From Rhodobacter sp. (GTDB taxonomy: Bacteria; Pseudomonadota; Alphaproteobacteria; Rhodobacterales; Rhodobacteraceae): a stretch of 64,000 bases of DNA. Position numbers and translations under genes: made by a program. Positions within the stretch are counted from its first letter, which is position 1. The number at the start of each line of letters is the position of its first letter. The notes below the pieces were generated by a model, which did not search any database, was not told the DNA's origin, and saw only the letters and a list, made by a program, of their open reading frames with translations. Positions 1 through 64,000 of the stretch are shown here, one piece after another. The stretch lies in NCBI GenBank assembly GCA_030066215.1, contig JASJCA010000001.1:1-64000 (forward strand), in the 5' to 3' direction.

Positions 1-593
1 CGCTCGCCGAAATGCCCCGGCAGGGTCGACATCCGCACGTCGATGTCGCGCCCGCCATAGCGCAGCGCGATGCGGCCGTCCTGGGGCAGGCGGGTTTCCG
101 CCGTGTCGAGCCCCGCCATCACCTTCAGACGCGAGATCACCCGGCGCACCGGCACGTCCTTGCGGTCCATCACCGTGCGCAGCATGCCGTCGACCCGGAC
201 CCGGGCGCGCAGCCCGTCCTCGGTCGGCTCCACGTGCAGATCCGAGGCGCTGGCCCGCACCGTGCGCCGCAAAAGCTGATTGACCAGCTCGATCACCGGC
301 GCCTCGGTTGCGTCCTCCAACAGATCGCGCAAGCCCGGGCCACCGCCGCGGGTCTCCAAGTCGAAGCTCAAGTCGCTTTCGCCGTCCTCGGCCCCGCCCT
401 GGTGGTAATGCGCGTTCAAAAGGGTCTCGAACGCCGCCTGCTCGACCCGCTCAATCCTGAGCGGCCGGGCCGAGCGCCGCCGCGCCTCGCGCAGGCCGAA
501 GGCGGTGGCTCCGGGGCCGCAGACCAGCGCGTCGCCCTGCAGCACCATCTGCTGGTCGCGGGCGAAGACGAAGGGCAGGTCGGGTCGGGCCAT
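1..593 (-). CDS. gspE: Type II secretion system ATPase GspE/PulE (partial, C-terminus outside window)
   Basis: Reverse-strand translation starting at 593 (MARPDLPFVFARDQ...) contains ISRLKVMAGLDTAETRLPQDGRIALRYGGRDIDVRMSTLPG, typical of GspE ATPases; lies directly after gspD. Confidence 0.88.
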   Translation of the reverse strand, partial: MARPDLPFVFARDQQMVLQGDALVCGPGATAFGLREARRRSARPLRIERVEQAAFETLLNAHYHQGGAEDGESDLSFDLETRGGGPGLRDLLEDATEAPVIELVNQLLRRTVRASASDLHVEPTEDGLRARVRVDGMLRTVMDRKDVPVRRVISRLKVMAGLDTAETRLPQDGRIALRYGGRDIDVRMSTLPGHFGE

Positions 594-606
594 CTTGAGG
601 GACTCG

Positions 607-2550
607 CTAGGGCTGGTCCCGGAACTCTAGCCGCGATGGCAGCGGCGGGTAAGTCTTGGATCGCGCGTAATCGTCGATGAACCCGGCATCGAAGGGCTGG
701 TTGAGGTTGGCGCCGTCGAACGGGAACTGCGCCGGCGGGTAGGACGGGAACTGGTTGTCGGGTATGGGCGCGATGGCGCGCGAGGCGCGGCGGGCGTCGC
801 GCGCCACCTCGCGGCTCAGCCGGGTGGCATCGGAATCGTTGCGCACGATGCGCGGCCGCAGCAACAGCAGCAGCACCCGCTGGCTGCGCGTCACCGCGCG
901 TCCCCGAAACAGCGCCCCAAAAAGCGGCAGGTTGCGCAGGCCCGGCACGCCGGCGTTCTGCGCGCCCGATCCGTTCTCCAACAGCCCGCCCAGCATGATC
1001 ACCTTGCCGTTGCCGACCAGCACGTTGGTGGTCAGCGATCGCTTCGCGGTGATCTCTCCGCCCGCCGCCGAAGAGGCGTTGGTGAGGTTCGACACCTCCT
1101 GGATCACCTCCATCCGCACCGTATTGTCGCCGGTGATCTGCGGCGTGACGCGCAAGGTCAGGCCGACGTCCTGGCGCTCGATTGTCTGGAACGGCTGGCT
1201 CGGCACCGCGCTGTCGCCGACGGTGGCGAAGCTGCCGGTGACGAAGGGCACGTTCTGGGCCACCACGATCTCGGCCTCGGTGTTGTTCAGCGTCAGGATC
1301 GACGGGGTCGACAACAGCTTGGTCGAGGTTTCCTTGGTCAGCGCGCTGAGGAAGCCGATGAAGCCCTGGTCCTGGGCGGCGTTCACGCTGAAGGCGCCGA
1401 AGGTGCCGCCATCGCCGGGGCCGATTGCCGGGCCGGTGATCGCGGCGCTAACCAGGCTGGTGAGCGTCGGTCGCCCGCCCAGGCTGAACTCGGCCCCTCC
1501 GAAGAGGGCGTTGTTGAGCAACCCGCCGAATTGCGCCGTCAGGTCGCTGAGCGTTTCGACGCTGAGTTCGAAGATCACGCCCTCGATCAGCACTTGGCTC
1601 GGGCGCAAATCGAGCCGCTTGATCGCGCCGGTGATCGAGGCGATCTGGTCGGTGGGCGCGGTGACCAGCAGCGAATTGGTCTGCGGTTCGGCCACGATGG
1701 TCACCTCGCCCGGCTGGTCGGCATTGCCTGCCAAGACCGAGCGCGCGATCACGCCTTCGAGCTGCAGCGCATCGGCATAGTTGAGCCGCACCACCCGGGT
1801 CGTGACGCTGCGCTGCGGTGTGTCAAGCTGCGACACAACCGACCGGATGCGGCTGCGGAATTCGTCGTTGCCGCTGACGACGATGGCGTTGGCGCGGAAA
1901 TCCGCCGAAAGCGAGCCGCCGGGGGGTACGATGTCCAAGGACTGGATCGTTGTCAGGATGTCCTGGGCGTTGGAGAAGTTCAGCCGGATCGTCTCGATCG
2001 TCTTGCGCCGCGGCCGGTCGAGCTGGTCGATCAGCTTGCCAATCCGGTCGATGTTCTCGCGCCGGTCCGAGATGATCAAGAGGCCCGATTGCTCGACCGT
2101 GCTGAGCACCGACTCGTTGGGCAGAAGCGGCCGGATCACCTCGACGGTTTCGCCAAGCGAGATGTTGCGGACCACGAAAACCCGGGTCTCGAAGGCGCCG
2201 CCGGCGGTGCGCACCTGTTCGCCCGGCGCCAGCTCGCGCGCGAGGTCCAAGGGCACGATCCGGTCCACCTGCTCGCCCTCGATGATGGTCAGGCGGTTCA
2301 GCTCCAGCACGTTGAGGAAGATCTCGTAAAGCGCGGCCGTGTTCACTGTCGCCGGCGCGATCACCGTCACCGTGCCCTGGACCCGTGCATCGAGCGTGAA
2401 GTTGCGGCCCGTCGCCTCGGCCACGATCTCGACGAAGCTGCGCAGGTCGGCGTCGCGCAGGTCGAGCGAAATCTGCGCACGCGCGGCCTGCCCGAAGGCA
2501 AGCAAAATCGCGATCCCAATGACAAACAGGGCGCGTCTAGCTTTGATCAA
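607..2550 (-). CDS. gspD: Type II secretion system secretin GspD
   Basis: 647 aa ORF with signal peptide, N-domain repeats and C-terminal secretin motifs (VPFVTGSFAT...VGLTLRVTPQI...VLVGNGKVIMLGGLLE). Confidence 0.93.
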   Translation of the reverse strand: MIKARRALFVIGIAILLAFGQAARAQISLDLRDADLRSFVEIVAEATGRNFTLDARVQGTVTVIAPATVNTAALYEIFLNVLELNRLTIIEGEQVDRIVPLDLARELAPGEQVRTAGGAFETRVFVVRNISLGETVEVIRPLLPNESVLSTVEQSGLLIISDRRENIDRIGKLIDQLDRPRRKTIETIRLNFSNAQDILTTIQSLDIVPPGGSLSADFRANAIVVSGNDEFRSRIRSVVSQLDTPQRSVTTRVVRLNYADALQLEGVIARSVLAGNADQPGEVTIVAEPQTNSLLVTAPTDQIASITGAIKRLDLRPSQVLIEGVIFELSVETLSDLTAQFGGLLNNALFGGAEFSLGGRPTLTSLVSAAITGPAIGPGDGGTFGAFSVNAAQDQGFIGFLSALTKETSTKLLSTPSILTLNNTEAEIVVAQNVPFVTGSFATVGDSAVPSQPFQTIERQDVGLTLRVTPQITGDNTVRMEVIQEVSNLTNASSAAGGEITAKRSLTTNVLVGNGKVIMLGGLLENGSGAQNAGVPGLRNLPLFGALFRGRAVTRSQRVLLLLLRPRIVRNDSDATRLSREVARDARRASRAIAPIPDNQFPSYPPAQFPFDGANLNQPFDAGFIDDYARSKTYPPLPSRLEFRDQP

Positions 2551-3439
2551 GGTTGACCTTTATCAACTGCCGGGTTCCGTCCCGCATTATTTCAAGGTCC
2601 AAGGACCCACTGCTCGTCAGCGCGTTTGGCGCATTTGTTAGTAAGTCGGGATTATCCACGGTTTCACCGTTGATACGCAAGATCATATCGCCGGTTCGCA
2701 GCCCAAACTGGTCGTAAAGCTCGCCCTGTCGAATCCAGGCAACATCCAAACCGCTGCTGCCGTCCTCGAGTTCCGTCTTCACCAGCCGCCCGGCTTCGAC
2801 CAGCGCGCGCTCGATAAAGCCGCGGTCGAGCCGTTCCACCGCGATGGTCACCTCCGAGGTGGTCGCGGGTGGCACGTAGGGCTCTTCGATCTCGACCTGG
2901 GCGAGGTGGCTGAGGTCTTCGCGGTAGACCGGGATCAGCTGCGGCTGGCCGTTCCAGGTCATGTGCACGCCGGCCGCGTCGATCCGGGTGACGACTTCGC
3001 CGCCCTCCAACTCGTCGCCGACGCGGACCACCTTCACGAAGCCACCAGCCGACTGCACCATCGCCCAACTGTCGCGGCCGCCGGCCACCAGTCCTGACAG
3101 GATATAGTCGAGCCGCATTTCGGGCTCCGGGTCGGCTTCGACCACCGGTTCGGGCTCGGGTTCCGGTTCTGGCTCTGGGATCACTTCGACGCCAAAGACG
3201 GCGGGCCAGGTGGCGGCCAGTTCCGGCGCGTCGAGCGCCGCCACATCCGCCGTGCCAGCGAGTTCCGGCGGCGCAAACGGCACCTCCGGCGCCGGCAGCA
3301 GGGTCAAGGCGAGCTGGCCCGCGGCGAAACCAAAGGCTCCGACGGCGGCGGTCAACAGCAGATTGGACACCAGCTTCACGGCAAACAGCACTCCTAGACC
3401 CTGAAAAAATAAAGACTTTGCCGGCGCCTTGTCTATCAT
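2537..3439 (-). CDS. gspC: Type II secretion GspC-like inner-membrane protein with C-terminal PDZ-like domain
   Basis: 300 aa; N-terminal TM, PE-rich linker, HR domain (LDYILSGLVAGGRDSWAMVQSAGG), PDZ-like end; overlaps gspD start. Confidence 0.8.
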   Translation of the reverse strand: MIDKAPAKSLFFQGLGVLFAVKLVSNLLLTAAVGAFGFAAGQLALTLLPAPEVPFAPPELAGTADVAALDAPELAATWPAVFGVEVIPEPEPEPEPEPVVEADPEPEMRLDYILSGLVAGGRDSWAMVQSAGGFVKVVRVGDELEGGEVVTRIDAAGVHMTWNGQPQLIPVYREDLSHLAQVEIEEPYVPPATTSEVTIAVERLDRGFIERALVEAGRLVKTELEDGSSGLDVAWIRQGELYDQFGLRTGDMILRINGETVDNPDLLTNAPNALTSSGSLDLEIMRDGTRQLIKVNLDQS

Positions 3440-3650
3440 TCAATCGGCCTGAAAGCCACCGCACAGAGCCGCATGCGCGCTCGATACGCGCCTTTCCGCG
3501 CGACTGCCGTGATGCGTCTCGCGCCAAGATTGCAGAACGCCTGGATCACGACCGCCGCACCGGCGTCATTCGCACGAATAAGTCGAGCATGCTCGGATCG
3601 GTCAGGGGCGTCAGTCAATTGCGGTCGCCGCTCTGGATCCCTTGGAGCGA

Positions 3651-4355
3651 CTATGGCGCCCCATAGGTCGCCAACCCTTCCACTCCCCGCGGCGTCAACC
3701 GATATATCCCGACCGACACACGCTCGAACCACCCATAGTGGTCGTCCGCCATCACCCGTGTCGCCGTTGCGACCCCCGTCGCCGCCGCCACCACGGCGCC
3801 TTTCGACGGGCCCGACTCGGCAAGATACGCGGCGATCCGCACCGCGTCCTGCCGATAGGCCGTCACCAGGCCCGCCCGGGTCGCACCACCCCGTGCCGGG
3901 TCCCCCACTCGCCGCGCGAACTCCCGCAGAAGCCGCGCCTTTCGCACAGCCGACTTCCGCGGCCGGTACGGACCTGGATCGCAATGCACTTCGACCAGCC
4001 CATCACGCAGCCGCACCGTCATCACCCCCAGCCCCAGCCGCCGGCACAGCTTCACATTCTCGGCCAAGGCCCTCTGAAACGTCCGCCCGGCGCCCCGAGC
4101 GACGCAGACATAGACCGCATCCGTGACCGCCTGCCGCGCCACCGCCTGGTGCAGTAAAGACAGCGAAAACCCCAACTTCAGCTCGACGATCACCGGGTCC
4201 TCATTACCCCGAACCGCGACCACGTCCGCCGGCCCGACCTCGCCCTTCACTTCGTATCCCTGCCCCTCCAGGAACGCCTTCACGGGCGGATACAAATCGG
4301 TCTCGCGCGGCTTCGACATGGGCGACACTCGACCGCAAGCGGCCCCCCGTGACAA
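3651..4355 (-). CDS. DUF2161-like putative PD-(D/E)XK-type nuclease/phosphodiesterase
   Basis: 234 aa; TDLYPPVKAFLEGQGYEVKGEVGPADVVAVRG...VIVELKLGFSLSLLHQAVAR pattern of the DUF2161 family. Confidence 0.75.
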   Translation of the reverse strand: MSRGAACGRVSPMSKPRETDLYPPVKAFLEGQGYEVKGEVGPADVVAVRGNEDPVIVELKLGFSLSLLHQAVARQAVTDAVYVCVARGAGRTFQRALAENVKLCRRLGLGVMTVRLRDGLVEVHCDPGPYRPRKSAVRKARLLREFARRVGDPARGGATRAGLVTAYRQDAVRIAAYLAESGPSKGAVVAAATGVATATRVMADDHYGWFERVSVGIYRLTPRGVEGLATYGAP

Positions 4356-4409
4356 CCCCGCAAGCCGCTTCTATAGAGGCGCAAATCCTCCCGCACACGG
4401 ACCTCTACC

Positions 4410-5330
4410 ATGACCATTCAAGTCTTCGGGCACAAATCCCCAGACACCGATTCCACCGGCTCCGCGATCATCTGGGCCTGGTACCTCAACGAGGTCCGCG
4501 GGCAGGACGCCGAGGCGGTTTTGCTCGGCGAACCCAATACCGAGGCCGCCTTCGTGCTGAACCGCTGGGACCTGCCGAAGCCCGCCATCATCGACGGTGT
4601 CAACGCCGGCGACCAGGTGGTCATCGTCGACACCAACAACCCCGCCGAACTGCCCGAGGGCATCAACGACGCCGACATCGTCCAGATCATCGATCACCAC
4701 AAGCTCACTGGCGGGCTTGAGACCGCCGGCCCGATCGACATCACCATCAAGCCCTTGGCCTGCACGGCTACGATTATGCACAATCTGATGGGCCCGAACG
4801 AGTCGCAGATGCCCGACTGGGTCAAAGGCACCATGCTGTCGTGCATCCTCTCCGACACGCTGGAATTCCGCTCGCCGACCACAACGCATCAGGACCGCGA
4901 GCTGGCCGAACAACTGGCGAGCGACCTCGGCCTGTCGATCCCCGACTACGCCGCCGAGATGTTCGCCGCCAAATCCGACGTCTCGGCCTTCTCGGATGCA
5001 GAGCTGATCCGGATGGATTCGAAGCAATACGAGGTTGGCGGCAGGTCCTTCCGCGTCTCCGTGTTAGAGACCACCGCGCCGAAGATCGTGCTCGACCGCA
5101 AGGACAGCCTGCTCGCCGCGATGCCCGCCGTCGCCTCCGAGGATGGTGTCGACCAGGTTCTCTTGTTCATCGTCGACATCCTGAATGAGGAAGCCACGCT
5201 TCTGGTCCCCAACGACTTGGTCATGACCGTCGCCGAAAAAAGCTTCGGCGTCCCGGTTAGAGGCGACACCGTCGTCCTGCCCGGCGTGATGAGCCGCAAA
5301 AAGCAGATCATCCCGTTCCTTAAGGTCTGA
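4410..5330 (+). CDS. ppaC: Manganese-dependent inorganic pyrophosphatase
   Basis: 306 aa; GHKSPDTDSTGSAI, DTNNPAE, QIIDHHKL and SRKKQIIP motifs of family II pyrophosphatases. Confidence 0.95.
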   Translation: MTIQVFGHKSPDTDSTGSAIIWAWYLNEVRGQDAEAVLLGEPNTEAAFVLNRWDLPKPAIIDGVNAGDQVVIVDTNNPAELPEGINDADIVQIIDHHKLTGGLETAGPIDITIKPLACTATIMHNLMGPNESQMPDWVKGTMLSCILSDTLEFRSPTTTHQDRELAEQLASDLGLSIPDYAAEMFAAKSDVSAFSDAELIRMDSKQYEVGGRSFRVSVLETTAPKIVLDRKDSLLAAMPAVASEDGVDQVLLFIVDILNEEATLLVPNDLVMTVAEKSFGVPVRGDTVVLPGVMSRKKQIIPFLKV

Positions 5331-5643
5331 TCTGTCCAGAACTACGCGGGCGCTATTGGCGCCCAATTATCCGAAAATCCGCCAGATTCGCCCTAATACA
5401 AAAAACCGCCCACACGGCCCAGCGACGGCCCGCGGGTTGGCGTTTTAACGCCCATGTGACTCGATTTATGGTGCAGGATCATTGCTCCGATTGAACGAAG
5501 ATCCCAGCCTCGACAAAGCGCCGACCGACCGGGGCGAGCGTTCGGAAGCTCACCTGGGCCGGGGCGCTTCGCGCTGTTAATCCAGCCCAGGGCATCGTTC
5601 GGATGCCAGCTTCAGCAACTGGGATTGCTTGAGTTGCCGACCC

Positions 5644-6462
5644 CTACCCCGGCTTCCGCGCTACAAAGCACGCCCAAGTGATATGCTCGCCCTCCAGCGC
5701 CGCCTGCCAGCGGCCAATGCTGGCCGCGATGCGGGCCGCCGCCGCAGGGTCCAGCCCCTCGACCGGCGCGCCAAGCATTTCCGCCAGCGTGTCGTAATGG
5801 ATGCGGATATCCCCGGCCCGCTCCTCGGCGTGGACAATCTCAAACCCCGCTGCGTTGGCCATATCCCGATAGTCTTGCAGGGTCGCCCCCGCCTGGGCCC
5901 CAAGCCGTTCGAACGCCGCCGCGACCATCGACAGGTCCGCCCCGTCGCCGGTCAAAATGTCGGAAAAGGCGAACACCCCGCCCCGCCTCAAAACCCGGTA
6001 CACCTCCCGGAACACCTGCGGCCGGTCATTGGAGTGAATGATCGATTCCTGGCAAACGCAGGCGTCCCAGGCCCCGTCGAGACTCTCGATGGCATGAAAG
6101 TCGCCGACATCGACTGAAACCCAGTCCGCCAGCCCCGCCTCGGCGTTGGCCCGGCCCGCTTCGTCGACGCAGACTTGCGAAATATCGATGCCCGCGGGAT
6201 GGCACCCGAGCCTTGCCAGCTCCCGCAACGTGCCGCCGTAGCCGCACGCGATATCCAGCACACGATCGCCCTCACCCAACCCGGCCAGCGCCAACAAGTG
6301 CCGTGTCATCGCGGCGGAGGCTTCGGCAATGGTTTCGTCGCCCGCATCGTAGCGGCCGATATGAATATCCGACCCGCCCCAGCAAGCCCGGTAGAAGGCC
6401 GCGACGTCGGCATTGTCGTAATAGGCCGCCGCCGCCGATGTGTTTGTATCCGGTGGGACCAT
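5644..6462 (-). CDS. SAM-dependent methyltransferase resembling sarcosine/dimethylglycine N-methyltransferase
   Basis: Class I MTase motif VLDIACGYGGTLRELA plus WGGSDIHIGRYD and QESIIHSNDR resembling SDMT-type enzymes; start taken at ATG 6462. Confidence 0.7.
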   Translation of the reverse strand: MVPPDTNTSAAAAYYDNADVAAFYRACWGGSDIHIGRYDAGDETIAEASAAMTRHLLALAGLGEGDRVLDIACGYGGTLRELARLGCHPAGIDISQVCVDEAGRANAEAGLADWVSVDVGDFHAIESLDGAWDACVCQESIIHSNDRPQVFREVYRVLRRGGVFAFSDILTGDGADLSMVAAAFERLGAQAGATLQDYRDMANAAGFEIVHAEERAGDIRIHYDTLAEMLGAPVEGLDPAAAARIAASIGRWQAALEGEHITWACFVARKPG

Positions 6463-6645
6463 CCGCAAGGCTACTCGTCTGATCGACACGCCGTTCCACA
6501 ATGTCTCTAGACGCGGCAGCGGCGCTACGAAAGCCCCGACCCTGCAATGGCGCGGCAACGCAACTGGCAAAGCGGACTCGCGCGGAAGCGCTCAGTTTGA
6601 TAGCAGCCTGCCAGCCAGGTACGAGGCCCGGCGCGCTGCACTGCA

Positions 6646-6700
6646 GCACCGACGCAATACCGACGTTTTACCGACGTGATACAGACAGGCCAGAATCGCC
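6646..6700 (+). promoter_or_regulatory. Four-unit 11-bp-phased motif array, copy 1
   Basis: ACCGACGCAAT ACCGACGTTTT ACCGACGTGAT ACAGACAGGCC AGAATCGCC; matches the array upstream of hisS. Confidence 0.75.
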
Positions 6701-6717
6701 CCCAAGGGACCCCCTGC

Positions 6718-7590
6718 ATGACCCAAATCATCACCGAACTGGCCGAGATCTCGCACCGCTACGACGTGCTTTTATGCGATCTCTGGGGCTGCCTGCACAA
6801 TGGCCGCAAGCCGTTTCCCGCCGCCGTTGCAGCCCTGCAAGCCTTCAGGGCCAAAGGCGGCTCCGTCGTGCTTTTGACCAACGCTCCGCGGCCCCGCGTG
6901 GAGGTCGCCAAGCAACTCGACACGATCGGCGTACCCCGCGACGCCTGGGACGTCATCGTGACCTCCGGCGACAGCGCACGTGCGGCAATGTTCGAGGGCG
7001 TCGTCGGCGAGAGGGTCTGGTTCATCGGCTACGAGAAGGACCTCGCGGTCTTCGAACCGCTTCATATCATTGACAATCCTGTCGATGTCCGCCGCGTACC
7101 GCTGGACCAGGCCACCGGCATCGTTTGCTGCGGGCCAGAGGATCCCTATGCCGACCCAGCGGTCTACCGGCCCCAGTTCCTCTACGCCAAACAGAAGGGG
7201 CTGAAGCTGCTCTGCTTCAACCCCGACATCGTCGTCGATTTCGGTGAGCGCCGGCAGTGGTGCGCCGGGGCGCTGGCGCAGCTCTACACCGAGATGGGCG
7301 GAGAGAGCCTCTATTTCGGTAAACCGCATCCGCCGATCTACGACCTCGCCCGCCGCCGGCTCGCCGCGTTAGGGAAACTGGCACCCGATGCGCGTATACT
7401 GGCCATCGGCGACGGCCTGAAAACCGACGTCGCCGGCGCCATCGGCGAAGACCTCGACGTGGTCTTCGTCACCGGAGGTCTCGCGGCAGAAGAAACCGGG
7501 ACCAAGGCCCAACCCGACCCGGAGGCGCTAACGGCTTATCTTGAAAAGGAAGCTCTCGATCCGATGTACTCGATCGGGTTCCTTCGGTAG
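6718..7590 (+). CDS. HAD-superfamily class IIA (NagD-like) hydrolase, TIGR01459-like
   Basis: DVLLCDLWGCLHNGRKPFPAAV...VVLLTNAPRP...ILAIGDGLKTDVAGA motifs; start at ATG 6718. Confidence 0.85.
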   Translation: MTQIITELAEISHRYDVLLCDLWGCLHNGRKPFPAAVAALQAFRAKGGSVVLLTNAPRPRVEVAKQLDTIGVPRDAWDVIVTSGDSARAAMFEGVVGERVWFIGYEKDLAVFEPLHIIDNPVDVRRVPLDQATGIVCCGPEDPYADPAVYRPQFLYAKQKGLKLLCFNPDIVVDFGERRQWCAGALAQLYTEMGGESLYFGKPHPPIYDLARRRLAALGKLAPDARILAIGDGLKTDVAGAIGEDLDVVFVTGGLAAEETGTKAQPDPEALTAYLEKEALDPMYSIGFLR

Positions 7591-7691
7591 AAACGTAAAC
7601 GCAACATTGTTGCGTCATCTTGACCAAATAGTACTAGAAATTGCTTTCTCGATTGCGCTGCCGGCCCGGCACCCCTATGCTGCACTGCAAC

Positions 7692-8156
7692 ATGAATTCG
7701 GGATTCGACCCCATGCTCGACAACCTGCCCCGCGGCACGATCTGCATCGAAGACCTCGAAATCGGCATGCGCCGGTACCTGCAGAAAGAGGTCACCGACC
7801 GCGACATCCAGCTTTTTGCCGAGGTCTCGACCGACTGCAATCCGGTGCATATGGACGACGATTACGCCTTGGACACGATCTTCGAAGGCCGCATCGCCCA
7901 CGGCATGCTGACCGCCTCGCTGATCTCGGCGGTGATCGGCGAACAGCTTCCCGGCCATGGCACCGTCTACCTCGGCCAATCCCTGAAATTCATGGCCCCC
8001 GTGCGCCCAGGCGACATGGTCTATGCCGAAGTGGAAGTGCGCGAGATCGACCATTCCCGCCGCCGCGTGACCCTTGATTGTCATTGCGCCGTGGGCGATA
8101 CGGTCGTCCTGAAGGGCGAGGCGCTGGTGCTCGCGCCCAGCCGGAAATTCGACTGA
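7692..8156 (+). CDS. MaoC-like hot-dog dehydratase
   Basis: FAEVSTDCNPVHMDDDYA...FEGRIAHGMLTASLIS motif of MaoC family; start at 7692 or 7713. Confidence 0.88.
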   Translation: MNSGFDPMLDNLPRGTICIEDLEIGMRRYLQKEVTDRDIQLFAEVSTDCNPVHMDDDYALDTIFEGRIAHGMLTASLISAVIGEQLPGHGTVYLGQSLKFMAPVRPGDMVYAEVEVREIDHSRRRVTLDCHCAVGDTVVLKGEALVLAPSRKFD

Positions 8157-8189
8157 CGCGCCGGGAGATTGCCCCCGGTTTGGGGGACG

Positions 8190-9131
8190 ATGCGCACCTT
8201 CACCACCTGGACCGGCCTGGATGATACCGCGCGCGGCGCCTCCGTTGCGATTGGGAATTTCGACGGCGTGCATATCGGCCATCAGGCGGTCATCGACCTT
8301 GCCCGCGCCGTGGCCGACCGCAGCGGTGCGCCCTTGGGTATCGTCACTTTCGAACCACACCCGCGCGAGGTCTTCGCCCCGTCCTCGTCACCCTTCCGGC
8401 TGATGAGTGCCGAGACCAAAGCTCATCGGCTGGAAAAGTTGGGCGTCGACTGCCTTTACCAGTTGGATTTCAACGAAGATCTCTCCGGCCTGTCGCCCGA
8501 AGACTTCGCCCGCCAAGTCATCGCCGGCGGCCTCGGCCTGACCCATGTCGTTGTCGGCGACGACTTTCGCTTCGGTAAGGGACGCGCCGGCAACCCCGCG
8601 GATCTGGAGATCTTCGGCCAGACCATGGGCTTCGATGTCACGATCGCCACGCTGGTGGAGACCGACGGCGGCGAGGTCAGCTCTACCTCGATCCGTCAGG
8701 CGCTCACCGACGGCCGCCCCCGCGACGCCGCCAAGATGCTGGGCCACTGGCACCGGATCGACGGCCCGGTGCTGCACGGCGAGAAACGTGGCCGCGACCT
8801 CGGCTATCCCACCACCAACATGTCGATCGAAGGCCTGCACCCGCCGCGCTTCGGCGTCTACGCCGTCAAGGTCGACGTGCTCTCCGGCCCGCACGAGGGC
8901 AGCTACGACGGCGCCGCCAGCATCGGCGTCCGGCCGATGTTCGGCGAGAATCAGGCCAACCTAGAGACCTATCTCCTCGACTTCGACGGCGATCTCTACG
9001 ACACGCACCTTTCGGTCGCCTTGGTCGATTTCCTGCGCCCCGAGGCCCGGTTCGATGGCGTAGATGCGCTCATCGCCCAGATGGAGACCGACTGCGCCCA
9101 AGCCCGCCAGATCCTGGCCGACGTGCCATGA
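8190..9131 (+). CDS. ribF: Bifunctional riboflavin kinase/FAD synthetase
   Basis: IGNFDGVHIGHQ...VVGDDFRFGKGRAG...SSTSIRQAL...GYPTTNM motifs; start could be 8169 or 8190. Confidence 0.93.
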   Translation: MRTFTTWTGLDDTARGASVAIGNFDGVHIGHQAVIDLARAVADRSGAPLGIVTFEPHPREVFAPSSSPFRLMSAETKAHRLEKLGVDCLYQLDFNEDLSGLSPEDFARQVIAGGLGLTHVVVGDDFRFGKGRAGNPADLEIFGQTMGFDVTIATLVETDGGEVSSTSIRQALTDGRPRDAAKMLGHWHRIDGPVLHGEKRGRDLGYPTTNMSIEGLHPPRFGVYAVKVDVLSGPHEGSYDGAASIGVRPMFGENQANLETYLLDFDGDLYDTHLSVALVDFLRPEARFDGVDALIAQMETDCAQARQILADVP

Positions 9132-9598
9132 AGGACCCGATTCAGCGCGACGGTCTACGCGAGCGCTTCTGGGAAAAGGTGCCGCTGCAAAATCTCGCGC
9201 CCAAGGAATGGGAGGCGCTCTGCGACGGTTGCGGCAAATGCTGCCTCAACAAGCTCGAGGACCCCGAGACCAACGAGATCGCCTTTACCCGCGTCGCCTG
9301 CCGGCTGCTCGACAACGAAACCTGCCGCTGCGCGCAATACGACATCCGCTTGCAATTCGTCCCCGATTGCGTCGTCCTGACGCCGCAAAACATCGGCGAG
9401 ATCGCCTATTGGATGCCGGAAACCTGCGCCTACCGGCTGATCTTCGAAGGTAAGGCGCTCTACGATTGGCATCCGCTGATCTCGGGCCGGGCGGAGACGG
9501 TGCATGAGGCCGGCATTTCGGTGCTCGGCTGGACGGTGCCGGAATTCGAAGTGCCCGAAGAGGACTGGGAGGACTACGTCGTCGAGGGCCCGCTCTGA
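9128..9598 (+). CDS. YcgN family cysteine-cluster protein (UPF0260-like)
   Basis: LCDGCGKCCLNKLED...CRLLDNETCRCAQYDIR conserved cysteine pattern. Confidence 0.85.
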   Translation: MKDPIQRDGLRERFWEKVPLQNLAPKEWEALCDGCGKCCLNKLEDPETNEIAFTRVACRLLDNETCRCAQYDIRLQFVPDCVVLTPQNIGEIAYWMPETCAYRLIFEGKALYDWHPLISGRAETVHEAGISVLGWTVPEFEVPEEDWEDYVVEGPL

Positions 9599-9673
9599 CC
9601 GGCGCCCAATACCGGTCCGCTTTGGAGCCGCCTCAGTAGGCCCGGAGCCTCACCCAAACGCGCCCCCAAATTA

Positions 9674-9727
9674 CCCGCGCCCTCGGAGGGCGGGGGCGGG
9701 CGGGTGGGAGCCCTCCGAAGGCGCGGG
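9674..9727. repeat. 18-bp near-perfect hairpin with G-quadruplex-motif loop
   Basis: CCCGCGCCCTCGGAGGGC (9674-9691) + loop GGGGGCGGGCGGGTGGGA (9692-9709) + GCCCTCCGAAGGCGCGGG (9710-9727); 17/18 positions complementary. Confidence 0.9.
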
Positions 9728-9791
9728 CCCCCGATTGCCACCTGCCCACCGATGTGATTTCTGGTCCGGACGAAACCCAGGATGTCGCCCA

Positions 9792-10844
9792 ATGAACTTC
9801 GCCTCCGACAACGCCTCCCCGGCCCATCCCAAGGTCATGGCAGCTTTGGCGAAGGCCAACGACGGCTTCGCCGCGTCCTACGGCGCCGACCCGATCATGG
9901 ACGAGGTTCGCGGCCGGATCCGAGAGATCTTCGAGGCGCCCGAGTCGGCGGTCTACCTGGTCTCCACCGGCTCCACCGCCAACGCGTTGTCGCTGGCCAC
10001 CTTCTGCCCGCCTTGGGGCGCGATCTATTGCCATGAGCACGCGCATGTCGAAGTCGACGAATGCGGCGCGCCGGAATTCTACACCGGCGGCTCGAAGCTG
10101 GTGCTGCTCGACGGCGCCCATGCCAAGATCGACCCTGCGCACCTGCAAACCAAGCTCGAAGCCGCAGCACCCGTCGGCGTGCACAACGTCCAGCGCGGCA
10201 TGGTCTCGATCACCAACGTCACCGAATTTGGCGCCGTCTACTCCGTCGCCGAAATCGCCGCGCTTGCCGCCATTGCCAAACTTTGGGACCTGCCGGTGCA
10301 CCTCGACGGCGCCCGCTTTGCCAACGCGCTCGTCACCTCCAACGCCTCGCCAGCCGAGATGACCTGGAAGGCCGGCGTCGACGTGGTCAGCTTCGGCGGC
10401 ACCAAGAACGGCCTGATGGCGGTCGAGGCCGTTGTCATCTTCGACCCCTCCAAGGCCTGGGAATTCGAGCTGCGCCGCAAGCGCGGCGGTCACCTGTTCT
10501 CCAAACACCGCTTCCTCAGCGCCCAGATGCAGGCCTATCTGCAGGACGACCTCTGGCTGACCATGGCGCGCGACGCCAACGCCGCCGCCAAACGCCTGGC
10601 CGACGGCATCGCCGCCCTGCCCGACGCGTCCCTGATGCATCCCGCCGACGCCAACATGGTCTTTCCCGTCCTGCCACGCGCCCGTCACCAAGCGGCGTTC
10701 GACGGCGGCGCGCAGTATTACCTCGCGCCGATGAACGCCACGCTCGACGGCCCGCCGGACGACCCCGTCGGCGCCCGCCTCGTCTGCAGCTGGTGCACAA
10801 CGAACGACGACGTTGACGGCTTCCTGGACCTCATCCGGCGCTGA
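9792..10844 (+). CDS. Low-specificity L-threonine aldolase-like PLP enzyme (beta-eliminating lyase family)
   Basis: MNFASDNASPAHPKVMAAL...DLPVHLDGARFANAL...VVSFGGTKNGLMAVEAVVIF; PLP-lysine context. Confidence 0.87.
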   Translation: MNFASDNASPAHPKVMAALAKANDGFAASYGADPIMDEVRGRIREIFEAPESAVYLVSTGSTANALSLATFCPPWGAIYCHEHAHVEVDECGAPEFYTGGSKLVLLDGAHAKIDPAHLQTKLEAAAPVGVHNVQRGMVSITNVTEFGAVYSVAEIAALAAIAKLWDLPVHLDGARFANALVTSNASPAEMTWKAGVDVVSFGGTKNGLMAVEAVVIFDPSKAWEFELRRKRGGHLFSKHRFLSAQMQAYLQDDLWLTMARDANAAAKRLADGIAALPDASLMHPADANMVFPVLPRARHQAAFDGGAQYYLAPMNATLDGPPDDPVGARLVCSWCTTNDDVDGFLDLIRR

Positions 10845-11628
10845 GAAATCCCGACACAACCTCTGCCACCGCCTTGGCATGGGTAATCGGCACCATATGC
10901 CCCGCGCCCGGCACCACGACGCGCTCGGTCTCCGGCATCCGTGCCTCTAACTCGTCCTGAACAGCGTGCACGATCGGCGGCGATAGGCCGCCCGCCAGCA
11001 ACAGCGTCGGCGTCCCGATCGCTTCCAGCCGCCCCGGCGCCACCATCCCGGCGCTGTCCTGAAACAGCGCTGCATCCTGTGCCGCGATGATGTGGATCTG
11101 CTCGGCCAAAGACTGCTGCTTCTCCGCCCGCATCTCCTCCCAGGTCACGCCGGTCCCCCACATCGCCGTGAAATACCGCGCCGCCCGCACCGTGTCCCCG
11201 GCCTCCATCGCCGCCACGAACGGCCGGATCGAGGCCACATGGTCGTCGAACGCCGGCAACCCGCGCGCCGCCACGAACAGTACCGGCTCGATCAGCACCA
11301 GCCGCCGCACCGCTTCAGGCCGTTCCGCCGCCAGCCGCAGTGCCACCGTTGCGCCGAAGGAATGGCCGACGACATCTATCGGGGCATTGCCCAGGAAGTC
11401 CTCCGCCACCCGCAGATTCTGCACCTGATAGTCCACACCCGGGTCCACCGGCCCGCTCTGCCCATGCCCCGGCGCATCGAAGGCCACCGCCGGACGCCCA
11501 AGCGCCCGCGCGAATCCCTCCCACGCGCCGGAATGCGCCAACGAGCAGTGCAGCAGCAGAACTTCTGCCGCTCCTTCGCCCCAGCTTCGCCAAAAGGTCT
11601 CGGTCCCGCCCCGCAAGGCGACGGGCAT
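10831..11628 (-). CDS. Alpha/beta-fold hydrolase
   Basis: GHSFGATVALRLA nucleophile elbow and catalytic GAGHMVPITH. Confidence 0.85.
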   Translation of the reverse strand: MPVALRGGTETFWRSWGEGAAEVLLLHCSLAHSGAWEGFARALGRPAVAFDAPGHGQSGPVDPGVDYQVQNLRVAEDFLGNAPIDVVGHSFGATVALRLAAERPEAVRRLVLIEPVLFVAARGLPAFDDHVASIRPFVAAMEAGDTVRAARYFTAMWGTGVTWEEMRAEKQQSLAEQIHIIAAQDAALFQDSAGMVAPGRLEAIGTPTLLLAGGLSPPIVHAVQDELEARMPETERVVVPGAGHMVPITHAKAVAEVVSGFLSAG

Positions 11629-12227
11629 CAGATCTTGCCCGACAGATGCAGGTCCAGATCGTCCAGCCGGTCCTGACCCCAGAACCGCTCGTCTGTGTCG
11701 GTGATGTAGAACGGCGCGCCGAACACGCCGCGATTCGCCGCCTCCTCGAGGTTCGCCGCATATTCTTCGGCGCCGGCCAGCATGCCGGTATCGGCCAGTG
11801 CGGGGTCGAACCCCGCCGCCGCCAGCACGTCGCGGATCACGTCATCCTCCGCGATGTTCCGCTCCCCGGCCCAGCAGGCGCTGGTGAAGCCATGCACCAA
11901 CGCCCCCAGATCGCCGCCGCCCGCCTTCTGCGCCGCGATGATCGCATAAGACGACGGCGCCGGATTGGTCGGCCAAAATGCAGGCTGCAGATTGATCGGC
12001 AGGCCGACTTTCGCCGCCTGCCGCCTGAGCTCCTGCAACCGATATTCTTGGCGTGACGGGTGCCGATCCTTCGGCGGTGTGCCCCCGGTCCGCCCGAAAA
12101 GCCCGATGATGTCTAGCGGCTTGTAGGCCACCGTCGCCCCGTGCTTCGCCGCGACAGCCTCGAACCGAGTCCCGGCCAGGTAGGTGTAGGGTGACACGGT
12201 CGCGAAAAAATAGTCGATATGGGGCAT
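11628..12227 (-). CDS. 2-hydroxychromene-2-carboxylate isomerase / DsbA-like
   Basis: [19 protein letters not shown]...[18 protein letters not shown]...[25 protein letters not shown]. Confidence 0.85.
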
Positions 12228-12335
12228 CTGGCCGCTCCGCTGGTCCGTGGATGTTTGCAAGACCGTATCGGGGTGGTAAGCGGAGTCAACGTCACGAATC
12301 CGTCATCTGCGACGCCCGAAGGACCCTCGCTGCCC

Positions 12336-13355
12336 ATGCCGACCCTGACCGAGCCGAAGCTGATTTCCGGCAACGCCAACCGCATGCTCGCCAACGCCGT
12401 CGCCCGCCGCATGTCGATGCACCGCGGCATCAGCGTCGACCTGGTCGACGCCCGGGTCGAACGCTTCAACGACGGCGAGATCTTTGTCGAGGTCTACGAA
12501 AACGTCCGCGGCGAGGACATGTTCATCCTGCAGCCGACCTCGAACCCGGCGAACGACAATCTGATGGAGCTGTTGATCATGTCGGATGCGCTACGCCGGT
12601 CGTCGGCGGCGCGCATCACCGCCGTGATCCCCTATTTCGGCTATGCCCGCCAGGACCGCCGCACCAAGGCCCGTACCCCGATCAGCGCCAAGATGGTCGC
12701 CAACATGATCGTCGGCTCCGGGATCGAGCGGGTGCTGACCATGGACCTACACGCCGCCCAGATCCAGGGCTTTTTCGACATCCCCGTCGACAACCTCTAC
12801 GCCTCGCCGGTCTTCGCCCTCGACATCCTGCATCAGTTCAAGGGCAAGCTCGACCATGTCACCGTGGTGTCGCCCGACGTCGGCGGCGTCGCCCGCGCCC
12901 GGGAACTCGCCAAACGCATCGGCTGCGCCCTGGCCATCGTCGACAAACGTCGCGAAAAGCCAGGCGAGGTGGCCGAGATGACCGTGATCGGCGAGGTCGC
13001 AGGCAAGACCTGCATCATCGTCGATGACATCATCGACACTGCCGGCACGCTCTGCAAAGCCGCCGAGGTTCTCACTGAGAACGGCGCCAAGGAAGTGCAT
13101 TCCTACATCACCCACGGCGTGCTTTCGGGCCCTGCGATCGGTCGCGTCACCGACTCGGTGATGAAAAGCCTGGTGATCACCGACACGATCGAACCGACCG
13201 AGGCGGTGCGCAACGCCAAGAACATCCGCATCGTGCCCACAGCGCCGATCTTCGCGCAGGCGATCATGAACATCTGGAACGGCACCAGCGTGTCGTCGCT
13301 GTTCGAAACCGACACGCTCGGGCCGATCTACGAAGGCACCTACGCCCGCATCTGA
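12336..13355 (+). CDS. prs: Ribose-phosphate pyrophosphokinase
   Basis: [25 protein letters not shown]...[19 protein letters not shown]...[14 protein letters not shown]. Confidence 0.96.
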
Positions 13356-13491
13356 CGCCGCTTGGGGCCCTTCTTCTCGTCACAAATACGCAGTCTCGCG
13401 CCGCAACCCGCACCGGCGCCTGTATGACGCGTCGCCCTACCGCTGGCTGAAAGAAAGCGCGCGGAAGCGCTCATTTTGGTGGCGGACGGCC

Positions 13492-13842
13492 CTAATAGAG
13501 GTCCCAATCGTCCTCGCTCTTCAATTCGCCGACCGCCATCCAGTCCGCCCGGATCCGCGCGACGCGACTGTCGCCCCAGGTCCGGAACACGATGTCGAAC
13601 CCCGCTTCGGTCACCTTCTCTGCAGAGATGTCGGCGCGCTGATTGGTGTTATGGTCCATGTCCCACATCGAAATCGACACCTGCACTGCGGGCGGCGACC
13701 GGAACGGTTCGGCGAACTTGACCTTTTTGCGGTGCATGCGTGGCCCGTCTCCGGTCCACATCTTGCCGTCGTGCTCGTAGTCGGAAAACAAGACAGAGCT
13801 GCCCTGGTCCACCCCCACAAGATAGTTGCGCAAACGCTTCAT
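13492..13842 (-). CDS. Small H-type lectin-domain-like protein
   Basis: 116 aa; GPRMHRKKVKFAEPFRSPPAVQVSISMWDMDHNTNQRADISAEKVTEAGFDIVFRTWGDSRVARIRADWMAVG resembles H-type lectin domain. Confidence 0.7.
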   Translation of the reverse strand: MKRLRNYLVGVDQGSSVLFSDYEHDGKMWTGDGPRMHRKKVKFAEPFRSPPAVQVSISMWDMDHNTNQRADISAEKVTEAGFDIVFRTWGDSRVARIRADWMAVGELKSEDDWDLY

Positions 13843-13963
13843 ATGGTCCTCGCCGTCGGCAGACTATCGGTGCAATACGGCGAAAATTCGACCCGGAATC
13901 GAAACAGCCCGGCTTGTGGGGCCGGGCTGTTTCCAAAAGACCTCACGCGAGATCCGGGCCGGG

Positions 13964-14359
13964 TCACACCATCTGATCGGCCAGATGTGCCAGATCGGCC
14001 AGCGCCTTGGCCGTGTAGTCCTGAACTTCAGGCGCCGCCTGTGCGTGGGCCGCCTCGGCTTCCTTGCGCAGCTTCTCCAGGAAGTCTGGCGTCACCTCGG
14101 ACCGCGGTACGGCGTTTTCGGCCAGGACCGAGGCGCTCGTCGCCGTGATCTCGGCAAACCCGCCCGAGACCACGAATTCTTGCGTACCGTCCGAACCCGT
14201 CGCGCGCAGGATACCGGGCCGCAGCGTGGTGATCAGCGGCATGTGGTCCGGCATCGCCGTCATGTCGCCTTCGGCGCCCGGGATCTGCACCTCGCTGGCT
14301 TGCATCGAGGCCAGCATGCGTTCGGGGCTGACGAGGTCGAATTGCATCGTGTCGGCCAT
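13964..14359 (-). CDS. atpC: ATP synthase F1 subunit epsilon
   Basis: [45 protein letters not shown]. Confidence 0.95.
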
Positions 14360-14362
14360 GGC

Positions 14363-15790
<1,428 letters not shown>

Positions 15791-15829
15791 TTAGTCTCCG
15801 GTTTCGTGGGCACCCGGCCCGGTCGTATC

Positions 15830-16075
15830 TCAGGCCTCGATCAGATCGAGGCGTTTTTCTATGCGACTAACACGCTCGTCGAGGCGGTCGATGCGTGCGT
15901 TTGTAGACGCGATTTGCGTTTCAAGGTGGCCGATGTGGCTGATAACCTGCCCCATTTGCCCTTCGAGAGTTGTCATACGAACTTTCAGATCACCGATATC
16001 AAGCGCCATGGCATCCAATTTGGACTGAATCCGCTTTAGATGCTCCAGCACGAGGTTTTCGGTGCTCTCGTTCAT
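15830..16075 (-). CDS. Small coiled-coil protein encoded between atpG and atpD
   Basis: 81 aa uninterrupted ORF filling the atpG-atpD gap, with heptad-like hydrophobic spacing (VLEHLKRIQSKLDAMALDIGDLKVRMTTLEGQ...). Confidence 0.75.
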   Translation of the reverse strand: MNESTENLVLEHLKRIQSKLDAMALDIGDLKVRMTTLEGQMGQVISHIGHLETQIASTNARIDRLDERVSRIEKRLDLIEA

Positions 16076-16076
16076 T

Positions 16077-16949
16077 CTAGAGCGCCTCCGCGCCCGAGAT
16101 GATCTCGATCAGTTCGTTGGTGATTACGGCCTGGCGCGAGCGGTTGAATTGGATCGTCAGCTTGTCGATCATCTCGCCTGCGTTGCGCGTCGCGTTGTCC
16201 ATCGCCGACATCCGTGCGCCCTGCTCGGAGGCGCCGTTCTCCAGCAGGCCAGAGAAGATCGCCGTCGCAACGCCGCGCGGTAGCAGCGCCTCGAGGATCT
16301 CTTCCTCGCCCGGCTCGTAGTCGTAGAATGACGCCGTGGCGCCCTCCTCGGCCTCGAACGAAGCGGGGATGATCTGCACCTCGGTCGGCTCCTGCGCGAT
16401 CACCGACTGGAAGGTGTTGAAGAAGACCGTGGCGACGTCGAACTCGCCGGCATCGAAGCGGTCCAGGATATCCTTGGCGATGTCCTGCGCGTTGGCATAG
16501 CCGATGCGCTTGACCTCGGTCAGGTCGATATGCCCGACGAACTGATCCTCGTAGTCGCGCTTGAGCTGCTCGCGGCCCTTCTTGCCGACGGTCAGGATCT
16601 TGATGGTTTTGCCGGCGCCAAGCAGCTCTTCGGCCTTGGCCCGTGCCATGCGCACGATCGACGAGTTGAACCCGCCGCAAAGCCCCCGCTCGGCGGTCAT
16701 CACCACCAGCAGATGCGTCTGATCGCTGCCGGTCCCGGTCAACAGCTTCGGCCCCTGGCCGCTCGCCATGGCGCTGGCCGACAGCCCCGCCATCACCGCG
16801 TTGAACCGCTCGGCATAGGGTCGCGAGGCTTCCGCCGCCTCCTGCGCTCGGCGCAGCTTGGCCGCGGCGACCATCTGCATCGCCTTGGTGATCTTGCGGG
16901 TCGATTTGACCGACTCGATCCGGGTCTTCAGGTCCTTAAGGCTTGGCAT
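16077..16949 (-). CDS. atpG: ATP synthase F1 subunit gamma
   Basis: [36 protein letters not shown]...[41 protein letters not shown]. Confidence 0.98.
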
Positions 16950-16969
16950 CTTCCCAGTCCCTCAAGGTC

Positions 16970-18508
16970 TCAGGAGAAATCGGCGGCGTATTCGTCGAGC
17001 GCTGCCTTGATCTTGTCTTCCAGCTCGCCCGCGACCTTGCGATCGTTGACGGTGATGTCGTCCAGTAGGGACTGATGCTTCGACCGCAGGTGATTGAGAA
17101 AGCCCTGTTCGAACCGGCCCACGTCGCGCACCGCGATCTTGTCGAGGTAGCCCTTGATGCCGGAATAGATCACGCAGACGATCTCGGCATTGGTCAGCGG
17201 CGAATACTGCGGCTGCTTCATCAACTCGGTCAGCCGCGCGCCGCGATTGAGCAGCGCCTGGGTCGCGGCGTCGAGGTCGGAGCCGAACTGTGCGAACGCC
17301 GCCATCTCGCGATATTGCGCCAGTTCCAGCTTCACCGAGCCCGCGACCGATTTCATCGCGCTGGTTTGCGCCGACGAACCCACCCGGCTCACCGACAGAC
17401 CGGTGTTCACCGCCGGGCGGATGCCCTGATAGAACAGTTCGGTTTCCAGGAAGATCTGGCCGTCGGTGATCGAGATCACGTTGGTCGGGATAAAGGCCGA
17501 CACGTCGCCGCCCTGGGTTTCGATGATCGGCAGCGCGGTCAACGACCCCGCCCCATTGTCCTCGTTCAGCTTCGCCGAGCGCTCCAACAGCCGCGAGTGC
17601 AGGTAGAATACGTCGCCCGGATAAGCCTCGCGCCCCGGCGGGCGGCGCAGCAGCAGAGACATCTGACGATACGACACCGCCTGCTTCGACAGGTCATCGT
17701 AGATGATCAGAGCGTGGCGGCCGTTGTCGCGGAAGTACTCGGCCATGGCACAGGCCGAATAGGGCGCCAGGAACTGCATCGGCGCGGGGTCCGACGCGGT
17801 CGCAGCCACGACGATGGAATAATCCATCGCACCCGATTCCTCGAGCTTCTTGACCAGCTGCGCGACGGTCGACCGCTTCTGCCCGACGGCGACGTAGACG
17901 CAATAGAGCTTCTTCGACTCGTCGTCGCCCGCGGCCTCGTTGTAGGACTTCTGGTTCAGGATCGTGTCCAGCGCCACCGCCGTCTTGCCGGTCTGGCGGT
18001 CGCCGATGATCAGTTCCCGCTGGCCCCGGCCGATCGGGATCATCGCGTCGACCGATTTCAGACCCGTCGCCATCGGCTCGTGCACCGACTTGCGTGGGAT
18101 GATGCCGGGCGCCTTGACGTCGGCGATGCGGCGCTCGGAGGCCTTGATCTCGCCCTTGCCGTCGATCGGATTGCCCAGCCCGTCGACCACCCGGCCCAGA
18201 AGCGCGTCGCCCGCCGGCACGTCCACGATGGCGTTGGTGCGCTTGACGGTGTCGCCTTCCTTGATGTCCCGGTCCGAGCCGAAGATCACGATGCCGACGT
18301 TGTCGGCCTCGAGGTTCAGCGCCATGCCGCGGATGCCGCCTGGGAACTCGACCATCTCGCCGGCCTGCACGTTGTCGAGGCCGTAGACCCGGGCGATCCC
18401 GTCGCCGACCGACAGCACGCGGCCGACCTCGGCAACCTCGGCCTCCTGGCCGAAGTTCTTAATCTGCTCCTTCAGGATCGCAGAAATTTCAGCAGCTTGG
18501 ATCGCCAT
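16970..18508 (-). CDS. atpA: ATP synthase F1 subunit alpha
   Basis: [19 protein letters not shown]...[47 protein letters not shown]. Confidence 0.98.
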
Positions 18509-19069
18509 CTATCCGACCTCTTTCATTGCATTCTGGAGGTTTGCCAGGCGCGAGGCGATCGAGGTGTCGATCATCTTCGAGCCGACCTTAACGACAAGAC
18601 CGCCGATGAGCGCTTCATCGACGGCCAAATTGATCTTCACGTCCTTGCCCACCGACGCCTTCAGCGTCTGCGCCAGCTTGTCGGCTTGTGCCTGGGTCAA
18701 TTCCTGGGCGGCCACCACATCGGCGGTCACCTCGCCCTTTTCGTCGGCGATCAGCCCGCGCAGGCTTCGCACCAGTTGCGGCAGCACAAACAGCCGCCGC
18801 TTCGACGCCATCAGCGCCAGCGTGTTGGTCAGGACGCCCGACAGGCCCATCTTCGCGCCGATCGCGGCGATCGCCTGGCCTTGAGCATCGCGCGAATAGA
18901 CCGGCGAGGCGATCAGCGAGCGTAAATCGGCGCTTTCGGTCATCGCCGTTTCCAGCGCGTCGACGTCGGATTCCAAGGCGGGCAGGGATTTGTCTTCTTT
19001 GGCCAGTTCGAAGATGGCCGTGGCGTAGCGTGCGGCGATGCCGGCAGAGATCGAAGCTGTCTCGGACAC
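18509..19069 (-). CDS. atpH: ATP synthase F1 subunit delta
   Basis: [21 protein letters not shown]...[33 protein letters not shown] start inferred at 19069. Confidence 0.92.
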
Positions 19070-19538
19070 GTCCGTCCTTCCGATGTCTGAAGCCCATGAC
19101 AAGGCCGGCAGGATCCGGACCTGGGCAGCATAAACGAGGTGCCGATAACGACGCCCCGTCCAAATCGGGGACCATCTAGCAGAGGTCTATGCGGCCCGCA
19201 ACTGCCTTGGAGCGAGGGCACGGCAGAGGAAAGTGTTTATATTCAGGAGGTTAGACATGGTGCGACGGAATGCGCTGAAAAAACACGCTGCAGGTGCGAA
19301 AAAAGCGGCGGGACTCGCGCGGGTTTTGCCGGACGCGGGGCAGTGGCGGACATGCGGTGTTTGCGACAGTTGGTGGCAGGTCCGGACACGCGACGATCCA
19401 GGCCAAGACCCGGTGGCAATCGCGGGGGCGATCTCAGGCATTCCGGGCATCCGGTCATCTTCGGCCTTTGGTTTGCGATTACCGAGGCGGAATTTGACGA
19501 TCCCCGCGCGCCATCGAGCGTTGACCCCGCTCGGCCAG

Positions 19539-19707
19539 AGCCGCGCCATCGCCGACCCGCGGGGTGGCGAGCTGACCTCTCTTCGGCAGCGCTTTATGGC
19601 TGTCGAGTCCGTGGGGCATCACGCGATGCGCTGGTGTAGACCAATCGCCGCCCCTGCCGGGCGGGTCGGCGATGGCGCGGCGGCGCTGCGCGCCTTGATT
19701 CCGCGCC
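19539..19707 (+). repeat. Dispersed structured repeat, copy A
   Basis: AGCCGCGCCATCGCCGACCCGCGGGGTGGCGAGCTGACCTCTCTTCGGC...TCGCCGCCCCTGCCGGGCGGGTCGGCGATGGCGCGGCGGCGCTGCGCGCCTTGATTCCGCGCC. Confidence 0.93.
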
Positions 19708-19769
19708 GGAGGGCGGGTCTCCACGGCTGCTTCAGACCATCGCCCGCGTCTCGCGGAAAAACACCCCGC

Positions 19770-20513
19770 CTAAACCGGCTTCACCCCGGGCTGACCGATC
19801 CCTTCAAGCACGCGCAGGGGTTTGCGCACCGCCTCCGGTAGACCCTTGGGCCTAGCATAGACCTGCTTGCTAGCCTCGACCAGCAGCACCCCGCCGGCCC
19901 AGGCGGTGCTGAGCTTGCGGCCGGTCTTCTCCCAAAACGGCCCGGTCTTGACCCAAAAACGCCGGTCCGACGGCGGCTGGAACAGCGCCGCCACATGGCG
20001 CTCCGGCACAAAGGCGTGGCGCTTCAGCTGCGCCTCCAATTGCCCCAGCGAATAGGGCCGGCCGAACCCGAACGGTGTCTTGTCGCGGCGCGCCCACAGC
20101 CCGCCGCGGTTCGGCACGACGAACAGAACGCGACCATTGGCAGCCAGCACCCGTTGGCATTCCTCCAACAGCTTCGAGGGGTTCTCGCTGGTCTCGAGCC
20201 CATGCAGCAGCAAGAGCTTGTCCGCCTGCCCGGTCTGCAGCGGCCAGAGCGTCTCTTCGCACAAGACAGAGGTGTTCGGCGCCCCCGGCGGCCAGGGCAT
20301 CACGCCCTGCGGGCCGGGCATCAGCCCCACGACCCGGGTCGCCTTGTCGAGATAGGGCCGCAGGATCGGCGCAGCGAACCCAAAGCCCACCACCGTCTGC
20401 CCGGCCGCAGTCGGCCAAAGCCGCACCACCTGGTCCCGGATCGCCTTTTGCGCCGCGCGCCCCAGCCGGGTGCGGTAGTAGAAGTTGCGCAGGTCCAGAA
20501 CGTCCAGGTGCAT
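19770..20513 (-). CDS. SAM-dependent methyltransferase-like protein adjacent to gloB
   Basis: [29 protein letters not shown]...[41 protein letters not shown]. Confidence 0.8.
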
Positions 20514-20588
20514 TGCGGCGCGGGCCCAGATCGGCAAAGCTCTGGCCGACCATACCCAAGACGCCCACCCAAACCACGAGGAAACGCC

Positions 20589-21350
20589 ATGCCCCTAGAG
20601 ATCGTCACCGTGCCGTGCCTCAGCGACAACTACGCGTTTCTGGTCCACGATGCCGCCAGCGGCGCCACGGCACTGGTCGACGCGCCAGAGGCGGCGCCGA
20701 TCCAGGCGGAACTCGACCGCCGCGGCTGGCGGCTCAGCCAGATCCTGATCACCCACCACCACGGCGACCACATCGCCGGGATCGACGCGCTGCGCTCGGG
20801 CGCCACTGTGATCGGCAACGCCGCCGACGCCGCCCGGCTGCCGCCGCTCGATCACGCCGTCGGCGACGGCGACAGCTTCGACGTCGCCGGCCACGCCGTA
20901 CATGTCATGGACGTCTCGGGCCACACAATCGGCCATCTGGCCTTCCACATCCCCGACGCGGGCGCCGTCTTTACCGCCGACAGCCTGATGGCGCTCGGCT
21001 GCGGGCGGCTGTTCGAAGGCAGCGCCACGCAGATGTGGGCGAGCCTGTCGAAGCTGGCGGCGCTGCCAGACGACACACTGGTCTGCTCTGGCCACGAATA
21101 CACCGCCGCCAATGCCCGCTTCGCGCTGACCATCGAGCCAGGCAATCCCGATCTGCAGGCCCGCGCGAAAGCCACCGAGGCCGCCAACGCCGCGGGCCGG
21201 CCGACGGTCCCGTCGACGCTCGCCGACGAGAAGGCCACCAATCCGTTTCTGCGCGCCGCCTTGCCCGAAGTGAAAGCCGCCATAGATATGACAGGCGCGG
21301 CTGACGTGGACGTCTTTGCCGAGATCCGACGCCGCAAGGACACGTTCTGA
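20589..21350 (+). CDS. gloB: Hydroxyacylglutathione hydrolase (glyoxalase II)
   Basis: [17 protein letters not shown] metal-binding motif; [13 protein letters not shown]-terminal NPFLRA. Confidence 0.95.
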
Positions 21351-21539
21351 CCCCGGGCGCCGCCCCTCGCGCCCCAGCGTTGCCAAACTGCCCATTTTCC
21401 GGTCGCCGCCCGACAATGTGACCGGGATCGCAAAGAAAAACCTTGAAGCCCGGAAAAGAAAACCGAACTTTAAGGTTAAGAGGTCACGGTTGGTACGGGG
21501 CCCGCCGCCCCCTCCGACCCAAGGTAAGGAGCACGTCAC

Positions 21540-23861
21540 GTGCCGTCATTCTCCAATACACTCGAGCAAGCGATCCATTCCGCTTTGGCCCTGGCCAATG
21601 CGCGCCGTCACGAACTCGCCACGTTGGAACACCTGCTCTTGGCGCTGATCGACGAACCCGACGCGGCCAAGGTCATGCAGGCCTGCAGCGTCGATCTCGA
21701 TGCGCTGCGCAAGACGCTCGTGGAGTTCATCGATGACGATCTGAACACGCTGGTGACCGATGTCGATGGGTCCGAAGCCGTGCCGACGGCCGCCTTCCAG
21801 CGCGTCATCCAGCGCGCCGCAATCCATGTGCAAAGCTCGGGCCGCACCGAGGTCACCGGCGCCAACGTTCTGGTCGCGATCTTCGCCGAGCGTGAATCCA
21901 ACGCCGCCTATTTCCTGCAGGAACAGGACATGACCCGCTACGACGCGGTGAACTTCATCGCCCACGGCGTCGCCAAGGATCCCTCGTATGGCGAGACCCG
22001 ACCGGTGCAGGGTGCCAGCGACCTGGAGGAAGAAGCGCAGAGCGCCGAAGAGGACGGCAAGGGCGAGTCGGCGCTGGCGAAGTACTGCGTCGATCTCAAC
22101 GCCAAGTCACGTAAGGGCGATGTCGACCCGCTAATCGGCCGCGATCTGGAGGTCGAGCGTTGCGTTCAGGTGCTGTGCCGTCGGCGCAAGAACAACCCGC
22201 TTCTCGTCGGCGACCCCGGTGTCGGCAAGACCGCCATCGCGGAAGGCCTGGCGCATAAGATCGTCGGCGGCGAAACCCCCGACGTGCTGCAGGGCGCCAC
22301 GATCTACGCGCTCGACATGGGCGCGCTGTTGGCCGGCACCCGCTATCGCGGCGATTTCGAGGAGCGGCTGAAGGCCGTTGTGGCCGAGCTCGAGGATCAC
22401 CCAGACGCGATCCTCTTCATCGACGAGATTCACACCGTGATCGGCGCCGGCGCCACCTCGGGCGGCGCGATGGACGCCTCGAACCTGCTGAAGCCGGCGC
22501 TGCAGGGCGGCAAGCTGCGCTGCATGGGGTCGACCACCTACAAGGAATTCCGCCAGCATTTCGAGAAGGACCGCGCGCTTTCCCGCCGGTTCCAGAAGAT
22601 CGACGTGACGGAGCCCACCGTCGATGACACGGTTAAGATCCTCAAGGGCCTCAAGCCCTATTTCGAGGAGCATCACGAGATCAAGTACACCTCGGACGCG
22701 ATCAAGTCGGCGGTCGAGCTGTCGGCCCGCTACATCCACGACCGCAAGCTGCCCGACAAGGCCATCGACGTGATCGACGAGGCCGGCGCGGCCCAGCATC
22801 TGGTGGTGGAATCGAAACGCCGTAAGACCATCGGCGCGAAGGAAATCGAGGCGGTGGTAGCCAAGATTGCCCGCATCCCGCCAAAGAACGTCTCGAAAGA
22901 CGACGCCGAGGTTCTGAAGGACCTAGAGGCGACGCTTAAGCGCGTCGTCTTTGGCCAGGACCCGGCGATCGAAGCGCTGGCCTCGGCGATCAAACTCGCC
23001 CGCGCCGGTTTGCGCGAGCCGGAAAAGCCCATCGGCAACTATCTCTTCGCCGGCCCGACCGGCGTCGGCAAGACCGAGGTGGCCAAACAGCTCGCCGATT
23101 CGCTGGGGGTCGAGCTGCTGCGCTTTGACATGTCGGAGTACATGGAGAAACACGCCGTCAGCCGTCTGATCGGCGCGCCCCCGGGCTATGTCGGCTTCGA
23201 CCAGGGCGGCATGCTGACCGACGGCGTCGACCAGCATCCGCATTGCGTGCTGCTGCTGGACGAGATCGAGAAGGCGCATCCGGACGTCTACAACATCCTC
23301 TTGCAGGTGATGGACCACGGCAAACTGACCGACCACAACGGCCGGCAGGTGGATTTCCGCAACGTGATCCTGATCATGACCACCAATGCCGGCGCGCAGG
23401 AGCAAGCCAAGGAAGCCATCGGCTTCGGCCGCGACCGGCGCGAGGGCGAGGATATGGCGGCGATCGAAAAGATGTTCACGCCGGAATTCCGCAACCGCCT
23501 GGATGCGGTGATCAGCTTCTCGCCGCTGCCGATGGAGGTGATCCTGCAGGTCGTCGAGAAGTTCGTCCTGCAGCTCGAGGCGCAGTTGATGGATCGCAAT
23601 GTCACCATCGAGCTCACGCGGCCGGCTGCGGAATGGCTCGCCGACAAGGGCTATGACGACAAAATGGGCGCGCGCCCGCTGGGCCGGGTGATCCAGGAGA
23701 ACATCAAAAAGCCGCTCGCCGAAGAGCTGCTGTTCGGCAAATTGGCCAAGGGCGGCATCGTCAAGGTTGGTATCAAGGACGGCGCGCTCGATCTGCGGAT
23801 CGAAGAGGCTCAGGCCCCGCGTCTGCCTTCGAAGAAGCCGCCGCTCTTGACCGCCGACTGA
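21540..23861 (+). CDS. clpA: ATP-dependent Clp protease ATP-binding subunit ClpA
   Basis: 773 aa with two AAA+ modules ([30 protein letters not shown]); GTG start. Confidence 0.97.
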
Positions 23862-23869
23862 TCGCGGGT

Positions 23870-24934
23870 GTGCCGCGGTCTGTTGCCGAAAACGGATTGC
23901 AACCCGGCCTGATACAGCGTTTGCGCAGCGAGCGCTTTCGGGTCGGGTCACAAGTTGCGTTGGTTGTGGCCGTCCTGCCGGTTGCCATCATGCTGGTTCT
24001 GGGCGCGTCCATGGCCGCGGCGGACGCGCCAAAACTCTCGTTCCCCGTCGACTGTGCGCTTGGTGAGACCTGTTACATCCAAAACTACGTCGACCGAGAT
24101 CCCTCGCCCGGCTACGCCGATTTCGGCTGCGGCGCGCTGTCCTATGATGGCCACAAGGGCACCGACATCGCCCTGCGGAGTCGCGCAGCAATGGCCGCAG
24201 GAGTGGCGGTCTATGCCGCTGCGGCGGGCACCGTCCGCGGTACGCGAGACGGTATGGCCGACAAGGTCTACACCGCCGACGACGCCGAGGCGCTGGAGGG
24301 TCGGGACTGCGGCAATGGTCTGGTGATCGACCATGGGCAGGGCTGGCAGACCCAGTATTGCCACCTGAGGCGCGGCAGCCTCGCCGTGCAAAGCGGCGAC
24401 GCCGTCGCCGCAGGGGACCTGATCGGCCAGGTCGGCCTCTCCGGCCGCACCCAATTCCCGCATTTGCACATCTCGGTCCGCAAAGACGGTGAGCCCGTCG
24501 ATCCGTTCCAACCTGATGGCCGCACGGCTTGCAGCGACACGGGCGCGGCGCTCTGGGCTGACGACATCGCCTACAGCCCCGGCGGGATGATCGACGCCGG
24601 GTTTTCCCCCGCCTTGCCGGACTACGACGCCATCAAGGCGGGCACAGCAGCGTCGGCAGGCCTGCGGCGCGAAGCCGAGGCCCTGGTGATGTGGGTTTAT
24701 CTCTACGGCGGCAGAGAGGGCGACCGTATCGTTTTCGACGTCGATGGTCCCGACGGGCCGTTCCTGGATCAGACCACCGAGTTGACGAGAACCCAGGCCC
24801 AGTTGTTTCGTGCCGTGGGCCGCAAACGTAGGGCGCAGGATTGGACGGACGGCATCTACACCGGTACCGCCACGCTGATCCGCGGCACGGTCGAAATCGA
24901 CCGGATCTCCACCCAGGTCGTCGTGGCACGATAG
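23870..24934 (+). CDS. M23-family metallopeptidase, exported
   Basis: N-terminal hydrophobic segment; HKGTDIALRS...GLVIDHGQGWQTQYCHLRRGSLAVQSGDAVAAGDLIGQVGLSGRTQFPHLHISVR (LytM). Confidence 0.88.
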   Translation: MPRSVAENGLQPGLIQRLRSERFRVGSQVALVVAVLPVAIMLVLGASMAAADAPKLSFPVDCALGETCYIQNYVDRDPSPGYADFGCGALSYDGHKGTDIALRSRAAMAAGVAVYAAAAGTVRGTRDGMADKVYTADDAEALEGRDCGNGLVIDHGQGWQTQYCHLRRGSLAVQSGDAVAAGDLIGQVGLSGRTQFPHLHISVRKDGEPVDPFQPDGRTACSDTGAALWADDIAYSPGGMIDAGFSPALPDYDAIKAGTAASAGLRREAEALVMWVYLYGGREGDRIVFDVDGPDGPFLDQTTELTRTQAQLFRAVGRKRRAQDWTDGIYTGTATLIRGTVEIDRISTQVVVAR

Positions 24935-24982
24935 CGCACAAGACCCAGATTAGACGCCGCAGACCGTGTTGCCCTGGTCGGG

Positions 24983-27900
24983 CTATTTTTCGGTCAGCTT
25001 GAGTTCGATCCGCCGGTTCTGCGCCCGCGCCTCCGGCGACGGCGCACGGTTGATCGGCTGAAACTCACCGAACCCCGCCGCGGCCAACCGGTTCGGCGGG
25101 AAGCCCAGCTCAGCGATCATGAACTGCACCACCGACAGTGCCCGGCCCTGGCTCAGCTCCCAATTATCGGCATATTTGCCGCCGCTGACGATCGGCACGT
25201 CGTCGGTATGCCCGTCGACCCGCAGGACCCAGTCGATCTCTGGCGGGATCTCGCCGGCCACCTCGCCGAGGATCTCCACCACCCGCGCGATTTGCGCCCG
25301 GCCCTCGGGCGCCAGCGACACGTCCCCGATCGGAAACAGCACCTCTGAGGAGAACACGAACCGGTCGCCCTCGATCCGCACGCCCTCACGCCCGGCCAGA
25401 ACCTCGCGCAGCTGCCCGAAAAACTCCGAGCGGAACTGTTCCAGCTGTTTGGCCTTCTCCTCCAGCTCCAGCCGCAGCGCCTCTTCGGCATCCGCGCGCC
25501 GTTTTTCTTCCGCCGCGACCCGCGCCAGCGCGGTGTTCAGCTGCGAGCCGAGCGCGTTGATCTGCACCTGCCGGTCCGCCTCTTGTGCCACCGCGGTATC
25601 TAGAAGCGCCTGCAACGCGCCCAACTGCTGGCGCAGCGCCGCGACCTGCTGGTTCAGCACCTCGGTCTTGCGCAGCGCGTCGGCCGACTTCGCCTCTTCG
25701 TCGGACAGCGCCAGGTTCGCGACCTTGAGCAGCGCCTCGCGCTCCTCGGACCGTGTCAGCGCACGCTCGATTTCCAGCTCGGCCTGGGCCTTCGCCGCCA
25801 GCGCCGCGGCCAGCTGGTCCCGAAGCTCCTGCTCGCTACCCGCCGCCGAGGCCCGCAGCGCGTCGATCTGCGCCTGGGCGGCGACCAGCGCATCCTCAGC
25901 GGCGGTCTTGTCGGCCAAAGCCGCCATCAGCCGCTCGGTCAGGTCATCACCGGCGGCCCGCGCCGCGGCCAACAGCGTCAACGTCTCTTCCGCCTCGCGG
26001 CGCTTTTCCTCCAACGCCAGGGTCATCGCCGTCAGCTCGTCGTCGGCATCCTTCAGACGCGCGCGCAGCGCCTCTGCCGCCGCCGCATCCGCCAGCCGCC
26101 GCTCTTCCTCGGCCGTCAGTTGGGTTTCGACGCCGGCCAGCCGCTCGCGCAGCCGCTCCGCCGCCGCCTGCTCGGCCAGCCGCGCTGCCGCTTCGGCGTC
26201 CAGATCCTGCTGCAGCGCGGCCAGCCGTTGGCGCAACTCCTCGGCCGCCGCCCGCTCGGCCAGACGCGCGGCCTGTTCGTCGGTCAGCTCCTGCTCGGCG
26301 CCGGCGAGCCGCTGCCGCAGTTCCTCCAGCGCTGCCTGCTCGGCCAGACGCGCGGCATCGGTCTGGCTGACCTGATCGACCATACCTTCCAGGCTGCGGC
26401 GCATTTCCTCGGCCGCGGCCAGCTGGGCGAGCCGCTCGGCCTCGGTCTCGGACAGCGAGGTTTCGATATCGGCGAGCCGGGCTTGCAGCGAGGCCACCAC
26501 CGCGGCCTCGGCCAGCCGCGCCTCTTCCTCGGCGCTGAGCGAGGTTTCCAGCTCGGCCACCCGCAGCCGCAGCGCCTCTGCCGCCGCCGCCTCGGCAAGA
26601 CGCAGCTTTTCCTCTTCCGAGACCGCCGCCTGCGTCTCGGACAATTGCTTCTGCAGCGCGGCGATCACCGCCTGTTCGGCCAGCCGCGCGGCCTGTTCGT
26701 CGGACAATGCCGCGTCGATCTGGCCCAGCTCTGCACGCAGCGCCGCCGCCTCTTCCAAAGCTCGCGCCCGAACGTCCTCTTCACTCGACAAGCTCGCCTG
26801 CAGTTGCAACAGCCGCGCGGTTAGGTCGTCACGGTCCGCCACCGTCTGCGCCATCTCGATCTCGGCGGCCAGGCGTTCGGCCTCCAGATCGGACAGCGCG
26901 GCCTCGAGCCGCAGGATCGTCTCGCGCAGCGTCTCTGCCTCGGCCGCGCCCGCCGCGCTGCCGGCCTGGGCGGCTTCGACCTCTGCCACCGCCGCGGCAC
27001 GTGCGGCTTCGGTTTCGGCCAGCGAGGCCTCAAGCCGCAAGAGCCGCGCCTGCATCGATTCCTGCTCCAGCGTCGCCGCCAGCCGCGCCGCCTCCGCCGC
27101 GCCAAGCGACTCTTCGGTCGCCGCCAGCCGTGCGCGCAGATCGGCCAGCAGCGCCAGGTTGTCCCGCTTGACCGTCGCTTCCTCGGCCAGCGCCGCCTGC
27201 AGCGCCAGGATCTGGTCGCGCAAGGTGACGCCCTCGGCCCGCGCCGCGGTGACTGCCGCCGTCTCGTCGTCCAGCGCCGCCTGCAGCGCCGCCAGCCGGG
27301 TGTTCAGCGCCGCGTTGTCGGACTGCGCACCCTGCAGCTGCGCCAGCGCATCGGTCAGCGACGTCTCGCGTGCCGAGACCCGGTTGCGTAGATCGGCGAT
27401 CAGCGCCTGCAACGCGTCGCGTCGCGCCGCCGCCAGCCGCGCCGCCTCGGCGCCTTCATCGATCTCGTCGCGCGCCCGCGCCAGGGCAAGCTGCAGCGCC
27501 TCCTGTTCCGAGATCAGCACGGCATTGGCGCCGCGCAGCGCATCGAGATCCGCCGCCAGCGCCGTGCCCTCAGCCCGCGCCGCGTCGCGTTCGGCCAAAA
27601 GCGACGCCACCTGCGCCTCGAAGCTCGAAATCCGCGCTGCCTGGGCCGCCAACGCGTCGGCCTGATCGGCCGCCTCGGACTGCAGCGCGGCGATCAGCGC
27701 GGCCTGCGCCTCTTCGGTCTGGCGCGCCGTCTCCAGCGTCGCCGACAGCGCGCCGACCTGGCCTTCGAGCTCGAAGGCGCGCTGCTGTTCCAGCCCGAGC
27801 GCCTGGGCCAGGGCGTTCACCTCGGCGCTGAGCTCGTCGAGTTCGCTCTCCTGGCCCGAGATCGTCTCGCGCAAGACGAACTGCACCACCATGAAGATCG

Positions 27901-28003
27901 TCAGCACGAACATCAGCACCAGCAGCAGCCCGGTCATCGCATCGACGAAGCCGGGCCAGATGTTGCCCGACATCCGCTGCACCGATCTGCGGGTCAGCGC
28001 CAT
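24983..28003 (-). CDS. Very long periplasmic coiled-coil protein with N-terminal TM plug and C-terminal OmpA/MotB-like domain
   Basis: 1006 aa; MSGNIWPGFVDAMTGLLLVLMFVLTIFMVVQFVL TM, then a long Ala/Glu/Leu coiled coil, then OmpA-like VDGHTDDVPIVSGGKYADNWELSQGRALSVVQFM...GFGEFQPI...RAQNRRIELKL. Confidence 0.88.
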   Translation of the reverse strand: MALTRRSVQRMSGNIWPGFVDAMTGLLLVLMFVLTIFMVVQFVLRETISGQESELDELSAEVNALAQALGLEQQRAFELEGQVGALSATLETARQTEEAQAALIAALQSEAADQADALAAQAARISSFEAQVASLLAERDAARAEGTALAADLDALRGANAVLISEQEALQLALARARDEIDEGAEAARLAAARRDALQALIADLRNRVSARETSLTDALAQLQGAQSDNAALNTRLAALQAALDDETAAVTAARAEGVTLRDQILALQAALAEEATVKRDNLALLADLRARLAATEESLGAAEAARLAATLEQESMQARLLRLEASLAETEAARAAAVAEVEAAQAGSAAGAAEAETLRETILRLEAALSDLEAERLAAEIEMAQTVADRDDLTARLLQLQASLSSEEDVRARALEEAAALRAELGQIDAALSDEQAARLAEQAVIAALQKQLSETQAAVSEEEKLRLAEAAAAEALRLRVAELETSLSAEEEARLAEAAVVASLQARLADIETSLSETEAERLAQLAAAEEMRRSLEGMVDQVSQTDAARLAEQAALEELRQRLAGAEQELTDEQAARLAERAAAEELRQRLAALQQDLDAEAAARLAEQAAAERLRERLAGVETQLTAEEERRLADAAAAEALRARLKDADDELTAMTLALEEKRREAEETLTLLAAARAAGDDLTERLMAALADKTAAEDALVAAQAQIDALRASAAGSEQELRDQLAAALAAKAQAELEIERALTRSEEREALLKVANLALSDEEAKSADALRKTEVLNQQVAALRQQLGALQALLDTAVAQEADRQVQINALGSQLNTALARVAAEEKRRADAEEALRLELEEKAKQLEQFRSEFFGQLREVLAGREGVRIEGDRFVFSSEVLFPIGDVSLAPEGRAQIARVVEILGEVAGEIPPEIDWVLRVDGHTDDVPIVSGGKYADNWELSQGRALSVVQFMIAELGFPPNRLAAAGFGEFQPINRAPSPEARAQNRRIELKLTEK
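26036..26707 (-). repeat. Eight consecutive 28-residue (84-bp) repeats inside the coiled-coil protein
   Basis: Residues 433-656 divide exactly into eight 28-aa units, e.g. LSDEQAARLAEQAVIAALQKQLSETQAA / VSEEEKLRLAEAAAAEALRLRVAELETS / LTDEQAARLAERAAAEELRQRLAALQQD. Confidence 0.9.
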
Positions 28004-28006
28004 GGT

Positions 28007-29206
28007 CTAACCTCTGCCGGCCGGGGTGCGCTCGCGCTCGCGTTCGCGGGCCAGGTGCCGCACCGCCTTGGTCAGCGCGGCGATGTCGCTGCGCAGGTTG
28101 ATGGTCGATTCCTGCCGCCCGGCGGACATCTCTTCGAGGATGCGCAAAAGCTGCACGTCGATCGACCGCAACCGCATCCGGCTTTCGGCGTCGACATGCC
28201 CGCCGGTCTGGTCAGATTGCGACTCCAGCACCTCGACCAGCCGCGCCTGGCTGTCGGCGATCCGGTCGAGCGCCTGGGCGCTGGCATCCTCGCGATCCAT
28301 CCGCGCGGCCATCTTCTCGATCGCATCGGCCAACTGCCCCAGCCGTTCGTCGACCATCGCCCGGCTGACATCGGACTGGGTATAGATCGCCTGGAGCGAT
28401 TCCATCTGCTCGGCCATGTGGTCCAGCACCGCGACAACCGCGTCCTGATCCGCCCCAGCCTCGCCGTCGCCCGAGGAAAAGCCCAGCCGGGTGATCGTCG
28501 ACAGCCATTCCTCGAGCTCGCGGTAGAACCGGTTCTGCCCGTGCCCGGCGAAAAGCTCCAACAGCCCCACCACCAGCGATCCCGCGAGCCCCAGAAGCGA
28601 CGAGGCAAAGGCCACGCCCATGCCGCCAAGCTGTGCCTCAAGCCCGGTCATCAGCCGGTTGAACACCGCCAGCCCCTCTTCGCCCTCCTGCGGCGCTAGC
28701 GACCGGATCGTATCGACCACCGCCGGCACGGTCGTGGCGAGGCCAAAGAACGTACCCAAAAGGCCCAGGAAAATCAGTAGGTTGACGATATAGCGGGTAA
28801 TGTCGCGCAATTCGTCGATCCGGGTGGCGACCGAATCGAGGATCGACCGCGCCGAGGGCGAGCTGATCTGCATCCGCGCGCCGCGCGACCGCAACAGCGC
28901 CGCCAGGGGCGCCAGAAGCCGCGGCGCCTTGGCGTATTGGTATTCCGGCCGGCCCTGGGCGAAGCCGAGGATCCAGTTCACCGACAGGACAAGCTGCACC
29001 AGCTGCCAGAAACAGGCGAAGACCCCGATCACGAAGACGAAGCCGATGAAGCCGTTGAGCCACGGGTTGGCCAGAAACACCGACTCGACCCGCGGATAGG
29101 CGATGTAGGCGCCGAAGCTCACCAGCACCAGCACGATCAGCATCAGGACGATCTGACGTACGGGCTGGGAAAAGAACGGCTCGGCCTCGCGATCCGGCTG
29201 GTCCAT
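28007..29206 (-). CDS. MotA/TolQ/ExbB proton-channel family protein
   Basis: 399 aa with TMs; RYIVNLLIFLGLLGTFFGLATTVPAVVDTIRSL...MGVAFASSLLGLAGSLVVGLLEL; 3 bp from the downstream OmpA/coiled-coil gene. Confidence 0.88.
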   Translation of the reverse strand: MDQPDREAEPFFSQPVRQIVLMLIVLVLVSFGAYIAYPRVESVFLANPWLNGFIGFVFVIGVFACFWQLVQLVLSVNWILGFAQGRPEYQYAKAPRLLAPLAALLRSRGARMQISSPSARSILDSVATRIDELRDITRYIVNLLIFLGLLGTFFGLATTVPAVVDTIRSLAPQEGEEGLAVFNRLMTGLEAQLGGMGVAFASSLLGLAGSLVVGLLELFAGHGQNRFYRELEEWLSTITRLGFSSGDGEAGADQDAVVAVLDHMAEQMESLQAIYTQSDVSRAMVDERLGQLADAIEKMAARMDREDASAQALDRIADSQARLVEVLESQSDQTGGHVDAESRMRLRSIDVQLLRILEEMSAGRQESTINLRSDIAALTKAVRHLARERERERTPAGRG

Positions 29207-29232
29207 TCGGGACGTGTCCTGACGCTAGTTGT

Positions 29233-29241
29233 TGTGGATAA
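29233..29241 (-). promoter_or_regulatory. Exact DnaA-box 9-mer (TTATCCACA on minus strand)
   Basis: TGTGGATAA on + strand, 27 bp upstream of the MotA/ExbB-like gene start. Confidence 0.55.
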
Positions 29242-29288
29242 GATACGGGCGAATGCTGCGGCTGCCAACACCCCCCGCGATTTCGGCT

Positions 29289-29828
29289 CTAGTCAGCAAT
29301 CTGGCGCACCTTTCCCGCCAGCCAGCTCAGCTCGGCATCCTCGATCCCCAATTCGTCCAAGTGCGACACGGTGTTGTAGAGGTATTCCGTATTCGGCCCG
29401 CGGCCACCAACCGCCGTGGCGATGATCCCGGCCTGCTCGTCCAGGGGCAAACCGCCGCAATATTGCACATGATCGGGATCGACCACATAGGCCACCGCAG
29501 CGACCTGGCGGCCGTCCTGCAGGGCGATCTGCAGCACCTTCTCCAGATAGGCCGACGAGATCAGTTCGCGCTCGCGCAAATATTCAAGCGTGGGTTCCGC
29601 CCGGTCGCGATGCACCGAAAACGCCAGCCCGTGGCACTCGGTCTCGGGATGCACATCCAGCGCCAGGACCAGCCCGGGCTCGGCCGAGGTGCCGCGGTGA
29701 TGGATCGACCGCATGCAGAAGGTCCGCGCATAGCCCGGCAGCGTGGCCAGCACCCGCTCTTCGAACGCGAAGCCGGGGTTCCACATCAGCGAGCCGTAGC
29801 CGAACACCCAAAGCCCTGGGTCCTGCAT
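29289..29828 (-). CDS. Gamma-glutamylcyclotransferase, ChaC-like
   Basis: WVFGYGSLMWNPGF...HHRGTSAEPGLVLALD...EYLRERELISSAYLEK. Confidence 0.9.
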   Translation of the reverse strand: MQDPGLWVFGYGSLMWNPGFAFEERVLATLPGYARTFCMRSIHHRGTSAEPGLVLALDVHPETECHGLAFSVHRDRAEPTLEYLRERELISSAYLEKVLQIALQDGRQVAAVAYVVDPDHVQYCGGLPLDEQAGIIATAVGGRGPNTEYLYNTVSHLDELGIEDAELSWLAGKVRQIAD

Positions 29829-29891
29829 CTCTCTGGTCCTCGTTGCCCGCGCCCTATAAACACGGGGAACCAGCAGGGTCAAAGGGCCGCG

Positions 29892-30893
29892 ATGCGCATC
29901 CTCGTTGTCATTGTCGTGATCGCCGCCGCGGGCTGGTCGGGGTTTTGGTGGGTCGGCGCGCAGCGAGTGGATGCCGGCCTGCGCGACTGGCTCGAGGCGC
30001 GGGCCGACGCCGGCTGGGTCGCCGACTACGGCGCGGTCACGACCGAGGGCTTCCCCAACCGCTTCGACACCACGATCACCGCGCTCGAGCTGGCCGACCC
30101 CGCCACCGGCGTCGCCTGGTCGACGCCATTTCTGCAGCTCAAGCGCCTCAGCTACCAGCCGAACCACGTCATCGCCACCTGGCCCGAGACCCAGACCCTG
30201 GCTTCGCCGTATCAGCGCCTGACCCTCGGTACCGGCCGGATGCAGGCCAGCTTCGTCTTCGTGCCCGGGACCCCGCAGCAGCTCGACCGCGCCTCCTTCG
30301 TCCTCGACGCGCTCCAAGTCACCTCGACCAAGGGCTGGTCCGCCACCATCGACGAGCTGCGCTTCGCCACCCGCAGCACCGCCGCGCGCGCGAACAGCCA
30401 CGACATCGGCTTCGAGGCCAAGGCGCTTCGTCCCGAGGGCGTGTTTCTGGCCGAGCTGGCCGAGGCCGGCTTCGTGCCCGGCACCTTCGAGCGGTTGAAG
30501 ATCGACGCCACACTCGGCTTCGACGCGCCCTGGGATCGGACCGCCATCGAGACCGCCCGCCCTGCGATCACCGATATCGAGCTGAACCTGCTGCAGGCCA
30601 ATTGGGGCAAGCTCGAGCTGTGGATGGCCGGCGATCTGACCGTCGACGCGGCGGGGGTGGCCTCGGGCCAGATCACGGTGAAGGCGAAGAACTGGCGCGA
30701 GATGTTGCAGCTTGCCGTCTCGGCCGGCTGGGTGCCGGGGAATTTCGCGCCGACGCTCGAGACCGGCCTGGAGCTGCTCGCCGCCCTCTCGGGCTCGCCC
30801 AAAACCCTCGACGCCCCCCTGACGATCCGCAACGGCACCGTCTCCTTCGGCCCCGTAACCCTCGGCCAGGCCCCGAAGCTGCGCCTGCGCTGA
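29892..30893 (+). CDS. DUF2125-like exported protein
   Basis: N-terminal TM; DYGAVTTEGFPNRFDTTITALELADP...LQLKRLSYQPNHVIATWPETQTLASP typical of DUF2125. Confidence 0.8.
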   Translation: MRILVVIVVIAAAGWSGFWWVGAQRVDAGLRDWLEARADAGWVADYGAVTTEGFPNRFDTTITALELADPATGVAWSTPFLQLKRLSYQPNHVIATWPETQTLASPYQRLTLGTGRMQASFVFVPGTPQQLDRASFVLDALQVTSTKGWSATIDELRFATRSTAARANSHDIGFEAKALRPEGVFLAELAEAGFVPGTFERLKIDATLGFDAPWDRTAIETARPAITDIELNLLQANWGKLELWMAGDLTVDAAGVASGQITVKAKNWREMLQLAVSAGWVPGNFAPTLETGLELLAALSGSPKTLDAPLTIRNGTVSFGPVTLGQAPKLRLR

Positions 30894-30931
30894 GCCGGGC
30901 GGGCCTGCTTCGAAGCTGCCAGGGATCGACC

Positions 30932-31066
30932 TGCGCCTCGTCGATGGCTGCGGACGGGCCGTGTCGAGGCGCAAGCCGCTTCGAAGCGGCTTGGATCAAG
31001 CGGCTTCGAAGCCGCTTTCCAAACGCGTTTCGAAACGCGTTTCCACAAGGCCCTTCGAAGGGCCTT
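30932..31066. repeat. Palindrome array: four perfect TTCGAA-centred palindromes plus a 9-bp inverted repeat
   Basis: AAGCCGCTTCGAAGCGGCTT 30973-30992; AAGCGGCTTCGAAGCCGCTT 30998-31017; AAACGCGTTTCGAAACGCGTTT 31021-31042; AAGGCCCTTCGAAGGGCCTT 31047-31066; TGCGCCTCG 30932-30940 with CGAGGCGCA 30965-30973. Confidence 0.92.
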
Positions 31067-31242
31067 TTGCGCCTAGAAGCCGACGACCATTCCTCTTCCA
31101 AAACCGCTAGGCACAAATCGGTCCAAGCCCTGGGCCGCCCGACACGCCAGACCGACCGTCGCTGCGCGCGCGAAAAGATTAACGCGGGCCTCCTGCGCGT
31201 TCAGCAGCTTGGCGCAATGCGGCTAATCTTTCTGCAGGGCGG

Positions 31243-31262
31243 AATGTTTCGCGCGCGAAACA
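31243..31262. repeat. Perfect 20-bp palindrome ATGTTTCGCGCGCGAAACAT
   Basis: Direct reading; 10 bp beyond the stop codon of the extensin-family gene. Confidence 0.9.
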
Positions 31263-31272
31263 TCTGCGCCGA

Positions 31273-32205
31273 TCAGCGGCAATAGGCGCCGCCGCGGTGC
31301 CGTGCGGTGTCGAAGTGGAAGTGGTCCAGGTGATAGCGGTCGGCATTCGGCCCCAAAACGGTTCCGAACGGCCCGCAAGCGCCGGCATGCACTTTGCGCA
31401 GGATCGGCCCCTCGAAGCGGTCGTTCCAGCCCCGCAGCACCGTGATCGACGAGCCGTTCTTGAGGTTGATCGCCGAGATGTCGATCGCCCGACCGCGGCC
31501 ATGCTCCGAGATCTTCGCCCCCGGCCGGTTGTTTCGCGTCCGGCAGGAATAATGCGCCGCCACCTTCAGCGAGGCCACCCCGCCGCCAAGCCGCGCCACC
31601 GCCGGCTTCACCGAGCCCGCGACCCAGCGTTTCAGCGCCTTCGCCGTGGTGCAGTCGATGTTGGCCGGTGTGCTTAGCGCCACGCCGTCGACCGAGGTCA
31701 CCCGCACCCCGTCGGGCAGCCCGCAGCCGCGCAGCTTCGCCGGGATCGGCGGGATCGCCTGGCCGCGGATCGAGGGATCGCCGCAGACCGAGCCCTTCTT
31801 GGGATAGCGCACGGGTTTGTCCGGTGCGCGGAAAATCGCCGCCAGCAGGCCCTTGGGGCGCTTCGGCGGTGCTGGCGCGGGCGTCGCCGTGGCGGTGGAG
31901 GCCAGAACCACCCGCTCCGGGCCCGGCGATTCGGCCACCGCGGCGGGCCGTGCGGTGCGCACCGCGACCCTGGGCCGCGGCACCGGCACCGGCGATACGC
32001 GAAGGCCCGGTGCGGCGTCACTCAGGGCGATCCGGACCGCGGCGTTGGTGCTGGCCCGCGTCACCGGCCGCAGGGCTGCCGACGCCGTCGCGGCGCTGCC
32101 CGGCCGCAGCTCGGGCCGGGGCGAGCTCGCGGGTGCCTCGGCAAAGGCGGCGACCGCCACCAGGGCGGCGGCGCTGAAGGCCAGCACGGGCAGGCGAAGG
32201 CTCAT
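31273..32205 (-). CDS. Extensin-family protein
   Basis: CGLPDGVRVTSVDGVALSTPANIDCTTAKALKRWV...YSCRTRNNRPGAKISEHGRGRAIDISAINLKNG...CGPFGTVLGPNADRYHLDHFHFDT. Confidence 0.9.
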   Translation of the reverse strand: MSLRLPVLAFSAAALVAVAAFAEAPASSPRPELRPGSAATASAALRPVTRASTNAAVRIALSDAAPGLRVSPVPVPRPRVAVRTARPAAVAESPGPERVVLASTATATPAPAPPKRPKGLLAAIFRAPDKPVRYPKKGSVCGDPSIRGQAIPPIPAKLRGCGLPDGVRVTSVDGVALSTPANIDCTTAKALKRWVAGSVKPAVARLGGGVASLKVAAHYSCRTRNNRPGAKISEHGRGRAIDISAINLKNGSSITVLRGWNDRFEGPILRKVHAGACGPFGTVLGPNADRYHLDHFHFDTARHRGGAYCR

Positions 32206-33122
32206 TCCTTCACGGCTCCTCGTCCGAAATTGGGGGCGTCGGTGTCCTGCCCCGCCTCGATGATCCCGCGTCGGATCGCGCGAGTGCGGGTAAAATAGTC
32301 GAAAAGCCGGTCGCCGTCACCCGTGCGGATCGCACGCTGCAGCGCAAACAGCTCTTCGGTGAAGCGGCCGAGGATTTCCAGCGTCGCGTCCTTGTTGGTC
32401 AGAAAAACGTCGCGCCACATGGTCGGGTCGCTGGCGGCGATCCGGGTGAAGTCGCGAAACCCCGCCGCCGAGTATTTGATCACCTCGTCGTCGGTCACCC
32501 GCTGCATGTCGTCGGCGACGCCGACCATGGTATAGGCAATGAGGTGCGGCGCGTGGCTGGTCACGGCGAGCGCCAGGTCGTGGTGGCCGGCATCCATCGT
32601 GTCGACATTGGCGCCCATCGCCTGCCACAACGCCGTCAACCGGGCGACCGCCTGCGCGTCGGACCCATCGTCCACGATCAGCAGGGTCCAGCGGTTCTGA
32701 AACAGCTCGGCAAAGCCCGACCGCGGCCCGGATTGCTCGGTTCCCGCCACCGGATGGCCGGGGATGAAATGCACGCCCGCAGGCAAATGCGGCGCCACCG
32801 AGTGGATCACGTGTCGCTTGACCGAGCCCACGTCCGTCACCGTCGCGCCCGTCTTCAGATGCGGCCCGATCTCGGCCGCAACCGCCGCCATCGCGCCGAC
32901 CGGCACCGCCAGAACCACCAGATCGGCGCCCTGAACCGCCTCGGCCGTCGTCCCGACCACCCGGTCGCAAAGCCCGATCTCTTCCGCCACCGCCCGGGTC
33001 TCGGCCGACCGCGCGGTGCCGACGATCTCGCCTGCCAGTCCATCCCGGCGCATGGCCAGCGCCATCGAGCCGGCGATCAGCCCCAGCCCGATCAGCGCCA
33101 CGCGGTTGTAGATCGCGCTCAC
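32202..33122 (-). CDS. tyrC: Prephenate/arogenate (cyclohexadienyl) dehydrogenase
   Basis: [32 protein letters not shown]...[12 protein letters not shown]...[19 protein letters not shown] start overlapping hisC stop. Confidence 0.92.
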
Positions 33123-34204
33123 GCCCGGGCGTCCTTGAACTGCCCGATGGCATGCGCCACGCGGCGGCAGCCGGCCTCGTCGCCCACTGTGATCCGCAGG
33201 CAGTGCGGCAACTTGTAGCCTGCCACCTGGCGCACCAGGATGCCCGCGTCTTTCAGCCAGGCATCGCAGGCCTCGGCCTCGTCGACATCGGCGAACCGCG
33301 CCAGGATGAAGTTCGCGCACGAGGTGTCCGACGGCACGCCCATCTCGGCCAGCGCCTCGGCCAGCCAGGCCCGCATCCGCCGGTTCTCGGCCAGGCAGCG
33401 CTCGGCGAAGGCCCGGTCGCGCACCGCCGCCTCGGCCGCGTCGAGCTGCGCTTGGGACAGGTTGAATGGCCCCCGCACCCGGTTCAGCACGTCGATCACC
33501 GGCTTCGGCCCATAGCCCCAGCCGATCCGGAGCCCGCCGAGTCCGTAGAGCTTGGAGAAGGTGCGCGTCATCACCACGTCGTCGCGCCCGTCGATCAGCG
33601 CGGCGCCTCCGTCATAGCCCTCGACGAACTCGGCATAGGCGCCGTCGAGCACCAGAATGGCGCCCTCGGGCAGCCCGTCGGCCAGCCGCGCCAGCTCGTT
33701 GCCGCCGATCATCGTGCCGGTGGGGTTGTTGGGGTTGGCGATATAGACCAGCCGGGTGCGGTCGGTCGCCGCGGCCAGGATCGCATCGACGTCGGTGACG
33801 CGCTCGCGCTCGGGCACCTCGACCGGCACGGCGCCGGCCGCACGGGCGACGATGCGGTAGATGCCGAAGCCATGCTCAGTGAAGATCACCTCGTCCCCCG
33901 GCCCGGCATAGCACTGCGCCAGCAGGTGCAGGATCTCGTCCGAGCCGACGCCGCAGATGATCCGGTCGGGGTCCAGTCCATGCACCTCGCCGATCGCGGT
34001 GCGCAGCGCGACATGGTCGGTCGATGGATAGCGGTGCAGAGCCTGAGCGGCGCGGGCATAGGCCTCGATAGCCTTGGGCGAGGGGCCGAACGGGTTTTCG
34101 TTCGACGACAGCTTCAGCACGTCGTCGCGCCCGGGCAGCGTCGACCGGCCGCCCTGGTAGGGCGCGATGTCCATGATGCCGGGTTGTGGCGCGGGTGCGG
34201 TCAC
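33119..34204 (-). CDS. hisC: Histidinol-phosphate aminotransferase
   Basis: [17 protein letters not shown]...[11 protein letters not shown]...[23 protein letters not shown]. Confidence 0.95.
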
Positions 34205-34230
34205 CGGGGCCTCCTTGGTTCGCGACGCTT

Positions 34231-34791
34231 CTAGCGGGCGGACGGGTCAGAGGCCAGCGGCGACTTGCTGCGCGCCGACAACCAATCCATCAGCGCCATC
34301 AGCACGCCGGACGCGACGAAGACCCCGTGGATTATCACCAGCCACATCAGTTGCGTGTCGCCATAGATTGCGTCGGCCGACTGCTGGCCGATCTCCATGA
34401 AGCGCTTCAGCAGGTGGATCGCCGAGATTGCGACGATCGACCCGATCAGCTTCATCTTCAGCCCGGCGAAGTCGACGGTGCCCATCCAATAGGGCCGGTC
34501 GCCGCCGTCCTCTAGATCGAGCTTCGAGACGAAGTTCTCGTAGCCCGAGAACAGCACGATCAGAAGCAGGTTGGCGGCCAGGGTCAGGTCGATCAGCGTC
34601 AGGATCACCAGGATTGTCTTGTCCGCCGACATCTGCATGACTTGCGGGACGTAGTAGGCCAGCTCGCGCAGGAACACGACGGCGAGCATCGCCAGAGTCA
34701 CCACCAGGCCCAAATACATCGGCGCCATGATCCAGCGCGAGGCGAACAGCGCCTGCTCGAAGCGGCGCTCGAGTACGGGTTTGTCTGACAT
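34231..34791 (-). CDS. UPF0114/YqhA-like membrane protein
   Basis: [27 protein letters not shown]...[50 protein letters not shown]. Confidence 0.9.
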
Positions 34792-34869
34792 GCGCCTCGC
34801 CGGTCGGGTTACGGTCCGGGCCCAGGTGCCAGCGCCGCGCGGCGAAGGCAATGCGACGCCAGGCAGCAG

Positions 34870-35063
34870 GTGGGGCGGCAAGCCGGCGTCTGAACGGGTG
34901 TGCTTTATGGTCGCCGAGTCCGCAGGAACTCAAGTGAGTCGCGCGGCTCGACCAATCGCCGCCCCACCGAGGCCTTGTGGCCGTCCGACAAAGGTCCACT
35001 GGACCCTGTTCAGGCTACGAACCGGCGATGGCGCAGCGGCGCGGCGCGCCTTGATGCCGCGCC
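34870..35063 (+). repeat. Dispersed structured repeat, copy B (degenerate, with an insertion)
   Basis: Shares GTGGGGCGGCAAGCCGGCG..TGCTTTATGGTCGCCGAGTCCG..GACCAATCGCCGCCCC..GGCGATGG plus tail hairpin GGCGC-GGC-GCGCC with copies A, C, D, E. Confidence 0.75.
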
Positions 35064-35110
35064 TGGGACAGTGTCCAGCTGCGAAACGCTCCCGCCTCCG
35101 GACCCGCTGG

Positions 35111-36172
35111 CTACCGGCAGAGCCCCGGGCGGGCGCCTTGCATCAGCCAGCAGACTTCGGCCCGCACCATTTTCGGGTCCCGCCGCTGCATCGTGGCGAT
35201 CTGCAACACCGCGGCGTCGGCGAGGTTTTGCATCGCCGCAATCTCGGTCCGCGCCTCTTCGGCATCGTCGCGCGCGCCTTTCAGCTTGCCCTCCAGCGAC
35301 ACCGTGCGGTCGCCCAGCATCGCCGCCGAGGCGACCACCGCCCGGCGTTCGGATTCGCTGCTGCGCAGGTCCGCGACCGTGGCGGTGAGCTGCATCTGAA
35401 GATCGCGGACCATGGCGGCCTCGGCCAACCGAGCCTCGGTTTCGGCCGCGATCTGTTCTTCCAGTTCCGCAACGCCGCTCTGCAGCGCCTCAATCGCGGC
35501 CTCAGCGTCAGCCATCGCCGCCACGGCAGCCGCCAGGTCAGCCTGCAACCCATCGATCCGGTCGGCGGCCTCGATCGCTGCGGCCTCGGCGGCGTCGACA
35601 TCCGCCTGCAGGTCGCCGATTCGGGCCTCGGCCGCGACACCCGCCGCGTCCGCCTCGGTCAGCTTGGCCTGCAAGTCGCCGATGCGATCAGCGGCTTCCG
35701 CCGCGGCGGCGTCACGCTCCGCCAGGCGCACCTGCAAGTCGCGCACCGTCACCGCCGCCGCCAGCTCCGGCGCGCCCGTCGCACCCACATCGGTTCCGGC
35801 GACTCCGGGCAGATAGGCCGCAGTCACAGCGGGGTAGATGCCACGAGCGATGTCGGTGACGTTCAGGCAGGTGCCCGGCATCGCCTTGCCGCCGTTGAAG
35901 ACCAGGTAGCGATCTTCGGCGATTTCGCGCAGGCCGTCGGGCGTTTTGATCAGAAAATCGCCGTCCTGCGCCCGCAACGCCCGGGCCGAATCGCCCAGCA
36001 AAGCCACGTTCCCGTCGGCGTCGCTTTGGAAGACGTAGACCGCGCGCGTGTCGCCGGCCATGCAATCGAACACGCTGGTCGCCGCCAGCATCTCGTCGAG
36101 GGTATCCTGCGCCGCCGCCGCGCTGCCGATGCCGATGCCGAGCGCGCCCGCACAAATCATCGATCGCCACAT
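35111..36172 (-). CDS. Exported coiled-coil protein of unknown function
   Basis: Signal peptide MWRSMICAGALGIGIGSAAAAQ, N-terminal globular part, then coiled coil with 21-aa repeats (RIGDLQAKLTEADAAGVAAEA / RIGDLQADVDAAEAAAIEAAD). Confidence 0.75.
   Translation of the reverse strand: MWRSMICAGALGIGIGSAAAAQDTLDEMLAATSVFDCMAGDTRAVYVFQSDADGNVALLGDSARALRAQDGDFLIKTPDGLREIAEDRYLVFNGGKAMPGTCLNVTDIARGIYPAVTAAYLPGVAGTDVGATGAPELAAAVTVRDLQVRLAERDAAAAEAADRIGDLQAKLTEADAAGVAAEARIGDLQADVDAAEAAAIEAADRIDGLQADLAAAVAAMADAEAAIEALQSGVAELEEQIAAETEARLAEAAMVRDLQMQLTATVADLRSSESERRAVVASAAMLGDRTVSLEGKLKGARDDAEEARTEIAAMQNLADAAVLQIATMQRRDPKMVRAEVCWLMQGARPGLCR
35435..35749 (-). repeat. Five 21-residue (63-bp) repeats in exported coiled-coil protein
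   Basis: TVRDLQVRLAERDAAAAEAAD / RIGDLQAKLTEADAAGVAAEA / RIGDLQADVDAAEAAAIEAAD / RIDGLQADLAAAVAAMADAEA / AIEALQSGVAELEEQIAAETE. Confidence 0.85.
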
Positions 36173-36322
36173 ATTACCCCCCGATATTTGTCCGCAATGG
36201 ACCGAAAATCGGGGGATTGTCGGCGCCCTGTCAACGCTCAATCCGGGGACAGACTGTTGCCGAAACCGACCCGCCGCGGAAATCCGCCGACGGGTCGCGA
36301 AATCTCGCCGGGCGCCGCCCGG

Positions 36323-36943
36323 TCAGTTCTTGGCGTAGTATTCGACGACCAGGTTCGGCTCCATCATCACCGGGTAGGGCACGTCGCCCAGGCCCGGCGT
36401 GCGGGTGAAGGTGGCGGTCATCTTGTTGTGGTCGGCGTCGATGTAGTCGGGCACGTCGCGTTCGGGCAGGCCGACGGCTTCGAGCACGATGGCCAGCTGC
36501 TTGGACCGGTCGCGCACTTCGATCACGTCGCCTTCTTTGACCCGGTAGCTGGGGATATTCACGCGGCGCCCGTTCACCTTGACGTGGCCGTGGTTCACGA
36601 ACTGGCGCGCGGCGAACACGGTGGGGACGAACTTGGCGCGGTAGACTACGGCGTCGAGCCGGCGTTCCAACAGGCCGATCAGGTTCTCGCCGGTGTCGCC
36701 TTTGACCCGGGCAGCCTCGGCATAGATGCGCTTGAACTGCTTCTCGGTCAGATCGCCATAGTAGCCCTTGAGCTTTTGCTTGGCGCGCAGCTGCAGGCCG
36801 AAATCCGACATCTTGCCCTTGCGGCGCTGGCCGTGTTGGCCGGGGCCGTATTCGCGGCGGTTGACCGGGGATTTGGGCCGGCCCCAGATGTTTTCGCCCA
36901 TCCGGCGGTCGATCTTGTACTTGGCAGAGGTGCGTTTGGTCAC
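36323..36943 (-). CDS. rpsD: 30S ribosomal protein S4
   Basis: [62 protein letters not shown]; 206 aa from GTG 36943. Confidence 0.97.
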
Positions 36944-37151
36944 CGTCTGATCTCCTTCGCTTTGTGGTCGCCTCAGGATTTCCGCCGGCCTGCGGCAGAT
37001 CGGGCTGAGACGCGCCGATGAAGGGCGTTGTCCTTTCTCCGGATTTTGCCGGAGCGACAGGCATCCCCTTGCGGGGGCCGCCAACACCAAATGAAACGCC
37101 CGGCCTGAGCGGCCGCGACGGAGCGCGCTTATACAGCGGCGCGCGGGGCTG

Positions 37152-38225
37152 TCAATGGGGCCGGTCGGCGCGTGAGGCCAGGATCGCCGCCTCGGCGGTG
37201 CTGAGCATGCGCCGGGCGAAGGCACCGTAGAGGCTGGGGTCGCGTTCGATGCCGGGCAGCCGATCGGCGAGCTCGTCCTGCTGCACCGGGTCGAGCGTGC
37301 CGGGCGGCATCGAGGCAGGGTGGAAGGTCTCAGCCTCGAGCCCATTGGCGAAGACGATCTGGTGGCGGTCGAGCAGCAGGTGCACGTAGGTGACCTCGGG
37401 CAGCCGTCGGTCGACAAGGACGTTGCGGTCGTTGACCAAGTCCTTGGCCGCGACCAGCACCTCGGGCGAACCGAAGAGCGTGTCCGCCACCGGTCCTTTG
37501 ACCAGAACCCGGTGCTCGGGCGAGACCAGCAGGTCGGCGTCGGGCCGCCCTTCGCCCGCGGCACCGGCGCGGATCCGGATCGGCCGCAGCTCGGGCATCG
37601 CAAACAGCCGCGCGCCGCTCATCCGCCGTTGCCCGATCCAGCGGATCGGCTGCGGGCCATCGTCCTTGGTCAGCACCCGGTCGTCTTCCTGCAGCTCGCG
37701 GATCGGGCGCGGGCCATCCGGCGTGGCGATCATGGTGTCGGGCGTGAAGCAGATCACCGACGGTACCGGATCGCCGGATCTGTTGGGGTGCAGGGCGTTC
37801 TGCGCGACATGAGTGACCCACAGATCCCGGCCCGCGGGCGGAAGCTCGTCGAGGAACATCAAAAGCGGTACGGCCCGCCCGGGCACCTCGATCAGCGTCG
37901 CGGTGTAGCGCCGAATCCCGTCGGTGACCGCGAAACCGGACTCCAGCACCGGGTCGTCCGGCTCGGGCAGCTTGCTGACCGTGTCGATCTCCAGCGCCGC
38001 GCCCACCAGGCGGCGTACCGCCCTCGCAGCATGTCGGCGCAAGCTTGCCGTGCCTTCCGAGGGTCCCAGAATCAGAACGTCATTGGGTCCGTCGACGCGC
38101 ACCGCGCGCCCGTGCCACGACCACGAGGCGCCCTCCATCAGCGCGCCCACCGGCGCACCCGCCAACCCATCGAGTTCGGTCTGCGCCCACGAGATGACGA
38201 ACGTGCCGCGAAAGCCCGTTTTCAT
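37152..38225 (-). CDS. Hint (Hedgehog/intein-type) domain protein
   Basis: [44 protein letters not shown]...[11 protein letters not shown]...[26 protein letters not shown]. Confidence 0.87.
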
Positions 38226-38270
38226 GCCTGTATGCCTGCCGTTTTCTTTTTTGTTGGCAGCACATTAGCA

Positions 38271-38279
38271 TGTGGATAA
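38271..38279 (-). promoter_or_regulatory. Exact DnaA-box 9-mer (TTATCCACA on minus strand)
   Basis: TGTGGATAA on + strand, upstream of the Hint-domain gene. Confidence 0.55.
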
Positions 38280-38313
38280 GTCGCTGTTAAGTGCCCGTGG
38301 ACAATTCTCGCGT

Positions 38314-39222
38314 TTAGAAGCGAATGTTGAGGCGGACGGAACCCACCAGCTGGCCCTCGGGCTGGCCGACGAATTCCTCGCCGAGCCAGGTGAGCCCGTA
38401 AAACGCCGAGGCTTTCTCGCCCTGCCAATGCACCCCGGCGCGCAGCCGGGTACGGGTGTCGGTCAGCGCAATGCCGTCATAGGCCGGCAGATAGACGCTG
38501 TGTTCGACATGGGCGATGTCGGCGCCGAAAACGGCTGCGAAGCCGGTGTGCGCGCCGCGGTTCACACGGTAGCGGTGGCCGGTGGCGACGTCGCGCAGCA
38601 TCAGTTCGTCCTGGCCGAGCCGCCCGATCATCACGTCGCCACCCAGGCGCACCAGGGTCTCGGCCCCGCCCTGCGCCTCGACAAACGGCCGCAGGACGAC
38701 CGAGGGCGACAGCCGGTAGGGCCGGGCGAGCTCGATCAGTGCGGTGGGGTGAAAACCGTCGAGGATCTGGTTGCCCAGCACGCCGGGACGCGAAGCGCCG
38801 AGGATCCTGTGGAGCTCGGTTTGCAGGTCGCCGAGCCCGGTCTGCGGCCCGGTCACCACCAGATCGGCGCCCAGGCTGACCTCGACCGCCTTGCGCCGGA
38901 AATGCGTGTGCGCGCCGAGCGACAGCGCACCGACATAGCGTCGGTCGCCAGGCGCGGCGGTGACGATGTTTTCCGGCGCGATGGTTTCGCTGCGAAAGCG
39001 GAATTCGATGACGTCGCCCGGGCGATCGGGCAGCCGGCCGTCCCAGCCGCGGCCGATCACCTTGCTGACGACGTAGGACCCGGTGCGCCAGCGGTCGCGG
39101 TTGTCGCCCAGGAAATCGTTGTTGAAGAGCCGGCCCCAGCCGAGCGACTCGCGCTTGGCGGCAGCGGCGTCGGGCGGGCACAGAAGCAGAGCTGTCAGAC
39201 AGGCAAGAACGGCGCGAAACAT
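38314..39222 (-). CDS. LpxR-like lipid A deacylase family (DUF2219) protein, copy 1
   Basis: Signal peptide; RLFNNDFLGDNRDRWRTGSYV...ENIVTAAPGDRRYVGALSLGAHTHFR...TGPQTG...TRTRLRAGVHWQGEKASAFYGLTWLGEEF. Confidence 0.85.
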   Translation of the reverse strand: MFRAVLACLTALLLCPPDAAAAKRESLGWGRLFNNDFLGDNRDRWRTGSYVVSKVIGRGWDGRLPDRPGDVIEFRFRSETIAPENIVTAAPGDRRYVGALSLGAHTHFRRKAVEVSLGADLVVTGPQTGLGDLQTELHRILGASRPGVLGNQILDGFHPTALIELARPYRLSPSVVLRPFVEAQGGAETLVRLGGDVMIGRLGQDELMLRDVATGHRYRVNRGAHTGFAAVFGADIAHVEHSVYLPAYDGIALTDTRTRLRAGVHWQGEKASAFYGLTWLGEEFVGQPEGQLVGSVRLNIRF

Positions 39223-39364
39223 CGGTCCCCCGACTCCCAAACGCCCCCCAGCCCCGCCGTTATAGGCGCGCCGCCCGGCCCGACCTAGCCCAATCTCCCC
39301 GGCACCGCCGGGCGTGGCGCATCGGCCACATGTCGGGGGCGGGGACATTGGCCCTCTCGCGAAA

Positions 39365-39533
39365 AGCCGGGCCCATCGCCGACCCGCGGGGTGGCGAGCC
39401 GACGATTGTTCGGAAGCACTTTATGGTCGTCGAGTCCGTAGAACCTCACGCGGTGCGCCAGTTTCGACCAATCGCCACCCCACCCGGGCGGGGCGGCGAT
39501 GGGCACGGCGGCCTACGGCCTTGCCTCCGTGCC
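39365..39533 (+). repeat. Dispersed structured repeat, copy C
   Basis: AGCCGGGCCCATCGCCGACCCGCGGGGTGGCGAGCCGAC...TCGCCACCCCACCCGGGCGGGGCGGCGATGGGCACGGCGGCCTACGGCCTTGCCTCCGTGCC. Confidence 0.92.
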
Positions 39534-39572
39534 TGGGGCAACGGTCAAGCCTCCACTCTAACTGCCGAAACC

Positions 39573-40490
39573 TCAAAAATGCAGATCGATCTGGATCGAG
39601 CCCACCGTCTGTGGCTCGCGTTGGGCGGTGAATTCCTCGCTGAGCCAGGTCATGCCGTAGAACACCGAGGCTTTCTCGCCCCGCCAATGCAGCCCGGCGC
39701 GGATCCGGGTGCGGGTGTCGGACAGCACCACCGTGCGGGTTTCGGGCAACAGCGCGCTGTCGGCCACATAGGCGATGTCGGCCCCGACCGTCGCGGCCCA
39801 GCCCGTCGCCGCACCGCGGATGCCTGGATAGCGCAGCCCCGTGGTCACGTCGCGCAACAGCAGCGCATCCTGCGCCACGCGCCCGAAATGCAGATCGCCG
39901 CCGACGCGCGCCAGGGTCTCGACCCCGCCCTGCAGCTCGACGAAGGGCCGGACCGACACCTTGGGCGACAGCGCAAAGCTGCGGCCGGCCTCGACGGTCA
40001 GCGTCGGGTAGAGCCCGTTCGGCACCCGGCTGCGCAGCACCCGCGCGCTGGCGCCGGGGATGCCCAGGGCGTCGTGGATCGCGCCCTGCAGCGTCTCCAT
40101 GCCGGTCTGCGGCCCGGTCGCGACGAGGTCGAGCCCCAGGCTGAACTCGACACCGGCTTTGCGGAAATGCGTGTGCGCGCCAAGGGCCAGGGTTTCTGCA
40201 TAGGGCCGGTCCAGGCGGTTCACCCCGACGATGTTCTCGGGCGTTATCAGGCCGCCGCGCAGGCGAACCTCGACCAGCTCGCCCAAGCGCGCGGGCAGCG
40301 CGCCGGTCCAGGCCGGCCCGAAGGTGAAGCTGAAGACGCCGGACCCGGTGCGCCAGCGGTCGCGCTGCGGATCGTTGGAGAAGACGTCGTTGGTGATCAG
40401 ATAGCCGAAGCCGAAGGGTGGCCGGTCCTCGGCCGCAAATCCCGGTCCGGCCAAGGCGGCGCATACCCACGCAAACAACAGACGACGCAT
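39573..40490 (-). CDS. LpxR-like lipid A deacylase family (DUF2219) protein, copy 2
   Basis: FGYLITNDVFSNDPQRDRWRTGSGV...GAHTHFRKAGVEFSLGLDLVATGPQTG...TRTRIRAGLHWRGEKASVFYGMTWLSEEF; paralogous to 38314-39222. Confidence 0.85.
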   Translation of the reverse strand: MRRLLFAWVCAALAGPGFAAEDRPPFGFGYLITNDVFSNDPQRDRWRTGSGVFSFTFGPAWTGALPARLGELVEVRLRGGLITPENIVGVNRLDRPYAETLALGAHTHFRKAGVEFSLGLDLVATGPQTGMETLQGAIHDALGIPGASARVLRSRVPNGLYPTLTVEAGRSFALSPKVSVRPFVELQGGVETLARVGGDLHFGRVAQDALLLRDVTTGLRYPGIRGAATGWAATVGADIAYVADSALLPETRTVVLSDTRTRIRAGLHWRGEKASVFYGMTWLSEEFTAQREPQTVGSIQIDLHF

Positions 40491-40589
40491 CGAAAACCCC
40501 AGGTTGGCGGCAGCCCCGGGGACCGGGTTATAGGGCCAAGCCCCGTGCCGCCCTAGCGGTTTTTCCCGGTTGTCGCACGGCGTGCCCCG

Positions 40590-42851
40590 TCAGCCACATT
40601 TCGAATGGCCGCAATTGAGGCAGGTCATGCAGCCCTCGATCATCCGCATGTCGTAGCTGCCGCAGGCGGTGCAGCTCGGCCCGCGCGGCCCGCCGAGGTT
40701 GACCACCTCGGCCTGCGGGTCGGTCTTCAGCCCCATGCCCTCGCCGTCGATGAAACCGATGGCGATCAGGTGACGCTCGATCACGCCGCCGATCGCGGCC
40801 AGGATCGAGGGGATGTACTTGCCGTTCATCCAGGCCCCCCCGCGGGGGTCGAAGACGGCCTTGAGCTCTTCGACCACGAAGGACACGTCGCCGCCGCGCC
40901 GGAACACCGCCGAGATCATCCGGGTCAGCGCCACGGTCCAGGAAAAATGCTCCATGTTTTTGGAGTTGATGAAGATCTCGAACGGCCGACGATGCCCGCC
41001 CACCATGATGTCGTTGATGGTGATGTAGATCGCGTGCTCGCTGTCGGGCCATTTCAGCTTGTAGGTCTGGCCTTCCAGCGCCTGCGGCCGGTCCAGCGGT
41101 TCCGAGATATAGACAACGTCGGCCCCGGTGTCGGTCTGCGGCGCGGCCTCGCTCGTTTCGCTGATCGCCAGGACCGAGCCGGTAACGTCGTTCGGTCGAT
41201 AGGTAGTGCAGCCTTTGCAACCGGTGTCGTAGGCCGCCATATAGACGTCCTTGAAGGCGTCGAACGAGATGTCGCGCGGGCAGTTGATGGTCTTCGAGAT
41301 CGACGAATCGATCCATTCCTGCGCCGCCGCCTGCATCCGAACGTGTTCGAGCGGCTGCAGGGTCTGGGCGTCGACGAAATGGTCCGGCAGTTCGGTGTCG
41401 CCGAAACGCTCCCGCCAAAGCGCGACGGCATAATCGACGACTTCCTCCTCGGTCTTCGAGCCGTCCTTCTGCAGCACCTTGCGGGTGTAGCCGAAGGCAA
41501 AGACGGGCTCGATCCCGCTGGAGACATTACCGGCGTAGAGGCTGATCGTCCCGGTCGGCGCGATCGAGGTCAGCAGAGCGTTGCGGATGCCATGCGCCTC
41601 GATCGCCGCACGCACGTCGTCGTCCATCTGCGCCAGCGACCCGCTTTGCAGGAACGCCTGGCGGTCGTAGAGCGGGAAGGCGCCCTTTTCGGCGGCAAGA
41701 TGCGCCGAGGCCAGATAGGCGGCGCGGGCGATGCGGTGCAACCAGCGCGAGGTCTGACGCGCCGCCTCCTCCGAGCCATAGCGCAGGCCAACCATCAACA
41801 GCGCGTCGGCGAGCCCGGTGACTCCCAGCCCGATCCGCCGCTTGGCCTGCGCCTCCTGCGCCTGTTCCTCCAGCGGAAACCGCGAGGCGTCGACGACGTT
41901 GTCCATCATCCGCACCGCGGTGGCGACCAGACCGTCGAGCGCGGCGTCTGCGATCCCCGCCCCGTCCTCGAACGGCCGTTCCACCAGTCGTGCGAGGTTG
42001 ATCGAGCCCAACAGGCACGCGCCGTAGGGCGGCAGGGGCTGCTCGCCGCAAGGGTTGGTCGCGGCGATGGTCTCGCAATAGGCGAGATTGTTCAGCGCGT
42101 TGATCCGGTCGATGAAGATCACGCCGGGCTCGGCGTAATCGTAGGTCGCGCGCATGATCTTGTTCCACAAATCCCGCGCCTCGACGGTGTGGTAGACCTT
42201 GCCCTCGAAGATCAGGTCCCACGACCCGTCGGCCTTGACCGCCTCCATGAAGGCGTCGGTGACCAGGACCGAGACGTTGAAATTGCGCAGCCGCGCGGGG
42301 TCGGATTTGGCGGCGATGAAATCCTCGATATCGGGGTGGTCGCAGCGCATGCAGGCCATCATCGCGCCGCGGCGGCTGCCCGCCGACATGATCGTCCGGC
42401 ACATCGCGTCCCAGACGTCCATGAAGCTGAGCGGGCCGGAGGCGTCCGCCGCCACCCCCGAGACCGCCGCGCCCTTGGGCCGGATCGTCGAAAAGTCATA
42501 GCCGATACCGCCGCCCTGCTGCATGGTCAGCGCGGCCTCTTTCAACATGTCGAATATGCCGGCCATCGAATCCGGGATCGTGCCCATCACGAAGCAGTTG
42601 AACAGCGTCACCGACCTGCCCGTTCCGGCGCCCGCGGTGATCCGGCCCGCGGGCAGGAACCGGAAGTCCTCGAGCGCGGCGTAGAACTTGCCTTCCCAGT
42701 CCTCAGGCCGCGTCTCCACCGCCGCCAGCGCCTTGGCGACCCGGCGCCAGGTATCCTCGACGGTGAGGTCGAGCGCGGTGCCGTCGGCCGCCTTCAGCCG
42801 GTACTTCATGTCCCAGATCTGCTCGGCGATCGGTGCGGTGAAGCGGGTCAT
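40590..42851 (-). CDS. nrdJ: Adenosylcobalamin-dependent (class II) ribonucleoside-diphosphate reductase
   Basis: NCFVMGTIPDSM...CGEQPLPPYGACLLGSINLARLVE...APTGTISLYAGNVSSGIEPVFA; C-terminal zinc ribbon CTACGSYDMRMIEGCMTCLNCGHSKCG. Confidence 0.95.
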   Translation of the reverse strand: MTRFTAPIAEQIWDMKYRLKAADGTALDLTVEDTWRRVAKALAAVETRPEDWEGKFYAALEDFRFLPAGRITAGAGTGRSVTLFNCFVMGTIPDSMAGIFDMLKEAALTMQQGGGIGYDFSTIRPKGAAVSGVAADASGPLSFMDVWDAMCRTIMSAGSRRGAMMACMRCDHPDIEDFIAAKSDPARLRNFNVSVLVTDAFMEAVKADGSWDLIFEGKVYHTVEARDLWNKIMRATYDYAEPGVIFIDRINALNNLAYCETIAATNPCGEQPLPPYGACLLGSINLARLVERPFEDGAGIADAALDGLVATAVRMMDNVVDASRFPLEEQAQEAQAKRRIGLGVTGLADALLMVGLRYGSEEAARQTSRWLHRIARAAYLASAHLAAEKGAFPLYDRQAFLQSGSLAQMDDDVRAAIEAHGIRNALLTSIAPTGTISLYAGNVSSGIEPVFAFGYTRKVLQKDGSKTEEEVVDYAVALWRERFGDTELPDHFVDAQTLQPLEHVRMQAAAQEWIDSSISKTINCPRDISFDAFKDVYMAAYDTGCKGCTTYRPNDVTGSVLAISETSEAAPQTDTGADVVYISEPLDRPQALEGQTYKLKWPDSEHAIYITINDIMVGGHRRPFEIFINSKNMEHFSWTVALTRMISAVFRRGGDVSFVVEELKAVFDPRGGAWMNGKYIPSILAAIGGVIERHLIAIGFIDGEGMGLKTDPQAEVVNLGGPRGPSCTACGSYDMRMIEGCMTCLNCGHSKCG

Positions 42852-42892
42852 GGGTGATTCCTTTGTCGCGCGGGGGCTCACAATAGCCGATC

Positions 42893-42901
42893 TGTGGGTA
42901 A
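42893..42901 (-). promoter_or_regulatory. DnaA-box-like 9-mer TTACCCACA (one mismatch)
   Basis: TGTGGGTAA on + strand, 42 bp upstream of nrdJ; 73 bp from the exact box at 42966. Confidence 0.45.
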
Positions 42902-42965
42902 GTCTACAACAGGTTGAAGCCCGCGCTGGATAGGCTACCATATCTGCGTGGCTTGGGGGCGACTC

Positions 42966-42974
42966 TGTGGATAA
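42966..42974 (-). promoter_or_regulatory. Exact DnaA-box 9-mer (TTATCCACA on minus strand)
   Basis: TGTGGATAA on + strand, upstream of nrdJ and overlapping the GTG start of the divergent DUF1489 gene. Confidence 0.55.
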
Positions 42975-43398
42975 GTTCATCAACCTGATCAAGCTGTCCG
43001 TCGGCTCTGAGTCGGTGGAGGGTTTGGCGCGCTGGCAGGCCTCGGCCACGGCCAAGGGGCCGGACGGCCTGCCACGGCACGTCACCCGGATGTGGCCCAA
43101 GCGTGAGGCGGACATCCTCAACGGCGGCAGCATCTATTGGGTGATCAAGGGCGTCACATTGTGCCGGCAGCGAATCCTGCGTCTCGACGAGGTCACCGGC
43201 GGCGACGGCATCCGCCGCTGCGCCATCGTGCTGGACCCCACGCTCGTGCGCGTCGCCGCCGCCCCGAAGCGCCCGTTCCAGGGCTGGCGTTACCTCGACC
43301 CCGCCGGCGCCCCGCCCGACCTGCGCGGCCGCGCGTCGGGCGAGCCCGACCTGCCGCCCAAGCTGAGCGCCGCCCTGGCCGAGATCGGCGTACTTTAG
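42967..43398 (+). CDS. DUF1489-like protein
   Basis: MDKFINLIKLSVGSESVEGLARWQ...HVTRMWPKREADILNGGSIYWVIKGVTLCRQRILRLDEV...AAPKRPFQGWRYLDP; GTG start. Confidence 0.85.
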   Translation: MDKFINLIKLSVGSESVEGLARWQASATAKGPDGLPRHVTRMWPKREADILNGGSIYWVIKGVTLCRQRILRLDEVTGGDGIRRCAIVLDPTLVRVAAAPKRPFQGWRYLDPAGAPPDLRGRASGEPDLPPKLSAALAEIGVL

Positions 43399-43450
43399 GC
43401 GCAGCGTAAGGCGTCAAATACCGACGCAATCTCAAACCGTGCTGGCGAAG

Positions 43451-43622
43451 AGCCGGGCCCATCGCCGACCCGCGGGGTGGCGAACCGACGCTTGTTCGGC
43501 CGCGCTTTATGGTGGTCGAGTCCGTAGGGCCTCGCGCGCTGCGCCGGTGTCGACAAATCGCCACCCCTCCGGGGCGGGTCGGCGATGGGCACGGCGGGGC
43601 TGCGCCCCTTGAGTCCGTGCCC
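43451..43622 (+). repeat. Dispersed structured repeat, copy D
   Basis: AGCCGGGCCCATCGCCGACCCGCGGGGTGGCGAACCGACGCTTGTTCGG...TCGCCACCCCTCCGGGGCGGGTCGGCGATGGGCACGGCGGGGCTGCGCCCCTTGAGTCCGTGCCC. Confidence 0.93.
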
Positions 43623-43641
43623 GGGTGTTGCGCAGCCTTCG

Positions 43642-44331
43642 CTACAGCCCCAGCCGTTCCAACAACGCCCCGAGCGCGGCTTTCGCGCCGGCATCCCATG
43701 CGGCGTGGCGGGCGCGGAACAGGGTGGCCTGGCTGCGGTGCACGATGCCGTCGGCCAGCACCTTCAGGTGGTTGGCCCGCAGTGTCTCGCCCGTCGTTGT
43801 GATGTCGGCGATCGCCTCGGCGGTAAGGTTCTTCACCGTGCCCTCGGTGGCGCCCTGGCTGTCGACCAGTAGGTAATCGGCCACCCCGTGGTGTTTCAGA
43901 AACTCGCGCACCAGCCGGTGGTACTTCGTCGCGATCCGCAGGCGCGCGCCATGCGCCGCCCGGAACGCCGCCGCGGCCGCGTCGAGATCGTCCAGCAGGT
44001 CCACGTCGACCCAGGCCTTCGGCACCGCAATCACCAGGTCCGCCTGGCCGAAGCCCAGCTGCGCCAGTTCCTCGACCCGATCCTCCCAATGCGCCAGCCG
44101 CTCGCGCACCATGTCCGACCCGGTGACGCCCAGGTGGATCCGCCCCGCCTCCAGCTCGCGCGGAATCTCGCCGGCCGACAGCAGCACCAGCTCGATCCCG
44201 TCGACGCCCGCGACCGCGCCGGCATATTCCCGGTCCGCGCCAGTAAGCGTCAGCCCGACGCCGCGCGCGCCGAACCAGTCGAAGGTCTTCTGCATCAGCC
44301 GCCCCTTGGACGGCACGCCGAGCTTGATCAT
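43642..44331 (-). CDS. hisG: ATP phosphoribosyltransferase, short form
   Basis: LGVPSKGRLMQKTFDWF...LGVTGSDMVRE...LVDSQGATEGTVKNLTAEAIADITTTGETLRANHLKVL. Confidence 0.93.
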   Translation of the reverse strand: MIKLGVPSKGRLMQKTFDWFGARGVGLTLTGADREYAGAVAGVDGIELVLLSAGEIPRELEAGRIHLGVTGSDMVRERLAHWEDRVEELAQLGFGQADLVIAVPKAWVDVDLLDDLDAAAAAFRAAHGARLRIATKYHRLVREFLKHHGVADYLLVDSQGATEGTVKNLTAEAIADITTTGETLRANHLKVLADGIVHRSQATLFRARHAAWDAGAKAALGALLERLGL

Positions 44332-45425
44332 GCCGCCAGCTCCAACGTCAGCGCGGGCCGGATCACGCCGCCCACCGCCGGCACCGCCGCCGGCCCGCCA
44401 AGCGCCCGGGTCAGCGCGTCATAACGCCCGCCGGTCGCGACCGGCGGCAGGTCGGGCCGGGTCTCGGCATAGAACCCGAAGACGAAGCCGTCGTAATATT
44501 CCATCTGGGTGCGGCCATAGCTGCCCTCGAAATCGAGCGCCGCGACGTCGACGCCGCGCGCCGCCAGCGCCTCGAGCCGGGCGGCCAGCCGGTCCACCGC
44601 GTCTGATACCGACGGCAGGTCCACCGCCACGTCGCGCAGCCGCGCCAGCGCTGCGGGGGCCTTGTCGCGCAGGCCGAGGATTTCGTCGAGCAGCTCCACC
44701 TCGCCGGCCGAGACCGGCGGCTCCGCGGCATCGGCCACCAGCGCGTCGACCCGGGCGGCGATCTCGTCCCGGCTGCGCCGCCCGATCATAGGCCCGGCCG
44801 CGGCCGCCACGTCCTCGCCCGCCGCGACGCGTGCCAGCAGCGCCGCGCGGGTCGGCGGCACCGGGCTGCGCCCGCCGAAGCGGTCCAGCAATGCCCGAAA
44901 CCGGCGCGGCCGCCAGATGTGCCGCGACAAGGCCGCCTTGCGCCGGTCGGTGGTCGACAGACCCTGAACGGCGGCCATCAGCACGCCGATATCGCCGGTC
45001 GCGGCGCGCAGGCCGAGCGGCGCCAGCACCTCGGCAAAAAGCGCGAACACCGCCGCGTCCGAGGCCGCCGGATCGGCCGCATCGAAGATCTCGAAGCCCA
45101 CCTGGTCGTATTCCGAGGGCCGCTCGACCCCCTGTTCCTGCACCCGGAACACCTTGCCGGCATAGACGTAGCGCGCCGCCGCCGCGCCGCCTGCGATGTG
45201 CAGCTGCACCACCGGCACGGTGAAATCGGGGCGCAGCATCAGCTCGCCCGCCAGCGGGTCGCGGGTGACGTAGGCGCGGGCGCGGATGTCCTCGCCGTAA
45301 AGGTCGAGAAGCGTCTCGGCCGGCTGCAGCACGGGCGGGTCCACCAGCGCGGCGCCCTCGGCCATGAACCGGACCACCAGCCGCGCCTGTTCGGCGTCGC
45401 GCGCGCGGCCGGCCGGGGTGCTCAT
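44328..45425 (-). CDS. hisZ: ATP phosphoribosyltransferase regulatory subunit
   Basis: HisRS-like; [48 protein letters not shown]...[12 protein letters not shown]...TGGRYDAL; adjacent to hisG and hisS. Confidence 0.92.
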
Positions 45426-46993
45426 CCGGCGGTCCGGTCGAGGAACGCCGCGACGAAATCGCCCAGATCCGCCCGCGGCACCTCTTGCTGGGCGGGCTGT
45501 TCCTTCCATTCCTCGTTCGAGGCGATCTCGGCCGCCAGCCGTTTGCCGAGGCCGAGATCCTTGACCAGAACCACGCCGCGGTTGTTTTCGTCGGAACCTT
45601 CGATGATCGCCAGCGGGCAGGCGCGCCGGTCGGCGTATTTGAGCTGGTTGCCGAAGTTCTTGGGGTTGCCCAGGTAGACCTCGGCACGGATGTCGCGGTC
45701 GCGCAGCTCGGCGGCCATCGCCTGATAATCGGCCATCCGGTCGCGGTCCATAACAGTGATCAGCACCGGGCCCTGCGCCTGCGCCTCGGTCCGTCCCTTG
45801 GCGTGCAGCGCGGCGAGCAGCCGGTCGACGCCGATCGAGATGCCGGTTGCCGGGACCTCCTGGCCGGTGAAGCGCTTGACCAGATCGTCATACCGTCCGC
45901 CGCCGGCAACGCTGCCGAACTGCCGCGGGCGGCCCTTTTCGTCGGTGATCTCGAAGGTCAGCTCGGCCTCGAAGACCGGGCCGGTGTAGTAGCCGAGACC
46001 GCGGACGACGGAAGGGTCAATGACGATGCGGTCGGGGCCGTAGCCTTGGGCGGCCAACAGATCCGCGATCTGATCGAGTTCGTCCACTCCCTCCACACCG
46101 ACCGCAGAGCCGCCGACGACACGTCGCAATTCCTCCAGAACATTGCGATTGATCGCCTCGCTCAGCTCCGGCGTCCGGTGCCGCGCATAGACTTCTCCAC
46201 GCTTGCCGTCCATGCGCTGAACTCCGTGTGCCGCCATGTCCGCGTGCCGTTTTCCAGATGTCAGAAACGCGATGATCGGGGCGGCCTGAGCCTCCGTCAG
46301 TCCGACGCCGTCGATATAGGCGCCCGAAGCGTCCAGACGCCCCTTGCCCAAAAGCTCGCGGACGCCCGTTTCTCCGACCTTGTCGTACTTGTCGATGGTG
46401 CGCAGGACGTCCGCTTTCTGGGTTTCGTCCGTGAGGTGCAGTTGCTCGAGAACACCGTTCAGGACCTTCCGGTTGTTGATCCGCACGATGTAGTCGCCGC
46501 GGGGGATGCCGACCGCCTCCAGGGTATCGGCGAGCATGGCGCAGATTTCGGCATCGGCGGCGACCGAGGCCGTGCCGACGGTGTCGGCGTCGCATTGGTA
46601 GAACTGGCGGAACCGGCCCGGGCCCGGCTTTTCGTTGCGCCAGACCGGGCCCATGGCGTAGCGGCGGTAGGGCGTCGGCAGGTCGTTTCGGTGCTGCGCG
46701 TAAACCCGGGCCAGGGGCGCGGTGAGGTCGTAGCGCAGCGCCATCCAGGCCTCGTCGTCTTCCTGCCAGGCGAAGACGCCGGCATGTGGCCGGTCCACGT
46801 CGGGCAGATATTTGCCAAGCGCTTCAAGGGTTTCCACGGCCGACGACTCCAGCGCATCGAAGCCATAGCGACGGTAGACCTCGGCGATCTTGGCCAGCAT
46901 CGCGTCACGCTCGGCCACTTCCGCGCCGAAATAGTCGCGGAAGCCTTTCGGCGTCTCCGCCTTGGGGCGCGGCGCTTTCTTGGGCTTGGCCAT
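45422..46993 (-). CDS. hisS: Histidyl-tRNA synthetase
   Basis: [35 protein letters not shown]...[26 protein letters not shown]...[17 protein letters not shown]. Confidence 0.95.
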
Positions 46994-47062
46994 GGGGTGA
47001 GTTCCGCCTGGATCCGGTTTGCGGCGCGGTCTAGCGGATGGGTGCAAGAGGGGCAAGGATGC

Positions 47063-47115
47063 GGCGAAATTGGCCTGTCTGCAGAACGTCTGTAAAACGT
47101 CGGTATCACGTCGGT
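47063..47115 (-). promoter_or_regulatory. Four-unit 11-bp-phased motif array, copy 2 (hisS/slyX divergent region)
   Basis: On minus strand: ACCGACGTGAT ACCGACGTTTT ACAGACGTTCT GCAGACAGGCC AATTTCGCC. Confidence 0.75.
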
Positions 47116-47130
47116 GCAAAAGGCAAAGCG

Positions 47131-47337
47131 ATGCAGGACCACAGCCAAAGCCTGGAAGAACAGATCGCGCATCTGCAGCGGCTGACCGATGACCTGTCGG
47201 ACGTGGTCGCCCGGCAGGAGGCCGAGATCGCCGCGCTGTCCCGCCGGGTCGAGATGCTGCTGCAACGCGAGGCCGAGCGCGAGGCCGACGCCTCCGGCGC
47301 CCTGCCCCTCGCCGACCGCCAGCCGCCGCATTACTAA
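47131..47337 (+). CDS. slyX: SlyX-like protein
   Basis: 68 aa; [40 protein letters not shown]...PPHY. Confidence 0.85.
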
Positions 47338-47400
47338 GGCGCGGACGGCCGCGGGCGGAGGCTTTCGTGGACTGGAAGGGGCGTAGACAACGTCGAGATG

Positions 47401-47568
47401 AGCCGCGCCATCGCCGACCCGCGGGGTGGCGAGCCGACGTTTGTTCGGCAGCTCTTTATGGCTGTCGAGTCCGTGGGGCCTCAAGCGGTGCGCGAGCATG
47501 AAGCAATCGCCACCCCTCCGGGGCGGGTCGGCGATGGCGCGGCGGGGCTACGCGCCTTGATCCCGCGC
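47401..47568 (+). repeat. Dispersed structured repeat, copy E
   Basis: AGCCGCGCCATCGCCGACCCGCGGGGTGGCGAGCCGACGTTTGTTCGG...TCGCCACCCCTCCGGGGCGGGTCGGCGATGGCGCGGCGGGGCTACGCGCCTTGATCCCGCGC. Confidence 0.93.
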
Positions 47569-47626
47569 TTGGGGCGGTGCCTTGGCGTCACCTGCAAGCC
47601 CAACCCGGTCGCCCGCAGGACTCACC

Positions 47627-48784
47627 CTACCGACCTTGAGTCTGATGCGCGACCAGTTGGCCTTTGTGCAGGAACAGTTCCATCCATTCGCCCGTCGTGC
47701 CGAAGCTGCGGTAGACGCTGACGAAAGCCGCTTCGCGTTCGAGCCGGTCGATCTTGTCTTGTGGGCAGAACTCGCCGCGGCGCACGCGGCAGACCCGCGA
47801 CTTGACCTTTTCATAGGCGATGTCGGTACCTGAATACGGGCTTGTGTTCAATGGGTTGTACCGCGTCGCCTCGTGCACCGCCGCGGATCCGAAAAGCGCG
47901 AGCGAAGCGGTGAATTGCCGAGCACAGCCATCCTTGAAGCCGGTGATGAATTGCGCGCGCGGCGCAAGGCTGGAGGGTTCCGAGTCGTAGAGCCGGTATT
48001 GTCCCACGCCTGGCGAGCGTGCGACTTCGACGCCCATCTGGCGCTTGGAGACGCCACAGGCCTCGAAGACGGCACCGAAGGGCGGCGGTCCGCCGACAGC
48101 CGCGGTGGCGGGCTGATCCGCGGACTCGCGCCGGGAACGACCGAACAACCAGCCGCGCCGTTCTGGCGGCGCATTCGCGGCCGCGGCGGGGTCCGCCAGC
48201 ATCGCGAGCTCGATCTCTGTCTCGCCCGCTGGTTCCGCCTCATCGGCGGGGGCTGTGGCCAGAATGACCTCGGACTCGGGAGCGTCGGCGGGCGCCTCGA
48301 CCTCGCCCGGGACACGCTTGAACAGGAAGCCGAAGGGGCGGGGCCGGGTCGAAGGTTGCGGCCAGGCGGCGGGCTCGGGTTGCGGCGGCAGCTCGCCGAC
48401 CAGGTAATCAGGCACCGGCGGCGGATCGGGTGGTGGCAGCGACGCGACCGGCTCTGATTCCGACTGGGGCGGCGGGGCGCGGCGCAGCAGGGCCAAGAGA
48501 CCCCTGCGCGGCGGCTCAGCGGGCGGGTCGATCAGGACCGGCTCGGCCGAAGGGGCCTCGGCGGGCGGCGGCGCGTCAACGTTTTCGACCGGCACGAACT
48601 CGGGGTCAACGGAGATGTCGCGGTCGGGCGCACCGGCGCAGGCGGCCAGAAGCCCCATCACAGCCAACGCGCCCAATTGTCTCGCCACAATCGGAGCCGC
48701 GAGCCGGGCCTGGATGGTCAATATCTCCCCCACGGGTTCGGGATATAGCCGGGGCTGTGGATAACGCAAGCGGGGTGCCGTCAC
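47627..48784 (-). CDS. Putative Pro-rich lipoprotein of unknown function (start uncertain, probably downstream of 48784)
   Basis: Lipobox-like LAVMGLLAACAGAP, Pro/Glu-rich middle, Cys-containing C-terminal domain (FEACGVSKRQMGVEVARSPG...FITGFKDGCARQFTASLALFGSAAVHEATRYN). Confidence 0.7.
   Translation of the reverse strand: MTAPRLRYPQPRLYPEPVGEILTIQARLAAPIVARQLGALAVMGLLAACAGAPDRDISVDPEFVPVENVDAPPPAEAPSAEPVLIDPPAEPPRRGLLALLRRAPPPQSESEPVASLPPPDPPPVPDYLVGELPPQPEPAAWPQPSTRPRPFGFLFKRVPGEVEAPADAPESEVILATAPADEAEPAGETEIELAMLADPAAAANAPPERRGWLFGRSRRESADQPATAAVGGPPPFGAVFEACGVSKRQMGVEVARSPGVGQYRLYDSEPSSLAPRAQFITGFKDGCARQFTASLALFGSAAVHEATRYNPLNTSPYSGTDIAYEKVKSRVCRVRRGEFCPQDKIDRLEREAAFVSVYRSFGTTGEWMELFLHKGQLVAHQTQGR
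48756..48764 (-). promoter_or_regulatory. Exact DnaA-box 9-mer (TTATCCACA on minus strand)
   Basis: TGTGGATAA on + strand; lies between dnaE and the likely true start of the lipoprotein gene. Confidence 0.5.
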
Positions 48785-48815
48785 GGACCGTTTCTTGGCG
48801 GGGAAACGCCTTGTT

Positions 48816-52265
<3,450 letters not shown>

Positions 52266-52764
52266 GTCGGCAGGCTAGCGCAGGCCTTGCCTAAGGGGAA
52301 TCCGGAAAACACAGGCCCAAGTCCGGCCACCCGCGCCACCCTGCCGGAGACTTGTTCACGCAACTTACGACTGGCTGGATTTCGACGGGTCAAACGCAAT
52401 GACGACCCGCGACAACTGCAGGGCGCGCCGTTCTGCTGACGCGTCCTGCGCTGGTTTTGTACTTCCGGACCGCCGCCTCTTTTCGAAGTCACAATGCCGG
52501 TGACGGTCTCTTTGCTACTTTGGATCGGTTCGCTGGAGGACTCTGCGCCTGTGCAACCCTCTGTCCGCATCTGCGGAGAATCGGCCCCGCGGTGCGTCAA
52601 ATGCTGCGCGACCAGTTTGCGCGGCTGAATGTCAGGGTCACTCAGGCGCGAAACGAGCGCCAGGCGATGGAGCCAGTGACGGTGCTGGATCAGGTGCGGC
52701 CCAAATACTTGGCCGAACGCGCGCCTGCCGCGGGGGTGCAGAGCGGCAAGGCGTGGCCCATGCG

Positions 52765-53586
52765 TTAGTGGTTCGCCTCATAGGCCGTGATCCGCCCCTG
52801 GAAATACGGCAGGAACCCCCCGGGCTGGACATAGCCGACTTCGGCTTCGGCGGGCACGCGGCGTGGGCCGATCATCCGGTAGTCGCGGAAAAACCCTTGC
52901 CAGTCATAGCGCACGGGGTTGCCTTCGGCGTCGGTCGTCGGACGGTCGGGGCCGAACACCTCGGCGATGTCGCCGCCGGCATCGAACCGAAACCGTACGG
53001 TCACCGGCTCGTCAGGCATTGCCAGCGACACCTCTGCCCAGTCCTCGCCGTCCATCCGCCAGGCCAGATCCGGATTGCCGAGGATGGCGTCCGGCGCCCA
53101 CGGAAGCTCTGCCAGATACCGCATCGCCTCGGCCCGGTCGATATCGCCACCGTTCGCGTGCACAACGGGCGCCAGTCCGAACAGCCAGACCCGCAGCGCC
53201 CCCCTGCCGCGCACAAAGCTGTCAATGACGCGGAATTTTGTGGCCGGTCCAAGCGATTGGGTCGCCTGCCAGATGAACCCCGCGGTTCCTGTCGCGATCG
53301 TCTGGCGTGCCTCTAGCGCCTGCCAAGGCCGGCCGGGTTTGAGCTGCATCTCGGCGGATTGGGTGAACCGGACGCTGACCGCCAGATCGTCGGGCGTGGC
53401 GTCGGCACGCAAGGCAAATTCGCGCACTTTGCGGGGCAAGCGCGCCGAAACGTCCAGTGGGGCGGGCGCACCGGCCAGGCGGGCGTGGAGCGCATGCGCG
53501 ATGCTGGCGGCATGGGTGTGCGCCGCCACCGCGGCCACGACAAGGCCGCCGGCCAGCAGCACCAGGATGACCAGCGCGGTCGTCAT
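52765..53586 (-). CDS. DUF6544-like uncharacterised protein with N-terminal TM
   Basis: [23 protein letters not shown]... [14 protein letters not shown]-type core ...[20 protein letters not shown]...; family assignment tentative. Confidence 0.6.
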
Positions 53587-53762
53587 GTGCGTCCCTCGGG
53601 TTATTTCTGCCTGCCTCGCGCCGGGCCGTGGGCTTGACAAGCGTCACCATGATACCACGCCTCGCCATCGGCGGCATCGCGCCGCCGCGTCGCAGCATTC
53701 CGGCGGCATTTCGCCTTGCGACGCGCGCCCATTTTTGCGGCATTCTAGGAAATCCGCCTGAT

Positions 53763-53791
53763 CTTTCGGCATTTCTTGAAAGTCTTTCGGC
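53763..53791. promoter_or_regulatory. Direct repeats CTTTCGGC x2 with centre-to-centre spacing 21 bp, upstream of xdhA
   Basis: CTTTCGGC at 53763-53770 and 53784-53791, plus GAAAG-T-CTTTC palindrome at 53778-53788. Confidence 0.35.
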
Positions 53792-53930
53792 GCAGTCCAC
53801 GTCCGAAGTTCTTGCCAAGAAGGGCATTCGTGGGTTTTCTGAGGCATCGACAGGGAGCGGCCGGCTTTACGCCGCATCGGGCCGGATGCAAGCGGAACAC
53901 CGCGAAACAGAAAGCGGCATCGGATCTGCG

Positions 53931-55307
53931 ATGAGCCAGATTGCGTTTCTCCTGAACGGGGACTTGGTGCGTCTGAACGATGTCGCGCCTACAACGACGC
54001 TTTTGGACTGGCTGCGCGAGGAGCGCCGTTTGACCGGCACCAAGGAGGGCTGCAACGAAGGCGATTGCGGCGCCTGCACGGTAATGGTGACCGACGCAGG
54101 CGGCACGCGGGCCTTGAATGCCTGCATCCTGTTTCTGCCGCAACTCGACGGCAAGGCGGTGCGCACGGTCGAGGGCATCGGCGCGCCAGACGGGCAGCTG
54201 CACCCGGTGCAGCAGGCAATGGTCGACCATCACGGCTCGCAATGCGGGTTCTGCACGCCGGGCTTCGTGGTGTCGATGGCGTGCGCGCATCTGAACGGGC
54301 GGCGGGATTTCGACGACCAACTGGCGGGCAATCTATGCCGGTGCACCGGCTACGCACCGATCGTACGCGCGGCAGAGGCGGCCGCGGATCAGCCGGTGCC
54401 CGAGTGGATGGCGGAGGATCTGGACCAGCTGGCGGCGCTGGAGAACGGCGCGCCCGATCTGTTGCCCGAGACGGCGGATCAACTGGCGGTGTGGTATGAG
54501 GAGCATCCTGACGCGACGCTGGTCGCCGGGGCGACAGATGTCGGGCTGTGGGTCACCAAAGCGCTGCGCGATCTACGGCCGGTGGCGTTTCTCGGGGGGA
54601 TTGCGGAACTGAAGAGGATCGAGACCGGCGACGACGTGGTGCGGATCGGCGCAATGGCAACGCTGACCGATGTCGGCGAGGCGGTGGCGCCCTTGCACCC
54701 CGATTTCGCCGAACTGATCCGCCGCTACGGCTCAGTCCAGGTGCGCAACGCCGCCACCATTGGCGGCAACATCGCCAACGGATCGCCGATCGGCGACAGC
54801 CCGCCCGCGTTGATCGCTCTGGGCGCTGTGCTGCATTTGCGCAAGGGCGACACGCGGCGGGAGATCCCGCTGGAGGACTTCTTCCTCGATTACGGCAAGC
54901 AGGACCGCGCGCCGGGGGAATTCGTCGAGGCGGTCAGTTTCCCGCGCCAGCCGGACCGTCTGAAATGTTACAAGCTGTCGAAACGGTTCGATCAGGACAT
55001 CTCGGCGGTCTGCGGTTGTTTCAACATCACCGTTCAGGACGGTGTCGTGGCAGGGGCCCGCATCGCCTTCGGCGGCCTGGCGGGCATCCCGAAACGCGCC
55101 GCGCATGTGGAGGCGGCGTTGACCGGCCAGCCCTGGACCCTGGACAGCGACGCGGCGGCGTACGGGGCCTGGGCGCAGGATTTCACGCCGATGACCGACA
55201 TGCGTGCCTCCGCCGACTACCGGCTGGAAACGGCGCGCAACATGCTGACCCGGTATGTCCTGGAGGACACCGGCGCGGCGGCGCGGGTGCTCGAGGTGAC
55301 GGCGTGA
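53931..55307 (+). CDS. xdhA: Xanthine dehydrogenase small subunit (FeS/FAD)
   Basis: [24 protein letters not shown]...[15 protein letters not shown]...[15 protein letters not shown]-domain [21 protein letters not shown]. Confidence 0.95.
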
Positions 55308-57652
55308 CCGTCGCCAAGCCCCTGCCCCACGACGCGGCCGTGCTGCATGTCACCGGCGCGGCGCGCTATGTCGACGACATCCCGGCGCCGGCCGGCACCC
55401 TGTCGCTGGCTTTCGGGCTATCCGAGGTCGCGCGCGGGCGGATCGTGTCGATGGACCTCGATGCGGTCCGCGCGGCGGAGGGTGTCGTGGCGGTAATGAC
55501 CGCCGGCGATCTGCCCTTTGCCAACGACGTCTCGCCGTCGCCGTCGCCCGAGCCGATGCTGGCCGAGGACGAGGTGTTCTATCTCGGCCAGCCGCTCTTT
55601 TGCGTCGTCGCCACCAGCCACTTGTTGGCCCGCAAGGCCGCGCGGCTGGGCAAGACCGTCTACGAGGAATTGCCCGCGATCCTGACCATCGACGAGGCTT
55701 TGGCCGCCGACAGCCGGTTCGAAGGCGGGCCGGTGGTCTGGTCGAAGGGCGACGTCGACCCGGCGCTGGCAGGCGCGACGCGGGTGATCGAGGGCAGCCT
55801 CGAGATCGGCGGGCAGGAACATTTCTACCTCGAAAGCCAGGCGGCGATGGCCTGGCCGCAGGAAGGCGGCGACATGCTGGTGATGTCGTCGTCGCAGCAC
55901 CCGACCGAAATCCAGCACAAGGTGGCGGAGGCGCTGGGCAAACCGATGCACGCCGTCCGGGTCGAGGTGCGGCGCATGGGCGGCGGCTTCGGCGGCAAGG
56001 AAAGCCAGGGCAATGCTCTGGCGGTGTCCTGCGCCGTCGCCGCGCAGTTGACCGGCCGCCCGTGCCGCATGCGCTACGACCGCGACGACGATATGGTGAT
56101 TACTGGCAAGCGGCACGATTTCCGCATCGCCTACCGCGCCGGGATCGACCCCGAGGGCCGCATTCAGGGCGTCGACTTCACGCAATACTGCCGCTGCGGC
56201 TGGTCGCAGGACCTATCGCTGCCCGTCGCCGACCGCGCAATGCTGCATGCCGACAACGCCTATCACCTGCCCGCCGCCCGCATCACCTCGCACCGGCTCA
56301 AGACAAACACGCAATCCGCCACCGCCTTCCGCGGCTTCGGCGGTCCGCAGGGCATGGTGGGGATCGAGCGGGTGCTGGACCACATCGCCCATGAACTGGG
56401 CGAGGACCCGCTGGAGGTCCGGCGGCGCAATTTCTACCGCGCGGCGCGGGCCGATGGGCCGGGGTCGGCCAAACGCTTCGGCGGCGCCTATTCTCCAAAG
56501 GCGGCAGACGCCGAGACGCAGACCACGCCCTACCACATGCCGGTCGAGGATTTCGTGCTGCACGATGTTGTCGACGCGCTTGTAGACAGCTCTGACTATA
56601 ATGCTCGCCGCGCGGCAATCGCCGAGTGGAACGCTGCGAACCCGATCCTGAAAAAGGGCATCGCGCTAACGCCGGTGAAGTTCGGCATCTCGTTCACGCT
56701 GACCCATCTCAACCAGGCCGGCGCGCTGGTGCATGTCTACCAGGACGGCTCGATCCACATGAACCACGGCGGCACCGAGATGGGCCAGGGCCTGTTCCAG
56801 AAGGTGGCACAGGTCGCCGCGTCGCGGTTCGGCGTGGACGTGTCGAAGGTCAAGATCACCGCCACCGACACGGCCAAGGTGCCGAACACCTCCGCCACCG
56901 CCGCCTCGTCGGGCTCGGATCTGAACGGCATGGCGGTCAAGGCCGCCTGTGATACGATCCGCGACCGGATGGCCGAGGTGATCGCCGCCGAGCACCAGGC
57001 GGACGCCGCATCTGTTCGGTTCGAGGACGGCCAGGTGCATGTCGGCGGCGCCTCCTACAGCTTCGAAGAGGTGGCGCACCAGGCCTACATGGCCCGCACC
57101 AGCCTGTCGGCGACGGGGTTCTACAAGACTCCGAAAATCGTATGGGACCGGATCAATGGCCAGGGAAGGCCGTTCTATTACTTCGCCTATGGCGCGGCGG
57201 TGACTGAGGTCGTCCTGGACACACTGACCGGCGAAAACCGCATCCTGCGCGCCGACATTCTACACGACGCCGGCGCCTCGCTGAACCCGGCGCTCGACAT
57301 CGGCCAGGTCGAGGGAGGCTATGTCCAGGGCGCGGGCTGGCTGACGATGGAAGAGCTGGTCTGGAACGGCAAGGGCCGGCTGATGACCCACGCGCCGTCG
57401 ACCTACAAGATCCCCGCCTGCTCCGACCGCCCGGACGTGTTCAACGTCGCCCTGTGGGACGCCGGCCGGAACCGCGAGGACACCATCTATCGCTCGAAAG
57501 CGGTCGGCGAGCCGCCGTTCATGCTGGGCATCTCGGCGTTTCTCGCACTGAGCAACGCCATCGAAGCCTGCGGCAGCGCCTACCCCTCTCTCGACGCGCC
57601 GGCGACGCCGGAGCAGATTCTGAAAACCGTGATGCGGGTGCAGGCATCATGA
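55304..57652 (+). CDS. xdhB: Xanthine dehydrogenase molybdopterin-binding large subunit
   Basis: [20 protein letters not shown]...[10 protein letters not shown]-type motif ([17 protein letters not shown]), [24 protein letters not shown] start overlapping xdhA stop. Confidence 0.95.
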
Positions 57653-58605
57653 TCGATCTGCCGCATCTGACCGACCACCTGCAGGCCCACGGCCCCGTCG
57701 CCCGGATCGTGATCGCGGGCCACAAGGGCTCGACCCCGCGCGAGACCGGCGCGTCGATGCTGGTCTGGGAGGACGGGCAAAGCGGCACGATCGGCGGCGG
57801 GCGGCTGGAATTCGACGCGGTGCTGCGGGCGCGTGAGATGCTGGAGCATGGCCCGGGAACGCAAGTGCAGCGGCAGGCGCTCGGCCCGGCGCTGGCGCAA
57901 TGCTGCGGCGGGTCGGTGACGCTGGTAACCGAGGTCTGGGACGACGCCCGCTATCGCGATGAGATCGACACCAAGCCATTCGACTTCCACGGCATTTTCG
58001 CGCGCCGGGTCGAGGGCGACAGGCCGCTGCCCGACAAACTGCGGCGGCGGTTGCTTACCTCGGAAGACGACCCGATCTCGACGCAATTGGTCGATGGCTG
58101 GCTGATCGAGCAGGTCTGGCGCGACCGCCAGCCGGTCTACATCTACGGCGCCGGCCATGTGGGCAACGCGCTCGCCAAGGTGCTGGCGCCGCTGCCACAA
58201 TTCGAGGTGTACGTCGTCGACGTTCGGCCCGGCCTGTTCGACGATCTGCCGGACCAGGTGGCGCGGTCCAACCACATCCCGCCGACCCAGGCCATGGCCA
58301 AGGCGCCGCCCGAGACCGCGCATTTCATCATGACGCCCGAGCACGACTATGACCTCGAGCTCTGCCACACCCTGCTGCAACGCCCCTTCGCCTATGCCGG
58401 GCTGATCGGGTCGGCGACGAAATGGGCGCGGTTCCGCAAGCGGCTCAGGGCGTTGGGGCATTCGGAGGCAGAGATCGACCAAATCGAATGCCCGATCGGC
58501 GATCCAGCCCTGGGCAAGCGGCCCCATGAAATCGCCATCGGCGTGGCAGCGGGTCTGCTCGTGCGGCGGGGCGTGCGGCCGGCGGTGAAGGAGGATGTGG
58601 CATGA
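57649..58605 (+). CDS. xdhC: Xanthine dehydrogenase accessory protein XdhC
   Basis: GHKGSTPRETGASMLVWEDGQSGTIGGGRLE...IYGAGHVGNALAKVLAPLP...YAGLIGSATKWARFRKRL. Confidence 0.93.
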   Translation: MIDLPHLTDHLQAHGPVARIVIAGHKGSTPRETGASMLVWEDGQSGTIGGGRLEFDAVLRAREMLEHGPGTQVQRQALGPALAQCCGGSVTLVTEVWDDARYRDEIDTKPFDFHGIFARRVEGDRPLPDKLRRRLLTSEDDPISTQLVDGWLIEQVWRDRQPVYIYGAGHVGNALAKVLAPLPQFEVYVVDVRPGLFDDLPDQVARSNHIPPTQAMAKAPPETAHFIMTPEHDYDLELCHTLLQRPFAYAGLIGSATKWARFRKRLRALGHSEAEIDQIECPIGDPALGKRPHEIAIGVAAGLLVRRGVRPAVKEDVA

Positions 58606-60122
58606 CCGAGGCGCTGTTGACCATCGAGGGCCTGACCAAGGCCTATCCCGGGGTCGTCGCCAACGATGACGTGTCGTTCCGCATCGCGCCCGGCGAGGTG
58701 CATGCGCTCTTGGGCGAGAACGGCGCGGGCAAGTCGACGCTGGTGAAGATGATCTACGGCCTGGTGCGGCCCGACGCGGGGCGGATGACCTTCGGCGGCA
58801 CGGCATTCGAACCCGCGACGCCGCACGCGGCCCGCGCCACCGGCGTTGCGATGGTGTTTCAGCATTTCTCGCTGTTCGAGGCGCTGAACGTGGCCGAGAA
58901 CGTCGCGCTCGGCATGGAAGACCCGCCGCCGCAGCGGCAATTGGCGCGGCGCATCCGGGAAGTGTCGGAGACCTACGGGCTGCCGCTCGACCCCGACCGG
59001 CTGGTGGGCGACCTGAGCGCCGGGGAACGGCAACGGGTGGAGATCATCCGCTGTCTGCTGCAGGATCCGAAGCTTTTGATCATGGACGAGCCGACTTCCG
59101 TTCTGACCCCGCAGGAAGTCGATATCCTATTCGAAACGCTGCGGAAATTGCAGGCTGAGGGGACCTCGATCCTCTATATCAGCCACAAGCTGGAAGAAAT
59201 CAAAACGCTCTGCGACAACGCCACGATCCTGCGGCTCGGCAAGGTGGTCGGCGAGTGCAACCCGCGGGAAGAATCTGCGCGGTCGATGGCAGAGATGATG
59301 GTGGGCACAACGCTGCATACACCTTCGCGAGACGAGAAGGAGCCCGGCGAGGTGGTGCTCGATTTGGCCGCCTTGTCGGTTGCGTCGGCAAACCCATTCG
59401 GCACGTCGCTGCGCAGCATTCACCTGGAAGTGCGGTCGGGCGAAATCCTCGGAATCGGCGGGGTGGCAGGGAACGGCCAGGACGAGTTGCTCGCGGCGCT
59501 CTCGGGCGAAACCCCGGCGCCGCCGGAGGCGATCAAGTTCTGCGAGCAAGAGATCGGGCACTTGGGCCCGAACGCCCGGCGGCGCTTTGGCCTGCTGGCG
59601 GCGCCCGAGGAACGCCTGGGCCACGCGGCGGCGCCGGACATGTCGCTGACCGAAAACGCGCTCTTGACCGGGGCGATCCGGGAACAGCTGGTCGCAGGCG
59701 GGTTTCTGCGCTGGCCGCAGGCGCAAGGGTTTGCCGAGAAGATCATCGCCGCCTTCGACGTGCGCACACCGGGGCCCGCCAACGCGGCGCGGTCGTTGTC
59801 GGGGGGGAATTTGCAGAAATTCGTCATCGGGCGCGAGATTTTGCAGCGGCCGGCCTGCCTGGTGGTGAACCAGCCGACCTGGGGCGTGGATGCCTCGGCC
59901 GCCGCCGCGATCCGGCAGGCGCTGATGGATCTGGCCGCCGAGGGCGCGGCGGTGATCGTAATCAGCCAGGACCTCGACGAGCTGATGGAGATCAGCGACC
60001 GGTTTGCTGCGCTGAACGAGGGTCGGCTGAGCGCGCCGCGGGCGGCCAAGGGGCTGACGGTGGACGAGATCGGCCTGATGATGGGCGGGGCGCACGACAT
60101 GGAGGTGGCGCATGTGGCCTGA
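58602..60122 (+). CDS. BMP-type nucleoside/purine ABC transporter ATP-binding protein (tandem ABC domains)
   Basis: LLGENGAGKSTLVKMIYGLVRPDAG...LSAGERQRVEIIRCLL...; second domain LSGGNLQKFVIGREI. Confidence 0.92.
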   Translation: MTEALLTIEGLTKAYPGVVANDDVSFRIAPGEVHALLGENGAGKSTLVKMIYGLVRPDAGRMTFGGTAFEPATPHAARATGVAMVFQHFSLFEALNVAENVALGMEDPPPQRQLARRIREVSETYGLPLDPDRLVGDLSAGERQRVEIIRCLLQDPKLLIMDEPTSVLTPQEVDILFETLRKLQAEGTSILYISHKLEEIKTLCDNATILRLGKVVGECNPREESARSMAEMMVGTTLHTPSRDEKEPGEVVLDLAALSVASANPFGTSLRSIHLEVRSGEILGIGGVAGNGQDELLAALSGETPAPPEAIKFCEQEIGHLGPNARRRFGLLAAPEERLGHAAAPDMSLTENALLTGAIREQLVAGGFLRWPQAQGFAEKIIAAFDVRTPGPANAARSLSGGNLQKFVIGREILQRPACLVVNQPTWGVDASAAAAIRQALMDLAAEGAAVIVISQDLDELMEISDRFAALNEGRLSAPRAAKGLTVDEIGLMMGGAHDMEVAHVA

Positions 60123-60151
60123 GATTTCGCCGCGCTTCGCGCGCCGATCCG

Positions 60152-60174
60152 CTGGAGGGGTTTCACCCCTCCAG
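60152..60174. repeat. Perfect short stem-loop CTGGAGGGGTTTCACCCCTCCAG in operon interior
   Basis: CTGGAGGGG (60152-60160) / CCCCTCCAG (60166-60174) between ATPase and permease genes. Confidence 0.85.
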
Positions 60175-60215
60175 ACCTCTCCAGCGTGTTTGCGCCAAGA
60201 TGAAGGAACCTTGGG

Positions 60216-61298
60216 ATGATCCGGCTCGAAAAGCGGCCGAGCCCGTCGCGGACGGTGGGAATGCTGACGCCGGTTCTGGCGGTGCTGTTGACCATGGTGG
60301 CGGGCAGTGTGCTGTTCGCGATCCTGGGCAAGAACCCGTTCCTGGCGATCAAGACGATCTTCTACGACCCGATCCTGGGCGAGTTCGCGTTCTACTATCG
60401 CGGCCAGCTTTTGGTGAAGGCGGGGCCGCTCATTCTGATCGCAATCGGGCTGTCGTTGGGGTTCCGTGCGGGCATCTGGAACATCGGCGCCGAGGGTCAG
60501 TACATCATCGGCGCGATCTGCGGCGCCGGCGTGGGGCTGGCGTTCTATCCCGCCGATTTCTGGTTCATCTTCCCGCTGATGGTTCTGGCCGGGGCGGCGG
60601 GCGGCATCCTCTGGGCGATGATCCCGGCGATCCTGAAGACCCGGTTCAACACCAATGAGATCCTGGTGTCGCTGCTTTTGGTCTATGTGGCCGAGCAAAT
60701 CCTGGCCTCGATGTCGCTGGGGCTGTTGCGCAATCCCGACGGGGCGGGGTTTCCCGGCAGCCGCAACCTCAAGCAATACGAGGCGGCGGCGAACAACGAG
60801 CTGATCGTCGGCACCGGCGTGCATTGGGGCGTGGTCGCGGCGCTGATCGCGGTGATCCTGGCCTATGTGCTGCTGAACCGGCACATGCTGGGCTTCCAGA
60901 TCCGGCTGACCGGCGAAAGCCCGCGGGCGGCGCGGTTCGCCGGTGTGCGGCCGAGATTGCTCGTCGTGTTCTGCCTCGGGGCGTCGGGCGGCTTGGCGGG
61001 GCTGGCGGGGCTCTTCGAGGTGGCCGGACCGGCGGGCCAAATCAGCATCGATTTCAACGTGGGCTATGGCTTCACCGCGATCATCGTGGCGTTTCTGGGT
61101 CGGCTGCATCCGGTGGGCATTCTGCTCGCAGGGCTATTGATGGCGCTGACCTATATCGGCGGCGAGGCGGCGCAGGCGACGCTGGGCCTGCCGGCGGCGG
61201 CGATCCAGGCGTTCCAGGGCATGCTGCTGTTCTTCCTTCTGGCCGTCGACGTGCTGACCAATTACCGCATCCGGATCGGACGCATGGAGGCCGCGTGA
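60216..61298 (+). CDS. BMP-type nucleoside ABC transporter permease 1
   Basis: Polytopic; IAIGLSLGFRAGIWNIGAEGQYIIGAICGAGVG...FNTNEILVSLLLVYVA. Confidence 0.92.
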   Translation: MIRLEKRPSPSRTVGMLTPVLAVLLTMVAGSVLFAILGKNPFLAIKTIFYDPILGEFAFYYRGQLLVKAGPLILIAIGLSLGFRAGIWNIGAEGQYIIGAICGAGVGLAFYPADFWFIFPLMVLAGAAGGILWAMIPAILKTRFNTNEILVSLLLVYVAEQILASMSLGLLRNPDGAGFPGSRNLKQYEAAANNELIVGTGVHWGVVAALIAVILAYVLLNRHMLGFQIRLTGESPRAARFAGVRPRLLVVFCLGASGGLAGLAGLFEVAGPAGQISIDFNVGYGFTAIIVAFLGRLHPVGILLAGLLMALTYIGGEAAQATLGLPAAAIQAFQGMLLFFLLAVDVLTNYRIRIGRMEAA

Positions 61299-62230
61299 TG
61301 GACCTGTCCTCGATCAACCCGCTCGTTCTGATCGCCGCGCTGATGGTGGCCTCGACGCCGATTCTGTTGGCCGCCATCGGGGAACTCGTCGTCGAGAAAT
61401 CGGGTGTCCTGAACCTCGGCGTCGAAGGCATGATGATCACCGGCGCGATCTGCGGCTTTGCTGTCGCGGTCGAGTCGGGCTCGCCCGCGCTCGGCTTCGT
61501 TGGGGCGGCGGTCGGTGGTGCGCTGTTGTCGCTGCTGTTCGGCGTGCTGACCCAGTATCTGCTGTCGAACCAGGTCGCCACCGGGCTGGCGCTGACGCTG
61601 TTCGGGCTGGGGCTGTCGGCGCTGATGGGTCAGGATTATGTGGGGATCAAGCCGCCGGCGACCGGCGACGTCAATTTCGGCCCGCTGGCTGACCTGCCGG
61701 TCCTCGGCATCGTGCTCTTCCGCCACGACCTGATGGTCTATGTCTCGCTGGCGATCGTGGCCGGCGTCTGGGCGTTCCTGAAATACAGCCGCGCCGGGCT
61801 GATCCTGCGCGCGGTGGGTGAAAGCCACGACGCCGCCCATGCGCTTGGCTACAAGGTGGTGCATGTGCGGCTGGCCGCGATCGCCTTCGGCGGCGCCTGC
61901 GCCGGGCTTGGCGGCGCGTATCTGAGCCTGATCCGGGTGCCGCAATGGACCGAGGGCATGACCGCCGGCGCCGGCTGGATCGCGCTGGCCATCGTGGTCT
62001 TCGCCAGCTGGAAGCCCTGGCGGGTACTCTTGGGCGCCTATTTGTTCGGCGGGGTGACGGTTTTGCAGCTGAACCTGCAGGCCGCGGGCGTCGCGATCCC
62101 GGTCGAGTACTTGTCGATGAGCCCGTATATCATCACAATCCTCGTGCTGGTGATCATGTCCTCCAACCGGGGCCGCGCCGCCTTGGCCGCGCCGGCCGCC
62201 CTAGGGCGCAGTTTCCACGCCTCGAGTTAG
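61298..62230 (+). CDS. BMP-type nucleoside ABC transporter permease 2
   Basis: LAAIGELVVEKSGVLNLGVEGMMITGAICGFAVA...LSNQVATGLALTLFGLGLSAL. Confidence 0.92.
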   Translation: MDLSSINPLVLIAALMVASTPILLAAIGELVVEKSGVLNLGVEGMMITGAICGFAVAVESGSPALGFVGAAVGGALLSLLFGVLTQYLLSNQVATGLALTLFGLGLSALMGQDYVGIKPPATGDVNFGPLADLPVLGIVLFRHDLMVYVSLAIVAGVWAFLKYSRAGLILRAVGESHDAAHALGYKVVHVRLAAIAFGGACAGLGGAYLSLIRVPQWTEGMTAGAGWIALAIVVFASWKPWRVLLGAYLFGGVTVLQLNLQAAGVAIPVEYLSMSPYIITILVLVIMSSNRGRAALAAPAALGRSFHASS

Positions 62231-62283
62231 AGAACCAATGCAATGGCGGACACGGGGGTCCGCACCACAACAGGGAGTACACT

Positions 62284-63366
62284 ATGAAACGCAGAAACTT
62301 GCTTGCCGGGGCCGCGCTGGCGCTTGGGCTCGGCGGGGCCGCGCTGGCGGGCAGCCACGAGCCGTTGAAGGTCGGATTTATCTATGTCGGGCCGATCGGC
62401 GACGGCGGCTGGACCTTTGAGCACAACGAAGGCCGGCTGGCGGTCGAGGAGCACTTTGGCGACGCCGTCGAGACGGTGTTTCAGGAAAACGTGCCCGAGG
62501 GTGCCGATGCCGAACGCGCGCTGACCCAGATGGCGCTGCAGGGGGCCGACCTGATCTTCACCACCTCGTTCGGCTATATGGACCCCACCAACGCGGTGGC
62601 CGGCAAGTTCCCGGACGTGAAGTTCGAACACGCCACCGGGTATAAGCGCGAGCATGCCAACGTCTCGACCTACTCGGCCCGGTTCTACGAAGGCCGCGCG
62701 GTGCAGGGCCACATCGCCGGCAAGATGACCGAGACCAACAAGATCGGCTACATCGCCTCGTTTCCGATCCCCGAGGTGATCCGCGGCATCAACGCGGCCT
62801 ATATCCACGCCAAGAGGGTGAACCCGGACGTCGAGTTCAGCGTGATCTGGGTCTATACCTGGTTCGATCCCGCCAAGGAGGCCGACGCCGCCAACGCGTT
62901 GATCGAACAGGGCGCCGATGTGGTGCTGCAGCACACGGATTCGACCGCACCCCAGGCGGCGGCGCAGGCGGCCGGCAACGTGATCACTTTTGGCCAGGCC
63001 TCGGACATGGGCGAATACGCCCCGATGCCGCGGGTGTCGTCGATCATCGACAACTGGGCGCCCTACTACATCGCCCGCACTCAAGAGGTGATCGACGGCA
63101 GCTGGGCCTCGGTCGACACGTGGGACGGTATTTCGACCGGCATGGTCAAGATCGGCGACATCTCCGACGCAGTCCCGGCCGATGTGAAGGCCGAGGCAGA
63201 GGCGATGGCCGCCGCAATCGGCGCCGGCGAGTACCACCCGTTCACCGGTCCGCTCAACAAGCAAGACGGCTCGCCCTGGCTGGCCGAGGGCGAGATCGCC
63301 GACGACGGCACGCTGGCGGGCATGAACTTTTATGTCGAAGGGCTGACCGGCGAGGTTCCCAACTAA
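62284..63366 (+). CDS. BMP-family substrate-binding protein of nucleoside/purine ABC transporter
   Basis: Signal peptide; KVGFIYVGPIGDGGWTFEHNEGRLAVEEHFG...TTSFGYMDPTNAVAGKFPDVKFEHATGYK. Confidence 0.93.
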   Translation: MKRRNLLAGAALALGLGGAALAGSHEPLKVGFIYVGPIGDGGWTFEHNEGRLAVEEHFGDAVETVFQENVPEGADAERALTQMALQGADLIFTTSFGYMDPTNAVAGKFPDVKFEHATGYKREHANVSTYSARFYEGRAVQGHIAGKMTETNKIGYIASFPIPEVIRGINAAYIHAKRVNPDVEFSVIWVYTWFDPAKEADAANALIEQGADVVLQHTDSTAPQAAAQAAGNVITFGQASDMGEYAPMPRVSSIIDNWAPYYIARTQEVIDGSWASVDTWDGISTGMVKIGDISDAVPADVKAEAEAMAAAIGAGEYHPFTGPLNKQDGSPWLAEGEIADDGTLAGMNFYVEGLTGEVPN

Positions 63367-63389
63367 GCCGCGCACCAGTTTTGAGACAG

Positions 63390-63413
63390 GGGCCCGCCCG
63401 TGCCGGCGGGCCC
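63390..63413 (+). terminator. Likely terminator hairpin after the transporter operon
   Basis: GGGCCCGCC / GGCGGGCCC perfect 9-bp stem 24 bp after stop codon; followed by CTTGCATT, no long T tract. Confidence 0.6.
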
Positions 63414-63418
63414 TTGCA

Positions 63419-64000
63419 TTATGGTCGGTTCTTGTTGCCCTCGGCCCCGCCGGTGTCGCCGCCACCGGTATCCGGCGCATCCGGAGCGCCCCCACCATTG
63501 TCATCTCCGCCGCCGTCACCGGCGCCGCCACCGACGTTCCGCGCCGTGCCGCCGGGCGCACCAGTGGCTTCCGTCGGTCTCTCTTCGGCCGGTGTCATCC
63601 CGTCCAAAGCGCTTGTGGCCTTGCTGTCCAGTAGATTGGGCACCAACCGTTCGCTGAAGCCTGCAAGCACCGACACGAACGACAGCCAGTAAAAATCGAA
63701 AGGCTGGATTCGCCCCGACCCGTTCGCCCCATTTCCGTTGTCGGCATCGCCAGCGCCATTCGCCGCATCGCCGGCAGCGGCGGCCTCGCGCGTGGTGTCA
63801 TCTGTGACGAAGGGCTGGAAGAACTCGGTCACGATGCCCGACCGGAACCCCAAATACAGGATCACCGCCGCGAGCGATCCGACCAATACGCGGGAGACTG
63901 CGTAGACCAGATGCATGTTGAACCCGACGGTGGCGTCGACCTCCATCTCTTTGAGCCGCGCCGTCGTCGAGAACAGCGCTCCGACACTACCCATCATCAA
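63419..64000 (-). CDS. Membrane protein of unknown function with Gly/Asp/Asn-rich tail (partial, probably extends past window end)
   Basis: AVSRVLVGSLAAVILYLGFRSGIVTEFFQPFV...FYWLSFVSVLAGFSERLVPNLLDS, low-complexity C-terminus. Confidence 0.6.
   Translation of the reverse strand: MMMGSVGALFSTTARLKEMEVDATVGFNMHLVYAVSRVLVGSLAAVILYLGFRSGIVTEFFQPFVTDDTTREAAAAGDAANGAGDADNGNGANGSGRIQPFDFYWLSFVSVLAGFSERLVPNLLDSKATSALDGMTPAEERPTEATGAPGGTARNVGGGAGDGGGDDNGGGAPDAPDTGGGDTGGAEGNKNRP

Follow-up and report, generated by a model that had tools for sequence, protein, structure and literature searches.

The repeat blocks found in the 64-kb window (the whole stretch of Rhodobacter sp. DNA analysed, 64,000 nucleotides) are probably copies of a new, ERIC/REP-like, non-autonomous mobile element of the Rhodobacteraceae that would be moved by an enzyme supplied in trans, a reading to which we give a probability of about 60%. 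If borne out, this would be an unnamed family of structured mobile repeats that extends across a major bacterial family and reaches at least 150 copies in some species.

Repeat copies in the window

The first-pass annotation had described five near-identical intergenic blocks in a single orientation. All five blocks are present on the + strand where it placed them, but a sixth copy (copy F) had been overlooked. A covariance (structure) model made from copies of other genera, R2, was run on the window and recovered the four full-length copies (A, C, D, and E) at E < 1e-23, copy F at E = 1e-7 and copy B weakly (E = 0.0015). The term near-identical was too strong, as the full-length copies C, D, and E have 71-88% ungapped identity to copy A, which was used as the reference. 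The conserved core that had been reported is real: the motif CTTTATGGNNGTCGAGTCCGT occurs six times in the window at three or fewer mismatches (chance expectation 0.02) and five of these occurrences are blocks A-E. The intergenic placement of all copies also held. In copy B the 5' arm is degenerate and the 3' arm carries an insertion of about 45 bp with a terminator-like palindrome. Copy F retains the three complementary strands GGCCCAG, CTGGGCC, and AGCCCAG.

Table 1 Copies of the element and outer arms in the window
Feature	Position	Strand	Description
Copy A	19538..19713	+	Full core; between a divergent atpH-like gene, 18509-19069 (-), and a gene ending with a HAGH_C domain, 19995-21350 (+)
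Copy B	34851..35069 (approx.)	+	Diverged; antisense to both neighbour genes
Copy C	39364..39539	+	Full core; flanked by two tandem LpxR-like genes (-); antisense to both
Copy D	43450..43627	+	Full core; flanked by convergent DUF1489 (+) and hisG (-)
Copy E	47400..47575	+	Full core; flanked by convergent slyX (+) and a (-) gene
Copy F	5414..5581	+	Old, diverged; flanked by convergent genes 4410-5330 (+) and 5644-6462 (-)
Left outer arm of copy C, degenerate	39332..39350	+	GTCGGGGGCGGGGACATTG versus consensus TGGCCTGGAGCGGACATTG; 11/19 matches; weak alone; position common to many copies
Left outer arm of copy E, degenerate	47368..47386	+	TGGACTGGAAGGGGCGTAG; 13/19 matches; offset as in the copy C arm

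The common orientation holds within the window. Genome-wide it does not: both orientations occur on 22 of the 29 contigs for which at least two copies are listed, and thus the agreement within the window is a local coincidence. The first-pass annotation recognised no named family, and indeed no Rfam family matched in the window: the best score, for copy D, was at chance level (E = 2.3) and gathering thresholds were not reached. No published name or description of the element was found in searches of the main text of open-access journal articles.

Copy number and taxonomic range

The genome of origin, a fragmented Rhodobacteraceae assembly (4.55 Mb in 211 contigs), contains at least 150 copies. 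BLAST returned 261 candidates in this genome and the 40 that were scored were all full copies. As all 150 scored matches of a second model, R1, were also copies, the actual number is probably above 150. A second genome of the same genus has at least 128 copies. Model R1, which is biased to the genome of origin, matched 39 of the 121 Rhodobacteraceae genomes sampled, every one another genus. Model R2 was run across 210 genomes sampled over the class and three matched, all of them Rhodobacteraceae. The named carriers are Seohaeicola, Alkalilacustris, Roseivivax, Roseovarius, Cognatishimia, Primorskyibacter, Pseudooceanicola, Salipiger, Pseudosulfitobacter, Pacificitalea, Sulfitobacter, and possibly Leisingera. 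A single query of phage records with the element gave no match.

Fold and covariation

The core of the element is 172-178 bp long (about 236-255 bp when the degenerate outer arms are included). On the + strand the 5' half consists of AGCCGyGC, a long 5' arm, and a loop of 65-75 nt that contains CTTTAT and GCCAAGTCCG. The 3' half consists of the 3' arm (AAATCGCC..GGCGATGG), either GGCACGGC or GGCGCGGC, a short hairpin, CTTGATTCCG, and the tail end. This strand is predicted to fold into a very stable interrupted stem of about 29 bp. The middle strand, GGCACGG, has two possible partners, CCGTGCC of the 5' arm or the identical CCGTGCC of the 3' tail, and the two pairings are mutually exclusive. 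In the genome of origin the three strands vary together, being CCGTGCC/GGCACGG/CCGTGCC in 23 copies and CCGCGC/GGCGCGG/CCGCGCC in 20. They also covary between genera, indicating that both of the alternative pairings are maintained.

Alignment of 38 copies representing about 35 genera showed pairing in 94.9% of the cells, versus 32-47% when the partners are slid, although most of the sequences were found by the structure model, which favours paired copies. Double changes were seen in 20 of the 29 stem pairs (152 cells versus 48 +/- 5 in shuffles that ignore relatedness). RNAalifold alone recovered the tail pairing and most of the stem, in which 18 of 28 pairs were compensated. These data argue that the fold, more than the letters, is kept across dozens of genera by compensatory change.

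Strand polarity

Because a G-U pair becomes an A-C mismatch when the opposite strand is read, a duplex or cruciform would favour neither. Substitutions were counted only in the covarying stem. Between genera the ratio of G-U to A-C was 35:5 (p = 7e-7, assuming independent cells), an excess which argues that one strand, the + strand, is the folded form. In the genome of origin, variants present in several copies gave 16 G-U versus 3 A-C events, whereas singleton variants gave 6 versus 11 (p = 0.005). The restriction of the bias to multi-copy variants suggests that the folded + strand matters while the element spreads, more than for any role in the host, and that single inserted copies drift. 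Note that the comparison of shared and singleton variants is based on small counts and that the shared variants may be inherited rather than recurrent. The polarity together with its restriction to shared variants provides a sequence-only test of whether a fold is kept for the spread of an element or for its host. A tally made on an over-predicted single-sequence fold, in which loop pairs were mixed in, pointed the other way (G>A above C>T) and was rejected.

Occupied and empty sites

The DUF1489 and hisG genes are separated by about 250 bp with copy D between them, versus an element-free spacing of 27-97 bp in five relatives; the repeat family is present elsewhere in two of these. The uraH/lysR pair of Pseudosulfitobacter is separated by 288 bp with an element. 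Sulfitobacter sp. OXR-159 and Leisingera caerulea lack it there, and their two genes are 24 and 78 bp apart, respectively. As these orthologous gene pairs exist without the element, the comparison indicates that it is an insertion relative to the empty sites.

The first-pass annotation had proposed either a MITE-like element or a structured RNA, and had expected dozens of intergenic copies, significant covariation, and empty orthologous sites. All three were found and together give good support to the first proposal, a mobile element. From the second, a conserved fold with strand polarity stands, but a host RNA function is unsupported because copies are not consistently oriented relative to genes and the strand bias within the genome is seen only in shared variants.

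Genomic placement

Genes were called with a codon-usage caller trained on the window, and none of 112 full copies overlaps a called gene. Both neighbours were available for 110 copies: 59 (54%) are flanked by convergent genes, 46 by tandem genes (antisense to them in 29 and sense in 17), and 5 by divergent genes. Of 288 element-free neighbouring pairs, 32 are convergent (11%; Fisher p = 7e-18 versus the copies). The median distance from a copy to the facing stop codon is about 65 bp. The annotation of plasmid records agrees, in that copies there are flanked by the convergent pairs uraH/lysR, dctP/ABC transporter, and pdxA/MmgE. The neighbouring genes are unrelated, mostly present their 3' ends to the element and have mixed orientations relative to it, which is not the arrangement of a riboswitch or cis-regulatory leader.

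This placement would also fit a 3'-end element useful to the host and kept by selection, whose RNA hairpin would stabilise the 3'-UTR, block read-through, or insulate convergent genes from each other in both directions. The very stable stem fits such a role, as does the better conservation of the core than of the outer arms in the genome of origin. Moreover, a minority subtype carries a palindrome of an A-run, GGTCCACTGGACC, and a T-run that resembles a bidirectional terminator. However, the common core and its flanks lack a T-run, and thus have no GC-rich hairpin directly before a T-run as in an intrinsic terminator. In S. faviae the element stands behind an intrinsic terminator that is already complete. 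Given also that orthologous gene pairs manage without the element, that orientation is mixed and that singleton variants show no G-U preference, we consider a host-useful 3'-end element unlikely.

Recombination between copies

Between two homologous Pseudosulfitobacter plasmids with 97.5% identity, a 33-kb segment is inverted, and both ends of the inversion lie in copies facing opposite directions. At two sites the plasmids of this pair have copies of different types on opposite strands, type 1 in one plasmid and type 2 in the other. Two S. faviae strains have copies at the same site in which the stems are kept and the loop differs. The inversion, the subfamily swaps and the loop change argue that recombination or conversion between copies is part of the history of the element. 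Such exchange may also explain the better conservation of the core relative to the arms, for which simple copying and decay would not suffice without gene conversion or selection. Among four Pseudosulfitobacter plasmids no fresh insertion between close strains was seen at the base level; replacements and an inversion were seen instead.

These exchanges, and a core more alike than the arms, would also fit a passive old repeat, now immobile, that is homogenised by homologous recombination or gene conversion and rearranges the genome. Conversion alone, however, makes no new positions, whereas lineage-specific insertions exist, and genus-specific stems at hundreds of positions require amplification at some time. 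A purely passive repeat therefore seems improbable to us, although recombination and conversion may well act together with mobility. Since copies act as recombination points, as in the 33-kb plasmid inversion, they would shape genome structure, and they deserve to be annotated and not to be mistaken for regulatory RNAs.

Outer arms and candidate mobilising enzymes

The outer-arm motif TTGGCCTGGAGCGGACRTTG ends about 14 nt ahead of the core and an inverse copy lies past the core, with equal spacing in both genomes of the genus. The outer arms are conserved in the same-genus genome (G001, in a sample partly picked by that motif) and are largely decayed in the genome of origin (G000). The same arms sometimes enclose another interior (L209 and L217). 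Being inverted and at fixed spacing in the two genomes, yet degenerate, they are candidate ends of the element or a candidate preferred target. Coevolution of the two arms, either as a helix or through insertion into private palindromes, was rejected, as no covariation within copies was seen.

No target-site duplication was recognised by eye in 30 flank pairs, in which the ends of the element are approximate, and no autonomous partner or parent transposon carrying an interior gene was found in roughly 0.5 Mb of sequence. Of the two enzymes examined as movers, neither was retained. The RAYT/Y1 transposase (PF01797) is absent from 10 of the 11 genomes searched, including 7 of 8 carriers. IS110 (DEDD transposase, PF01548) is represented by one gene in the genome of origin versus at least 150 copies of the element; it is few or absent in most carriers, and carriers G011, G012, and G019 have none. 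That neither a target duplication, a mover, an autonomous partner, nor a clean fresh insertion was found counts against the mobile-element reading, as does the better conservation of the core than of the arms. The inverted arms at equal spacing in two genomes and the exchange of two subfamilies at shared sites of close plasmids speak for it.

Proposed mechanism

Under the mobile-element reading, an enzyme supplied in trans would recognise the folded + strand and copy or move the element. The substrate would most likely be single-stranded DNA and less likely RNA, and the two alternative helices may mark the ends of the element. Inserted copies would persist mainly past stop codons between convergent genes, where we propose that they do least harm, and would then drift. 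In a variant that we consider quite improbable, a transcript of the + strand would itself be the mobile intermediate, SINE-like or guide-RNA-like, with the exclusive helices switching it between a stable RNA and an integration-competent form for an unrecognised enzyme. Least probable, to the point of being very doubtful, is a cis-regulatory or trans-acting structured RNA with two conformations (riboswitch-like or a family of sRNAs), which would account for the compensatory conservation, the mutually exclusive pairings, and the strand polarity, but not for at least 150 copies in mixed orientation beside unrelated neighbours and seldom placed between divergent genes (5 of 110).

Relation to known repeat families

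ERIC/YPAL sequences are imperfect intergenic palindromes of 100-200 bp that occur in tens to hundreds of copies in Enterobacterales and Vibrio (PMC2267715). The Rhodobacteraceae element is likewise palindromic, intergenic, and of high copy number with a stable single-strand fold, a likeness of form only. It belongs to a different clade, has two competing helices, a large conserved loop, and a second hairpin, and its fold is preserved between genera through wholesale compensatory change. MRSC-65-2, found in many phyla, consists of one stem with a repeated UYCCGG motif, and it and other mobile or repeat motifs were judged to be selfish and possibly to act as DNA (PMC11109978). It shares with the Rhodobacteraceae element a long covarying stem and dozens of copies per genome (PMC11109978). 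On their descriptions the two would differ: the Rhodobacteraceae element was seen in one family only and has a multi-part fold.

The likeness to MITEs is partial. The element is short, non-coding, and dispersed in many copies (a 172-178 bp core and at least 150 copies), and has degenerate inverted outer arms at fixed spacing that can enclose another interior. Neither target duplication nor parent transposon was detected in the flanks and stretches read, and the arms decay faster than the core. REP/BIME sequences with RAYT are also palindromic, extragenic, and downstream of genes, but the Rhodobacteraceae element is about fivefold longer and 7 of 8 carriers lack RAYT/Y1. IS110 members insert in REP, and here too, in one case, an IS110 had inserted in the CTTGAT of an element, which had thus been used as a target.

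Element copies and a plasmid inversion

Comparison of L139/L140 with L143/L144, stretches of two homologous Pseudosulfitobacter pseudonitzschiae plasmids, showed that the plasmids differ by a 33-kb inversion, both ends of which are held by opposite-facing copies of the element.

Insertions, tandem copies and other repeats

The conserved CTTGAT in the element tail is the exact insertion point of an IS110-family element in NZ_CP085155.1, and in another copy, on plasmid p1, this site holds an apparent remnant of that IS end. Short extra palindromes are recurrently sited in the internal loop of the 3' arm; these are terminator-like (AAAAAGGTCCACTGGACCTTTTT) in the genus of the window genome and of another type (TCATGTCGTAGACATG) in Pseudosulfitobacter.

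Copies also occur as same-strand tandem pairs in carrier genome G019 and in stretch L118, about 235-265 bp apart, a spacing close to the full element length with arms. At two further loci (L209 and L217) the outer arms flank an unrelated interior, also structured, for a total of about 268 bp; this interior is possibly a second repeat family having ends in common with the element.

Within the window, part of the coding sequence of a 1006-aa reading frame is repeated in tandem at 84-bp spacing, with six copies listed that are 63-71% alike. Elsewhere in the window, two neighbouring genes for LpxR-like outer-membrane proteins share about 52% identity and constitute a tandem duplication; copy C occupies the gap separating them.

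Locations of the features described
Feature	Sequence	Position
IS110-family insertion	L145 (NZ_CP085155.1)	29890-31270
Apparent IS remnant	p1 (NZ_CP054608.1)	about 31860
3'-arm loop palindrome	window	34957-35030
3'-arm loop palindrome	L223	
3'-arm loop palindrome	L229	
3'-arm loop palindrome	L235	
3'-arm loop palindrome	L139	6600-7060
3'-arm loop palindrome	L141	9280-9570
Tandem pair	G019 C4	166275-166710
Tandem pair	G019 C1	943258-943675
Tandem pair	G019 C1	622455-622886
Tandem pair	G019 C2	1036395-1036802
Tandem pair	L118	1501-1908
1006-aa reading frame	window	24983-28003 (-)
Coding tandem repeat	window	26054-26692
LpxR-like gene pair	window	38314-40490
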